Assembly: GCA_032622095.1 (NCBI GenBank)
Contig: CP136063.1
Span: forward strand, 120,858,723-120,922,722
Reading direction: 5' to 3'
DNA from: Siphonodentalium dalli
Lineage: Eukaryota > Mollusca > Scaphopoda > Gadilida > Siphonodentaliidae
Length of the DNA stretch: 64,000 nt
The notes under the pieces were generated by a model. That model made no database searches and was not told where the DNA came from. It was given only the letters and a program-made list of their open reading frames with translations. The translations under genes and the position numbers were made by a program. Positions 1-64,000 of this stretch are shown here, piece by piece. How positions within the stretch are numbered: position 1 is the first letter of the stretch; each line of letters opens with the position of its first letter.

Positions 1-29
1 TGAGCTACAGTGTCATTGACACTTTCATT
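1..29 (+). mobile_element. 3' terminus of a family A Helentron-like element, cut by the window edge
   Basis: The window opens inside the conserved family A 3' end: GAGCTACAGTGTCATTGACA followed by CTTTCATT. AGTGTCA/TGACACT forms a 7-bp hairpin just before the terminus. The same end recurs near 18614, 22262, 22511, 23271, 23534, 29109, 29361, 30774, 36126 and 37065. The body lies outside the window. Confidence 0.8.
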
Positions 30-1687
30 ATTTTTATTCCGACCGACCCTACCAAAACAAGGTTAAAAAAAATCTGTAAAGCAGAAAAATAAAAAAGTTT
101 GGCCTTATGCCTAAAGTTCTCAATATGTATCCATTGTGCATCCCTTCTGTGTCATGGCAATGGTGTGACAAGAGCCAGCCTTCATAATTGGCTACGGCAA
201 TCAGCATTGCTGAAGCAAACTGGGCCACGGCATACTGTTGCTGTAGCAGATTGCCGAAGCCAAACAATCTGAATTAAGAGGGCTGCAAGAGCCCAAGAGA
301 ACCAAATTCACCCCCTCCCAAACCGTAATTGAGGGGGGGGGGGGGGTGTAGTGTAATAGAACCAGATACTAGGATATGCATATATACAAGACTTTAATAA
401 ATATTTCATATATAAATAGATTAAATACCTGCCTCATCGCCAAAATAAATTGGTCAATAATAAATATAAATATCTGCCTCCCTTGTCACTTTAAAAAAAA
501 AAAGTTTCCTGAGAAACTAACTATTTTGTTTATATAATCAAATATCTAACTTCAAGCTTGTCATCCTTGTTTTATAAATGAAATACCAAATGACACATAT
601 TCATGTGTTGTAACTGTCACTGATGCAAGCTAGTTGTCACTAGGATGGGTCATTACGCTCAGTTTGTTTTAACTATTTATCATGAAAATGGTTTGCAAAT
701 GCTGTCTATCGCAATGTGTTGCATGCACTTTTCATTGGTGGATGTACATGTGTATTCCGAATTTTAATTATATTGTCCAATTTTCATTATTCCGCGATAG
801 ACTGGGACATGGCTAGAGCGTCTTCGTTGGGGGGGGGGTGTTGTTGGTGGTTGATCTCCTGCTAAATCCGTCCAAAATTGCATATTAAATCGTCCAGGGC
901 GCAATCGCAAGGCTTCTGTGCGTTTACGGCGATAGAGAGCTGCCATGCTCAGAAATTGATCTCGGGAAGCGTTAATGCGAGAAGTTTATATAAGAAAAGT
1001 ACATTTCTCCCTCAATAACAGGCCATGTATATTTAAAGCGGCTCTTGGTCTGTAGGATTCAATAAACAAGCAATTCTTATGTTTTCCTGCCCCAACCTCA
1101 TCATTTAAAGTGCTTTTTACTATGACAAATCCGAAAGCATTCTGAGTGGAACATGTGCTCAATTTTACTACAAGCATCAGTTTATTGTCATCTTGGTATT
1201 GTTTTTGATATTGCCGATCAGGATTATTGTCATATGCAATATTTCTGTTGATAAATTGAACACATTAATAAGATAAATTTTCTGAAATTACAGCAATATA
1301 ATTCAGAATCTGATAAATTCACTGAAATAGATTTTAATGCGATGCAACGAATTGGCGTAGAGAAATATCCGGAAAGATACTCACTAACTCCACAGTGTTT
1401 GCTTGTTCTCCACTGCCAAATGGAATATAAGATTAAACAAACCACCTTACCTGTTCCTCTCATATTAAGGAGGTAGTATGAATTAAATCTAATAAAACTT
1501 TCATAAACTTGAAAATCAGTTGTTGGTACCAATTGAAATAAAAAAAAAACTTATCCATGCAGATCAACAAGAGCCACAACAAATTTAATTATACATTTTT
1601 ACATTAACTGACGTTACCAAAAAGTTATGTTAGCTGGGGTGGCGACGTAATTGCAGTGGCCTACACTTGAAAGAAATTATATTTCAG
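30..1687 (+). other. intronic or flanking DNA upstream of the EEF2 exon, no gene recognised
   Basis: No coding exon or known repeat is recognised. It is AT-rich and includes an uninterrupted run of 14 G at 333-346. A short - strand reading frame at 764-946 is rich in Arg but has no recognisable domain. If EEF2 has its usual exon order, this is the upstream intron. The segment ends with the polypyrimidine/AG acceptor TTATATTTCAG of the exon at 1688. Confidence 0.6.
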
Positions 1688-1870
1688 GGGGTACTTTGTG
1701 AAGAGAACATGAGGAACACACGAATCAACATTCATGACGTTACTTTACATGCTGATGCTATACATAGAGGGGGTGGTCAGATCATTCCAACTGCTAGGAG
1801 GGTATTCTATGCCAGCGTGCTGACAGCTCAACCTATCATAATGGAACCTGTTTATTTGGTAGAAATTCAG
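1688..1870 (+). CDS. EEF2: elongation factor 2, internal exon encoding the diphthamide loop of domain IV
   Basis: EEF2 is the GTPase that moves tRNA and mRNA through the cytosolic ribosome after peptide bond formation. This 183-nt exon encodes 61 residues in phase 0 at both ends. It starts GVLCEENMR, passes through the near-invariant [20 protein letters not shown] and ends EPVYLVEIQ. The His in AIHRGGG (codon 1763-1765) is the residue that eukaryotes convert to diphthamide at the domain IV tip, which reaches the decoding centre. The acceptor is TTATATTTCAG and the donor CAG/GTAAGT, both canonical. Identity is secure. However, residues after NMR (NTRINIHDV, where I recall typical EEF2 as GVRFDVHDV or similar) and the ARRVFYAS and QPIIMEP stretches are more changed than usual for so conserved a protein, so a diverged paralogue is possible. 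Earlier exons are not in the window. The next expected exon was not found; the terminal exon is at 30805. Confidence 0.96.
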
Positions 1871-2103
1871 GTAAGTTTTAGCTTGAAACAAATGTTCATT
1901 AAACATATTTTTTGATCCAGTGAAATGAAACCCACAGCATTTATATATAGAATTGTCATACTTCACCACATGTTTGCAGTTGCTACCTGTATTACCTGAC
2001 AAAAAGTAGGAACATGTTTGTACAAAAATAAAATTGAAACTGCCGTTTCTTTTACCCTACCCTAGGCCAAAGCACATTGTTGAAAGTGGCCATAAAGCTT
2101 TTT

Positions 2104-2545
2104 AGCTCACCTGAGACAAAGTCTCTGGTAGAGCTATAGTCATCACTCATCGTCCATCCATCAACAATTCTTTAAAAATCTTCTCCAGATCCATAGGACC
2201 AAATGGGTTCATATTTGGTGTGGATGTTCCGATGGAACTATAGTCATTACTCGTCGTCCATCTTTTTCTCTGCTTCCATTAGACCGAATGGGTTCATATT
2301 TGGTGCGGATGTTCCCTAGATGACTGGTATTCAGATTTGTTAAAATGAGGTCACTGGGCCAATTAGTTCCAAAGACGACTTCTCCTCAAGTAGCATCATT
2401 CCGAATGGGTTCATAATTTGTATGAAGGGTCCTTGGGCGACTGGGGTTCAGATTTGATCAAATGAGGTCACTGGGTCAAATGTGGGCTGAGCCAGGGACA
2501 TCACTCAAAAATTAGATTGAACTCCTTGCTCAATTGAAAAAAAAA
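2104..2545 (+). mobile_element. family C Helentron-like element, 5' part
   Basis: It begins with the family C terminal hairpin: AGCTCACCTGAG and, after a short loop, a matching inverted arm. The usual leader (CATCACTCATCGTCCATCC) follows. The body has tandem sentences of the type ACCGAATGGGTTCATATTTGGTG and GATTTGTTNAAATGAGGTCACTGGG. Related copies start at 4115 and 7244. The 3' end is not defined here and the sequence fades into A/T runs. Confidence 0.65.
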
Positions 2546-2880
2546 CAAAGAATTTTTAATTTTTTTTTTTATTTATTTCAATAATATATTTTTTTTAAAG
2601 TGAATTATAAAAAGACAAATATTAAAGAAGCCCCTACCTTTGCCCATCGGTGCTTCTAGCATCCCTGTTGTCAAACACTTGTTTTAAATTTATTTCAGTC
2701 ACAATACAATACATGGTTATATTATACACCCTATGCATATGAATGCTATCTCTTACAGTAAAAATAATACAGGTCAGCATACTGGTCAGTCTGCTCTGTT
2801 GATAATTATTCACATGTCAAATCTGACAGTGCAGTATCAACAAGCACTCTAGCCAGACCAGAGAGGTTTTGTTTTGGTAA
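2546..2880. other. unannotated AT-rich stretch
   Basis: It contains poly-A and poly-T runs and no recognisable gene or repeat boundary. Nothing else seen. Confidence 0.5.
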
Positions 2881-3790
2881 CTATCTCCGCCAAATTTAAA
2901 ATTTGCGGGGGATATAGTAATGGGTTCCGTCCGTCAGTCTGTCCGCTCTCTCTCGAGGGTTTTGTGTGGCTTTATTTGTGGAGAGGAAGCCCTTGTGTGT
3001 CTTTTTTTACTTGTGTGGCTAGCCACATAACTTGGACAATAAAAAAAAATTGAGAATTAAAAAAAGTTTTTTTTTTAGGCTCTGAATCGCCTGCCAGAAG
3101 CCACCCAAAAAAATTTGTCCATCAAATTGTCCAAAAAAATGGACAACCCACCTCCTCCATTTCAGTCAAAGCGTTTTGGTAGGGTTTTGTGGCTTTATTT
3201 GTGGAGCGGAAGCCCTTGTGTGTGTTTTTTTTACTTGTGTGGCTAGCCACATAACTTGGACAATAAAAAAAAATTGTGTGTCTACTAGCCTAAAAAGACA
3301 AGACACAGCCAGATTTGGATGAAAGGCTCACAAATTCATTTTAAAAAACCACACAAAATGCACTGTAATTCATTCAACTATCAATTTGCGAGAACAAAAA
3401 CTATTTTAAAAAGCCACACAGAACGGACAGTTTACAAAAGCGCACAACTATCTGTATGCAAGAACAAATATAAAAGCCATTTTTTACAGACTCAAAATGC
3501 TTATTTTTACCGTAGTTATTGGACTTTGTTTATTATTCTTGTCGAATTTACCAAATAGCAAATAGACGACGTCACAGGGCTCATTTCTATAAATGTCAAC
3601 GGATTTCAAAGATATTTGGTATATGAGTTCACTTTACCAGTATCTAGAACGAGTTCGCAAACCAGGTCCGGCCAGATATTTTCATCAGAGTTGTTGGACT
3701 CGCATGATTTAAAAGATTTTTGGTATATTCGTTCCCATGACCAGTACCTAAAATGAGTTCGCAAGCCAGGCTTTTTGACAAAATCTTGTT
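2881..3790 (+). mobile_element. family G Helentron-like element
   Basis: It starts with a hairpin at CTCCGCCAAATTT / AAATTTGCGGGGGAT, followed by the GTTCCGTCCGTCAGTCTGTCC leader shortened by mutation. Inside, a segment with GTGGCTTTATTTGTGG and the 14-nt perfect palindrome TGTGGCTAGCCACA occurs twice, 223 bp apart (2966 and 3189). Two copies of an ACGAGTTCGCAAACCAGG-type motif follow, and the copy ends near GACAAAATCTTGTT. A piece of the same 3' region recurs inverted near 54466-54500. Confidence 0.6.
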
Positions 3791-4114
3791 AATTTTGAAA
3801 TTGAATGTCAAATGTATTCCCAGCAGCCTTCAGTCTCTACTCATATAAGCTATTACTTTGTTCAAATGGTGGGTCTGTGGAATAGGTCATTTATTCAGTT
3901 TTAACACTTCCTTTCAGTGAATTAATTTCTACCCTATGAATGGTTCTGTAGTTTGTGTGGACCACCCTATCCTTTGTTGATTGAGACTGTTTTAATAGAG
4001 ACAGCTTTATAAGTTTAAGAATTCCAATTAAACTAATTCCAAAAACTTTAACCCCCTCCATAAGACAAACTATTTGAGTTGTTGAGTTCGAGTTTGGTAC
4101 CGATTATAGTTCTA
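3791..4114. other. unannotated stretch
   Basis: AT-rich sequence with no reading frame or repeat that I recognise. Confidence 0.5.
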
Positions 4115-4640
4115 AGCTCACCTGAGGCAAAGACTCAGTGGAGCTACTGTGTATAGTCATCACTCCTCTTCCATCTGTCCATCAAATTTTTTTATTTAAT
4201 TATTTTAAACATCTTCTCCAGACCCTTAAAACAACTAAGAACCATTAGACCTATTAGGCTTATATTTGGTTTTGAGGGTCCTTGGTTTACTGGGGTTCAG
4301 ATTTATTACAATGGGGTCACTGGGGTAAACATGGGCAGAGACAGGGTCAATATCTTTCAAAAAGAAACTAAATTTTAGATTTAAATTCTTGCTCAATTTA
4401 AAGATTTAAATGAGAAAAAAAGTTATTCTGCTCTGTCTTTACAGTCTGGTGAGTGACCCCACAGTTATTGACCGTCTTGTTTTTAAATATGAATTAAATT
4501 TTGTTTTCTTATTAATTTTTCAAAAACTATCGCCATTATAACATCCACTCAGGTTCTCCGAATCACCACACCAAATCTGGTTTAAATTAGTCCAGGGTCT
4601 GAACAGAAAGATTATCCTTGCCATTTGAAGGGTCAAACAC
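4115..4640 (+). mobile_element. family C Helentron-like element, second copy
   Basis: The 5' hairpin AGCTCACCTGAG...CTCAGTGGAGCT is followed by ATCACTCCTCTTCCATCTGTCC and a family C body with CTTGGTTTACTGGGGTTCAGA. Near 4448 the motif TCTGGTGAGTGACC is the inverse of the 5' arm and may be the subterminal partner. The right boundary is approximate. Confidence 0.6.
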
Positions 4641-5733
4641 CCATATTACCTTGTTTCACATTCCCAAATGAAACTAAATTTCTTTGACAAGTCTAGATCC
4701 ATTAGATCTTTGTGTCATGGCTTACGCCATCAAAGATCCATGGCGTGCGTCAAACAACATAGGCGGCTATAATTCCTATAAAAGTAACAATTAGGACCAA
4801 CGCATATGTATTTATCAACTAAATACAAATACAAGTGTGAAACCATCCACTCACCTACGTGTCAGTTATCCTTAAAATCCGACAGATAACAGAACGTAAA
4901 CACTGACATGTCGTGTGTTCGTCGACCATTGCATGTGACCCGTAATTTCATGAATCCCCCTGTGAGTTCCCCGTGCGCACGGCAAGGTAATCACATGCGT
5001 TCACATTGAGTGTACAATTCAGGTTGCCCTGATACAATTCAAGTTGAGGGGAACTACAATCTGCGCATGCGTGTAGTTTTTACAAATTACCAACTCCAAT
5101 TTGTTACACATGCGTACTGTTAACATCCTGGTACAGTAATGCGAGTTGCAGAATCATGTTTGCCATGCACGAGACGCACGTAGTCATGTGATATGTTAGC
5201 TCCTCCTGCTTCGGCCATTTAACCACGTTTTGTCAACATGTTTTCCGACTGGATTTTTGGATTAAATTATTACGGAATTATACACACGTTCTGGTAGGTG
5301 TCAGAGCTAATATATATTGCAATATTGTTAACATTAATGACTATGTTAGTTGATTTGTAAAATTAAGTGTATTTAAAAAAATTAAATAGCCGTCTAAGCT
5401 GATGCGCCGCCGCGGTCAGACCTGGATGGCCTTAGCCATATTACCAGGTCTGGTCAGACTATGACAAGTCATGACTTTCACTATCAACAATAAGCTTAAC
5501 AAGTCAACACATGCCACCCTCTAATGTGCTATGGGTGGTAATTACATATGATGTTGTCTGACACTATTTGATGAACAAATGAGAGATTTATGGGGAGAAT
5601 GGTTATTTTTGTCATTCATTTCAATTTAAATGAACTATGGATTTGTTCTTTGCAGTTGTATACTGGACAGATGTTACAATATTAATTATATAGGCTATTA
5701 ACTCATTTTCATCTATGCTAATGATTTGTCTTA
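4641..5733. other. unannotated stretch with two small inverted repeats
   Basis: No gene is recognised. A hairpin GATCTTTG...CAAAGATC lies around 4708-4739. Another, CAGACCTGG...CCAGGTCTG, lies around 5417-5454. CpG-containing DNA around 4900-5200 is less AT-rich than its surroundings. Confidence 0.45.
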
Positions 5734-6340
5734 TTATACCCCCACTTTCAAAGAAAATGGGGGGTATACTGGATTGACTGCGTCTGTCCGTCACGCTTTC
5801 TCCGTCCGTTTAGCCGTCCATCCGTCCGACCTCATATCTCGAACAACTATGAACCGATTTAAATAATTTTGTGTATGCAATCTCCTTAGGACGGTCTCTC
5901 CGCATGATGCTAATTGCGGTTTGGTCAGACTTTTTTTTTCAAGTTACGCCTCTTTTTCGACTTATTTTGACTTAGAAAATTCTGTCTGACTTAATAACTT
6001 TAACAAATATGAACCGATTTCAATAATTTTCGGTATACATGCTTCTCACAATATCCTTTCTACATGATGCGGCTAGGGATTGGCTCAGACTGTTTTTCGT
6101 AATATTACACCTCATTTTCGACTTATTTTGACTTGGAAAATTCTGTCTGACTTAATAACTTTAACAAATATGAACCGATTTGAATAATTTTTTCTGTACA
6201 AGCTTCTTGTGACACCATATCGATATAATTAGTCCGAATTTTTCTTTAAAGTAAAAAATCTTTTTGGTTGAGTTTACGGATAATGCGGGTTGAATTTGCC
6301 ACTGGGGTTATGCTAGCACTCGAGTGCACACCTCTTGTTT
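5734..6340 (+). mobile_element. family F Helentron-like element, complete
   Basis: The 5' hairpin is ATACCCCCACTTTC / AAAATGGGGGGTAT, then CTGTCCGTCACGCTTTCTCC leader. The interior repeats a module with AACAAATATGAACCGATTT and TTTTCGACTTATTTTGACTT. The 3' end has CTGGGGTTAT (imperfect inverse of the 5' arm), then the 12-nt palindrome GCACTCGAGTGC, then ACACCTCTTGTTT. Length is about 607 bp. There is no coding capacity, so it must be mobilised by proteins made elsewhere if it is mobile at all. Confidence 0.75.
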
Positions 6341-6399
6341 ATTATGCTGATAATTTCAAGAATCAATTATCAGTGGTGCAATGCTGATAACTAATGGTT

Positions 6400-6767
6400 A
6401 TTATGCCCCCGACTTGAAGTCGGCGGGTATATAGTCGACGTCTCCGTCCGTACGTACGTCTGTCCGTACAAACATTTTGCATTATTGTTCAGCAACCGCT
6501 GGGCAGATTTAGCTGATATTTGGTATGGTGATAGAGCAGCATGGGGGAACAGCTACATGCATAGTTTCGTCCACCCATTTTTACCAGAGTTATGGCCCTT
6601 TTTTGACTTAGAAAATTCAATTTTGTCCGTCCGTACAAACATTTTGCATTATTGTTCAGCAACCGCTGGGCAGATTTAGCTGATATTTGGTATGGTGATA
6701 CCGTCCATGCTTAATCCGAATTGCTACGGTCGGGGGCAAATGCCACGCGACAGTGTACCTCTTGTTT
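6400..6767 (+). mobile_element. family D Helentron-like element, complete
   Basis: The 5' hairpin is CCCCCGACTT/AAGTCGGCGGG, then GACGTCTCCGTCCGTACG leader. Two tandem units carry CAGCAACCGCTGGGCAGATT and GATATTTGGTATGGTGATA, 167 bp apart (6490 and 6657). GAGTTATGGCCCTTTTTTGAC lies between them. The 3' end has GGTCGGGGGCA, the inverse of the 5' arm, then GTGTACCTCTTGTTT. Non-coding. Confidence 0.78.
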
Positions 6768-7243
6768 AACTAATTTTGAGGAAAATAAATTCACTACTTC
6801 AACTCCTAAAATATACTCTTTGAAATTACTAGATCTATGGATCTCAAAGATTGGGTTTTACAATTGGTTCAAATAAGGGCAGATATAGATTTACCCCATA
6901 GAAATGTGTACATATAATTTTAGTACTACTTGCTTTAAAGTGATTTTGAGAAGTACTGACTTGTGGTCTTGAGAGTCCCAAGTCTTCTCAGCCTTTACTG
7001 TCAGGTGAGTGTCAAATATACAACATTTATATATCAGTTGAAAATTAGGCCCCATGCCATTTCCAATGACTGCTATCGGATTTGGAACATCTTAGATTTA
7101 ACTTTTTGCATGACTAAATCCCTCATCTGATCATCATACTTCATATGTCACTTCGGGTCAAATTTTTCTGAATTTGTTGAAAATCATGGCTGCGGCCATC
7201 TATGAATTTAATTATATATAGCATTCCCTACCAATACTGTTTT
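6768..7243 (+). other. family C-like tail fragments
   Basis: GGATCTCAAAGATTGGGTTTTAC and the following 'TTCAAATAAGGGCAGA' resemble 9150-9210 and the tail of other family C copies. TCAGGTGAGTGTC at 6999 is the inverse of the family C 5' arm. No gene seen. Confidence 0.4.
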
Positions 7244-8010
7244 AGCTCACCTGAGACAAAGTCTCCGGTGGAGCTATAGTTCACTCGTCGTCCGTCCATC
7301 CATCCGTCCGTCAACAATTCTTTAAACATCTTCTTCGGAACCATAAGACCGAATGGGTTCATATTTGATGTGGATGTTCCCTAGGTGACTCACATTCAGA
7401 TTTGTTCAAATGAGGTCACCAGGTCAATTAGTTGCGAAACCAGGGCCATAACTATATTCCTCCTTGGTAATTCTTATACCATTGGGCCGATTTAGCTTAT
7501 ATTTGGTATGGAGGGTCCTTGAATAACTGGGGTTCAGATTTGTTCAAATGGGGTCACTGGGTCAAATTGGGGTGGACCCAGGGACACAACTCCAAAAAAA
7601 AATATTAATTCAGATTGAACTCCTTGATCAATTTAAAAAAACATTTTTATACGCCCGTTTGAATAAACGTTTTTTTTGTGGATTACATATATCGAAATAC
7701 AGCTCAAGTCCGAATTTCGTTTTAATCCGATAATTTTTGCGAGAGTTATGGCCCCTTTTTTGACGTAATTTGACTTAGAAAATCCCTGAAATTTGTTGTC
7801 CGGATGATAACTTTAGTTAGAGTGAACCGATTTCAATCAAATTTGGTATGTGGGTTTATTAGGAGAAAAGACAGCTCAAGTTCGAATTTGGGTTCCATCC
7901 GCCAATTTTCCCCAGAGAGGGCATATTTTGCACGCCAAGCGTAGCTCTTGTTAAAAATTGGAAAAACTGACACCGTTGTAACATCCGCAGAGTTAGAAAA
8001 TCTTTAATGA
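7244..8010 (+). mobile_element. family C Helentron-like element with a nested family E element
   Basis: A well-preserved 5' hairpin (AGCTCACCTGAG / CTCCGGTGGAGCT) is followed by CGTCGTCCGTCCATCCATCC. The body continues to about 7646, is interrupted by the family E element, then resumes with GAAAAACTGACACCGTTGTAAC, which matches the AAAACTATCGCCATTATAAC part of the copy at 4115. The nesting shows the family E insertion is younger. Confidence 0.65.
7647..7952 (+). mobile_element. family E Helentron-like element nested in family C
   Basis: The 5' hairpin is ATACGCCCGTTT/AAACG. The interior has GAGAGTTATGGCCCCTTTTT and TGAACCGATTTCAATCAAAT. The 3' end has GGGCATAT (inverse of the 5' arm), a small ACGC/GCGT hairpin and AGCTCTTGTT. 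About 306 bp, non-coding. Confidence 0.65.
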
Positions 8011-8037
8011 AATCATGCAAACTTTCCCTTTCCATCA

Positions 8038-8052
8038 CCCCCCCCCCCCCCC
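8038..8052. repeat. C15 homopolymer tract
   Basis: Fifteen consecutive C, i.e. G15 on the - strand, directly after a CCCTTTCCATCA sequence. It may form a G-quadruplex on the - strand. Confidence 0.9.
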
Positions 8053-8289
8053 ACATGACCCTTCCCACCACCCTGCCCCCAACCAAATCATCCCACCCCA
8101 TCTCATCTCCTAACTCACAGGATCTCTCCCACCAGCAGATTCAGTCAGTTGTATTAGCTACAGACAGAGAGAGAGAGTTAATATAAATACACAGTCATCA
8201 ATTGAGATGTTATCAGGCTGACAGGTGTGAACAAATGCTGAGCTAGCACTCATGCCAGTGTGTGTCAAATCAAAACAAATTATTGTTCT

Positions 8290-8713
8290 CAAACCTGAAT
8301 TTAGTGTGTCTGCTGACATTTGCAGAATGAGGTCCCCAGAGGGTGAATTTAATTATGCATCACCAAATGCACTAGCCATGGTCCTCATTCTGCTTAGGCC
8401 TCAATTTCTGGGAAGTATATATAGGGTCTTAAATTGACATTTTTACTTACTTTTTCCCTTTTGTTTAGTTTCTATATCCCCTAATTTGTAGAAGATAAAA
8501 TACATAATTGAGGTGCCCAATGGGTGCACATCACCAACTTTAACTGGAGAACTTCAATCTGATGCTATGTCTCCCATAACAGTTGAGGCCTAAACAGAAT
8601 GAGGTCCCCAGAGGGTGAATTTGGTGATGCTAGCCTGCATTGTAGGATTGCGTCATTAAATTCACCCTTTGGGGACCTCATTCTGCAAATGTCCGACACT
8701 ATGTTCAGGCTTG
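8290..8713. mobile_element. foldback MITE with long, duplicated inverted ends
   Basis: The left end (AACCTGAATTTAGTGTG, GACATTTGCAGAATGAGGTC, CCCAGAGGGTGAATTTAAT) is matched in inverse orientation at the right end (about 8650-8712), giving arms near 70 bp. Extra partial copies of the GAATGAGGTCCCCAGAGGG block lie inside (8384-8418 and 8570-8640), so the element folds on itself in several ways. No clear target duplication. Confidence 0.6.
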
Positions 8714-8759
8714 GCTGTTCGAATATTATTTTCTTAACCACCAGTATCCAGTTCAACTC

Positions 8760-9210
8760 ATTATACCCTGATTTTGCAAAGAAAACTTGGGGGGGGGGGT
8801 ATATTGAATTGAATTTGTCTGTCCCTATGTCAGACTGTTCTCTCATCCATCTGTCATTATGTCTCTATCCGTCATCAATTGGTTTCTTCTCCAGATACAT
8901 TAATTAAAGACCAAATGGGTTTATATATTTTGGTGTGGATGTCCCCTAGATGACTCTCATTCAGATTTGTTCATTAGGTCAAATAGGTGAGAAGCCAGGG
9001 CCATAACTCTTTCCTTCCATAGTAATTCTTAAAACAAGTTCTTCTCAAGAACCATCGGGCCTATTTAGGCCTATTTAGGGTCCTTCGGTGACTTTAGGAA
9101 ATTTGAGGAATATCAGTTCAGTTCAACTATTAAAATCTACTGTCTCATATTACCAAATGAATGGATCTCATAGATGGGGATTCACGTTTGTTCAAATAGG
9201 GGCAGAGATA
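8760..9210 (+). mobile_element. family F 5' end joined to a family C body
   Basis: It starts like family F (ATTATACCCTGATTTTGCAAAG, a G10 run, then TGTCTGTCCC). It then continues as family C (ACCAAATGGGTTTATAT, CCTAGATGACTCTCATTCAGA, GGTCAAATAGGTGAGAAGCC). It looks chimeric; nested insertion or template switching are both possible. Confidence 0.45.
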
Positions 9211-10485
9211 AGAGATTTAATTATCAACCAGCCACCCTACCTGTGCTTTTTGATACTGGTATAATAATGTATAGATTCCTCTTGATTTCTAAGCTGCCTG
9301 GGTGGGGGGAAATGGGGCGGAAGTGTAGATGGGGTGGGGTTTTGACCACTTAGAAGCGATTTGGACAGTTGATTGTGTATTCACATAACCCACAACACAA
9401 GCCCGTTTGATCACTGGCGGTTTTCTAGACATGAAACCAACAACTACACTCTGTGTCAGTCTGCGAATCACTTGCTACACATTCAATGCCAATTTCCTTT
9501 GGCAGCATTACATGACGTTCCGGCTGCACGCGCTCCGCGGCATATATGCATCAAAGCAATCAAGTCTAGACTTTTACTACGTCATCAATAGTCTGTCTGT
9601 TTTTATGAAACTGTCTCCCCCCCTTTTGTCATTATCATTAGTTCGTCTCACAAAGCGATGGCAGAAGACCTACAAAAAACGGAAATCGAACGTTGGGGAC
9701 ATTTAGTCCTAATTGAAGATGAAAAAAAAAGAACAAATGGGCGGAATGCAAGGCCTGCCGAACGCGATTCGTTTATTCTGGATCAACATCAATATGAAGT
9801 CGCATATCCAGAAAAAACACATAGGCCTACTGGGAGGGGAACTCGGAGTATATCTAGTGATGTGTTCGATAACTTTATTTTCTAAACACTGGCTGGGGCT
9901 TGCGTAATGAATCTCTTAATTTTGTTTGAATTTGTTTATTAATTAATTGAAGTAACATCGTGGAGCCACTGTGATTAATACATACCCACCTATACCCAAA
10001 CACTAGTAAACATTACTAAACAACAGTATACCTACCTTCAGTACCTTGTAGTACACATGTTTGGGCTAATTGTGCCCGCGATATACACGAGGAAGGAACT
10101 ATATTTCGTTGCTGAAGGTATTGCAAGCAAGCGTTGTTTATGCGGTGCGGAACTCCCGTAAACATCGATATACTAGCGCACTACTAATATATATTATATT
10201 TTAGTTTGTTTGGGCTCAAAACTGAATTAATTTATATACACATTTACCGCTATTTGATCGCTGTAACGGGACCGCATTATACGACCAAGACATCGTTTGT
10301 GATCGCATGTATATCAACGTTTCCGGGACACGTAATAATCACTTGTTTTGCCGATATAGTGACCAGTGTATTCAATCTCGTACTTGGGGTAATGATGGTC
10401 GCGGTTAACCGGTTATGATTAGGTTAATGCCCGTGGTTAACCTGTTGGGGAAAAAAAACCAACGTCCCAGCACTACTGTTTTTAT
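9211..10485 (+). other. unannotated stretch with one short reading frame
   Basis: A 75-codon + strand frame at 9658-9885 begins at GCGATGG, a good start context, and encodes MAEDLQKTEIERWGH and onwards; I recognise no domain and no splice donor that would make it an exon. Around 10436-10478, GGTTAACC repeats end in CCCAGCACTA, reminiscent of a hAT right end, but no matching left end was found. Nothing else is supported. Confidence 0.35.
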
Positions 10486-10730
10486 GTGTACTCATACCAT
10501 AGTATGGTACACCAAGCGTCAACGTCCGGATTGACCATTTGCCGTTCATCCGTCTGTCTGTCTGTCCGTAGACTCTCATGCGTGGTGCGATAACTCAGAC
10601 ATTTTCTATCCGATCGGAACCAAATTTTGTATACAAGTTTCTCCGCCCCTATGACTGATGTTGCATTCGGATCATTGCGACACAGAAGATGTTGATTAAT
10701 CGGGTCCGGTTTTCTGTAGAACTAATGAAT
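10486..10730 (+). mobile_element. family B Helentron-like element, 5' part
   Basis: The 5' hairpin GTGTACTCATACCATAGTATG continues to GGTACAC, then GTCAACGTCCGGATTGACC and the CCGTCTGTCTGTCTGTCC leader. The module GGTGCGATAACTCAGACATT ATCCGATCGGAACCAAATTTTG (split here for length) is as in other family B copies. The 3' end is missing. Confidence 0.65.
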
Positions 10731-12081
10731 ATTTAATGAGAAATAGTTCTACTAGGAAAAAATTAAGTTCTACCAGGCACATACCACTCCTACTGCATGG
10801 GTACACACAGACTCATGTTACGTCAGGCTTATAATTTTCAGGGTGGATGCGGTGAGAGGTGGATAAACTATAATAATGCCAGGAATTTTGAGCTTTGGGT
10901 CGATTTCAAAAGTGTCAGAATTATTTTTATTCTGACATTTTATTACTATGTCCTTTTCTGTCAGTTCATAATCCGTGTGGTACCGGTTCACGCACGACAA
11001 CATGTCTGTGCTATAGTTGACAGGCGCCATGATGTTTCTATTCTGATTCATATGAACGCATTTGTGAAGTTTAATGGCTAAAATGCAGGATCTATCCGCA
11101 CAAGGAAGTGTTTCCGCCATATTCAATCGCCATGTGATCGGCAAAATATCCGGTTACTTTCGATTTGCTAGTTAATACATATTCCTGCACAAGTATCGCG
11201 TGTTTTCTGGTTTCCGCTTTCGAGAAATCAGCGAGGTTTGCCGAACAATGACGAGGGAATACGAATATACTACAACAATGGCGGCACTTCCGTTTTTCGA
11301 GAATTGACGATATTTGCAAGGAAATGGTTTACTTGTTTAAGCTAATTCCGTAGTCGCGAATTCCTAATTATAAAAAAAATTAAATGAAGTCGGAGGAAAT
11401 TTTTGAAAAACGATAAAATGGAATTTGGCGGCAGGTTTTGAGTAGGGGCCGGCGGGTTACCCTAAAAACAGGTATTCTTCGTTTTGGCCTTATCAATCAC
11501 ATTTAATATCCAGGTCTACACACCCATCACTTGTATCGATGTTCAAGTATTGATTGGTCTCTTAATTCAATGATCTCATAACTTTTTAATATGTAGCTAA
11601 GGCCAAAAAAAAAAAAACATCTGTTTCCGGTTACCCGACCGACCTGCCGAAATTGGGCCGACCTGGACTTTTTTTTTCGAACTTCAACCAAAAATTTATA
11701 ATAAAAAAAACATTTAATTTCGTTTAATGCATGTAATTGGCATGTAAACACATCTATATCGCTAAATATATACTATATACCATGTTTACATTAAGCAGCA
11801 ATAATTTTAGATGGAATTTTCAAAAAAAAATTACTTCTATCAAAATACATGTCCATTTGTGGTTGTGCAGATGAATCCACATTCAACACCAATAAATCTG
11901 CAGTCTTTAAAACCTGCCTGTGGTAATCTTGTTTGTTCAACTGATACTCCCATGTCTTATGGGAAGAAGTCTTATTTGTTAGAGAGCAATATACATGTAG
12001 AAGACTTTCTATATCAGAATTTAGAGTTCCTCTTCCCAGTCAATAAAGGATTCATAGTGTTCATGCATAGTTACTAGTATG
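10731..12081. other. unannotated stretch
   Basis: Low-complexity A runs and short unrelated reading frames on both strands, none with recognisable domains. No repeat boundary identified. Confidence 0.45.
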
Positions 12082-12440
12082 TACCCCGCTGGACAAAACA
12101 AGTGTCCATTGGCACCGCAGTGTATTTGCCGTTCGGCCGCGGTGTCAGAGTTTGTAACTGCAGTTGAGCACCGCGGTCGAACGACAAGTACACTGCGGCC
12201 GAACGGCAACTACCCTCGCGGCCGAATGACATGTACACCGTGGTTATGATTTCTGGTTTGTAACATTTTTTTTTCAGTTTAATGAAAGTACACCGCAGCA
12301 ACTACACCATGCCAAATGGCAAGTAAACCGCGGCCCAACTGTAGTTAGCCAGCGGAGCCGCGGTGTAGTTTCATTTCGGCCGCGGTGGCAACGCTAACTG
12401 CACCGCAGTTAAGTGGACACTTGTTTTGTCCAGCAGGGTA
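12082..12440. mobile_element. MITE with 27-bp TIRs and a CpG-rich core
   Basis: The ends are inverted copies of TACCCYGCTGGACAAAACAA plus GTGTCCA with one mismatch. If TA is the target duplication, the element proper starts CCCYGCTGG. The core carries many GGCCGCGGTG, ACCGCGGTCGAACG and GCGGCCGAACGGC motifs in both orientations, very different in composition from its AT-rich surroundings. No coding capacity. A TA duplication would fit Tc1/mariner-like or other TA-targeting transposases; the superfamily is not certain. Confidence 0.7.
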
Positions 12441-13175
12441 TACAGACAGTATGAAGCTGACTGCATGTCTACCATATCAAACACCCTTCTGGGATGGGCA
12501 CTAAAAAAGCACATGAAATTATCTACTGGTTTGTTTGGCTGTATAAACCATACAAGCAATGCATATGCCAGTGTGTATAAGGAATTTAAAAGTAGGGGGC
12601 AATTTGAATGCTGAGGTGTGGTATCTCAGTCAAGGTGTGGCCTGTGGTACCATTTTCAGTGTGGTGTGGGACTTTATAATTCAATGCAATTGAGGGGTGT
12701 CTGAGGAATATTTACACCCTGTGCAATGTGTCTGATGCGCATGTGAGATATCCTGATAGTGGATGTGCGTCTTAGGTCCTGAGGCATATGACCAAATATT
12801 TAAGTGAGGATTGAATTAATAACATACAAGTTATGTTATTATAAAGTCATAGAAAAGCCCTATTATGGTGTTCGTCTTTAGCCTGTTGATATGTCCATAT
12901 TGTGCTCTGAGGAAGATGTGCCACCTCAAGCTAAACTGAGAGAATAATTGCAAGAGAGCTGCATACAGTAGTTGAGTGTCAGGGAGGAATTTGTTTGTCC
13001 ACATTGACAATACTTATCATATTATTGTGCTAAATTAACAGTTACTTGCAATATACATGGACAGCCTTAACACAAGTATAAAGAGTAAGCATTAATTTAC
13101 TTCTTAACTGTTTGGGGGAAAAATAAAAAAATATTACCAAAACAAATCCCTACCTACCTACAGCTATGCTCTCAG
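12441..13175. other. unannotated stretch
   Basis: No domain, repeat or RNA gene recognised. A few GTGTGG repeats around 12615-12670. Confidence 0.45.
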
Positions 13176-15753
13176 TAAGCGACCTGTTTAACGAGGTTAT
13201 GGGCCGGTACTTACCGCGGTGTTACCACCAAAATACCGCGGTTATCATTCTGTACCGCGACGGAGGGCGGTTGACCCGCGGTACTGGTACGGTATTTTTA
13301 CCGTTGGTTACCGCAGGTCACCGCGTTATTGGTGTTCGTTACCGCCGTACACCGCGGTATTTTTTTCGTAACCGCGTTCAAATTACCGCTAACGGCCCTC
13401 CACCGCGGAGAGAACACGACTGAAACAAGGCGTCACACGGTAGGTAAATAATTATGAATAACTTTTGTATTGAATGAATACCTGTAAGCTGCACGTAATT
13501 ATGTATTTGTAATGAATATAAATGAATAATAATGCAATCGGATTACATATGAACATGTCTGGTTTACATGTAACATATTACAAATGTACACGTACATCAC
13601 GTTTAATCACGTCGGCGGTTTTTGAACTCAGCTATAATTGCTTACGGCGACTGGATTACGCAAAACACCGTGGAGTAATAGTTTTGTTGTTAGCATCTAT
13701 CTTACATATCGTCAAATGATTTACGCACCCGATTCCTATATCGGTTTCCACTCATGCGGAATTTTTTTTTTTTTTTTTTTTGTGTTTTCGAAATCTAAAT
13801 TTCTTATAAAAATGGGAAAAGTAAATCCTCCATTTATCTGAATTTGGTCGAAACCAGCGGGGACGGTGCATTAGTAACACTGAGTCCGAGTTTAGTCTTG
13901 GATGCCAGGGCGGCGATCGTTGCAGAAATATTCATATTCGTTCAAATCTATAGTTGTGTTCATATGCCAAACATAATCGGCGCGTAAATACTATATTGTC
14001 GCCAAGACGTACGATTGTACGCATGCGTGAAATAGTAAAGCAATTTACAAACATTTGCGCCTGAAGATTTATTGTCGGTGGGAATAAAATGTATAACTAA
14101 GAAAGCGTGGCACATGCCATGCAGCAAAGTAAAATTGTCATCATCACCAATGTGCGCGACAAAAGACACACGCAAAACACCAAACATTGAAAGACACAAC
14201 ATTGTCAAATCAGTCTTTGATTTTGTTACGTGAACATTCATTGTACGAGTGCGTGTCGGGTGGCATCGTTTGATGTGAAATTGCAACTTTTGGCGAGGGC
14301 GTGCACTAATGTAGTTCTCGGTGGGTCGCAGTATAAATTATATCACATACCGGTATTCCTATCTAATCGTTATTCGGAAAAAACATGCATGGTGTTGGAA
14401 AGATAAAATATGTTTGTTTGGTTATATACAGAGGTTAACATTGTAACATAATTATTTCAAGTGATCGAATTCGGTGTGTTTTAGTCCTTGTTAGTTTATT
14501 CCCGATACGGTAGCAATAAAGAGCGTTTGTCTCACTTTTGTGCGACAAATATTTATAAATAGCTATTACGTGCACAGCATTTTAAAGATCGAATGAGACT
14601 TGTCTGTTTAAAGCCACGTAGCGGTTCACACATAATATTATTCGCAATACCAAAAATAGATCGATAAATATCTGAACTACCTTCTGCGAGCATTATGTAA
14701 GCCAAACGGACGCATTGAAGTAATGGAGATACAAGTGTCCAAAACACAAAACAGCCATTCGCGCGTGCGTCACGTGTGTAGTTTTACTATATAATAGCAC
14801 CATCAACAAAACACAAATATTTATTTCACCCATTGAGGCCAGTTATAAAAAGACATGACGACATCTTAATTTAAGTGCCCCGTGACCTATATTAACAAAG
14901 TCTGCCAGCTGCAGTATGACGTAATCAGTGACACGTGCTTTTACCAGAATGTGGGTTTTTTCCTGGATATACGGGAGTTCCACGTTGTGTCTTTTATTGC
15001 TAAGACAATAATTCCCGTTATACGAACAAATGGTGTTTGTGATTTGCAGTTAATGAATGTCAATAAAGTTAATAACGATATTTATTCTGGGGACTATTTA
15101 AATAGTGGTCGTTATCATTCAATTTAGGGATCACGTACATCTGAACATTGATATAAACTGTATAGATACGGGATTTATCGAGCTGTCTAAAATGGCCGAA
15201 ATCATTTGTTCCCTTCCCGATAACCAACACTGATTACAAATAGTGTCATTTATGGGAATTTTAGGCAATAAAACGAGACTAGAAATGTTATTGTAATATT
15301 TTAATATTCACATTAATTGAAAAATGACTTTCTCAAAGTAACTTATACTTACCTTTACTTAATCTGGAAGCCCGTTATAATGTGCATATTTCCCGATACT
15401 CGGCTTTCATCTATTTCAATATTTTAATAATACACTTCACGGTACACAAACATGGACGGAGATCGTGAGAACGGCCGTCCTATTTTGGAAGATTGACGGT
15501 CAGCCATCGAATCCCGTCATTAACCTCGTTACAAAAATGCTACCGCGTAGCGGTAATGTCACCGCGTTTGTGCGGTGCATTACAGCGTACCACCGCGCTA
15601 CCAACATTCGTTACCGCTGGTAGTGCGGTGGTACCGTGAACGTCGCGGTGGTACCGCGGTACGCGCGTGGTAGTGCAACCGCAAATCGGCGGTATGTCGC
15701 GGTATTGCACCGCGGTATTAACGCATGTACACCTCGTTAAAACAGGTCGCTTA
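13176..15753. mobile_element. 2.57-kb TIR element with ACCGCGGT-rich subterminal regions, flanked by TA
   Basis: The left end AGCGACCTGTTTAACGAGGT (from 13178) is matched by the inverse ACCTCGTTAAAACAGGTCGCT ending at 15751. Both are flanked by TA, a likely target duplication. Directly inside both TIRs, about 210-260 bp are packed with ACCGCGGT, TACCGCGG, CACCGCGG and variants (13205-13420 and 15540-15720). Clustered subterminal motifs are usual transposase-binding sites. The middle 2.1 kb has only short frames (for example 108 codons on the - strand at 13960-14286) and no recognised transposase, so the copy appears non-autonomous or has cargo of unknown origin. T-rich run at 13761-13781. Confidence 0.72.
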
Positions 15754-16533
15754 ATTTGAGCAGTGCTGTACCTGGAATTTTTTGGCTCCGTAATAGGAAA
15801 CAAATAATTTTTTTTTTTTTGGCCTAACACAACAATATTATGACTCGGGTTCCAATGTAAGAAGTAGATAAATAGAGTTGTTATGTGCTTAATTTCATAA
15901 CTATTATATCTTTAACAGGTATGGTGCATCTGTCTGACTGTGGTTGGGTTATTTAGCTTTATCACTCTATAACACATACATTTTCGCTTGCATGGATTTT
16001 GCGATTAAAATTAACCCATTCCATAGACACATGATATCCGATAGGCAGATATTAAATTATCCCTTTCGCCTTGAACCAGGTTCAGTAAGGATTTCTATAA
16101 GCCACCAATTGACCAATATTCATCAGATGAAATATCTTATTTTTAAATTCACTCAATTGCATTTGGGCTGCAGAATAATAATGGTGCTGGTATTCTTGAG
16201 ACTACTTTATATTGGTCAAATATTTCTCACAGACAACTTTTATAATCTCATCCAGGTTAATCATGACATATAAATTTCTTAACCTGTATAAATTTTGGTA
16301 TTGATTGAATGGTTTTGAAAATATTTACCCCATATTTAATAATATTCTGCTGTTTACAGACATTGTATCTTGAAATTTAATGCCATATCCATAGTCATAT
16401 TGTGTTTATGTGAGCAAGTTGCCCAATAAGTCCGATTCCACTTGGAACTATTAATTAATAGCAAGCTGTGAATTGTTGAACGTCTTATACTCATGAAAAA
16501 ATTGGTATACAGATTTATGAAAATAGCTAATCA
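15754..16533. other. degenerate repeat sequence, no gene
   Basis: Phrases such as CTTGCATGGATTTTGCGATT, CATAGACACATGATATCCG and TTTTGGTATTGATTGA recur, diverged, near 22555, 25945-26050 and, inverted, 56690-57050. This suggests an old interior of a family B-like element. The 109-codon frame at 15944-16273 lies wholly within this and is not believed. Confidence 0.4.
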
Positions 16534-16585
16534 CTATCGCCAAGGTATGGGTTAAACATCTGCCAATCGTGATCGGCCTCTCGTT
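16534..16585 (+). mobile_element. family B 3' terminus
   Basis: ATCGCCAAGGTATGGGTTAA, a near-palindrome GCCAATCGTGATCGGC and CCTCTCGTT. This is the conserved 3' end of family B; the body upstream is degenerate. Confidence 0.75.
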
Positions 16586-16608
16586 AAATGAGTTATGGCC
16601 CTTTTTAT

Positions 16609-17100
16609 GTTTACCCATACCATGTATGGTAAACATAGTGTCGTTGTCCGGATTGACCACTCGTCGTTCGTCCGTCCGTCTGTCCGTCCGTCTGTCCGTC
16701 CGTCTGTCCGTCCGTAGACACTTCACGTGTAATGCGATAACTCAAACATTTTCAATCCAATCAGAAGCAAATTTTGTATATGGGTATATCAGCCCAAAAT
16801 ACAGATCGAGTTCGAATTTGGGTTTGATCCGAGTTTTTGTTACAGAGTTATGGCCCTTTTTCGACTTAGAATTCACACATTCTGCCATAACTCAAACATT
16901 TTTTATCTGATTGGAACCAAATTTGGTATGTTCGAATATGGGTTTGATCCGATTTATTTTAAAGGAGTTATGACCATTTTTCAAAAAAAAACAAAATTGA
17001 AGAAAAAAAATCGATTTAAAAAAAAAATTATTTTTAACTTTTATAATAACAATAAAAAAAATGTCATTGACATTGTAATTTGCTTTTCATTTTGATATTG
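16609..17100 (+). mobile_element. family B Helentron-like element with intact 5' hairpin
   Basis: The hairpin arms GTTTACCCATACC and GGTATGGTAAAC-type sequence span 16609-16634. Then GTCGTTGTCCGGATTGACC and a long CGTCCGTCTGTCCGTC leader (16670-16715). Tandem modules carry GCGATAACTCAAACATTTT at 16734 and GCCATAACTC at 16884, exactly 150 bp apart, separated by GAGTTATGGCCCTTTTTCGA. The 3' end is lost in A/T-rich sequence. Confidence 0.75.
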
Positions 17101-17626
17101 ATGATTATGATACAAGTTGATAAAAAGATTTCCAATGTGTCCCTTTAATTTTTTAATTAATTCACCAATTGCGTTTGGACTACTTAGCTATTGATAAAGC
17201 TATATTATTTTCTGATGTTTCTTATGCCAATGTGCAAATAATCTGATAAAGAAGGCTATGGTATCTAATTTAAAATAAGATTCAACAATAAACATCACAT
17301 GATATTAACAGTAGACTTGGACATCTGTGCTGCAGAGTTATATCTTCAGATGGTCTGATATCATTATAATTGTTATTGGTTTAATAGAGGTCAGTGTTCA
17401 ACATAAACAATTCCTGTGATTTTTTGACAGCTGTGCTATATAATTGATATTAATGGGTCAGTGGTGAGGTTGCTTATCTGTATACTAGGACACATTATTA
17501 TTGTAAACTTAAATTGGACTCTCTTAACCCAAGTATTCCATGTCCAGGTCACACCTACACATTTAACCCACGGACTTGCTGGCTGTGGTGGTTTAGCATT
17601 ACAGATCCTGTACCAGTGCATTCTCT
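17101..17626. other. unannotated stretch
   Basis: Short inverted repeat ATGGGTCAGTGG (17455) versus CCAGTGACCCAT (17637), and a GTGCATTCTCTTATATAA motif (17617) related to the palindromes in the MITE at 52613. No gene. Confidence 0.4.
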
Positions 17627-17803
17627 TATATAAATGCCAGTGACCCATAAATTCCAATAATTTGTGTTATGTACATTTGTCTATAATAGTACATAACAGT
17701 ATACTCTATAATTCAACACCAAAACTCTCATTTATCCGATCATATTAAATTTTTATCGCCAAGGGATGGGTTAACATCTGCCGATCGTGATCGGCCTCTC
17801 GTT
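17627..17803 (+). mobile_element. 177-bp segment ending in the family B 3' terminus, copy 1
   Basis: ATAAATGCCAGTGACCCATA through a unique-looking TAGTACATAACAGTATACTC to the family B 3' end (GCCGATCGTGATCGGC hairpin, CCTCTCGTT). A nearly identical copy is at 29108-29282. There is no family B 5' hairpin, so the 5' part looks captured. Confidence 0.7.
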
Positions 17804-18139
17804 CTACTTTGAATTCACGCATGATGCCATAACTCAAATATTTTTTATCTGATTGGAACCTAATTTGGTATGAGTTTATCAGCCCAAAATATAGATAGAG
17901 TTCGAATATGGGTTTGATCCGATTATTTCTAAAGGAGTTTTATGGCCCTTTGACATAGAATTCATGCATTTTATAAATTGAGCATTTTTCATCCGACGGG
18001 AACCAAATCCAATAAATCAACCATTTTTCATCTGACTGGAACCAAATTTGGTATGTAAGTTTCTCAACTCAAAAGTACAGATAGCGTTCTATTATGGGTT
18101 AGATCCGATTTTTTTATACCGGAGTTATGGCCCCTTTTA
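17804..18139 (+). mobile_element. family B interior fragment
   Basis: Modules with GCCATAACTCAAATATTTTT, TTGGAACCTAATTTGGTATG and GTTCGAATATGGGTTTGATC. The fragment is interrupted at 18140 by the family A element, just after GAGTTATGGCCCCTTTTA. Confidence 0.65.
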
Positions 18140-18614
18140 AGCTCAACTTTACTTTGTAAAGTTTGAGCTATTGCCATGGCTTGGTATCCGTCGTGCGTGG
18201 GACTCGTCAACAATTTCCTTTAGCACGGGCTACAGGTCGTACCTTTGGTCAGATAATTATGAAATTTTGTCATGGATGTTGACATGTAGATGGGAACGAG
18301 TCATTTTGGGCAAAAAAACATGGCCGCCAGCAGCCATCTTGGATTTCAAAATTAAATCCATCAACACGGGCTACAGGTCGTACTGTTCGTCTGATAGTCA
18401 TGAAATTTGTCATGGATGTTAATATTGACATGTAGATGGGAACGAGTAATTTTGGGGTCATTCAGCCAAAATACATGGCCGCCAGCAGCCATCTTGGATT
18501 TTACTCTTTGCATAACTAGGCCTTTCAACTTTCTACATTCCTAACTCCATTGACTGTAACACGTGAAATTATTCCCTTTCCAAGTTGAGCTACAGTGTCA
18601 TTGACACTTTCATT
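18140..18614 (+). mobile_element. family A Helentron-like element, short complete copy
   Basis: The 5' hairpin starts AGCTCAACTTTACTTTGTAA and closes with AGTTTGAGCT. Then CCATGGCTTGGTATCCGTCG and about two tandem modules with GGGCTACAGGTCGTAC, TGTAGATGGGAACGAGT and GCAGCCATCTTGG. The 3' end has AAGTTGAGCT (exact inverse of the 5' AGCTCAACTT), the AGTGTCA/TGACACT hairpin and CTTTCATT. It is inserted in a family B interior. Non-coding. Confidence 0.82.
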
Positions 18615-18794
18615 CAACTAAGAATTGAACAGATTTGAGATTTTTAAAGATATCCCAAGCAGCTTAAAATTAATTAACTGTGAAATCGGCTTAGATGTAA
18701 CAGACGAGAGATAATCTGTTATTGAATTGGAGTTATTTTTAGTCATGTTCACCACACAGCAGTGTAAGGTCTAACCCCTTCATGAATCGATGGA

Positions 18795-19802
18795 CTCTCC
18801 CATAGAGATGGGCGGTACTCTGTATTTACTGTGCGGTATCGGTATCAGCGTAATACTGATTTACCGTACCGAATCAAAACTAAAAATACCGAATATTCGG
18901 TAATGAAATTATTCATGTGTTGCCCAACTTGTGTGTCTTCGTATTGAGTACAGTTTCTCAGTAAACAGTTTTGATTCGGTACTTTAATTAAAATTAATCT
19001 CAGAATTATACAAATCCATCAGACCATCAGTTTGACAGGCCTTGAGCGAGCAAAAGGAATAAACACTCACAGATGGCTGACCTATAGTTACGGGCCTAAC
19101 AATCAATGCAGTTGTTAGAATAGATACACACTACACAGTGTATCAAAGAAGCAGTGCTGTGACTTATTGCTACATTGTAACGTCGACAATGCCACACTGA
19201 CTGTCACTGTGTAATACTCGGGTGGTGGCAGTCCGTATAGCACGTGGCTTTGGCGACTTCAAAGACACCGACAGAAATAAGGTCCGATTTCATTTATACA
19301 GTGAATCAAATCTACTTTCACTTTCTAAAAATAGAACAGATCCATCAATTGATTAAATTCTAAGATTTATTTCGGTGTTGCGGCTATTGATTGGGATTTG
19401 TGAATTGTGATTACTACTCACAATTCTATTCACTCGCGAAAATGTGACGAAATTGATACGTATATATATGGTAGCCATGCAATGATGCAATCTCTTATTC
19501 TTTTCAAAAGCGGTTCGACGGCCTTCGTGTACATGTAAATGATCAAAGAGATGTGTGAATATCACTTAATTGAATAATTGTGTAGGTCATTGTGTTCCTC
19601 ATTTAGCTGTTGTCGCGAATGCAGTAAATCCGTGGGCATATTTTCAGTTAAAAACTTTAGTAAAGTTGAGTTACCGGGAATTTCTGCTCTGGTTTTATAA
19701 TTTAATAGCAATACCGATTACTGTACCGATACCACGGTAAATTGACGAAAATTTACCGATACCGAGCTTAAAATTTCAATACCGCCCATCTCTACTCTCC
19801 CA
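18795..19802. mobile_element. hAT-type non-autonomous element with 8-bp target duplication
   Basis: The element spans 18803-19794 (992 bp). It has perfect 15-bp TIRs TAGAGATGGGCGGTA and the 8-bp duplication CTCTCCCA on both sides (18795-18802 and 19795-19802). An 8-bp duplication and this TIR type are diagnostic of the hAT superfamily. Subterminal GGTATCGGTATC and TACCGATACCGA motifs occur at both ends. No transposase domain is seen inside; small frames are not convincing. The intact duplication suggests fairly recent insertion. Confidence 0.9.
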
Positions 19803-19844
19803 TTCAGTTCTAAAAGTATAAATTGGAATAGTCTATTCATTTTT

Positions 19845-22262
19845 AGCTCAACTTTACTTTGTAAAGTTTGAGCTATTGCCATGGCTTTGTCGTCCGTGTG
19901 TGCGTAAGGCGTCAACAATGCAGGCTACAGGTCGTACCTTTGGTCGGATCATTATGAAATTTGTCATAGCTGTTGACATCAACATTTAGACCAGAATGAT
20001 TAATTTGGGGGTCATTCGGGAAAAAAACATGGCCGCCAGTGGCCATCTTGGATTTCAAAATTTAATCCATTAGCACGGGCCACAGGTCGTACTGTTCGTC
20101 TGATCATCATGAAATTTGTCATGGATGATAATATTGACATGTACAGGGCTGGCGATCTAGAAAATCCAGGAGGGCTATTAATAGCCCTCCTAGATATGCC
20201 TAGGAGGGCTATAGCCCGTCTGAACTTTTAAAGTTATGATTTATTTTATCTGAGTTACTACTGCCGTTAGTTTGTCTATTTTTGATGTTGTATAACTCCA
20301 TCTAAATTATATTTTTTTATGTGGAAACAAAGTGTCCACAGAGTTGTGAATGTCAAAATCCCCCACAGTAATTATGGTATGGTGAATATTTAACTATGTT
20401 TTATATGTTATGATAATTTATATGAACAAGAAACAAAATGTAAGAGTGTTTGTACTCAACAATTTGTCGGTCGGTGTCCAACCCATGCAATGGAATTGGG
20501 TGAGTTTGTCCACGTTAAAAGCATTCTCCATGAAAGTGTAATTTTACATAAAATACACAATCAAGAACAACATTAAATCCAGTATATTTGCACTTGAATA
20601 TTGACTGCTTTTTCTCTCAATGTAATCCATATTCAATTGCCGATCACAGACTGCTGCTTGCAGCAGTCAAGTCGCTATCTATAGATTTACTGGGTGTTTG
20701 CAATTGGGGACATAGAAAATAGTTTCTGAACTTTAATAATTGAATAACAGTGTAAACTAGAATACGTGGATACATTTAGCTAATTATATTAAAATATTGT
20801 CAATAAGCCTTTTTACTGGTTCGCGATTTTCAAGATGGCCGATGGTTCCATATGGTCCGATTCCTAGCTTTTTATCCAACCCACCGGTAAAAGCCGGTAA
20901 AAGGTCAAAGTTGAGAAGTAGCATCCATTTCGACCATTTGTAAACATTCGACAGCTGAGTGCGATAATTTTTTATCAACATTTTATGGCTTAATTTCATT
21001 TATTCTGAGTGCAACTACGTGTTTAAGAATTGTTTTGTGGCCATGTCATCTATCTATAGAGTTAGGATCTGGTGACGATGTAGACATTCAGACGCCCTTT
21101 TTTGTCAACGAACTTCCCATAAGTTACTGATAAATAGCGAGTTCTTGCGTTAACTGGTTAAAAAAATAACTCAAAAACATACGTGATACATCCAATCCAT
21201 CTACTGTGGGAAACCTATGTATCGTATGTATCCAGGGTGAGTGTTTAAATAGTTTTATGAAGTTCTCGCACCTGCGATATGATAACGACCTATTGCCATT
21301 TTATTTTGGGAATTCCCAGACTGGAGTCATATGCTAAACATAGATGCTACTTGTTAACTTTGACCTCCGGAGACCAAATGGCGGATTCGCCGCGAGCAGG
21401 TGAAATCACTTGTCGAAGCGATAAAAGACGGCTGCAAGCTAAATACAATTTTCACTGATAGGAACCGGAAACGGAACGAAAGGTTGAACTTAATTGGGAC
21501 GATGACATTTCGTTCTCACTATCCACAAACATGTGTTCATTTTATCCAGTGAAATATATTGTAAGCTCAATCTTATGAAGAGAAATAATTTATTTTGCTC
21601 ATAAAATGTGTGAGAATCGATCAAAAGATCAGATTTACGAAACAGTTCGTTCCGGAATTTACTGATTCCGCTATAATTCCCATTTGACATTACCGTCAGG
21701 TCACGCATGCACACAGTCCCCACACTGTACAATATAATTACGATTTCGATGCAGTATTTTACTCATTAAACACAATAAAATAACTAAATAATAAATGTCC
21801 TATCGTAGATGAGGCGGGCTATAAAAAGCCCGCCTTGGAAAATTCTAGGCGGGCTGTAGGCGGGCAGCCCGCCAGCCCGCCTTGAGATTTCCAGGCCTGC
21901 ATGTAGATGGGAACGAGTAATTTTGGGGTCATTCGGCCAAAAAACATGGCCGCCAGCAGCCATCTTGGATTTTACTCTTTGTATGACTAAATCCTTTAGC
22001 ACGGGCTACAGGTTGTACCTTTAGTCTGATTATCATAAAATTTGTCAAAAATGTTAATGACATTCAGACGGGAACGAGTCATTTTGGGGTCATTCGGACA
22101 AAAAACATGGCTGTCAGCAGCCATCGTGGATTTTACTCTTTGTATGACTAAATTCTTTAGCATGGGCTACAGGTCGTACCTTTAGTCTGATCATTTTGGA
22201 GTCATTCGGCATTAAATTATTCCCTTTCCAAGTTGAGCTACAGTGTCATTGACACTTTCATT
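19845..22262 (+). mobile_element. family A Helentron-like element, split by a nested CAGGG-ended element
   Basis: The canonical 5' hairpin is at 19845 and the canonical 3' end finishes at 22262. Tandem modules with ACATGGCCGCCAGCAGCCAT and CTTGGATTTTACTCTTTG are interrupted at 20144-21899. The flanking family A sequence reads on across the insertion after removing one copy of CATGTA. Confidence 0.82.
20138..21905. mobile_element. 1.76-kb CAGGG-ended TIR element nested in family A
   Basis: The left end is CAGGGCTGGCGATCTAG and the right end, read inverse, CAGGCCTGGAAATCTC. CATGTA is repeated on both sides (20138-20143, 21900-21905). Ends carry AGGAGGGCTATTAATAGCCC palindromes on the left and GGCGGGCT/AGCCCGCC palindromes on the right. 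The TIR resembles hAT elements, but a perfect 8-bp duplication is not seen (6 bp only; two bases may have been lost). No transposase recognised inside; the interior holds unrelated AT-rich sequence. Confidence 0.72.
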
Positions 22263-22511
22263 AGGGATGTTCTCAGAATTTGAGCACCAACTTTTAGATG
22301 GGTGCTATCAAATGTTTTTGAATTTCAATGGAAAACAGCTGCCAGTGACCATCTTGGATTTTAGTTTATATATATTTCTTTTCATGGTGATAATCTAGTA
22401 TTACTTGGACATTTCAACTTTCTGCATTCCTAATAATTCCATTGACTGTAACACATGAAATTATTCCCTTTCCAAGTTGAGCTAGCCTACAGTGTCATTG
22501 ACACTTTCATT
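22263..22511 (+). mobile_element. family A 3' fragment
   Basis: TCAAATGTTTTTGAATTTCA, GACCATCTTGGATTTTAG and the usual tail, with a small TAGCC insertion-like change inside GAGCTAGCCTACAGTGTCA. It is a 5'-truncated copy. Confidence 0.7.
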
Positions 22512-22702
22512 TAATTTTTCATTTAATCATTCTATTATATCTCCAGGTTTCTCCTCTTTCACTTGTATGGATTTTGTAGTTAAAAATGAACCCTTAGCAT
22601 TCCTGATAGTTAACAGAAATACCTTTCATCTGATATATCTCATTTTATATTGGATTATTTTGACATGCCTTTGCCCCTATTGAATGATTAATTTATTTTT
22701 AT

Positions 22703-23126
22703 GTGTACCCATACCATACATAGTGTCCACATCAGGATTGACCATTTTCGTTCGTCTGTGTGTAGACACTTTACGCATGGTGCGATAACTCAAACATTTT
22801 TTATTCGATTAGAACCAAATTTTGTATGTGTTTCTCGGCCCAAAATACATATAGAGTTCGAATAATGGTTTGACTTTTTTTTTTGGCGGCGTTAAGGCCC
22901 TTCAACTTACAATTCACGCATGCTGCAATAATTTAAAAAAAAATATTATCTGATCAAAATCAAATGAGTTTCTCAGCCCAAAATAGATATAATTTGAATT
23001 TGGGTTTGATCCGATATTTTTTAACTGAGTTATGGCTTATAGATTTTAGCATCCAAGCTGAAAATAGCTAATTACCATCGCCAAGGTATGGGTTAAACAT
23101 CTTCCGATCATGGTCGGCCTCTCGTT
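22703..23126 (+). mobile_element. family B Helentron-like element, complete but decayed
   Basis: The decayed hairpin GTACCCATACCATACATAG is followed by AGGATTGACCATTTTCGTTC and two modules with GCGATAACTCAAACATTTTT and GAGTTCGAATAATGGTTTGA. The 3' end is ATCGCCAAGGTATGGGTTAA, CCGATCATGGTCGG and CCTCTCGTT. Confidence 0.72.
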
Positions 23127-23129
23127 TCA

Positions 23130-23271
23130 TTGTAAATTGTTCACCATCTAGTTTTAGTCAGACATTCAACTTTCTGCATTCCTAATCGCTGCATTGACAA
23201 TATTTATGGCAGTATACACATGAATTTATTCCCTTTCCAAGTTGAGCTAGAGTGTCAATGACACTTTCATT
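23130..23271 (+). mobile_element. family A 3' fragment
   Basis: A tail copy with a compensated hairpin: AGTGTCAATGACACT replaces AGTGTCATTGACACT, so the stem stays intact while only the loop base changes. Ends CTTTCATT. Confidence 0.7.
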
Positions 23272-23490
23272 GGAAATACCACGGTGCTCTTGTTTACATT
23301 TGGGAGTTACCAATATATTTTGTAAACAATAGCATGTGCGTTACTATTTAAAATTAAAACAGATTTTATCAGAAACCAATACTACCCATACTCGTTTAAA
23401 AAGGCTTGTTCTGTCAAGCGCGTTTGCAAATTAAACTTTATGTATCGTTATCGGACTACTGGGTGCCACATGTCCAGCTTGCTTGAAATT

Positions 23491-23534
23491 ATTTCCCCTC
23501 CAAGTTGAGCTTCAGTGTCATTGACACTTTCGTT
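23491..23534 (+). mobile_element. family A 3' terminus fragment
   Basis: CCAAGTTGAGCTTCAGTGTC followed by ATTGACACTTTCGTT. A solo end, 5' truncated. Confidence 0.7.
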
Positions 23535-24624
23535 GTTTTATATTATGTGGAGAACGCTTGAAATTTTCATTGTACTAACTTTTTTTTTAACCCCAAGACG
23601 TGTTCGACAAGCCTTGTGTGCTAAAAGCTGTTATACGCCAACTTGCCATTGATTTGCCTTGGTATTCTATTCTGTAATACCAATCGCGTTTGTAATTGAC
23701 CTGTGCTTGTCTTACAAGATACCAATTTCGTTCGCCCAGTTTGGAGATACCCCGATCATGAGACAGGTTGTAACAAATTTGCTGGAGAGTTGCCAATATC
23801 AGCCATATGTCAATTTATGAATGCACTTAATTGTAGTGCCCAGAAGTTGTTGTTGGAGGTGTCTTCAGTTGTATGAACAAGAGGCGTGGGATTGTCGTCG
23901 ACCAACAACATGTCGGAAATACACCACAGATGACTATCAAATGCTACTTGCCTGTGAATGAGTCTTTTGGTATGTATCTTTATATGACAATAAAAAAAAT
24001 TAAATAACCTATTTGAAATTTGCAAAGTACTATTAACCTTTAATCTGTTAATTCAAAATAAACTAGCATTTATGTAAATAATAAGTATTGCTATCCATCC
24101 CTTAATTAACACCATTTACGATTGGGCAGAAGCCGCCACACGATAGTCCGGGGAAAAAGTCATATTGTACTCCTGAATGTCATATTGGACTCCCAAGTGT
24201 GCAATATCACTTTTTTATCGGGACTTTGTGATGTCACGAATTAACTATCGCGAAATGAATCGGTGAAATTGTGATGCGCGCACAACGCTGGTGGATTTAG
24301 CAGAGGTTTCACTTCCGCATTGAGTTTTTTTTCATTTCCGTGTTTACTGTTTCAAATCATGCATTCTGATGATCAAATACAGACTTTTATAGAGAATTAA
24401 GTGCCGACAAATACCAAAAATAACCACTAAAGTTTTATTCCCAAAATTTGCATAAACATACAGATGGATAATAAAAATGTCATTTTACAATGTTGTGTAC
24501 ATTTTCTCCTTAAGACAAAATTTAAATTTTTCTTACCTCGATCACTTACCTCTTGCCTCTGGCACTCATTACCCGGAATTGGGTACGAAAAGAACAAATT
24601 ATTTTCCAACTGGTTTAATTTTCC
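23535..24624. other. unannotated stretch
   Basis: No gene or repeat recognised. Two - strand frames (23587-23796, 23810-24025) are short, unrelated to any family I know and lack splice context that would support exons. Confidence 0.4.
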
Positions 24625-25274
24625 CCTAAGCCCAGGGACGTAAGTTTTCCAGATTTTTTGTGAAGTTTGGAAAATTTCCGGATTTTTGTCATTTTTTCCG
24701 GTCCGCTTCCCGGATTCCACATTTTTAAAAAACCCATCTCTCTAACTAGTCTCCTAATTTGGTGTATGCACGCTGCATTAAAAGACTGCTTTTCATTGGT
24801 TCTCAGAGTGGAATCGGTGAGTGATTCCTGATATTTAAACAATCAGCACTAAAAGACAAGAAGCAGTTGACAACACACAAACATTACCATGTGTCTTTGC
24901 AGCCAGAAAGGAAATGGAAACTGGTGTTACTGATACAAGTCTGAAGAAACCAAATTCTTTTTCAAATTCTACTGGAGTTCCACAAACAATTAAAATGATT
25001 TTGTCTATAATATGACTAAATTTACCAACCTGAATAGCACAATATAAAGGTTCAGAATGCCCCAGATTCACTCTCGGGGCATTGGATTTTCAAAAATATC
25101 CTGGGGGGTGCCCCCAGACCCCCCCCCATTCATTGGAAGGGGGACTCCCTCTTCCAAACCTACCCCCACCTCTGGCCTGCGGCCATCGGGATATGCCTTT
25201 GGCATATCGTGCTAGGTCCAAAACAAATAGTTCAGGATTTTTTCAGTGGACCCACTTACATCCCTGCCTAAGCC
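24625..25274. mobile_element. hAT-type non-autonomous element with 8-bp target duplication
   Basis: The element is 24633-25266 (634 bp). It has TIRs CAGGGACGTAAG and inverse CAGGGATGTAAG and the perfect 8-bp duplication CCTAAGCC at 24625-24632 and 25267-25274. The right end carries a GGGGGTGCCCCCAGACCCCC-type block often seen near hAT ends. No transposase domain is visible. Confidence 0.9.
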
Positions 25275-27011
25275 TTCTTTAGATCTATGAGCATGGCGGG
25301 TTACACCCACAAATGGGGTAACATCAATGTATCGACAAGGTTTTATTCATTCAGAACCTCTATATTCCAATTGTACTAATTATTATGTAATAGAATATTC
25401 CATGCTTATCAAGACTGGACTATTTTCAACCAGAGGCGAAATAAATTCGTCGGACCATCAATCGGGTGTTTGTGTCAATCACTCCCCACATGCCAGGGTA
25501 GGTTCCCCAAATTAGGAGTTAGAGCATAAAATAACTTTATAATATAAAAACTCTTCATTGGCAACTAATTAGCTGAATAAATTGGTTCAGTTGTATTTTA
25601 TGGGCGAAATGAGTATAACATTAAATAAATGATGCTGGCAGTTTATTTAAACAGCCCGATTTTATTGTTAAAATATGGCAGTACAATTTCAAAATGGAGA
25701 AAAACAAATAAATATTGGAAATACAAATAAATTAGACAGGCGTTGCTGAAGATAATGTGACTTATTCCAGGTGTATATATATGACCCACCCCTAATCACA
25801 CCTGGAATGACCAGATTCTGCCATAATTGTCAGCGTATCGGTATTATATTTTTATGAGATAAGGGCCCCCCCTCACCTATATAAGTGTCTTCTAAATTCC
25901 ATTAATTTGCTTCAAAAATAATTAACCCTTTCCAAGGTTTCCATAGACACATGCTATAATGTACATGGACTCTTACTCATATCTCTTAATATCTATTGGG
26001 TATCTTTGCACACTATTCACTTCTATCAATTTTGGTATTGACTGATTAATTGATTTTTGAAAAATATATTCACCCTTCAGACACTTCCATTTGAAATTAA
26101 AACAGCTGATAGCCAATATGATTTATCTATGCAATGGGAAACAGGCAGATAAATATACATGACTATTGTAAGTGATGACTTGTTTTGAAAATCAATATGG
26201 TAGATGTTAGTATTTCCAGGAACCTTATTTTCCCATTTGTTCACATTTTCATGGTTGATTGAATTTTAGGGGCCACAGAGCACTTAGAAGATTAACATTT
26301 AAGGTTGTGGCTTTTAGTGCCCAAGCTACTTGTAAAACATTGTAATGTGTGAAACCATTCAAATGAGGGCTAACTTACTTTCTTTTATATGAACGATTTA
26401 GTGGTCATAGGGGCCAGCATCCCCATCATATTATGTCTGTATAACATTATATAGATAATACTTTTGAATTGTATAAACTACATATATTTTTGAAAACCAT
26501 TCACCCCTGTTATGAAACACTTAATCTTATTTAATACACAGGTCAGATCTGATCTTATGTCTGTCCATGTTTGATAAACAAATAACTGGGGGGAAAGGGG
26601 GGGTAATTAAAGTACCATTTAAATATGAGATGGAATCCCCTACATATATGTCGTTCTAAGCAGTCTGGCTTGTCAACAATTATAATTTCTCTTTAGAAGT
26701 GAATAATAAATTTTGAATATCTGGCATGTCAAAAGTGGCAAAGATAGGGATTTATCACTTTTGCTTCCAATGAGTTAACTTAAACTCCTAAACATGTCCT
26801 CCGAAATCACTAAACCATTGGATCTCAGTGAGAGGTCCTTGTGTGAACAGGGACCGAGTTATGAGATTTAAAACTACTCTTCCCCAACCCAAATACTTTA
26901 ACCCTTAAGACAAATTATTTGAGCTTTTGATTTCAAGTTGGGTACTGACTACTGATATATGGATTAATTCCTGTGATCATATCTTTGACAAATTATCAGT
27001 TATGGCTTGTC
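25275..27011. other. degenerate family B-like repeat sequence
   Basis: Fragments shared with 15960-16330 and, inverted, 56200-57150 (TCACCTATATAAGTGTCTTC, TTTGGTATTGACTGATTAAT). A small inverted repeat ATTCCAGGTGT...ACACCTGGAAT lies at 25763-25810. No gene recognised. Confidence 0.4.
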
Positions 27012-27065
27012 GCTATCGCCAAGGTATGGGTTAAACATCTGCCGATCGTGATCGGCCTCTCGTTT
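27012..27065 (+). mobile_element. family B 3' terminus
   Basis: ATCGCCAAGGTATGGGTTAA, the perfect GCCGATCGTGATCGGC hairpin and CCTCTCGTT. Probably the end of the degenerate element before it. Confidence 0.75.
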
Positions 27066-28367
27066 TTAACGTTAACAGCGATAATCGGTCTACAGAAATG
27101 AGCGGTTGTGGTTTCCGCAATTTGCATATTACTGTTCAATAATCGGGTTTTATACGAAAATTATGACCTGAAATACTTACTCGATATAAGTTTTATCAAA
27201 TTTTAATGAATCTTTGCATTGACACATTATACAACATAGTCTCTCAAAGTATGATATCTTGGCTTCAAAATGAACTGGACATGTTTGCAATGTCAATCAT
27301 ATTAGTGCCCGAAAAATTATTTTCCATGGAGGCACTCACATCGGTTTTGGGGTATGTCTATAGCAAACGTAAAATTTGCTATGTGCTCGTAGCATTATAT
27401 AAAATATGTGTATATGCGAGAGAATCACACTTTTGTCAACTAAAAAGTGCATCTAGATAGTGCTAGCATATACATATATCACATGAATGACACCACGGGA
27501 AACGCTACATTATAATAACATTCACATTGTAAATTTCAATCATTGCATCAGTATATTTCAGTTTAATTTCCAAGATCATTATATCCGGAAGGGTGCATGC
27601 ATGTGCTAGTAAATTTTGGCTATAATTAATATTTGTATAAAACAAATGTTAATATTTGTATAAAATAAATGTTATCAATATGGGAATGGCTATAATATTA
27701 ATTTAGACGAAAGATGTACATATATTACATAAATGTACGTGTGAAGTGAGACTAAGACTTTAACGCCCTGGTATCACATAATAAGCGATCATTGTGGTAT
27801 TGTAAAATAGAAACTTTCGGAGGCACCAAATATTTGCTTTTAGACTAAGTGTGTAACAAAATACGATATCAAATTTTATTTTCAAATATCTTTGAACAAT
27901 CGTCAGTATGGTATACACTTTACTAATAGCCCACATGTGCTATGAAAAACATGGTCAAAAGAATTTAATGGCATACAATTAGATTGATAATTAATGAAAT
28001 GGTGGAATTAACGATCTAAATATATATATATAGTTTACTACCTTAAGGGTGTGATTATACTCGGACAATATTATGGATTAAAATGTTGGCGGTATAGATT
28101 GCAAGACCAGTTTGGGTCTTCCATATGAAGTGTATCTGATCAACGACTGCATTGATTAAGAGAACCTACCACCACTCCCATGTCTCCCTCGTTGGATTTT
28201 ATGTCTCCCACCATTCTACTAAGGGTACGACCAGACTGTCTATTATAGCCTTTATATCTTTATGCTTAGTAAAACAAACGAGTAGTCTTGGTGTCCCTTT
28301 TAATGCGAATGCCTCATATTTTAGTTGTAAATTCCGTTTCTTTTTAATCTGAGATAAGAGCATTTTT
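27066..28367. other. unannotated stretch
   Basis: AT-rich, with a near-tandem AATATTTGTATAAAACAAATG duplication (27630-27670, split unit about 28 bp). No gene recognised. Confidence 0.4.
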
Positions 28368-29109
28368 ATCTCAACTTTGAGCTATTGCCATGGTTTGGCG
28401 TCCCATCGTCCGTGTGTGCGTGTGTCAGTCAACAATTTCCTTTGGCGTGGGCTACAGGTCATACCTTTGATCTGATCTTTATTAAATTTATCATGAATGT
28501 TGACATTGACAAGTAGATGGGAACGAGTCATTTTGGGGTCATTCGGCCAAAAAACATGGCCGCTGGTGGCCATCTTGGATTTCAAAATTCAATCCATTGG
28601 CGCGGGCTACAGGTCGTACTGTTAGTCTTATCATCATGAAATTTGTCATGGATGTTAATAATGATATGTAGATGGGAACGAGTCATTTTGGGGTCGTTCA
28701 GCCAAAAAACATGGCAGCCATCTTGTATTTTACTCTTTGCATGACTAAATCATTTGGCGCTGGCTACAGGTCGTAGCTTTGATCGGAACTTCATGAAATT
28801 TGTAAAGACTGTTGACATTGACATGTACATAGTTGGGAATGAGTCATTTTGAGGTAATTCGGAAAAAAAACATTGCTGCCGGTGGCCATTTTAGAATTTA
28901 CTCTTTGCATCACTAAATCCTTTGGCACACCATAATCACCTCATCCCTGATCCGATGATTATAAAACTTGTCATGAATGTTGATATTGACATGTACATCT
29001 TGTCTTACTTAGACATTTCAATTAGCACCTTTCCTATTCCTCCATTTACTGTCAACCATTAAATTATTCCCCTACCTAAGTTGAGCTACAGTGTCATTGA
29101 CACTTTCAT
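28368..29109 (+). mobile_element. family A Helentron-like element with truncated 5' hairpin
   Basis: It starts at a shortened hairpin (TCTCAACTTTGAGCTATTGC), then CCATGGTTTGGCGTCCCATC leader. Modules carry GCCATCTTGGATTTCAAAATT and TGTAGATGGGAACGAGTCAT. The 3' end is canonical to CTTTCAT, where the next insertion abuts. Confidence 0.75.
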
Positions 29110-29282
29110 ATAAATGCCAGTGACCCATAGATTCCATAATGTGTGTTATGTACATTTGTCTATAATAGTACATAACAGTATACTCTATAATTCAACACCA
29201 AAACTCTCATTTATCCGATCATAGTAAATTTTTATCGCCAAGGGATGGGTTAACATCTGCCGATCGTGATCGGCCTCTCGTT
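29108..29282 (+). mobile_element. 175-bp segment ending in the family B 3' terminus, copy 2
   Basis: Nearly identical to 17627-17803 over its whole length, differing by a few substitutions and a 2-nt length change. It is inserted exactly at the last T of a family A 3' terminus. Confidence 0.75.
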
Positions 29283-29361
29283 AATCTCTCTATTCATTGC
29301 TCATCACAAAAAAATTACCTTCTTTACAAAGTTGAGCTATAGTGTCATTGACACTTTCATT
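29283..29361 (+). mobile_element. family A 3' fragment
   Basis: TTACAAAGTTGAGCTATAGTG then the TCATTGACACTTTCATT terminus. 5' truncated or disrupted by the preceding insertion. Confidence 0.65.
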
Positions 29362-30730
29362 TATACATATATTATATATTTTTAAAAGCAGATTGCCTCA
29401 TATTTTAGTTATCAAATACGTTTATTCATTTTAAATTTAGACAGTCTTTATATACATTCATTAATTTATATATTTTTAAAGGCGAATACCTCATATATAT
29501 TATGTTTCTCGGGTGAAAAGTAGTTTTCCGTTCTTTTAGACAAGGTGGCCACTAATCGTTTTAATATATATACTGTACAATAGTAGTTTATAGTTTTATT
29601 GAGATAAAATCGCCTGCAGTAATTGAAAACGTTTGTTATGAACATCGCACAAGAGGGTGTAAAGTTATCAATCATCGTTTAGAAAATCCTTCCGAAAAAG
29701 TTTGTCTACAGATTGCTCAGAATAAACATTTGAACGATTAGTGACCTGTGATTTTAATAGTATTTCACATTTATGTTATGTTCAAATAAATAAAATATGT
29801 AATTGCAAAAATTGTCTGAATGATACTGATCCACAGCTGTTAATCAAATGTTCAAAAGTATTTTCGCGCGATTATTACCGGATATTATAGACCACTCGGC
29901 CATCGAGTCGGTCGTTTTTTCATTACCGATCATGCACGTCAGCATATTCGAAACAGACACGTGTGGAACATCACTAATTTTGCATCTTTTCAATAAACTT
30001 TTTTGTCAAATCCCAATATTATATTACTAATTTGCGATTTACACAATAATATAGTGTCCATACATGAAGACGAGCATGCATGTCATTTTGAATGCCACTA
30101 CTTATTTTTCATGCATTTAACCAAATGACTCTTTCGACTCGGGCTTGATTACTACTATCCACATGATTAGCGTTGCGTTTTAGCTTTAAAAAAGGTCTAG
30201 TTGTTGAAATTATCCTAAAAGCAAATCTGTTACGAGCACATCATTATAAAATCGCTGGTGCTATAGACATATCATACCACTGCTATAGACATTCCATATT
30301 TTCTTGCTATGACCTGCATATATGGTTATTTTTTACTATGGAAAATGTAGATACATGACTAAATGTTGTCTATTATATTAAGGGAATATCCGCGGAAATA
30401 GCAATGTATGCAAAGACTAGATTGTCTGGGCTGTTGCCACAGAAATCGTAATTTTATGTAAGAAATGCAAATTTTGCCACAGTTTTTGGCCCAACTTCCC
30501 AGTAAAATAGGATTAAACTGCATCCATGTTTAAAGAAGTTTGATGTAGAGTTGGGTAAATTATAGCCACAAATAATACCACCACCGTCAACCACTGGTAT
30601 GTGTTGGTTTCGGTGCAACATGTGTCTAACCGTGAACGGTGTGCAAATCGCGGGCCATGTTATTCCGCTACGAGCATGTCTTCCGCTACGAGCATATCCG
30701 GATGCATGGGGTGTAATCGGACACATTAAA
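29362..30730. other. unannotated intronic stretch
   Basis: No repeat boundary or coding exon recognised. This is where the undetected EEF2 exon could lie, but I see no GIYG or GTPMF codons. Confidence 0.4.
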
Positions 30731-30774
30731 TTATCCCCTCTCCAACTTGAGTTAGTCTCATTGACACTTTCATT
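30731..30774 (+). mobile_element. family A 3' terminus 30 bp upstream of the last EEF2 exon
   Basis: ATCCCCTCTCCAACTTGAGT followed by TCATTGACACTTTCATT. Its hairpin is damaged (AGTCTCATTGACACT). It ends just before the branch point and polypyrimidine region of the EEF2 acceptor. Confidence 0.65.
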
Positions 30775-30804
30775 TAGATATATTGTACCAAATTCATGTT
30801 TCAG

Positions 30805-30998
30805 GTTTTACTGCCGACTTGAGATCCCAAACTGGTGGACAAGCTTTCCCTCAGTGTGTGTTTGACCACTGGGACAACCTACCGGGTAACCCCTTCGAGG
30901 AAACGAGCCGTGCTGGAATAGTTGTCAAAGATGCAAGAAAACGCAAAGGACTCAAAGAGGGAATTCCATCATTGGAACATTACTATGATAAATTGTAG
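30805..30998 (+). CDS. EEF2: elongation factor 2, terminal exon (domain V C-terminus and stop)
   Basis: It encodes the C-terminal 63 residues after a split Gly codon (GG/GT, phase 1), then TAG. The reading starts [20 protein letters not shown], continues through [17 protein letters not shown] and ends [23 protein letters not shown] and [11 protein letters not shown] are hallmark EEF2 C-terminal segments; the usual animal ending is DNFLDKL or similar, here EHYYDKL. The acceptor is ATTCATGTTTCAG. The middle ([16 protein letters not shown]) is more diverged than in most animals I recall. Domain V packs beside domain III and contacts the ribosomal stalk base. Same strand as the exon at 1688, so one gene is the simplest reading, but the intervening exon is not located. 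Confidence 0.95.
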
Positions 30999-31140
30999 AA
31001 TTTCATTCTACTTTTATCTTGATTTACCATCTTGAATTTTGAACCTAGCGAAGCTTAATTTCAGGTGCTGATATGATAGTGCTAAAATTCTAAGGCCAAA
31101 AAAGGGTTTTTGTTCTCAGGGCCCAGCTGCATTGAATAAA
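30999..31140 (+). other. EEF2 3' untranslated region with candidate poly(A) signal
   Basis: Sequence after the TAG stop, AT-rich. The first AATAAA hexamer is at 31135-31140, within GCATTGAATAAAAATGG; the downstream G15 tract (31147-31161) and T run could serve as a GU/U-rich element. Actual cleavage site cannot be told from sequence. Confidence 0.5.
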
Positions 31141-31146
31141 AATGGA

Positions 31147-31161
31147 GGGGGGGGGGGGGGG
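31147..31161 (+). repeat. G15 homopolymer tract
   Basis: Fifteen G directly after the candidate EEF2 poly(A) signal. G-rich downstream elements can aid 3' end formation; that role here is inference. Confidence 0.85.
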
Positions 31162-32654
31162 TCTTTTTATTGCAATGCCTGATGTTGTGACCAAAAAATA
31201 CTTATGAAAAAATAAATTTGACCAAAAAAAAACTTTTTTATTTTTTTTATTTTACAAACATGTCCATAGTAGATACGTGTTGGATATTAGTGTGCATTGA
31301 GCTCTAACATATCTGTGTATTGTTATAAAGTGACTTGCGGGCTTACAACATTAAGTAGATGACTACAATTTAGAAAATTATTAGCTGATCCTCATGCTCT
31401 TCTTACAATTGAAAGGCACAAGACGTATCAGTTTTAGACAACAATAACAATAGTGAATGTCAGGGGCCTTGTATAATGTTAGGTAATCCCAGTCATACAC
31501 TGGTAGTACAATGTCATTTTTATATAAGATTAAATGAGTTTATATGCATAACAGTTCACTCTACATTTCTGGTTATTACTAGACAGGAAGGTATCTTTGT
31601 CCATGCTTACCTATGTGCAGAAAAAATAAAACCCTCCCTCCCCCCTCGTTGATTTGAAAAAAAGTTGCCTGAGAACCAAAACCCTTTTTTAGTTTGGCCT
31701 AACTGCATCAAGTTCTATTTCCTCAAATTTCCCGTAGATTTTAAAAACACTGGTTGCACTGATACTTTCGCAGTTCAAGTTTTAATTGCAGTCTTTGAAA
31801 TCTAGAATACAGAAATAAATTGGAACAGCCGAGCAGTTTTCACTTTTGGATTATGTGAGCTGTCAGACTATCATTATTCAGTTTCAGTGAAAGTGATCAC
31901 TATCAAACAATTTTGAAATGAGAAATCACTTGATTTCATCTGGTCTGCTGCACCAGTCAGAACACGAGTGATAACAATTCACCATTGGATGCTATGATCT
32001 TAACAGGTTGCTGATTGATCTTGTAAAATACAAGAGAAAAAATAAATTATTGAAAACAAAAAACTTGTGTTTACTGCGTGTTGAATGGGATCAGGGTTGG
32101 TATTTATTGTTTTCATATCTTATCTACAGAAGATATAGCGGTGAAATCATTCAATCTACAATTACAGAACTCGTAGCTTGTTTAATAATCTGCATTCCAA
32201 ACACTGGCGAGGCCGAAATTATTGGACATCCCAGGAGAAAGTGATTTGAGAAAAGGTAGTCTGCAATTATTTTGATTATTAGATTTTAATATATTTCAGA
32301 CTGTTTTTTCACGACCGTTATTTTTTATGAAAATAGCCTGGTGATTTAATTGAGGAAAACGGCAATTTTGACTGAAGGAAAAATTAACAAAACAATCGAA
32401 GAGTGCACATGATCTGTATTGTGATATATATTGTCAGACTATCATGTTTAAATTAATGCATCTTTTTATTTTAATTGTCAGCCATATTGGATATTTGCTG
32501 CATATCTGACACTTTCTTTACAAACTTATTTAATAATTTTAATGTTCAAAAGTCTTGAAAAGAATTAAAACTCAGATATATACTGCAGAGTTTAATTAGA
32601 AACAATTAAAAAAAATATTTTTATGAAACTTGTAACACTCAACTTTACTTTGTT
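31162..32654. other. unannotated intergenic stretch
   Basis: No gene or repeat boundary recognised. A 78-codon + strand frame at 32008-32244 shows no domain. Confidence 0.4.
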
Positions 32655-33390
32655 AGCTCAACTTTACTTTGTAAAGTTTGAGCTATTGCCATGGCTTGGT
32701 ATCCGTCGTCCGTGTGTGCGTGATTCGTCAACAATTTCCTTTAGCACGGGCTACAGGTCGGATCATTATGAAATTTGTCATGGCTGTTGATTATGAAATT
32801 TGTCATGGCTGTTGACATTGACATGTAGATAGGAACGAGTCATTTTGGGGTCATTCGGCAAAAAAAAACATTGCTGCCAGTGGCCATCTTGGATTTCAAA
32901 ATTCAATTCATCAGCACGGGCTACAGGTCGTACTGTTTGTCTGATCATGAAATTTGTCATGGATGTTAATATAGACATGTAGATGGGAACGAGTCATTTT
33001 GGGGTCATTCGGCCAAAAAACATGGCCGCCAGCAGGCATCTTTGATTTCACTCTTTGTATGACTAAATCCTTTGGCACGGGCTACAGGTCGTGGCTTTGT
33101 TCGGATCTTCATGAAATTTGTCATGGATGTTACAATGACATGTAGATGGGAACTAGTCATTTTGGGGTCATTCGGCCAAAAAACATGGCCGCCAGCAGCC
33201 ACCTTGGATTTTACTCTTTGCATGACTAAATCCTTTGGCACGGGCTACAGGTCATGGATGTTACAATGACATGTAGATGGGAACTAGTCATTTTGGGGTC
33301 ATTCGGCCAAAAAACATGGCCGCCAGCAGCCACCTTGGATTTTACTCTTTGCATGACTAAATTCTTTGGCACGGGCTAGAGGTCGTACTA
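32655..33390 (+). mobile_element. family A Helentron-like element, 3' truncated, with freshly duplicated modules
   Basis: The canonical 5' hairpin is at 32655 and the CGTCGTCCGTGTGTGCG leader follows. About five tandem modules follow. A 27-bp direct duplication (GATTATGAAATTTGTCATGG...) occurs at 32762-32815. The block CATGGATGTTACAATGACAT through GCATGACTAAAT is repeated almost unchanged at 33122-33237 and 33253-33362. No CTTTCATT end; the copy stops at repeat R (33391). Confidence 0.75.
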
Positions 33391-33572
33391 GTGAGGGCCC
33401 ACATGTAGTTTCGTGCGACTTGTATGCCTACAATTTTTTCCATGGATATTACCTTAATTTGGGCGCTTTTGAAATTTAAAGAGCGGTTTGTGATTTATAA
33501 AATTGATATTATGCTTTATTTCACTTGATATAGGTGTCGTGATAATTTTTGTTCTAGTTTTCTCTGGTTTTT
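33391..33572 (+). repeat. dispersed repeat R, copy 1
   Basis: GTGAGGGCCCACATGTAGTT, TCGTGCGACTTG, CATGGATATTACCTTAATTT, GCTTTATTTCACTTGATATA, TCTAGTTTTCTCTGG. The same sentence occurs at 37190-37430 with an extra internal 60 bp. Both copies are sandwiched between family A elements. Confidence 0.65.
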
Positions 33573-34194
33573 AGCTCAACTTTACTTTGTAAAGTTTGAG
33601 CTATTGCCATGGCTTTGTCGTCTGTGTGTGTGTGTGATGCGTCAACAATTTCCTTTAGCACGGGCTACAGGTCGTACCTTTGGTTGGATCATTATGAAAT
33701 TTGTCATAGCTGTTGACATTGACATGTAGATGGGAACGAGTCATTTTGGGGTCATTCGGGGAAAAAAACATGGCCGCCAGTGGCCATCTTGGATTTCAAT
33801 ATTCAATCCATTAGCACGGGCTACAGGATGTACTGTTTGTCTGATCATCATGAAATTTGTCAATGATATTAATATTGACATGTAGATGGGAATCAGTAAT
33901 TTTGGGGTCGTTCGGCCAAAAAGCATGGCCGCCGGCAGCCATCTTAGATTTTACTCTTTGCATGACTAAATTCTTTGGCACCGGTTTACAGGTCGTACCT
34001 TTGGTCGGATCATCATAAAATTTGTCATGGATGTTAACAATGACATGTAGATGGGAACAAGTCATTTTGGGATCATTCGGACAAAAAACATGGCTGCCAG
34101 CGGCCATCTTTGATTTCAAAATTCAATCCATTAGCACGGGCTACAGGTCGTACTGATCGTCATGAAATTTGTCATGGGTGTTAATATTGACATG

Positions 34195-35437
34195 TAGATC
34201 AGGGTTCCCGCGGGTCCTGGAAAACCCTGGAAATAAATTATTTATTTTCAAGGGCCCTGGATAACCCTCGAATCCAATCCCACTCCTTGAAAACCCTGGA
34301 AAATGCTCTATTAAATTTTATTGAAACGATCGCTGCGAGTTGGGAAATTAATTCCTTCTAATATCACCGGTTTTACGGTAACACGAGGTCAGAAGTCTAG
34401 CAGAGTTGTGACATTATGTTATTTCTTATTGGCCAATTCCGAATTGACTCCCCTATTCAGCCAATAGAAATGTCTGTAACTGAGTATGCGTAAATACGTG
34501 AGTTGTCTGCCCATACATGATGCAATATTATGACCTAGAAAATTCAATGAATTCACCAAAGCATACCTCAGATGAAACTGCAATAGGACCTAGTCGAGCA
34601 CCCGTACTTGTTTCATTGTTTGTTGATATAATGTCTGTCAGATGCGGACACCTCCCGAGGGCGAGGGACAGTGTTAGAACTTGCAGGCGATGGAGGCATG
34701 AAGCTTGATAATGTGGCCGTCGATTGTATATTTCGAGAAGCTGTCACGTGTTTTGCCCCTTTCATGTGGGATTTAAGTGCATGTTCACCCATATTTGAAA
34801 CGTCTAAGTTTTTAAAACAAAGGCGACATCTCGCCACGAAAGCGTTTACCCTCCACCGCAATCAGCCATTGACTGTATTGTGGCTGTGAATGCCAGCTGG
34901 GGTTATATTTACATTCTAAAAGCTGAATTATTGTGGTCTGCTACAGTAACATTGGTATCTAAGCACTACAGTTACAACAGCTGTAGTACAATGAGCAGAA
35001 CAGTTAAAAAATTCCCAGACAGTGCCATCGCCAACCAGTTCTCCTGTGGTGAAAATAAAACCATGTACTTGAGTGTGTTCGGGCTAGGTTCATGTCTTGA
35101 ACTATGGACAGAAAAAAAATGACAATTCCTTTTGCCACAGTACTGTGAGTATGTGTTATACGTGTGATTGAGAAATAATTTCTGCTTATTAAAACTTACC
35201 GTTATATTTAGTTGTACAGGTGCAAGTATGTGTATGAATATTTAAATATGATATAACATCAATAATTAGTCCCATGCTTCAATGAAACCAGAGCCCATAA
35301 TCAAGTACATGTACCGGTATATTCAATTCCTGGAAAACCCTTGAATATTTAGTATTGTACTCCTGGAAAAACGCCCCTATAGACTCCTGGAAACTCCTTG
35401 AATTTCATTTCAAAATTGGTGCAAGAACCCTGTAGAT
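34195..35437. mobile_element. 1.23-kb CAGGGTTC-ended element nested in family A
   Basis: The left end is CAGGGTTCCCGCGGGTCCTG and the right end, read inverse, CAGGGTTCTTGCACC. TAGAT is repeated on both sides (34195-34199, 35433-35437). Subterminal CCTGGAAAACCCTTGAATATT-like phrases occur at both ends. It contains a zinc-finger reading frame on the - strand (34613-34861). TIR style resembles hAT, but the duplication is only 5 bp (6 if the terminal G is counted), so superfamily is open. Confidence 0.72.
34613..34861 (-). CDS. zinc-finger N-terminal fragment of a transposon protein
   Basis: An 82-residue frame starting MRWRVNAFVARCRLCFKNLD and continuing to a CxxC-x16-H-x5-H pattern (C12, C15, H32, H38 by my count) with ALKSHMKGAKH, then a Ser/Pro-rich linker (FMPPSPASS). 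Such a BED/C2H2-like finger at the N-terminus, followed by a flexible linker, is typical of DNA-binding ends of transposases and proteins derived from them. No catalytic core follows within the 1.23-kb element, so this is a fragment or exon of a deleted transposase. It is read from the right TIR inward. Function is inferred from the motif and its position between TIRs. Confidence 0.55.
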   Translation of the reverse strand: MRWRVNAFVARCRLCFKNLDVSNMGEHALKSHMKGAKHVTASRNIQSTATLSSFMPPSPASSNTVPRPREVSASDRHYINKQ

Positions 35438-36127
35438 GGGAACGAGTAATTTTGGGGTCGTTCGGCCAAATAACATGGCCGCTGGCAGCCATCTTGGATT
35501 TTACTCTTTGCATGACTAAATCCTTTCACACGGGCTACAAGTCGTACCTTTGGTCAGATCATCATGAAATTTGTCATGGATGTTAAATATGACATGTAGA
35601 TGGGAAAGAGTCATTTTTAGGTTATTCGGCCAAAATCATGGCCGCCAGCAGCCATCTTGGATTTTACTCTTTGCATGACTAAATCCTTTGGCATGGGCTA
35701 CAGGTTGTACCTTTAGTCGGATCATCATGAAATTTGTCATGGCTGTTGACATTGGGATGAGACAGGAAAGAGTCATTTTAGGTTCATTTGGTCTTAAAAA
35801 GTGTCCACTGGCAGCCATCTTTGATTTTAATCTTTGCATGACTAAATCCTTTGGCACACCCAACAGTCTACTTCCCTCATCTGATCATCTCCAGACTTCA
35901 TATTAATCTTGATATTGATCTTACTAGATGGAAGCTATCAAATGTTTTTGAATTTTATTGGAAATCATAGCCACCAGTAACCATCTTGAATTTAACTTTT
36001 TTATATATCTCTTCAATGTTGATAATCTAGTATTACTTAGACATTTCAACTTTCCGCATACCTAATCGCTCCACATTAATTTATTCCCTTTCCAAGTTGA
36101 GCTACAGTGTCATTGACACTTTCATTT

Positions 36128-37065
36128 AGCTCGACTTTACTTTGTAAAGTTTGAGCTATTGCCATGGCTTGGTATCCGTCGTTCGTCAACAATTTCCTTT
36201 AGCACGGGCTACAGGTCGTACCTTTGGTCGGATCATTATGAAATTTGTCATGGCTGTTGACATGTAGATGGGAACGAGTCATTTTGGGTTTTTTGGCCGC
36301 CAGTGGCCATCTTGGATTTCAAAATTAAATCCATTAGCACGGGCTACAGTTCGTACTGTTGGTCTGATCATCATGAAATTTGTCATCGATGTTAATATTG
36401 ACATGTAGATGGGAACGAGTCATTTTGGGGTCGTTCGGCCAAAAAACATGGCAGCGAGCAGCCATCTTGGATTTTACTCTTTGCATGACTAAATCCTTTG
36501 GCACGGGCTACAGGTCGTAGCTTTGGTCGGATCATGAGATTTGTCATGGCTATTGACATTGACATCTAGATGAGAACGAGTAATTTTGGAGTCATTCGGC
36601 AAGAAAACATGGCCGCCAGTGGCCATCTTGAATTTCAAAATTCAATCCATTAGCATGGGCTACAGGTCGTACTGTTCGTCTGATCATCATGAAATTTGTC
36701 ATCGATGTTAATATTGACATGTAGATGGAACGAGTTATTTTGCGGTCGTTGGGCCAAAAAACATGGCCGCCAGCAGCCATCTTAGATTTTACTCTTTGCA
36801 TGACTAAATCCTTTGGCACGGGCTACAAGTCGTACCTTTGGTCGGATCATTATGAAATTAGTCGTGGATGTTACCAATGACATGAAGATGGGAACGAGTC
36901 ATTTTGGGGTCATTCGGCAAAAAAACATGGCTGCCAGTGGCCATCTTGGATTTCACTCTGCATAACTAGGCCTTTCAACTTTCCACATTCCTAATCACTC
37001 CATTGACTAACACATGAAATTATTCCCTTTCCAAGTTGAGCTGCAGTGTCATTGACACTTTCATT
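36128..37065 (+). mobile_element. family A Helentron-like element, complete, head-to-tail with the previous copy
   Basis: It starts AGCTCGACTTTACTTTGTAA (one change from consensus) one base after the CTTTCATT of the preceding copy. About five modules; ends CTTTCATT at 37065. Subterminal AAGTTGAGCT and the terminal hairpin are intact. Confidence 0.83.
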
Positions 37066-37855
37066 ATTCTTATAGGCTTCAGACAATCCAAACATGTTTG
37101 TTCTTGACTTCTAGTGGTTAGATATCTCTAGAGAGCGTTTTGTGATTAAAAATAGAAAATTTGCATTATTTCATTGGATATATGAGACCGTGAGGGCCCA
37201 CGTTTAGTTTCGTGCGACTTGTGTGCCAAAATTGTTTTGTTTTTTTTTGCGTTTCTAGTTATTCCGGGGTCTGGCTTTGCAAAAAAGTTAGTTTACAATT
37301 TTTTTTCATGGATATTACCTTAATTGGGCGCTTTTGAAATTTAAAGACCTTATTGTGATTTAAAAAAATGATATTATGCTTTATTTCACTTGATATAATT
37401 TTTTTTTCTAGTTTTCTCTGGTATTTTTTATTATTTTAGGCTTCAGACAATCCAAACTGGTTTGTTCTTGGCTTCTGGGAGTTATATATCTCTATTTAGA
37501 GAGCGTTTTGTGATTAAAAATAGAAAATTTGCATTATTTCATGGTGGATTTTTAGTGGAATCTGATGAAATTAAGTACTACTTATATCAAAACAGTATAA
37601 ATGCCATTTTCAACTTCATATATTTAGAGAGCATTTATGGATAGAAAATACATGAAATTTTGTATAATTTTACGAATTTGGAATTATATGATGCTATATT
37701 GTCAAGCGTGACGAAAACTTTTATGGCAGTTGTCTTTTCCGTGATTATTAGCTGATGGAGAACATTCATTGATTGGGGGGTTATTATATGATGCCACAGG
37801 ATAACAGAAAGAGTTACACAATAAGTCATAATCAGCCTATTCATCAGTCACTGTT
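37066..37855 (+). repeat. 364-bp tandem duplication containing dispersed repeat R copy 2
   Basis: AGGCTTCAGACAATCCAAAC begins at 37074 and again at 37438; both are followed by GAGAGCGTTTTGTGATTAAA and ATAGAAAATTTGCATTATTT. Repeat R (GTGAGGGCCCACG...) occupies 37190-37430 within the first unit. The second unit is partial. The rest, to 37855, has no recognised content. Confidence 0.6.
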
Positions 37856-39241
37856 GTCATCGACATCTTCGCTCCTGTAATTCAGATTAGGCATGTTGCT
37901 ACAGTCGTGACATTTGTACGGAAGCGAGTTGCGCAGACAAACAGTGATGGACTTGAGAACCTTGACCTTTACAGCCACATTTAACAAGTTCCAAATGTGA
38001 TGGAAGTTCCAGATGAGGTTTCTCATATGCTCTCCAAACCATACCGATGAAATTCGCCCGATAGATATGGAGTAGAAGAGTACCCGGTGTTGGTGGCAAC
38101 TTCTCTCCTTCGAGGTTTTTGAACCTGAAGAGTTCCCATCTGAGGTCTTTGACAGATTTCTGTTTTGTCTTTGGATCATATACGCGGCAAACAAAACTCT
38201 ATATGGCAGATCGTGTTGCGTCCTCCACTTCTGCATAAGTACCGATATTAAGTCGCTCAATGTCAGATTCATTGATGCCCATGAACGAATTCATCCACCT
38301 TCTCTTCGTTATGCTACAAAACTTGCCTCCCCAGTCAGCTCCAGAGATCACATGAAGACCAAGCAAGCACTTACATTTGTGAGCCCATTAGGCTTGGTGG
38401 ATAGCATTAATACTGATCAGGCGTTCAGACTTCATAACAGAATTTAGTTGATGTTGTTTGTTGCACAGAAATCTGGAGAAGCAATCCACTAGCAACACAA
38501 GGACATCAGTATCGACAGAATGGACGTCAATGACAGTTGGAATGTGACTATCCCCTATATCCAGCACATGTAACGGAATTAATGTGTCCGATTCTTCGTG
38601 ACTGTACCTCCAATCCAGGCTTGATTTGGGCTGCCATGTTCCCACGCACCGAAGTCCCAACAAGTCGTTGGGACCGATCTTTGAATGCCAGAAGAAGCTT
38701 GTCAGTGAACTATTCGGTGAGTTGGGCCTTTGTATCGATGTGAGAAAACAATGACTTCATAGACAAAGTTTTAATGATTTGTCGAGTCAGTTATTCTGTA
38801 TTTTATGGGATCTGATCCCGCAGCCAATGATCTTTTATGCCTTATGCGCTCTTTCAAAGAGTTGCTGATGTACCTGTCGAAGATCACCCTCACCTCAGAG
38901 TAAGGGGATACTTTATTGCGAATGACTTTGATGAAGATCGCAGCAAGATCAGCACATGTTGAAGTAGAAGGATTTTTCTTGAGCTGCTGAACGACCACCA
39001 TTCCATCTATAATGCATGCACATTGTCCGTCCGTGGGATGATCTTGAATATTAGATGCTTCTTTCTCGAGGATGTTCAAAATGGCACTTTTGTCATTTGG
39101 AATGAGAAGATAACCATCTGGTGGGAACAACCGAGAATTCATACTTTCCAATAGCTTCGGGCAAACTTTCTGACATTGTTGGATGAGATTGTTGAATGAC
39201 CAGAAATCTCGCGAGCAATTGCCGCTCCTCTCGCAAACCAA
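37844..39241 (-). pseudogene. broken copy of a multi-copy invertebrate transposon-type gene with Cys-rich C-terminus
   Basis: Fragments of one protein appear in order on the - strand but in changing frames. First (39241-38771) has IDGMVVVQQL and IFDRYISNSLKERIRHKRS. Then (about 38770-38388) come TDKLLLAFKD, SHEESDTLIPLHVLD and VDTDVLVLLVD. Then (about 38360-38270) LLGLHVISGADWGGKF and KRRWMNSF; then (38099-37899) PPTPGTLLLHIYRANFIGMV and VKCGCKG. Finally a frame change to CHDCSNMPN and an acidic end. I recognise this motif order from an uncharacterised, highly multi-copy family in mollusc and cnidarian genomes, probably carried by a mobile element. The VDTDVLVLLVD motif may hold an acidic nuclease-like residue; that is a guess. 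At least four frame changes and internal stops make it non-functional. The N-terminal part is missing, and the 34-bp minisatellite begins about 115 bp upstream. Confidence 0.65.
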
Positions 39242-39354
39242 CTATTTTGTTTTCCATGGCACACTTAGTTTTCTTGCTGCATGTAATGAATGTTGTTGTC
39301 TTGAAATATTGTTTTATACAAATTATGTTGTCATAATTGTGACCTGGAAGAGAT

Positions 39355-40910
39355 CTTTAACCATTGGGTAGTGATTAGAATCCAATAATTGTAACCATAG
39401 GGCAGTGATTAGAATCCATTGATTGTAATCATAGGGTAGAGATTAGAATCCAATGATTGTAACCATAGGGTAGAGATTAGAATCCAATGATTGTATCCAA
39501 AGGGTAGTGATTAGAATCCAATGAATGTAACCATAGGGTAGTGATTAGAATCCAATGAATGTAACCATGGGTAGTGATTAGAATCCAATGAATGTAACCA
39601 TAGGGTAGTGATTACAATCCAATGATTGTAACCATAGGGTAGCGATCAGTCTGAGTAAACTCATACCTAAATATTCATTACAACATTGAATATAAGGTCT
39701 GACGGATAACATCGATATTTCATTTCCAAGTCCTCGGGATTCCGTAATCTGATTGATTGCGTAAATTATTTTCCGTCCAATGAAACCGTATGGGTTAATA
39801 AACAAGTGTCAGTGGGCGGAGCTAGACTCCCATAATGTCACCTCTAAATATAGTAACAGAGCGGAATTTCTCAGATCGAAAGCGATGCTTGCAAATACAA
39901 CAGACAGAAACAATGGCTTCGAAATTATATATTCGGTACGATTCGGATTAATTTGAAGGATGTGCTTGACCTGATAGATAGGCCTGCGCATGGTACCAAC
40001 TTGGCCTCCCATAAATATAAATAGAACTCACTCACGCCCGTGTATTTGATTTACTTTATTGTACCATGGTTTACAAATCAAATTATTTGTCGTAAAAAAG
40101 TCATCTGAAAGTCAACACCGAGGAAATGACTTAATTTTATGCTTTTAAATAGTTCTAAAGCATCATTTTTGATGACGACCTTATTTTTTGCTCTCGGATG
40201 CAGCTTTCCGGTTGATGCAGCGAGTTCATCTCCCGAAAAAGAATAGTCGCACACACGACAAATATTATCTGCTGTAATCTTATGTCGCGACACAGGCCAT
40301 TACTATTATTGCGAAGCACAACAAATAACACGTGGGGACACCTGTCAATCATCGATGTATTTTTTTTAAATCCGTGACGTCATTTTGGGGAAGCTCTTCG
40401 CTGAATAGAAATGGTTTTGGCTACATAAGCTCCAGACTCTATATTTCAAATATAGAGTCGACGTTCACCCAGACTGGGTAGCGATTAGAATCCAATAATT
40501 GTAATCATAGGGTAGCAATTAGAATCCAATGAATGTAACCATAGGGCAGTGATTAGAATCCAATGATTGTAATCATAGGGCAGTGATTAGAATCCAATGA
40601 TTGTAATCATAGGGTAGTGATTACAATCCAATGATTGTAACCATAGGGTAGCCATTAGAATCCAATGAATGTAACCATAGGGCAGTGATTAGAATCCAAT
40701 GATTGTAATCATAGGGCAGTGATTAGAATCCAATAATTGTAATCATAGGGTAGCGATTAGAATCCAATGAATGTAACCATAGGGCAGTGATTAGAATCCA
40801 ATGATTGTAATCATAGGGCAGTGATTAGAATCCAATAATTGTAATAATAGGGTAGTGATTAGAATCCAATGATTGTAATCATAGGGTAGAGATTATAATC
40901 CAATGATTGA
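39355..40910. repeat. 34-bp minisatellite array, split by an inserted element
   Basis: Unit AGGGTAGTGATTAGAATCCA followed by ATGATTGTAACCAT, 34 bp. Roughly 8 units at 39357-39646 and 13 units at 40477-40910, contiguous without spacers. Variants include GCAGTGATT and GTAATCAT. Some variants form pairs that recur every second unit, suggesting growth by blocks in the right array. Confidence 0.9.
39638..40485. mobile_element. 830-bp TIR element inserted in the minisatellite with a 9-bp duplication
   Basis: The element is 39647-40476. Ends CAGTCTGAGTAAAC and inverse CAGTCTGGGTGAAC. GGTAGCGAT is repeated on both sides (39638-39646, 40477-40485), and the minisatellite phase resumes exactly there. 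A 9-bp duplication suggests a Mutator-like or similar superfamily. A perfect 12-bp-stem hairpin (GACTCTATATTT, one-base loop) lies at 40435-40459 near the right end. A - strand frame at 40078-40293 has ADNICRVCDYSFSG, a possible CxxC finger fragment. No transposase core. Confidence 0.72.
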
Positions 40911-43900
40911 TTTAATTTTATTTTTGGTATATTTTATACTCAGAAAATGAGTGGCAAGATCATAAACTGTACATAACACAGTATTAACAACATTAATTCA
41001 CCTTGCACTTCAGTCAAAATCTTCATCCTGCAATTTGTTAATCATATGGGGAAAAAAATAATTCACAAGGAAATCCAGTAGTCTCCTGGGCAATCAGAGG
41101 TGAGAGGTCTGTTGTTCAAGTCCATTCTATAAAATTTATGAATGTTTTGAAAAATGGTGAATTAATAAACTGGAATATTCAACCTTCAGTACTAAGAAAT
41201 GCAAAACAATATTCTTTAGAGCTAAGCAGATGCTAACCTCACTGGTGATGATCAATTGACAATCAAGTTTTTTTTCATATTTGCAGATTTGCTGTGTGAA
41301 TAATTTCAATGAGTACATTTGATACTTAAACCAGCCTGTAAAATTGGTTTTCCAGATGCTGGTTTGTGTCAAAGATCCATTCCCTTATTAATCTCATAAT
41401 AGCGAAGTTTGAAGCTATGTGACCTCATTTAAAATGTCACTTAAGAGATAATGTTGTGGTGTCTTGTGATTTCGTAAAGGTACAGGGCGAATCTAGTATG
41501 GCAAATTTAGTTAATTAAAGGGTATTTGCCACAGTATATTCACCCTGTACCTTTACAAATTCACAAAACACCATACTGTTGTCCCCATTCTAATTTTCTT
41601 CGAACTTAAAATGTTATTTCAACACAGACGTGCCTTGTAAATATCATTGAAATGTGCCACCAGAAAACACTCAACCAATTCAGGACTTTCTATTTAATGT
41701 GCTGGATAAAATAGTCCCTTAATTAGCATTGCTCTTATCGGTAAAATTACAGATAAAGATGAAAAATTGCCACCTCAAATAGAAAGATATGAACAACAAT
41801 TGGTTTCTGCATGTAATTCTTGTCTTTTACAGATTTTAATCACTTACAAATTATTTTTTCCAACAATGACCTGACCCATATCTGCTGATTTTTATTTTAC
41901 CACAAACTTGAAAAAAAAGGTAAATTGTTTACTCATTGAAAAGTGCATTTCACGCAGTTTGTTTCGTGTCAAGAAATTTTGTCACAGGATTTCGAGACAA
42001 TGATATACAAGGAAAATATCAACATTTGAATCTAATTTTTCTATAGATTCCATCGATTCTCCACCATTGACCAGTCAAATTTTATTGAGCTAATTTGGTT
42101 TTCAGCTGGCAGCAAAATTAGGTCACCCACGGACTCGTTGAGAACTCGAAAATTAATTGACAAATTTATCTTTAATTTGTCGTCAGTGGGTTCTGTTTTC
42201 GTTTGTTTTATCTCAGTATTCTACTTGCAAATAATATCTCGGTTAAACCATCCAAAAATATTGATCATTCTGCAAAAGCAACACCATTGTATTGTTAAGC
42301 AAAATCATTAGTCAAAATTTACGCTTTGGAATATCAAATGTTGGAGCAAGTGCCAGCACCTTTGAACCGGATTACCTTTGCGACTAGTTTATCAATAATT
42401 GACCGCCCACAAATTTTTGATGATTCAAGTGGTATATTAGCAGCTAGTGAATTAGAATATTAAATTAAACCAGCAACCGGTTTATTAAAGAGAATATAAT
42501 ATTTGTTCTGAAATCTAAATGAATTGTCAAATCAAATGGGAATTTAATTTTTTGAAATATCTCATTTTTCACATTGTTTACTTTAATTTGGAAGACTGCA
42601 AACAAACAAGCACAATGACTTCTAGCTACACACCATAATCTGGATGTATTTTAACATAACATCTAGATTATAGTACACTACTATGTTGATAAAGCCGATT
42701 ACAATTGATGGAAAATCCCTTCAATATCACAAGCTGGTTTAAGTAGAAAGAAACTAGGGCCAAACTAACGATCATGCTATCCACTATATTTAGCACTGGA
42801 GAGATTTTCAAACCTGACCAGTTACGGTAATCAGTAAAACAAGGCAAAATTATATTGTGCCTTATTTAATAATAATAAATGGTGATATTCGGATTCCAAA
42901 CCTCAAGATTACAAACTTTTATCAAATATACAATTTAGCACCACATATGACTTATTTCTAATGCAAAATATATATCAGGGACCAAGTCACTCATAAAATT
43001 CATTTCCAAGGACAAAATAAATATCTTCCGCATAAAACAAAGAAACCACCAAATTCTAATTTGCAGTCCTTAAAATCAATGTAGGTGCAATTAATTGTAC
43101 GCCTGATTTTACATCCAGGTGCATTATTTATCTTTGGCGTGTCTATGGAAGATAACCTCCTGTATAATTTCCAAGATCACAAGGCACGTAGTTTTTTGCA
43201 CTATGATTTTTTCAACCGAGGTGCATAAGCACCGTTGTATGCCACAAAATCAAAGGACTGAATTGGTATGTTAACGGAGAGCTTCATTGTGAGAATTCCA
43301 ACCTTCAACTTACAAGTGAATGGTTTCTGTCATCTGTGGGATAATCTCTTATTATCCCTCCACCTCTATCATCTGATATTTGGAAGATATATGTGTTAAA
43401 AGGCCCACATAATATACAAAGCATCAATTTCATTATGAATATTAACATATTCTATGTTATGTACTATTGGAAAGAGACAGTTTGAAAACTGGTAAATCAA
43501 AATTATGTAGTAAACAAAATTAAAAATGTTTTTCTACTGGTATTGAATTACCAAGGTTTTTTTTAGTAGTTCTGAAGAAGGTGCTTAAATAATTGATTAT
43601 AAACTGAGTGATGACTACAGCTCTGTCAGAGACTTAAAAAGTTCTGGGAACCGTAACAGTATCCTTTAATAAATCAGTTCAGTTAAACATTGCCAGGTGG
43701 CCTCAAGTTTACAAGAAATCTAAGTATATATATATGTCCTTTTTCAATATTGATGTTAACACTGGAATGTTTCGAAGCCTGAATATTGCTTTATCCCTTG
43801 CATAGCACAATCAACTAGTGCAAGAATTTTCTGGAAAATTTTGTCTGAGAAAGAAATTTTTTCAGACATTTTTCCAGAAATAGGCAATAAGTCATGCCAA

Positions 43901-43990
43901 GAATACAAATATTTGCAACATTTGATGATTGAATTTATTATCACAATATTAACAATTAGTTAGAGAAAGATTAATTTACTTCTATTTAGA
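40911..43990. other. unannotated, largely non-repetitive stretch with one long hairpin
   Basis: About 3 kb of AT-rich DNA with almost no reading frame over 60 codons and no recognised repeat, apart from the inverted repeat at 41456-41574. Nothing else supported. Confidence 0.45.
41456..41574. repeat. 119-bp imperfect palindrome (MITE or hairpin precursor)
   Basis: The left arm TGGTGTCTTGTGATTTCGTA, AAGGTACAGGGCGAATCTA pairs with the inverse right arm (TATTCACCCTGTACCTTTAC, AAATTCACAAAACACCA). The pairing continues through ATGGCAAAT/ATTTGCCA to a short AT loop, giving arms near 48 bp with a few mismatches. TGTT flanks both sides. Could be a tiny MITE or a small-RNA hairpin. Confidence 0.6.
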
Positions 43991-43994
43991 ATAC

Positions 43995-44345
43995 AAGCTG
44001 GACTGTTGCACAGAGCATACCCCCATGTGGCATACCGCCTAGTGTGGGCATACCTAAAACCTAGGACCCGTGATTATAATTTTCGGATAAACAAGATGAA
44101 TAAATCTAGAATAGAAAACCTGAACAAATCTTTTGAACACCCCATTGAATGTCCTCATAGTGGTGAACATCCATACCAAATTTCATAGAGATCTGACAAC
44201 CTGTGGCTGAGATATCGGAGAAAAAAACCAACATTTATCGATAAACAAAGATGAATAACTCTTGAATGGAAAACCCAAAACAAAATTATTGAACCCTCCA
44301 TTGAAAGTCCTCATAGGGGGTGAACATCCATACCAAATTTTATTT
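43995..44345 (+). repeat. family L tandem-module repeat
   Basis: Starts with GCATACCCCCATGTGGCATA, which can pair with GTGTGGGCATAC downstream. Two tandem modules then carry GATGAATAA, CCATTGAATGTCCTCATAG and GGTGAACATCCATACCAAAT, 155 bp apart (44095 and 44250). The plan resembles the other Helentron-like families but no 3' end is identified. Confidence 0.5.
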
Positions 44346-45394
44346 TAATTTAAATACATGTGCACTCTCGAAAATGAATGGGATTATAGCATTTATCACT
44401 AAGAAGTACTGAGAATTTTCCATGTTGTCACTTCCTCATATGCTGTAGTTTACGTTTCATTTCACACATTGCAACTTTGTGTGTGCATCGGCCAATCTCT
44501 GACAAAAGTAAAACATCACACAGCGCCTCGAAAGTCTAGAAGCCGTTTTTCTTACAGTTAAAGAAAGTACATGGGCATATTGCAATATTTTATAACAAAA
44601 TACAATACATGTACCTCAGTTTCCTGTTTTATGGTTCAACAGTTGTATCTCCCAACCCTAGTGAACATTTTATCGCTCAGACATTGCCACCCAATTCATC
44701 TCTTCTAATTTAAATATCAATTTTATGTCTGAATAACCTTGTTATAACCTTTATAATTATTTATTCAGTCTCAAGGTACTCAATCCGATCAAATGGTCCC
44801 CATACCATCAAGAAACAACAACATTTCTTCAAAATATGTTTTAGTTGTCAGAATCGATTTATTGCAAAAAATAATGCTGACCACTGTCAAATATGGTATA
44901 AAATTTAAAAAAAAAAAATTATTTATCAACATTTTGTTCAACAAAATATGGCCGTATTGTCACTAAGTATCACAAAATTTGAGTGTATTACCACTTGATT
45001 TTAGAGTTATCCATTTTCATCCGCAATTTTGTCCGAGATCCTCCGTTTGACCGCGTGTTTCTGGGCCACATATTATTACACATCTTGAGAAATAACAAAC
45101 TTCATAAATGGATATCTGATCACTCTGAGCTTTGATTGGTGGGTTCCTCGACTTTAATCAAATATTTTTTTTACCCCCGAAGCCAAAGAAATAGTAATTT
45201 AGGAGCGTCTGATAGGATTGAGTACCTATAAGTATCCATGATTATAACCAGTGAAAATGGCTAAAATGCTTAATTTTGCAAATCAATGACAATTTAGTAA
45301 CGTAATGTCATATACAAACCACCAACTTCATTCTTTGAAAAACTCAATAGTGCTGCTTCCCAATTTCTGCTTGATGACGAGAGTACACAATTAA
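44346..45394. other. unannotated stretch
   Basis: AT-rich sequence with no recognised gene or repeat. Confidence 0.45.
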
Positions 45395-45720
45395 TAGCCC
45401 GGTGGCTTAGGATCAAAATTTAGCAAAATCGTGACAGACCGGATTAAAGCATGAAACTTTGCCGATATGTAAAATGGGATATGGGAAACAATTTTGGAGG
45501 GGGGTGCCCGGGCTCCGGGTCATGGTTCAGGAGAATTTCTGGTTTCCATGGTAACGGCATAAAATATTTGGGGAAAAGTGAAAAAATGCCGCGGTTTGGA
45601 AACAGTTAGACTTGTGTTTGAATAAATGATGTGAACTCAGTGCAACCATTGGTCCATCAAATGAACTGGGCCAATAGGACATATAGGGTCAAGGTCAACC
45701 ACTAAGGTCAAGGTCATTGA
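45395..45720 (-). repeat. family K repeat with X-box and nuclear-receptor-like motifs, - strand copy
   Basis: Read on the - strand it carries paired TGACCTTGACC motifs (45687-45720), the RFX X-box-like GTTACCATGGAAAC (45542-45555), then AAAGTTTCATGCTTTAATCC and a GTCACGATTTTGC block. The same order is found on the + strand at 50276-52610. Confidence 0.6.
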
Positions 45721-46120
45721 AAAAAGTGTCATTTTTCTGTCTATTTTTTATTGGTGGTCTCATATGACGCCAACCCTAATGCTTTAGTCTTAAATGCAAT
45801 CCCTTCATAAATGCACAAAGAAATAGGGCATCACCACCATGTTCAATTTGGTATATGATATACTTTATTTCATATGGTCATTGTTTACTTTTGATAACCT
45901 TCTGTTTAGATCACATTTTTAAATACCACTTTTTATGGTATTTGTGCAATTACGGCCCGGACACTATGCTAAAGATAAATCAAGTGAATTTTAATTTTAC
46001 CCTCACAAATAAACATTAAATACAGCCATACAAAGTAAATATAAAGCGATTGCGTTGGGTTAACATTAGTATTAGAGTTTTCAGGTTGAGTTGGTAATTT
46101 TAATACATAACATATATCGT

Positions 46121-46134
46121 GTTGCCATGGCAAC
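46121..46134. promoter_or_regulatory. perfect palindromic RFX X-box-like site
   Basis: GTTGCCATGGCAAC matches the textbook RFX X-box (GTTNCC, no spacer change, GGNAAC) on both strands. Whether RFX binds here cannot be told from sequence; no gene start is recognised nearby. Confidence 0.5.
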
Positions 46135-46225
46135 TGATAGCGAAAATATCGCAAAATTACCATTTTCGAATGAAAATGATAAGGCTTGCGAATAATTTCT
46201 CAGAATTAATTCCACCAACAGGTGG

Positions 46226-46268
46226 CATATCTCCATCAAAAATGGCCGCCATTTTTGATGGAGATATG
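46226..46268. repeat. 43-nt perfect palindrome with back-to-back YY1-like motifs
   Basis: Arms of 21 nt (46226-46246 and 46248-46268) are exact inverse copies around a single C. The centre reads AAAATGGCCGCCATTTT, two facing YY1-type cores. Confidence 0.9.
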
Positions 46269-46734
46269 TCCCTTTTCGACTCAGATGTGACATGTCGATC
46301 ATAATAATACAGGTCCAATTTCGAAAATGGTTTGGTTCAATGAATGTTATCTGATTTATTCCCCTTTTTGACTCAGAATTTCTTTCTAATTTTTGGTGTA
46401 TGGGATGGGAACTTCATTTAGTGTATACAATGTTACCCTCTCTGTTAAACTTTCTACTCAAGGTATCATGGGAGCATGATTCTCTCAGTCCATATCCTTA
46501 CTGCTATGTACCTGTACTCCCTGATAGCACGGGCGTTATCACACCCCATATCATTTTATCTAGATTGTAGATCCCTTCAGTCCGTGTTTTTTTTTCTCAA
46601 TTGTCAGCCGATTTTTATCAAAACTTGGCTGTTAATATGGCGAGAGACCGTTGGCGGGAGTCCTCATGTGGCAACAAACCAATATAACAGCGCCTTTTAT
46701 TGATGGATTCTGACCATTTCTGAATGATTTCCGA

Positions 46735-46926
46735 TGAAAAACATGGCCGCCGGCAGCTATCTTGGATTTCACTCTTTGCATGACTAAATCCTTTGCCACA
46801 CCATACAGACCATCTCCCTCATCTGATCAACACCAAACTTTATAACGATCTTCGGGGTGACCTCTAGATGGGAGCCATTTTTTTCCCAAAATCTGTTAAA
46901 AAACATGACCGCCAGCAGCTATCTTT
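46735..46926 (+). mobile_element. family A interior fragment
   Basis: ACATGGCCGCCGGCAGCTAT, CTTTGCATGACTAAATCCTT and CTAGATGGGAGCCATTTTT modules. It leads directly into the left arm of the foldback. Confidence 0.6.
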
Positions 46927-49595
46927 GATTTCAAATTTGAATCCATCGCCGCACACTGCAACCCGCTTTTATTATATATGTTTTATGTTAACTGATCATT
47001 GGAGCAATGGAATATGCCATTATGTGGGTCGCAGGCCCTTCCAATCTATCAAACTTTTAAGTTTACAGAAAGCGGTATAAAATTCCACCAAAAATCACCA
47101 TTGGGATTCTGGTCATATTACAAAAAAAATGAGCAGAACTGTGCAATGTAAGTGAGACATACCTTTATTTATGAATATTAATCGCTTACAGGTTGTGGTT
47201 GATAGACAAAATTGACTTATATGCCTTATATATTGAATACTAACGTTGCTGATACACCTTGCTTAATAGTTAACCACTGACATTACCAGAACTATTGGAG
47301 TTTTCTCACAAAGTTAATATATGATGTATATGCAAGTCTGGAAGGTATGAATGGCCGTGTGTAGGGAATGTGTATACCTGGAAGAGCTGTATGGTCATTG
47401 GTAAGGTGTTTTGTATACAGTGTTCGCGTTGGACTGAAAAATATTGTGGCCAAAACTTTATCGGCCAAATATTTTTTGACAAAATTATGTGAAGCCAGGT
47501 TGTTATTAGACGGGATGCAGGTTTGCATGGTACGATATTTCCGAAGTACAAAATACTTTCGTCGCCTAACTTCGTCGGGATTGTTGATCTTTTCAGCACT
47601 TTTGAATTAGCTTCCCGTATCCATTTGGGGTAAAAATAAAGTTTGGCCAAATGAATTTTTTATTGGACAATTTCGAAACACTATGTATACCTAGAGTGAT
47701 CCTATGTGGGTGGAGAATATGTATATGGCGTGACTGTATTGGTAATGCTGAGGTGAATAGGTATACATTACGTGACTGTATGATCATGAATGTGGTGAAT
47801 ATGTATACCGGGAGTGACTATGTGGTCATGGGTCAGGCGTAGGAGTGTACCTGGTGTGCCTACATAGTGACTCATTACTGTATGGTCATGTGTGAGGTGT
47901 ACGGTGTACCCAATTGTGGCTGTATGGCCTTGTGTGAGGTGTTTGTCTATAAAGCAGGTGGCCATATGACCATTGGTGAGGTGTATATGTATGCATGTAG
48001 TGATTCTGATGTCATGGGTGGGTGTATATGTATATGTCGAGTGGCTATATGGCAATGGGTGTGGTGAATATGTATACAGGGAGTGACCATATTGTCAATG
48101 GTGAGGTGAATATGTGTACAAGGAGTGACTCTATGACCCTGAGTGTGGAGCATACCGTAGGTATATAGGAATTTGGGTCATGTGCAGGTGTATACCCGGT
48201 GTACTGCAAGGTGACTCGTGTCTGTATGGTCATTTGTGGGGTATTATGTATACCCAAGTGTGGCTGTATGGTCATGGGTGAGGTGTACAGTGTATGTGTA
48301 TAAAGCATTTAGCTGTATGGCCATTGGTGAGGTGTATATGAATGCCTGGAACTATTCAATGGTCATGGGTGGGTGTATATGTATATCTTGAGTGGTTATG
48401 ACCATGAATGTTGCGAATATTTATACACGGAGGACTATAGTGAGTTGAATATATGTATACAAGGGGCTGTATGATCATGCATGTGGTGAATAGATATACA
48501 GGGAGTGACTATATGGTCATGGGTCAGGTGTATTAGTATACCTGGTGTGCATGTATGATGACTCCCGGCTGTATGGTCATGGATTGGGCGTACGTATATA
48601 CCCAATGATGGCTGCAGGGTCATGGGTGAGATGTTTGTGTATAAACTGAGTGGTTACATGGTCTGGTATATTTGTCTGGTCTATATATAGAGTGACTCTA
48701 TGGCCATGGGTGTGCTGCAAAGGTGGGTCTATTGTGGCTATCGCTTTCCACAATAACTCAAGTATATGCTAATTAATAGAGATGTTTTGTTGTCAATTGA
48801 ATAAGTAACATTTTAATAACCAAGTGGGTTACAATTTGCTACCTTTTCAGGACAGCATAGAATAATGTACGGGATATATGTGGATTTTACCAAATCTGAT
48901 TGCCATTTTGCAAGCCATCTTGAGTAATTTTGTCTAAAACCACCCCCTTGTGACACATTTAAGACAGTTCAAAACGATAACACCTTTAATACCAGAGATA
49001 GTTCCATTTTACTTGAACAAAATTGTCCAAACCTGAAAAGTCAATTTGTGCCGATTTTGATATAATGTAATCCAAAAAATCCAGTATGTCTGGTAATGTC
49101 AGTGGTTACAGTAGTAACTATTAATCAATGTCCAAGGTGCATCAGCAATGTTAGTATTCAATGTATAGAAGGATTATAGTATTCAATGTATAGAAGGATT
49201 ATAGTCGATTTTATTCACGAACCATAACTTGTAAGTTATTGCAATATGTGCTGGGGCAATATAGCTACCATTTTCCATAATATGACTGCCATTTTGGCGG
49301 TCATTTTTTTAAGTCAGTGACAATTTTGGTTCCATTGAGTTGGAATATTCATAAGTAAAGGTATGCCTCACTTATGCACAGTTCTGCTCATTTCTTTTTG
49401 TAATATGACTAGAATCACAATGGTGATTTTTTGCGAAATTTTATAGCACGATCTGTAAAATATTAATTTTTAGAGATCGGAAGGGCCTGCTACTCACAGA
49501 ATGGCATATTTCATTGCCCCAATGATCAGTTAACATAAAAAATATATAATAAATGCGGGTTGCAGCATGCGGCGATGGATTTAAACTTGAAATCC
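46927..49595. repeat. foldback structure: about 360-500-bp inverted arms around a minisatellite
   Basis: The left arm (46927-47289) and right arm (49090-49595) are inverse copies. Shared phrases include ATCCATCGCCGCA, ATGTTAACTGATCATTG, AAAATCACCATTG, GAGCAGAACTGTGCA, and innermost TAACCACTGACATTACCAG. Identity is roughly 80-85% by eye over the outer 250 bp; the right arm is longer because of internal additions, including a 25-bp duplication around 49160-49205. Loop is 1.8 kb. Confidence 0.75.
47330..48720. repeat. minisatellite with 345-bp higher-order period
   Basis: Degenerate units built from GGCTGTATGGTCATGGGTGA, GGTGTATATGTATAC and GGGAGTGACTATATGG, about 45-60 bp each. A landmark phrase GTATACCTGGTGTGC followed by GTGACTC appears at 47845, 48190 and 48536, i.e. 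every 345-346 bp. Long - strand frames across it (rich in His and Thr) are by-products of the repeat. Confidence 0.8.
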
Positions 49596-50275
49596 AAACA
49601 GCAGAAACTAATCTAGAAAATATCAGTGAAAAATAGTCACATTTTTCACTTCCGTCGGCCATATTGGTGGCCATCTTGGAATGGGGAGTTCCAAATTTAA
49701 ACCTAAAATGATAGCATTGTGTCTTAGCTTCACAATAATATATACATTTGTATACATTTGTGAAGATTTTCTCTCTATAATTTGCATCAATCTAACTTAT
49801 AGTGCCTTGTCTAAAAACACGGCGACCATGTTGAACGCCATCTTGTTTCGTATATGCGCGGACATTTTCTTTCCATGTTAACATTGCTTAAAAGTTGAGG
49901 GACATAATCAGGAATAAAATGAGTGAGGTGAAGTTAAGACCTGTTGTGTGCGGTGTAGAAGTACCCTATCAGCTTCCTGAATATTATATTTGCGCTTTCA
50001 TTGCCATCGCGTGACCTTTTGACATCTGGTGCATCGTCAATGACAACGTCATATATTTTTTGCTACCGGTGAATATTGAAGTATTCCAATACCCACAAAA
50101 TGACACATCGCCTGTTAAATTCAATCACAATGACATCCCCCATATATGGGATACCATTTCCCCCACCACATCATAATGGTAACACATTAGGGTACATAAA
50201 AATACAAATTGTGGTAGGTTAATCATAAAGACAAACAATATGACCTAAAGTGATAAAGACAGCATTTTTTTTACA
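49596..50275. other. unannotated stretch with a YY1-like motif block
   Basis: CGGCCATATTGGTGGCCATC at 49658-49677 followed by TTGGAATGGGG resembles a family A module. Otherwise no gene or repeat recognised. Confidence 0.4.
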
Positions 50276-52612
50276 ATGACCTTGACCTTTCACAATGCCC
50301 TTGACCCTTGAGATGAGTACTGGCAGTCCGTTATGGAGAATAGATTTATATAAATATTATTACACCAATAAGTCCAGTCCTGTCACCAATATACTTGATA
50401 TATGATAATTTTCCAGAATTCTCCAAAGTCACACACTGTTGCTATGGTAACACCAATTGTAGGAAACTAAGTGATAAGAAGCTTGTTAACGTTGGTTTCC
50501 AATGTCTCCAGTATATTGGCTTTATGAAAACATATGTTGCTGAAATTCACAAAACATTTTACGAAACCCATTTTTTATTACAAATGACAGGCTATTACTA
50601 TGGCAAAGATGGCAAATAGTTCAAACTGGAAAACGAAATACATCTATAAGGCAGTTCATACAACAAATTGAAGGCAAGAAACCTCCGATTCTACATAAAT
50701 TACATGGTTTGGGGTTATTTGCGAAATAAATGCATTTAGGGGCAGGTGAATGTAGAATTACTTGATGTAAATGAACATATTATTAAATGACCTTGACCTT
50801 AATGGATGACCTTGACACAAATGTCTCTCCCCATTTATATTATGAAGTGCCCAATCACTTGTATTCTCAACATAGATACTAATATCAAACATAGTACCAA
50901 TTAGTTTCACAGAAAGAGGTATTTCCCGTTTCCTCCCATTTTCTAGATGGCGTTGCCATGGAAACCAAATTTATTCCTCACCAGTACCTGGTAGTTACCA
51001 GTGTTCGCGCTGTCGGTAGCCAAATTAGCCAATGGCTAATCTTTTTCGAATTTGGCTAATAAAAATTTCATTTGGCTAAACTTTTGGCTAAACTTTTTTT
51101 GACCCCAAATGGAGACTGAAAGCATGAATTTTTGGCAAGTGGGTTTTCAATTCTGTGATGTGAACGATCTAGTCCGAAAACATTGTAAGTGGGAATATAT
51201 CGCCGACTGTACAAAAGGAAACCCGATCGCGGACAGTACAAAGGGAACCCCGTCACTCTTCACGAAACAGCAAAATATCATTATTTTACATTTAATCCGC
51301 TAATCCCCCATTGTCTGTCTGGTCACTCACGGGACTCCTGCACAATGCATGTTTATGATGACATTGTATTTATGACGGTCAAGGTTTATGAGCACCAAGT
51401 GTAAGACAATAGCTTAATCAGCCAAATGTGAATCACGACAGATATTTTATGGCTATTTGTCGTCAATACCGATACATTCAAAATAATATGCATGCTTTTA
51501 TGACAGATTGCAATTTGATAATGGCGTAACAATATTAAGTTATTAGTTTCCAGATGTCACTTAAATATTTTCGCAAGGATAATTAATATTTAATGATTTT
51601 TAAAAAGATATTGATATAAAACAAAAAATTAATGACATTAAGAAGGACAATCCCGGGTTACCCCCCCCCCCCCAAATCACTCTTCCACATAAAGATTAAT
51701 TAATAAATTTTTAATAAATGATATATATCAAAATATTTCTAGTTCATCAAAATTAGTTAAATTATTGTGTATTTTACCTGTGTCTGTTAGATTTGACGTT
51801 TTAGTCATTAATTGTGAACCGACCAGAAAACGATGATTTAATTTGGCCATAGTTTTTTTTAATTTGGCTAAAAAACATTTGGCTAAAGTTTTTTTCATTT
51901 GGCTAATAAAATTTTCATTTGGCTAAACTTTTGGCTAAAGTTTTTTTCGGTCCAGCGCGAACACTGGTAGTTACTCTTTGTTCAAAGAACATATGTACCA
52001 AATTTCATGCTTTATTCCGGCCAGTCACGATTTTTTTGTTAATTGACTGGGCCGTTTACAACTTCAAAGCTAATCAACGCAAATGTAAAAAAAAAATTGG
52101 CAATTCATATCAATGCATGGCATTAAAATATCGTAACTGGACAATGAAATACACATAGTAGTGTGCTAATGACTCATTTAGAAGGAAATTCATATGTGAT
52201 TATGCTTATAGTCCATGCGTGATACTAGTTGGGAAAATATGTACATTATGGCCGGAAAAATGTAGAATAACTAGTTGCAAATGCCATTTTATCAAATGAC
52301 CTTGACCTTTTGCGATTGACCTTGACACCATCGCTCCCAAAAAATTGTAGCATTATGTTGACAATCAATAGTACTACCCATCTACATAGTCGTAATACTC
52401 ATACTGTCAGCTTGCTCTTCGCAAAATGACATTTCCCATGTTCTCTCATTTTCTAGATACCGTTGCCATGGAAACCAGATTTACTACTTATCGGTGACAG
52501 GTAGCCCGGGCACCCCCCACCAAAAATATTTCACTTGGGACAAGTAACACATGTACCAAGTTTCATGCTTTAATCCGGTCAGTCACGATTTTTCGGTTAA
52601 CTGACCGGGCTA
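50276..52612 (+). repeat. family K repeat array with X-box and nuclear-receptor-like motifs, split by a hAT element
   Basis: Three rounds of the same order: TGACCTTGACCTT-type direct repeats (50277, 50788, 52298), then an X-box-like motif (50438 GTTGCTATGGTAAC; 50952 and 52462 GTTGCCATGGAAAC), then in the later rounds CATGCTTTATTCCGGCCAGT or CATGCTTTAATCCGGTCAGT and CACGATTTTT. After removing the hAT insertion (976 bp with its duplication), rounds are roughly 505-535 bp apart. No coding capacity. Confidence 0.65.
50991..51974. mobile_element. hAT-type non-autonomous element with 8-bp target duplication
   Basis: The element is 50999-51966 (968 bp). Perfect 14-bp TIRs CAGTGTTCGCGCTG and the exact 8-bp duplication GTAGTTAC (50991-50998, 51967-51974). 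Clusters of TTTGGCTAAA, several in a row, lie inside both ends and are likely transposase-binding repeats. C13 tract at 51661-51673. No transposase recognised. Confidence 0.92.
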
Positions 52613-52980
52613 TAACCCTTTACCCAACAAACCGGCCAAAACCGGCCAAATAAAGCTTCAACAGCCTAAAATATCTTCGGTCTGTCTCAATAGAACCATA
52701 TAAATATGGATATCATTGGAACCGGCTCCTTGACCACATTGTGATAGTTACAGTTATGCCCTGTGCCAATGCATTCTCTTATATAAGAGAATGCATTGGC
52801 CTAAAAAATATCTTTTTTTAACACTTTTTACCATTTTTTCTTACATTCTTTAACAATTTTATAATTTTTAATGTGTTAAGCCAATGCATTCTCTTATATA
52901 TGCGAGGCGACCTATGGTCGACTCGCATATATAAGAGAATGCATTGGCACAGGGCCGTTCTGTTGGGTAAAGGGTTAATT
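52613..52980. mobile_element. hairpin-rich MITE with two near-perfect palindromes
   Basis: Outer TIRs TAACCCTTTACCCAACA (left near 52614, right inverse ending near 52978). Inside, 52765-52800 is a 36-nt perfect palindrome beginning GCCAATGCATTCTCTTATA. A second has exact 27-bp arms (52880-52906 and 52922-52948) beginning with the same 20 nt and a loop that can itself pair (CGACC/GGTCG). Four copies of the same 18-nt motif in alternating orientation. TA flanks are possible. Confidence 0.75.
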
Positions 52981-53245
52981 GGAACAAAAAAGTAAAGGAT
53001 CAGATATTCATTCACTAGATCTGATTTGTTTCTACATTTAGCATGGATTGAAGGATATGTTTCTCATTAATATTCTATAACAATGAATATTCTTCCATAA
53101 ATGTATATTAACAGTGTAACATCAATGCATTCAATCACTGAAGGAGGTAATAACAGACCAAATTTGAGATTCTTTGTTTAACTCTGATAACCTTTTAGAA
53201 GAAAATCAACATCTTCCTAGGTTATTTTTTTCTTTTTGCTAAACA

Positions 53246-53302
53246 AAACGAGAGGCTGATCATGATCGGCAGATGTTTAACCCATACCTTCTACCATACC
53301 AA
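53246..53302 (-). mobile_element. family B 3' terminus, - strand
   Basis: AACGAGAGGCTGATCATGAT, CGGCAGATGTTTAACCCATA: the inverse of the family B end, with a modified hairpin (GCCGATCATGATCAGC on the - strand). Confidence 0.72.
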
Positions 53303-53609
53303 CTCGATCTAGACTGAATATACGCCTGTACACATAACATGGAGATGATTGGAAAGATATGTTACTGGGTTTACATTATTTTCTTGTATACATATAAATA
53401 TGAGACAAAACAAAATTCCGGCACATATGCCGGGGTGGGTGGGTGGTCAAAGCCACCAACAAGCAATTTTTTCCGCAACTAAAAAAAAAATTTCCTGCTT
53501 GTTTTTGAGTGTTTTGGCAATGAGTTGGGCTTCAAACCCACTTTGAATGAGAGAAATAATGTAATTCTAACTGTAAACTGACTGCAGGCAGTTATCGTGT
53601 TGTATTTTG

Positions 53610-53725
53610 TTGCAAATTTTGAAATCCAAGATGGCCGCTGGCAGCCATGTTTTTTTGGCCGAATGACCTCAAAATGACTCATTCCTATTTACATGTCCAT
53701 GTTAACATCCATGATAAATAGTATG
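53610..53725 (-). mobile_element. family A interior fragment, - strand
   Basis: TTGAAATCCAAGATGGCCGC, GGCAGCCATG, TTGGCCGAATGACCTCAAAA and TTACATGTCCATGTTAACAT are the inverse of one family A module. No ends. Confidence 0.7.
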
Positions 53726-53899
53726 CACAGAAATTCATATACAGCTGTTTACAGTGAATTTCCCCCCGCAAATCTCTGTTTTAGTGTCAAAAAATGGTCG
53801 GAAAAAACTGCCGAAAACGGAAAAAAATGTGGGGGTGGGTGGGTACAAAAAATGATCGAAAGGGAAAAAATGCCATACGTGCCTGAATTTTTTTTCCGA

Positions 53900-53917
53900 C
53901 CCCCCCCCCCCCCCCCC
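53900..53917. repeat. C18 homopolymer tract
   Basis: Eighteen C in a row after a T-rich stretch. Confidence 0.85.
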
Positions 53918-53999
53918 TGATCTCAAGGCAAATATTTGCTGGAAGGGGTTAATATTTCCTAAAATATTCAAATCGACTGATCAAACCAAAATAGTTCAT

Positions 54000-54510
54000 A
54001 ACAAGAGCATCACTAGGGTGTGGCAAAATATGCTCTTTAGCCATTTCGAATTGTACTGCCACAAAATAAAATAATAATTTGAGCTTACAAAGAATATCTG
54101 ATATACCCCTAATTTCAATACCAAAATGCGGTCAAATTCTAAAGAAAAATGGCCGTAACTCATGCGAAAATAATTGGGACAGAACCCATATTCGAACTTG
54201 GCTTGTAGCTTTTGCTAGAAAACACACATACCAGCTTTGGTTCAAATAAAATAATCCAAATAGGAGGTATCGGTCAAAAACCGAAATGTTATGAAAGCGG
54301 TAAAATTCTAAGTCGAAAAATGGCCGTAACTCATGTAAAAACAAGCAGGTCGCAGACGGCGGTATCCACCGCCGAAATGTGCAGTCAGGGAAGTGCATTC
54401 TCAATAATGTTTGCGTTCTCCGCCGAAATGTGCAGTTGGGGAAGTGCATTCTCAACAAGAGGTGGGATTTTGTCAAAAAGCCTGGCTTGCGAACTCATTT
54501 TAGGACTAAC
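54000..54510 (-). mobile_element. Helentron-like fragments including a family G 3' region, - strand
   Basis: TTCTAAGTCGAAAAATGGCC and GTAACTCATG are the inverse of the GAGTTATGGCC...GACTTAG module; TTGTCAAAAAGCCTGGCTTG plus CGAACTCATTTTAGG is the inverse of the family G end at 3749-3785. A 51-bp direct duplication (CCGCCGAAATGTGCAGT) sits at 54370-54460. Confidence 0.5.
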
Positions 54511-54559
54511 ATTTGTGGAAATTAGCCATGTGACGTTTGTTTATTATTTTTAGTCCAAT

Positions 54560-55015
54560 AACTCTGCTGAAAATATCCGTCCGTCTGTCTGTCTGTCTGT
54601 CTGTAGACACTTTACGCATGGTGCGATAACTGAAATATTTTCTATCTGATCGGAACCAAATTTTGTATATGAATTTCTCAGCACCAAATACAGATCGAGT
54701 TCGAATATGGGTTTGATCCGAGTTTTTTTTACGGAGTTATGGCCCTTTTTCAACTTAGAATTTTTGCATGCTGCCATAACTCAAAAAGAAATTATCTGAC
54801 CATAACCAAATTTGGTATGCGAGTTGCTCAACCCAAAATACATATCGAGTTCGAATATGGGTTTGATTCGATATTTTTTAATGGAGTTATGGCCCTTTGA
54901 CATAGAATTCATGAATGCTTCGATAAATCAACAATTTTTCAACTGATAGGAACCAAATTTTGTATGTGAGTTTCTCAACTCAAAATACAGATCGAGTTCG
55001 AATATGGGTTTGATC
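54560..55015 (+). mobile_element. family B Helentron-like fragment with three regular modules
   Basis: Leader CCGTCCGTCTGTCTGTCTGT to 54604, then modules marked by GCGATAAC (54623), GCCATAAC (54773) and TCGATAA (54920), spaced 150 and 147 bp. GAGTTATGGCCC occurs in each. It breaks off at 55015 into family A sequence. Confidence 0.68.
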
Positions 55016-55305
55016 CGGCACTTTTGTCATGGATATTAACAATGGCATGTAGATGGGAACGAGTCATTCGGCCGAAAAACATGGTCGCCAGCGGCCATCT
55101 TTGATTTCAAAATTCAATCCATTAGCACAGGCTACAGGTCGTACCTTTTGTCTGATCTTTATGCAATTTGTCATGAATGTTGACATTGACATGTAGATGG
55201 AAACGAGTGATTTTGGGGTCATTCGGCCCAAAAACATGGCCACTGGTGGCCATCTTGGATTTCAAAATTAAATCCATTGGCGAGGGCTACAGGTTGTTAA
55301 TGATA
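55016..55305 (+). mobile_element. family A interior fragment fused to family B
   Basis: Starts CTTTTGTCATGGATATTAAC and contains two family A modules (GCCAGCGGCCATCTTTGATT, CACTGGTGGCCATCTTGGAT). It has neither the A 5' hairpin nor a 3' end. Confidence 0.65.
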
Positions 55306-55655
55306 ATCACGTGTTGGCTTCATTATGTCAGTGATATTTAAGTCACTGTCTATAAACAGCACCTCAAAACCATGCAAATATACCAGTTTAATACATTTTC
55401 ACTTCATGTCAAAATTGTTAAGCGTAATTTTTGTCCTGTATGATTGTGAAGGTCTATGTCGCATTAATTACGGCCACCAATTTTCAATTTCTGGCTAAGT
55501 CACTGCGTACCATTTTAGTACATGTATAACTCAATTAACATTTTTATGTGATGTGAATTTAATAAAATAAACGAAAGATTTCAACTCAAGAACCTTTAGT
55601 TTGAACATATGTACATCTTCATCACTGCTTAATATCATTGAATCATTTAGAGGAC

Positions 55656-55904
55656 TTAGTTTTTAAGTTCTTGGAGGAATTCCTTAATCTGGTCCTCAAC
55701 CTCACTGAGTGATTTTCTTCGTTTCTTGTTAGCAGTATGGCGCAAACTATTTGACTGTGTCACGGTCACCAATGATATCTTACTGGTCGTTTCAGCTTTC
55801 TCGACCATAGTATCGGCAGCTTTAACTAAGCTATCAACTTCCTGCTCCAGAAGCTTTTTCTTAATTTTGAGTTCATCCAGCTTATCGATTGTCGATTTTA
55901 TAAT
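55656..55904 (-). CDS. C-terminal coiled-coil fragment of a transposon-type protein
   Basis: An open frame of 82 codons on the - strand, starting after an in-frame TGA, without an ATG, so an exon or fragment. It reads STIDKLDELKIKKKLLEQEV with heptad-like Leu/Val spacing, a middle KISLVTVTQSNSLRHTANKK and an ending EVEDQIKEFLQELKN then stop. Strongly charged and helical. I associate this layout with C-termini of multi-copy transposon proteins in fish and invertebrates, from memory. A CAGGGTTC-type terminus lies 250 bp away (56160-56196), which supports a transposon origin. Not a host gene as far as can be seen. Confidence 0.45.
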   Translation of the reverse strand: MIKSTIDKLDELKIKKKLLEQEVDSLVKAADTMVEKAETTSKISLVTVTQSNSLRHTANKKRRKSLSEVEDQIKEFLQELKN

Positions 55905-56069
55905 TCATCTAGAATTCACGCTGAACTACACTTCTGTTCTAAATTTATAAACCGGTGTTGCAGACATAAGACATGAGAAAATAAATGGTCAAACAGGAAG
56001 CACCGCGTTGTGTTTTACTGGTGTTACGAAAAATAACAACCGGTGCCAGTGACCGGTGCTACATAAAAT

Positions 56070-56196
56070 CGGCCGATTCCAGTATATTCAAGAACACGTA
56101 CTCAGACATCACGGAGTGATTTTTCCAAAACTTTCCAGTATTATTTTCCTATTTCCAGTATCTTCAAGTTTCCAGTACATGCATGCGAACCCTGCT
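56070..56196. mobile_element. right end of a CAGGGTTC-type element
   Basis: Read inverse from 56196: CAGGGTTCGCATGCATGTAC, then TGGAAACTTGAAGATACTGG and AAATAGG. This resembles the left end at 34200 (CAGGGTTCCCGCGGGTCCTGG AAAACC, split). No matching left end or target duplication found, so the element may be truncated; it would include the frame at 55656-55904. Confidence 0.5.
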
Positions 56197-57200
56197 TATA
56201 TAGGTGAGGGGTAGATCAATGGAAATATACAAGACACTTATATAGGTGAGGGATCTGTCATCAGAAACCCTGTAATGAAATTTCAAAATAATAGGAGGAA
56301 CAAGAGTGTCGTCCAATTAATCACATTTTTACATATATGATAAACAATTAACCATCAGCACTGTTTATCTTTGCCTCCATCTAGCCACTGGCCAGAATAG
56401 CAGAGCTCTGTGTCATTATTCATTAATGGATTTCATGTGGAATAACAGCAAGAGGGAATGTCATTAATTTCAAGTAAAGTTGTGCACCTTATAGCTTCTA
56501 AAGTGGCCTTGGAGTTACAAGTATAATAAGTGAACTCTCAACACTGGATATTAGATGTTCATATAACAATTTATTTATATCATTATATTACATTCAAATA
56601 TTGCAATAAAATCTTCATATTTTCAAAACAGGACATCACACCTTATGGAATAGATCTATTAAATATGTGTCATTATTAATAACCCTGGTTCAAGAGTATA
56701 GGGTTAATTAATCAATACCAAAATCCATACAGATGAAGAGTGTGCTAAAAAAAACCTAGGTAAGAAATACGAGGCAGATCAGAAGAAAAGTATTTGACTT
56801 ATTGCATTGGATGGCATGTGCGTGAAGGGTTAATAATTATCTCTAAACCAATCAATACCAAAAACTCTACAGGTGAGGGGTATCATAAATCATAAATCTG
56901 CATATAAAGTGTGAACACAATCGGACAAAAAATACTTGAGTTGTTGCATCGGATAGCACATTACCATGAGTGGGTGGAAAGTGTTAATCATTTCTAAACC
57001 GATCAATAGAAAAAAATATACCGGTGAGGGATGTGTCATCATAATCCTGCACATAAAATATGAACACGATCAGATAAAAAATAATTGAGTTATCACATCG
57101 GATAGCATGCATCTATGGACAGACGGATGGCCAGACAATTGACAGATGGTTGATCCGGATGTCAGCATTATGTGCACCATACATTGTATGGGTTTACATA
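56197..57200 (-). mobile_element. family B-like Helentron element, - strand
   Basis: The 5' end at right: hairpin CCATACATTGTATGGG (57177-57192) and, on the - strand, CATCCGGATCAACC and GGCCATCCGTCTGTCCATAG. Modules marked by GATGTGATAACTCAATTATT and CGATGCAACAACTCAAGTA recur about every 155 bp. ATATAGGTGAGGG phrases also occur, as at 25870. No canonical 3' end. Confidence 0.55.
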
Positions 57201-58851
57201 AAAACAATATTAAGTCAACAGATATTCTTTCACATGGACCATGGATATTTTTGTCATAGAATAAAATCTAATCGCACAGCTTCCAACCTTATGACCAGAT
57301 GAAATCACGATTTTGTAATAAGGAATCCGATATCAAACCTAGAATTGATTCTATTTTTATGATAATTTCAGCTGAGGTTATACAATATGTGCTGTCAGTG
57401 CATAACAAAGACATGGTGACAAGAGGGAGGAATAATCTGACAGTAACCTATCAACATTTAAAGCAATAAAAAGTTTGGAATAAAAGAGAATTGTGGATGA
57501 ATTGAGTCGTAAGAAAATAAATATCGTGAGAAAGCATTCGTTATTTGGAATCAGTTTGATTCCATAGTGAGATAATTAGAGCACCAATGCCACACTGTAC
57601 GTATGTAGTGCTGCAGTGTTAATATGCATGTCGATGTAATCCTCTGGATATTTTCTGTGGCGTTCCCGCTGTAACAAAAAAGAAAACTGATTAAAGAATG
57701 GAGATCCACTTAGAGGCGGATGTGCAAACAATTGCAAGTAATAAAACCCGAAGTTTTCCAAGCAGTTTATAAAATATGTCATACAGTGCTTTTTAGCCAG
57801 GGGGATGGAATTTGCATTTTTTTTTCCGAACACTAGGTGGGGTGGGTGTGTGTATCAGCAACTGAGAAAACACAATTTTTCCTGCCCCAGTAAATTTGTT
57901 CCTGTTGTCATTTTTCTTTAAAATAACAGAACCAAATAGTTCATGAATGCTTCTATGATTTTTCAGATATGAATTAGTGAACTTGAATGGGTGGAGTTCA
58001 TAATTGGTTAAAATGGGGACTGATTGACATGATATTGGTGACTTGCTACATCTGCTCCATATACATGAATCCATTTTTGCACACTGAATTGGATAGCTAA
58101 AATGTAGAAATTATTGAGCGGAGAGAGAATATGGCCTTAATAGTGACAATAATTGAATCTTATGCAGTGTTAAACATCCAGCTGGTTATTACTTGGTGAA
58201 GTTTTGGGTATTATGGTGGCGTTCCACAATCACTGAAGGGCAAGGAGAGTTACATAATTCAGTAAGGCACTTTCCACAATGTAAACACAAATATTTATAA
58301 TGGTGCAGATGGTTGCCTAGAACACGGCGAGTTTAGATGCCTACAAATGAATCAGTGGGAATTGAGTACCTACCCACTCAGTCTGAGTAAGTAATTTTGG
58401 ATTCGATTAGGTCTGCCTGTCATAGAACAGCAGGATATTCCGAGTCATTAGCACCAATCAGTACTCACAATTAGTACGGTAGATCCAAGATTAAAGCATT
58501 CCACCAAAATGATTAATGTAACACAGAGTGGCATAATTTAGGGGAAGGCCACACGCTGCCGAGAAATAACATGCCAACGAGACGATGATAGACTCAATAT
58601 GTCAGTATGACACTGAATATGTTTACACAAGCTGTTACCCACTGATATGAAATTATCCATTTATCAGAGGGTTAATATCAAACTGCTTAAAATAATTAAA
58701 CAATGAGATGATGAAATTCCGCCTTTGAATTTTCCTAAATGCGAATGAGAAAAACTGCTGAAATAATCACTAAAATTATCTCATTTTAGGAATTAAGCAC
58801 ATACATGGATATTGCTAGAGGGCTTTGCGGTGGGTACCCCAATACCAGAAA
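57201..58851. other. unannotated stretch
   Basis: AT-rich; short - strand frames (57576-57833, 57793-58074) show no domain. No repeat boundary. Confidence 0.4.
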
Positions 58852-59472
58852 AAATAAAAGGTCGGCAGACCACAGTGTCCCCCGACAACGTGGCAAGCCG
58901 ACGCCGCGTTGTTAAAGAATTTTTTTTAAATGTTCTAAGTCGAAAGGGTTAATAATTCCGTAAAGAAATAATTTTTCCGTCATCTATAAAAAATGTTTTT
59001 TCAAAGTCGAAAGGCCCATAACTCTGGGAAAAATCATTGTATCAAACTCAAATTCGAACTTGACCTGTATTTTTATATGAACGACCCACAAAAAACAGAA
59101 TTTTCAATTGAACAGTCCAAACTTGAGTTATCATCCGGAAACCAAAGAAAAAAGAAGTAAAATTGAATTTTCTAAGTCGAAAAAAGTCCATAACTCTAGG
59201 AAAATTCATCGGATCAAACTCAAATTCGAATTCAACCTGTATCTTGATATGACTGATCCACATAAAACGGTATTTGCAATTAAAGGATCCAAACTTGAGA
59301 TATCATCCGGAAACTGAAAAAGTGAGAAATTTTCTAAGTAAAAAAAAAGTTGTGACACCTACATACCAAGTTTCAATCAAATCGGATGATCAATACTGGA
59401 GTTATAACTCCGGACGCACGGACGGACGGGGCTGATTTCAATAGTCCCCCAAAAATAAATTTTTCGGGGGAC
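58852..59472 (-). mobile_element. family H Helentron-like element, complete, - strand
   Basis: The 5' hairpin at the right end (59444-59472): GTCCCCCGAAAAAT / ATTTTTGGGGGAC, then GCCCCGTCCGTCCGTGCGTC leader. Two modules with AGAGTTATGGGCCTTTCGAC or variant, 170 bp apart (59005, 59175). At the 3' end (left) GTCGGGGGAC is the inverse of the 5' arm, then GGTCTGCCGACC and a T-rich terminus. Non-coding. Confidence 0.72.
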
Positions 59473-61041
59473 AAAAACATGCACCCAGTGTCCATAAATG
59501 TTTCCTTGAACAAAAACCTGTTTAAATTTCCAGTTGTGGATAAATGAGAGATTGTCTTGGAGAATATGAACTTGAGCTGTAGTTTTATATGAGCGTCTTA
59601 TATGGTATACAAAATAGAAAAAAAGATACCTCTATGTAATCTCAAGATACCTCTATGTAATCTCAAGTTAACAGTCAGAATTTAAATGGTGGACAGATAG
59701 ATCAAAAACCTTATATCGCAGTTTTTTTTCTTCAAAATACAATAACTAATCTCGATTCCATCCAATTAATTCTAACACTGAACTCAAACAAAGTGAAATT
59801 TTACCTTCAGCAGCACTACCAGCACATGCTAATAATGTTAAACATACCTAATAAAATTGGTATATATCCAAAGATATAATTCATGTGCTAAGTGCACAAC
59901 ATACTCCCAAACAAAGTGGGCATAATCTTGACAATGGTGCCATGATAGCCAGAAATAATGCTGCAACCTCGTCCATGTCTCTGGTGACAGTTCATATATC
60001 TGGAAGAACAACACAATCTACAGTAAGTATTAATTAAGATTGAGAAGTTATACATCATACTCAATAGGAAATAGGGTTAAATCAGAGACTACATGTATAG
60101 GAAATTGTATGATGCAGAAAGAAATTTCTTTCCTTGATACCTTTGAAAGTCATATAGTTAAAGATGATACACACATGGACAAACCAGAACAAATGTTCCT
60201 CCAAAACATGCTTCCTTTAATGAGTGTACAAAATATGTTGCGTCAAAGATTTGTTTTCAATAAATGGAATTTCGGAAAGTGATTTAGCACTTGTGGTAGT
60301 GTTTGATAAGTACACTCTTTTGGTCCTTACCCTGATAGTATGGGCTCTCATTACACGAAGGTGTCACCAGAAAGGGGAATTTCAGCGACCACCATATTTA
60401 TGTAGCCCAACTATTCTCATTTCAGGATCCGGTTGTCGCGGGGTCAATATCTGGGGCAAAATATGTTTTTTTCACATTTCCCTCATGCTACCCAAACTTA
60501 TTTTTATGCATTTTTCGGGTTAGTTCATGTGATGTTCATCAGTCTAAGCTTCTTAATCTATGTTCAATTTAACCTTTTGTTCCTTTGATTTGGGAGAGAT
60601 TTATGTGAGTGGTATTGAAAATGGTAAAAAGTTGCCAGATAATCGTTTGATGTTTGAGCTGTGACGTATTTTGATAATCATGAACGTATTTGTTTTCGCT
60701 GATTCAGCTAAATGTGTCGGTTTCAACTCCGTTTATCAGAAACTTATCAGATATTATCGCAATATGTATGCCTTTTTGTGATCCATGGCATATCTGCCAT
60801 TGGATGGTTGTATTCATGTGGTCATGTGGAGTACGTAGCACGAATACAAGGCAAACACTTACCCCTCCCCCAAAATGATATTTAGAGATGCGTTTGACAA
60901 ATAGTCAGATTTCTTATATCATATTACATTTTTTTGCTTGCTAAAAGCCACCATAAAACATATTTGAATGCCTAGTATGTCTATTTTCAGGATTGACTTG
61001 TTTTCGTTATTTAATTTTGAAGTGTTTGCCTAAAATAGGGT
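59473..61041. other. unannotated stretch
   Basis: A 23-bp direct duplication (GATACCTCTATGTAATCTCA A) at 59625-59670. Short frames only, none with a recognisable domain. Confidence 0.4.
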
Positions 61042-63560
61042 ATAAATTAAAGCGTTAATGACACTGTAGCTCAACTTGGAGAGGGGATAATGTGATACAT
61101 TACAGACTTTACAATCAATGGAGCAATAAGAAAATTTGAAATGTTCAAATAATACTGGAGGTCAGCCCTATGAAGTTTGGGATCAATCAGATGAAAAATG
61201 TTGGCTGTAGTGCATGCGGAAGAATTTAGTCATGGAATGAGTAAATCCAAGATGGCTGCGGACAGCATGTTTTTTTATCGGAAATTGGTTCAAATTCGAT
61301 AGCTCCCAATCTAGATGTGATTTGATAAACATGATTGTAAATCTTTAAAACATTCAATGAAAAATCCAAGATGGCCCCGACCATCATGATTTTAAAGGAA
61401 ATTCTGAAATATTTCATAGCTTCCATCTAGTGGTCACCCTGACTAATAGATGGACCCCGAAGATCCATATGAAGTTTGGGATGAATAGGTCTGATGATAA
61501 CTGATGGCTGTAGGGAGTGCCAAATGGTTTAATAGTCATGCAGAGAGTAAAATCAATCCATGTTTTTTATCGAAAATAGTTTAAAAAGGCCCTCTTAATT
61601 TTCAAATCACCAGATCACATTATATACAACATATTCCATATTATATACCATTTGAAAGAGGAAGCATCAAAACATTGTATTGTCAACTGATCCGGTCGAA
61701 TAAACTGGGAACATGTTGTTTTTATCAAAGTATCGAGGTGTGTTTTGTGGGTATTTTGATCTGGACTACTATGAAGTATATTATTCTCAATGGAAGGGGA
61801 ATAACTCTATCTCTTAGTTTGAATTCTGATGCATTCTGGATTGACAACAGGGGGGGGGGGGGGGGGGGAGGGTCTTGGAATGAATCTGAGAATCTCTATC
61901 ACTTGGTGAACACTCCTAGGCCACAGCTGTTCCATATTCTGGTGGAATATATATATAATAAAAATATTTGGTTCCTCTTCCAAATTGTATATAATATGGG
62001 ATATGTTGCGTATAAAGTTAACTGGGCATTCGAAAATTAAGTGGGCCTTTAAATTCAATACCTCCCATCTAGAGGTGATTCTAAGCGTGCTGAAAATTAA
62101 AAAAACATTTGTCCAATGTGGGGTGCAGGGTGTACTTGATGGATTAAAATGTAACATCCAAGTGAAGATGGCTGCTGACAATGTTCTTTCGCCAAAATTC
62201 CCAAAAAACTAATAGCTCCCATCTAGAGGTCATCCAGAAGATCCATATGAGGCTTGGGATGAATCTGATGAAAACTGATGGCTTTAGGGAATGCCAAATG
62301 ATTTAGTCATGTTAAGATTAAAATCCAAGATGGCTGCCAAATCAAATCTATTTAAAAGAGATACAGCCTGAGCAAGAATATCTCTCATCTGAATCAACAT
62401 ATATTTTTTTCTACTTTCTTATGCTTTTCACAGTACAGCAGATTTCCTTCAAATATTCAAATTCCAACTTATCACACTTGAAATACAACTTACACCCAAA
62501 AATATACCAGCTCTACAAAATCATGCATGTTATAAGCTTTAATACTTTCTGATCAGGCCAAAAATCATCAATTTGGAGAGGGTCAATGGAGCTATAAGGA
62601 ATGTGGAAAGTTTAAATGTTAAGTAATACTCGAGGACAACCAGTCAAGCCATATGAAGTTTGGGATCAATCGGATGGGAAAAGATGATAAAAGGGTGTGA
62701 CGAAGGATTTAGTCATGCAAAGAGAAATATCCAAGATGGCTGCCAGCACCCATATTTTTAATAAAAAATAATTCAAATTCGATAGCTCCCATTAAAAGGT
62801 GATCCTAAACATGCCTATAAATTTTGAAAACATTTCTCCAATAAATGTGGGCTGCATGGTGTGCCAATGAATATAAATATGAATTACAAGATGGCAACTG
62901 ACAGCCATGTTTTCAACAATTAGGAAATGAGAGGTCACCACAAAGATCCATATGAAGTTTGGAAACGATTGGAATTAGTCATGTAAAGTGAAAAATCCAA
63001 GATGGTTGCTGGTGGCCATTTTTTATCAAAATTCATTCAAATTGAATAGCTCCCACAAAGAGGTGATTGCAAATATGCCTGTAAACTTTCAAAACATTTC
63101 GTCCATTCGAAATGTCACCTTAAAGATCATTATGAAGATTGGGATCAATTGTTTTAGGGAATGTCAAAGAATTTAGTCATTCAACGAGACAAATTACATA
63201 CAAGATGGCTGCTGGCGGCCATGTTATTCATAAAAAAATCGCTAAATATTTTCAGAACATTTCTACAATAAATGCGGCTGCAGTGGCTGCCGATGGATTC
63301 AAATATGAAATCCAAGATGGCCAATTATTTTTTGAAAGAATGGTAAACTCCCATCTAAAGATCACCCCAAGGATCCATGTTTGATGAGATTGGATGTAAA
63401 AATGAATGGACGAAACCAGTAGTATGTGGCTATCCTTTCGTCCAACATGTGCTATCACCATGACAATGGACAACAAACTTAACAAATTAACACCTGAGTT
63501 ACAAGGTGATATGTTCACACGGACAGACAGACGGAGCCCACAACGATATGCCCCGAACCA
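61042..63560 (-). mobile_element. long divergent family A-type element, - strand
   Basis: The left boundary is the inverse family A end: AATGACACTGTAGCTCAACT then TGGAGAGGGGATAA. Modules follow to 63400, each with CCAAGATGGCTGC or variant and ATATGAAGTTTGGGATCAAT, at about 61250, 61365, 62165, 62325, 62735, 62890, 63000, 63205 and 63315. The right end has the inverse leader (ACACGGACAGACAGACGGAG, 63515-63536). No clear 5' hairpin. It is unlike the compact family A copies: longer and much more diverged, possibly an older subfamily. G19 tract at 61850-61868. Confidence 0.6.
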
Positions 63561-63679
63561 TCTATGTATACTGTCATAACTGAATGGGAAAATTCATTTG
63601 GTAAAGGAAGGGTTGATAACTATATGACAAAATAATGTTATTTATAATAAATATTTCATTGAGTGAAGAAGATGCTGAT

Positions 63680-64000
63680 TAGGGCTGTAACGATATATTA
63701 TGTTATGATATTGATAGGAATCACGATACACAGCTAACGTTACGATACAGATCATGACACACTGAATCAGCTGTCTGCTGTAATTTGCTACCTGTGGCAT
63801 CAGTATCTAAAAGCTTATAAGCTTGGTGACAGAGAATTTTTTACTTAAATTTTATTTAGCAGAGTGTTGGTAAATCATTACAGGACTGTTGCTGATTTTT
63901 GTACCATAATTAAAGAGAAATTTATTGGAAAAGCAGTGTTACTTTCATTCAGTAAGAATGTGTATATCATGCCCACTCCATTTACCAAAACGCAAACTGT
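63680..64000 (+). mobile_element. left end of a hAT-like element running off the window
   Basis: TAGGGCTGTAACGATATATT, then GATATTGATAGGAATCACGA and ACGTTACGATACAGATCATG. TAGGGCTGTAACGATA with repeated ACGATA subterminal motifs is a common hAT left end. The right end and target duplication lie outside, so this is provisional. Confidence 0.5.

Follow-up and report, generated by a model that had tools for sequence, protein, structure and literature searches.

Short elements with the terminal plan of Helitron2/Helentron transposons in a 64-kb stretch of the Siphonodentalium dalli genome

In Helitron2 transposons, the 5'-ATIR folds into a 5' hairpin and the 3'-ATIR lies just 5' of a 3' hairpin, with a published distance of ∼20-30 bp between the 3' arm and the terminus (Bao and Jurka, 2013, PMC3627910). 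The same authors proposed that, at the end of replication, the 5' hairpin is destroyed by pairing between the 5' and 3' ATIRs, and reported compensatory changes for Helitron-1N1_CQu/1N2_CQu (PMC3627910). An inner repeat is likewise present in the descriptions of DINE-1, HINE and the oyster HINE (PMC2374699, PMC4067079, PMC7492417), and the autonomous partners of the HINE structural class encode Rep/Helicase (PMC4067079). Here, we analyse a stretch of 64,000 nucleotides of the scaphopod Siphonodentalium dalli (the window; contig CP136063.1), for which a preliminary description had presented a 5' hairpin sharing its arm with the 3' subterminal region as a feature that had escaped emphasis, although it had already been published (PMC3627910). 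The terminal pattern is the known end structure of Helitron2/Helentron and their short HINE derivatives; the Helitron2/HINE plan, and even the switch idea, was recovered from raw sequence alone. A literature look-up of the family sequences gave no transposable-element paper by title among the matches listed, and in one on stem interruption and compensatory change in these elements only PMC4067079, among the matches listed, concerns them; since PMC3627910, with its account of compensatory changes, is missing from that list, this is no proof of absence.

The window very probably carries short, non-autonomous rolling-circle transposons that belong to several families of the Helitron2/Helentron group (HINE/DINE-like) and for which a RepHel-driven arm-pairing mechanism is the most likely; as such, they are ordinary non-autonomous HINEs. 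The earlier assignment to Helentron/HINE and the common terminal plan hold up, and all twelve arm strings quoted in its support (12/12) are present in the window. Family A is represented by five 5' ends and 12 3' ends, and family B by four and six, all repeating the same ends. One full-length A copy (18139..18614, + strand) has the 5' hairpin AGCTCAACTTTAC/GTAAAGTTTGAGCT, internal repeats, and a 3' end composed of the arm AAGTTGAGCT at 18582, the 3' hairpin AGTGTCATTGACACT and the terminus CTTTCATT; another (36127..37065, +) lies head-to-tail and abuts a further A 3' terminus (36126). The B element with both ends present (22701..23126, +) has a 5' hairpin whose inner arm is deleted, while the 5' hairpin at 16607..16640 (+) is followed by nested insertions and has no 3' end of its own assigned. 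The B 3' end at 16538..16585 (+), with the arm GGTATGGGTTAAACAT, a hairpin with one broken position and CTCTCGTT, belongs to a different copy; the B strings quoted earlier for the two ends thus stem from separate copies, with the 5' arm at 16609 and the 3' arm at 16544, 23085, 27023 and 53288(-). Single elements were delimited for family D (6403..6767, +; 5' hairpin, 3' arm GGTCGGGGGCA, end CTCTTGTTT), family E (7648..7953, +; arm matches weak at both places), family F (5735..6340, +; strong 5' hairpin, weak 3' arm match, 3' hairpin GCACTCGAGTGC) and family H (58856..59473, -; 5' hairpin GTCCCCCGAAAAAT..ATTTTTGGGGGAC, 3' arm GTCGGGGGAC, with the exact terminus uncertain within a T-run). An additional family with the same terminal plan, family C, has one copy with both ends (4115..4484, +; outer arm AGCTCACCTGAG, 3' arm GGTGAGT and terminus CTTGTT, with modest arm matches) and further 5' ends at 2104 and 7244.

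Other hallmarks of HINEs accompany these ends to varying degrees. A TT dinucleotide stands immediately 5' of the arm in 15 of the 17 5' ends (P = 3.7e-13 given the composition of the window, with some arm starts placed by hand), the 5' ends read T/AGCTC, T/ATGT, T/ATRC and T/GTCCC, and the 3' ends ..TTCATT, ..CTCGTT and ..CTTGTT. A GTCC-type microsatellite 3' of the 5' hairpin is evident in B, D, F and H, weak in A and absent in E; a CGTC array is found at 16665, and central tandem repeats measure 131-172 bp. The 3' hairpin, described earlier as strong in A, B and F and weak in D, E and H, is intact in F and in 10/12 A and 4/6 B 3' ends, and broken in the other two of each; in D, E, H and C it is weak or becomes entangled with the arm on folding. 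The window has 31 closed ORFs of at least 100 aa; the Pfam scan covered 30 of them, all but one of 100 aa, and no family scores above its cut-off. Neither an autonomous partner nor a RepHel gene was seen within the window, where the Rfam gathering search and the ARAGORN tRNA search (bacterial code) each gave 0 matches. Pattern scans for further copies in collections of viral and genome contigs, which are not expected to contain such hosts, gave no match and carry no weight.

In families A, B, D and H, the outer arm of the 5' hairpin recurs in inverted form at a distance of 19-28 nt from the 3' terminus, as counted on the rows of 3' ends. Among 720 arm-to-family assignments, the true one is the sole one to attain the observed sum, for the inner and the 3' region alike: outer arm versus inner region sums to 54 (mean 32.8, next best 51), and outer arm versus 3' region to 57 (mean 34.2, next best 54). 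When the target region was base-shuffled 2000 times, the observed inner and 3' scores were attained by 1 and 1 shuffles in A, 0 and 0 in B, 9 and 1 in D, 0 and 1 in H, 3 and 211 in F, and 311 and 295 in E, so that E is significant at neither place and F not at the 3' arm. Since the six families had been picked for showing arms, these tests measure specificity and not discovery. In terms of the described modules, an IR complementary to the 5' subTIR, forming the 5' hairpin, is supported in A, B, D, F and H but not in E (2000 shuffles), and subterminal inverted repeats, with the 5' copy at or near the end and the 3' copy well inside, are supported in A, B, D and H and, on their own, in neither F nor E. 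The shared terminal grammar proposed for A, B, D, E, F and H is consequently upheld in A, B, D and H, where no more than 9 of 2000 shuffles attain the observed score at either place, but not in E at either place nor for the 3' arm of F; that arms are matched in a family-specific manner between families is supported for those four. A blind scan for the grammar gave 332 matches, where 20 shuffles gave 43.6 on average, and 92 against 8.2 when a 3' hairpin was required. Among the matches listed, which do not extend to the place of H, the excess is made up of redundant rows that stem from minisatellites at 39-41 kb and from a few further places, and A alone of the six families can be seen. The scan is too permissive and is not counted as evidence.

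The further statement that the arms co-vary within each family finds no support, as there is one compensatory pair in four B copies and none in A. This pair, a T:A to G:C change, is found in the B 5' end at 10484..10537 (+), in which two basal pairs are broken; across the four B 5' ends, one of them lacking the inner arm, a double change affects 1/13 hairpin pairs and is attained by 157/500 shuffles, and the covariation score is 0.051 against a higher 0.064 for a version slid by 3 columns. The B copies 10484 and 57199 have two broken hairpin pairs each, the element at 22701-23126, the sole B with both ends, carries an outer-arm G without a match in its own 3' arm, and the A copy 36128 an outer-arm A-to-G change without compensation. 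A comparison of A with C by eye shows one A-to-C change in the outer arm that has a counterpart in the inner arm of copies 2104 and 7244 and in the 3' arm of copy 4115. To call the families unrelated in sequence was an overstatement: A and C align, and cross scores reach 9 for F outer with D inner and 8 for D outer with H 3'. What is kept between families in this 64-kb stretch, which holds at least seven of them, is arm complementarity and not arm sequence.

Given the observed structure of the ends, their TT context and the family-specific arm match of A, B, D and H, the outer 5' arm would correspond to the 5' subTIR (5'-ATIR) and the inner arm to the IR with which it forms the 5' hairpin; the 3' copy of the arm would be the 3' subTIR, beyond which come the 3' hairpin and the terminus, with insertion at TT. 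A RepHel supplied from elsewhere, a partner we infer, would nick at the T adjoining the 5' hairpin and the strand would be peeled off; once single-stranded, the 3' subTIR could pair with the 5' outer arm, open the 5' hairpin and so mark the end point beside the 3' hairpin, as in the published hypothesis for the role of the arm switch in ending replication. We know of no bench test of this switch between 5' and 3' arms. The two-state end switch suggested in the preliminary description had already been published as an idea in 2013 (PMC3627910), and the energies computed here for this hypothetical mechanism are mixed. When the joined ends of one copy are folded without constraint, 5/7 elements prefer the 5' hairpin, and arm pairing is best only for A1 and B. 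When either the inner or the 3' arm was blocked, arm pairing and hairpin differed by no more than 2.4 kcal/mol in A (both copies), D and H, and the hairpin is favoured by 5.7 in F; in joined-end folds, arm pairing is favoured in B, where the inner arm is deleted, and does not form at all in E. Duplex energies favour 3' pairing in 4/7 families with full arms and in 5/6 comparable elements with shorter arms, and as the outcome depends on where the arms are cut, the energy result is only suggestive.

In five of the seven families (A, B, C, D and F), a bulge or an internal loop breaks the 5' stem in mid-arm, the interruption being a single bulge in A, B and D, and the stem of H contains a G-T mismatch; the outer and 3' arms of A, D and H pair over 9-10 bp without a break. 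These interruptions are perhaps new. If conserved in relatives, they might constitute a built-in bias by which the 3' arm invades and opens the 5' hairpin, that is, a tuned strand-displacement switch, a reading to which we give only a slim chance and for which the energies lend mixed support. The 'partial and/or interrupted' IR of DINE-1 fits this reading, whereas the uninterrupted FoHeli stems and the hairpin-favouring folds count against it. Interrupted stems, if general, would provide a simple testable prediction for the switch hypothesis.

The ends could also be explained without any arm pairing, if a single DNA-binding domain of the transposase bound both the inner and the 3' arm and their likeness reflected protein recognition. 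We regard this as possible but rather doubtful: subTIRs that are mere protein sites would likewise yield inverted copies, 5' stems are interrupted in most families here, and Chaetomium relatives retain the arms without a 5' hairpin (PMC5148889), but complementarity is kept at both places in A, B, D and H even though the arm sequence differs between families, and the compensatory changes of the CQu elements (PMC3627910) speak for pairing. It is highly improbable that the arms merely reflect chance or the reader's selection from a repeat-rich, AT-rich window. The shuffle-range scores of E at both places and of F at the 3' arm, together with the uninformative blind scan, point that way, but the shuffle counts of A, B, D and H at both places refute this for these four, though not for E, and the same ends recur in the further copies of A and B.

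Scarcely credible, and rejected on end structure, is a reading as MITE-like cut-and-paste elements with terminal inverted repeats. The elements are short, non-coding and present in several copies with inverted repeats at both ends, and DINE-1 was formerly so classed (PMC2374699), but the 3' repeat lies inside the end and not at its extreme, a 5' hairpin and a TT target context are present, and the autonomous partners of the structural class are Rep/Helicase-encoding (PMC4067079). Canonical Helitron1, with 5'-TC and CTRR-3' ends and no 5' hairpin, is ruled out by the observed end structure.

Assigned to the Helitron2/Helentron group, the elements can be compared with four described systems. They resemble Helitron2 in a 5'-ATIR situated 0-2 bp from the 5' end and forming the 5' hairpin, in a subterminal 3'-ATIR just 5' of the 3' hairpin and in a T at the 5' end (PMC3627910); compensatory changes are described for Helitron2, whereas their within-family equivalent is unsupported here, no RepHel gene was seen in the window, and the likeness is one of described anatomy and not of arm sequences. 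FoHeli elements share ATIRs with 5' hairpins, and their joined ends are backed by experimental evidence (PMC5148889). They differ in that the 5' stems of FoHeli1/2 are short and, as quoted, uninterrupted, that the second group is described without a 3' hairpin, and that the account of their insertion sites gives TNAT/T and reports no TT preference (PMC5148889). DINE-1 of Drosophila (2008, PMC2374699; PMC4067079) belongs to another host, but its subTIR starts with ATACCC in several species, as in family F here, and it has a partial and/or interrupted IR beside the 5' subTIR, a GTCY microsatellite, central repeats and a TT target; its 3' stem-loop shows compensatory changes between species. Finally, Cg_HINE of Crassostrea gigas (2020, PMC7492417), compared by description and not by sequence, comprises 11 elements, one group of which is unrelated in all modules, and shares with the elements of the window the 5' subTIR, complementary IR, 3' subTIR, 3' palindrome and TT insertion, as well as a microsatellite, of the type GTCY/GTCC/GTCK in several, and central repeats of 140-180 bp.

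The terminal pattern, an outer 5' arm that pairs with a neighbouring inner arm to form a hairpin and recurs inverted as a subterminal 3' arm, is genuine in most of the families and has already been described. All twelve arm strings of the preliminary description were found in the window (37% GC, with numerous nested repeats), and the elements between them were read directly, from copies inside the window and the literature; pattern scans of viral and prokaryote collections, where such hosts are not expected, gave no further family copies. Family A starts with AGCTCAACTTTAC-TTT-GTAAAGTTTGAGCT and ends with AAGTTGAGCT, next AGTGTCATTGACACT and lastly TTCATT, and family B starts with ATGTTTACCCATACC...GTATGGTAAACAT and ends with GGTATGGGTTAAACAT, a hairpin and CTCTCGTT. 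Families D, E, F and H have one element each, with a possible degenerate relative of F at 8763. A seventh family, C (copies at 2104, 4115 and 7244), within the stretch covered by the preliminary description and outside its six families, follows the same plan, both ends being present in the copy at 4115-4484.

Family A (1-61091) has 12 3' ends, one cut by the window start, against 5 5' ends, and a further fragment, at 28373, lacks the outer arm; family B (10484-57199) has 6 against 4. A surplus of 3' ends has been reported for CRe-1, in a paper whose available text also mentions one-ended transposition (PMC3627910). Two stretches of ~175 bp (17628-17803 and 29108-29282) are 97.7% identical and both stop at a 3' terminus of B; no 5' end of B was seen where they start, and they are possibly 5'-truncated or one-ended B copies. 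At 36126-36128 two A copies lie head to tail, one T separating the 3' terminus from the following outer arm, and within the nested insertions of 16511-18620 a GAGTTATGGCCC..TTTT repeat motif, present inside other elements too, precedes both the A copy at 18139 and the 5' end of the B copy at 16607. The window also contains two arrays of a 34-bp minisatellite, separated by 0.8 kb (39358-39646, 8.5 copies; 40476-40909, 12.8 copies), and a region, 12130-15672, rich in short palindromic repeats of the ACCGCGGT type.

Each family's outer arm was compared, by score, with the inner and 3' regions of every one of the six families. The true family assignment reached sums of 54 (inner) and 57 (3'), the assignment means being 32.8 and 34.2, and none of the 720 assignments but the true one attained either sum. 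Each target region was also shuffled 2000 times, and the score was attained (inner/3') by 1/1 shuffles in A, 0/0 in B, whose ends were taken from two separate copies, 9/1 in D, 0/1 in H, 3/211 in F and 311/295 in E; the scores of C are modest (45/81). By these counts, the proposed shared grammar is firm in A, B, D and H but only half so in F, and for E it is unproven. Because the families had been chosen for having arms, the arm statistics are evidence on specificity; a blind scan of the window for the grammar did not separate the elements from other inverted repeats.

Between families, complementarity is kept and the letters differ, which the permutation test reflects. The covariation claimed within families did not hold up: 1 of 13 B hairpin pairs is doubly changed (T:A to G:C in copy 10484, among four B 5' ends, one without inner arm), 157 of 500 shuffles attain the same, and one slid version of the alignment outscores the true register. 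B copies 10484 and 57199 have two broken pairs each, the B element at 22701-23126 carries a 5' arm change without counterpart in its 3' arm, and the A copy starting at ~36127 has an uncompensated change. The best case is a matched change between A and C, a single site read by eye, where the seventh outer-arm base goes from A to C, the inner arm from T to G in copies 2104 and 7244, and the 3' arm from T to G in copy 4115. Since A and C are alignable (common AGCTCA at the start, GAGCTAT past the inner arm) and C-rich families cross-match (F outer/D inner, 9; D outer/H 3', 8), calling the sequences unrelated was too strong.

The earlier placement near Helentron/HINE was correct. TT stands immediately 5' of the arm at 15 of 17 5' ends, part of the arm starts having been placed by the analyst, against 0.108 expected (P = 3.7e-13); B, D, F and H carry a GTCC-type microsatellite after the 5' hairpin; A, B-related and H stretches contain tandem repeats whose period is 131-172 bp; and 30 of 31 closed ORFs of at least 100 aa (window-edge ORFs excluded) had no Pfam match above the cut-off, one zinc-ribbon match among the ORFs being sub-threshold. 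The elements fit the description of HINE/DINE, short non-autonomous Helitron2/Helentron derivatives, in features other than empty sites and partner.

According to the available text on Helitron2 (Bao and Jurka, 2013, PMC3627910), the 5'-ATIR, which lies 0-2 bp from the 5' end, forms a hairpin with downstream nucleotides; two related elements preserve this structure through compensatory mutations; and pairing between the 5' and 3' ATIRs is proposed to abolish the 5' hairpin, thereby fixing the replication endpoint. DINE-1 is described with 13-bp subTIRs, a partial or interrupted inverted repeat next to the 5' subTIR, a GTCY microsatellite and a 3' stem-loop (Yang and Barbash, 2008, PMC2374699), features of a type linked to Helentrons by Thomas et al. 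(2014, PMC4067079). The mandatory 5' hairpin, which the preliminary description had presented as unseen, and the two-state switch of the outer arm between inner and 3' arms are therefore already in print (PMC3627910).

The Bao-Jurka model can be extended with data on Helraiser, a canonical Helitron in which, in the available accounts, joined-end circles arise and the 3' hairpin serves as terminator (PMC4778049, PMC5876387), and on FoHeli, where joined ends are likewise shown (PMC5148889): initiation would occur at the T adjoining the 5' hairpin, and ending would involve pairing of the 3' arm with the outer 5' arm. In joined-end folding with DNA parameters, hairpin and arm-paired states are no more than 2.4 kcal/mol apart in both A copies, D and H, F strongly retains the hairpin, E forms no arm pairing, and B, its inner arm deleted, adopts arm pairing; the unconstrained best fold retains the 5' hairpin in 5 of 7 elements. 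By duplex energy, pairing with the 3' arm is preferred in 4 of 7 families or, with the arms cut differently, in 5 of 6 comparable elements.

The main point of interest is the 5' stem, interrupted in 5 of 7 families (A, B, C, D and F), with a G-T mismatch in H and short and uninterrupted in E; its interruption might be the single detail added to the Bao-Jurka model. As far as the available texts describe them, Helitron2 has, like most of the window families, a 5' hairpin sharing the subterminal arm (PMC3627910), and DINE-1, whose inverted repeat adjoining the 5' subTIR is partial and/or interrupted (PMC2374699), fits the interrupted stems seen here.
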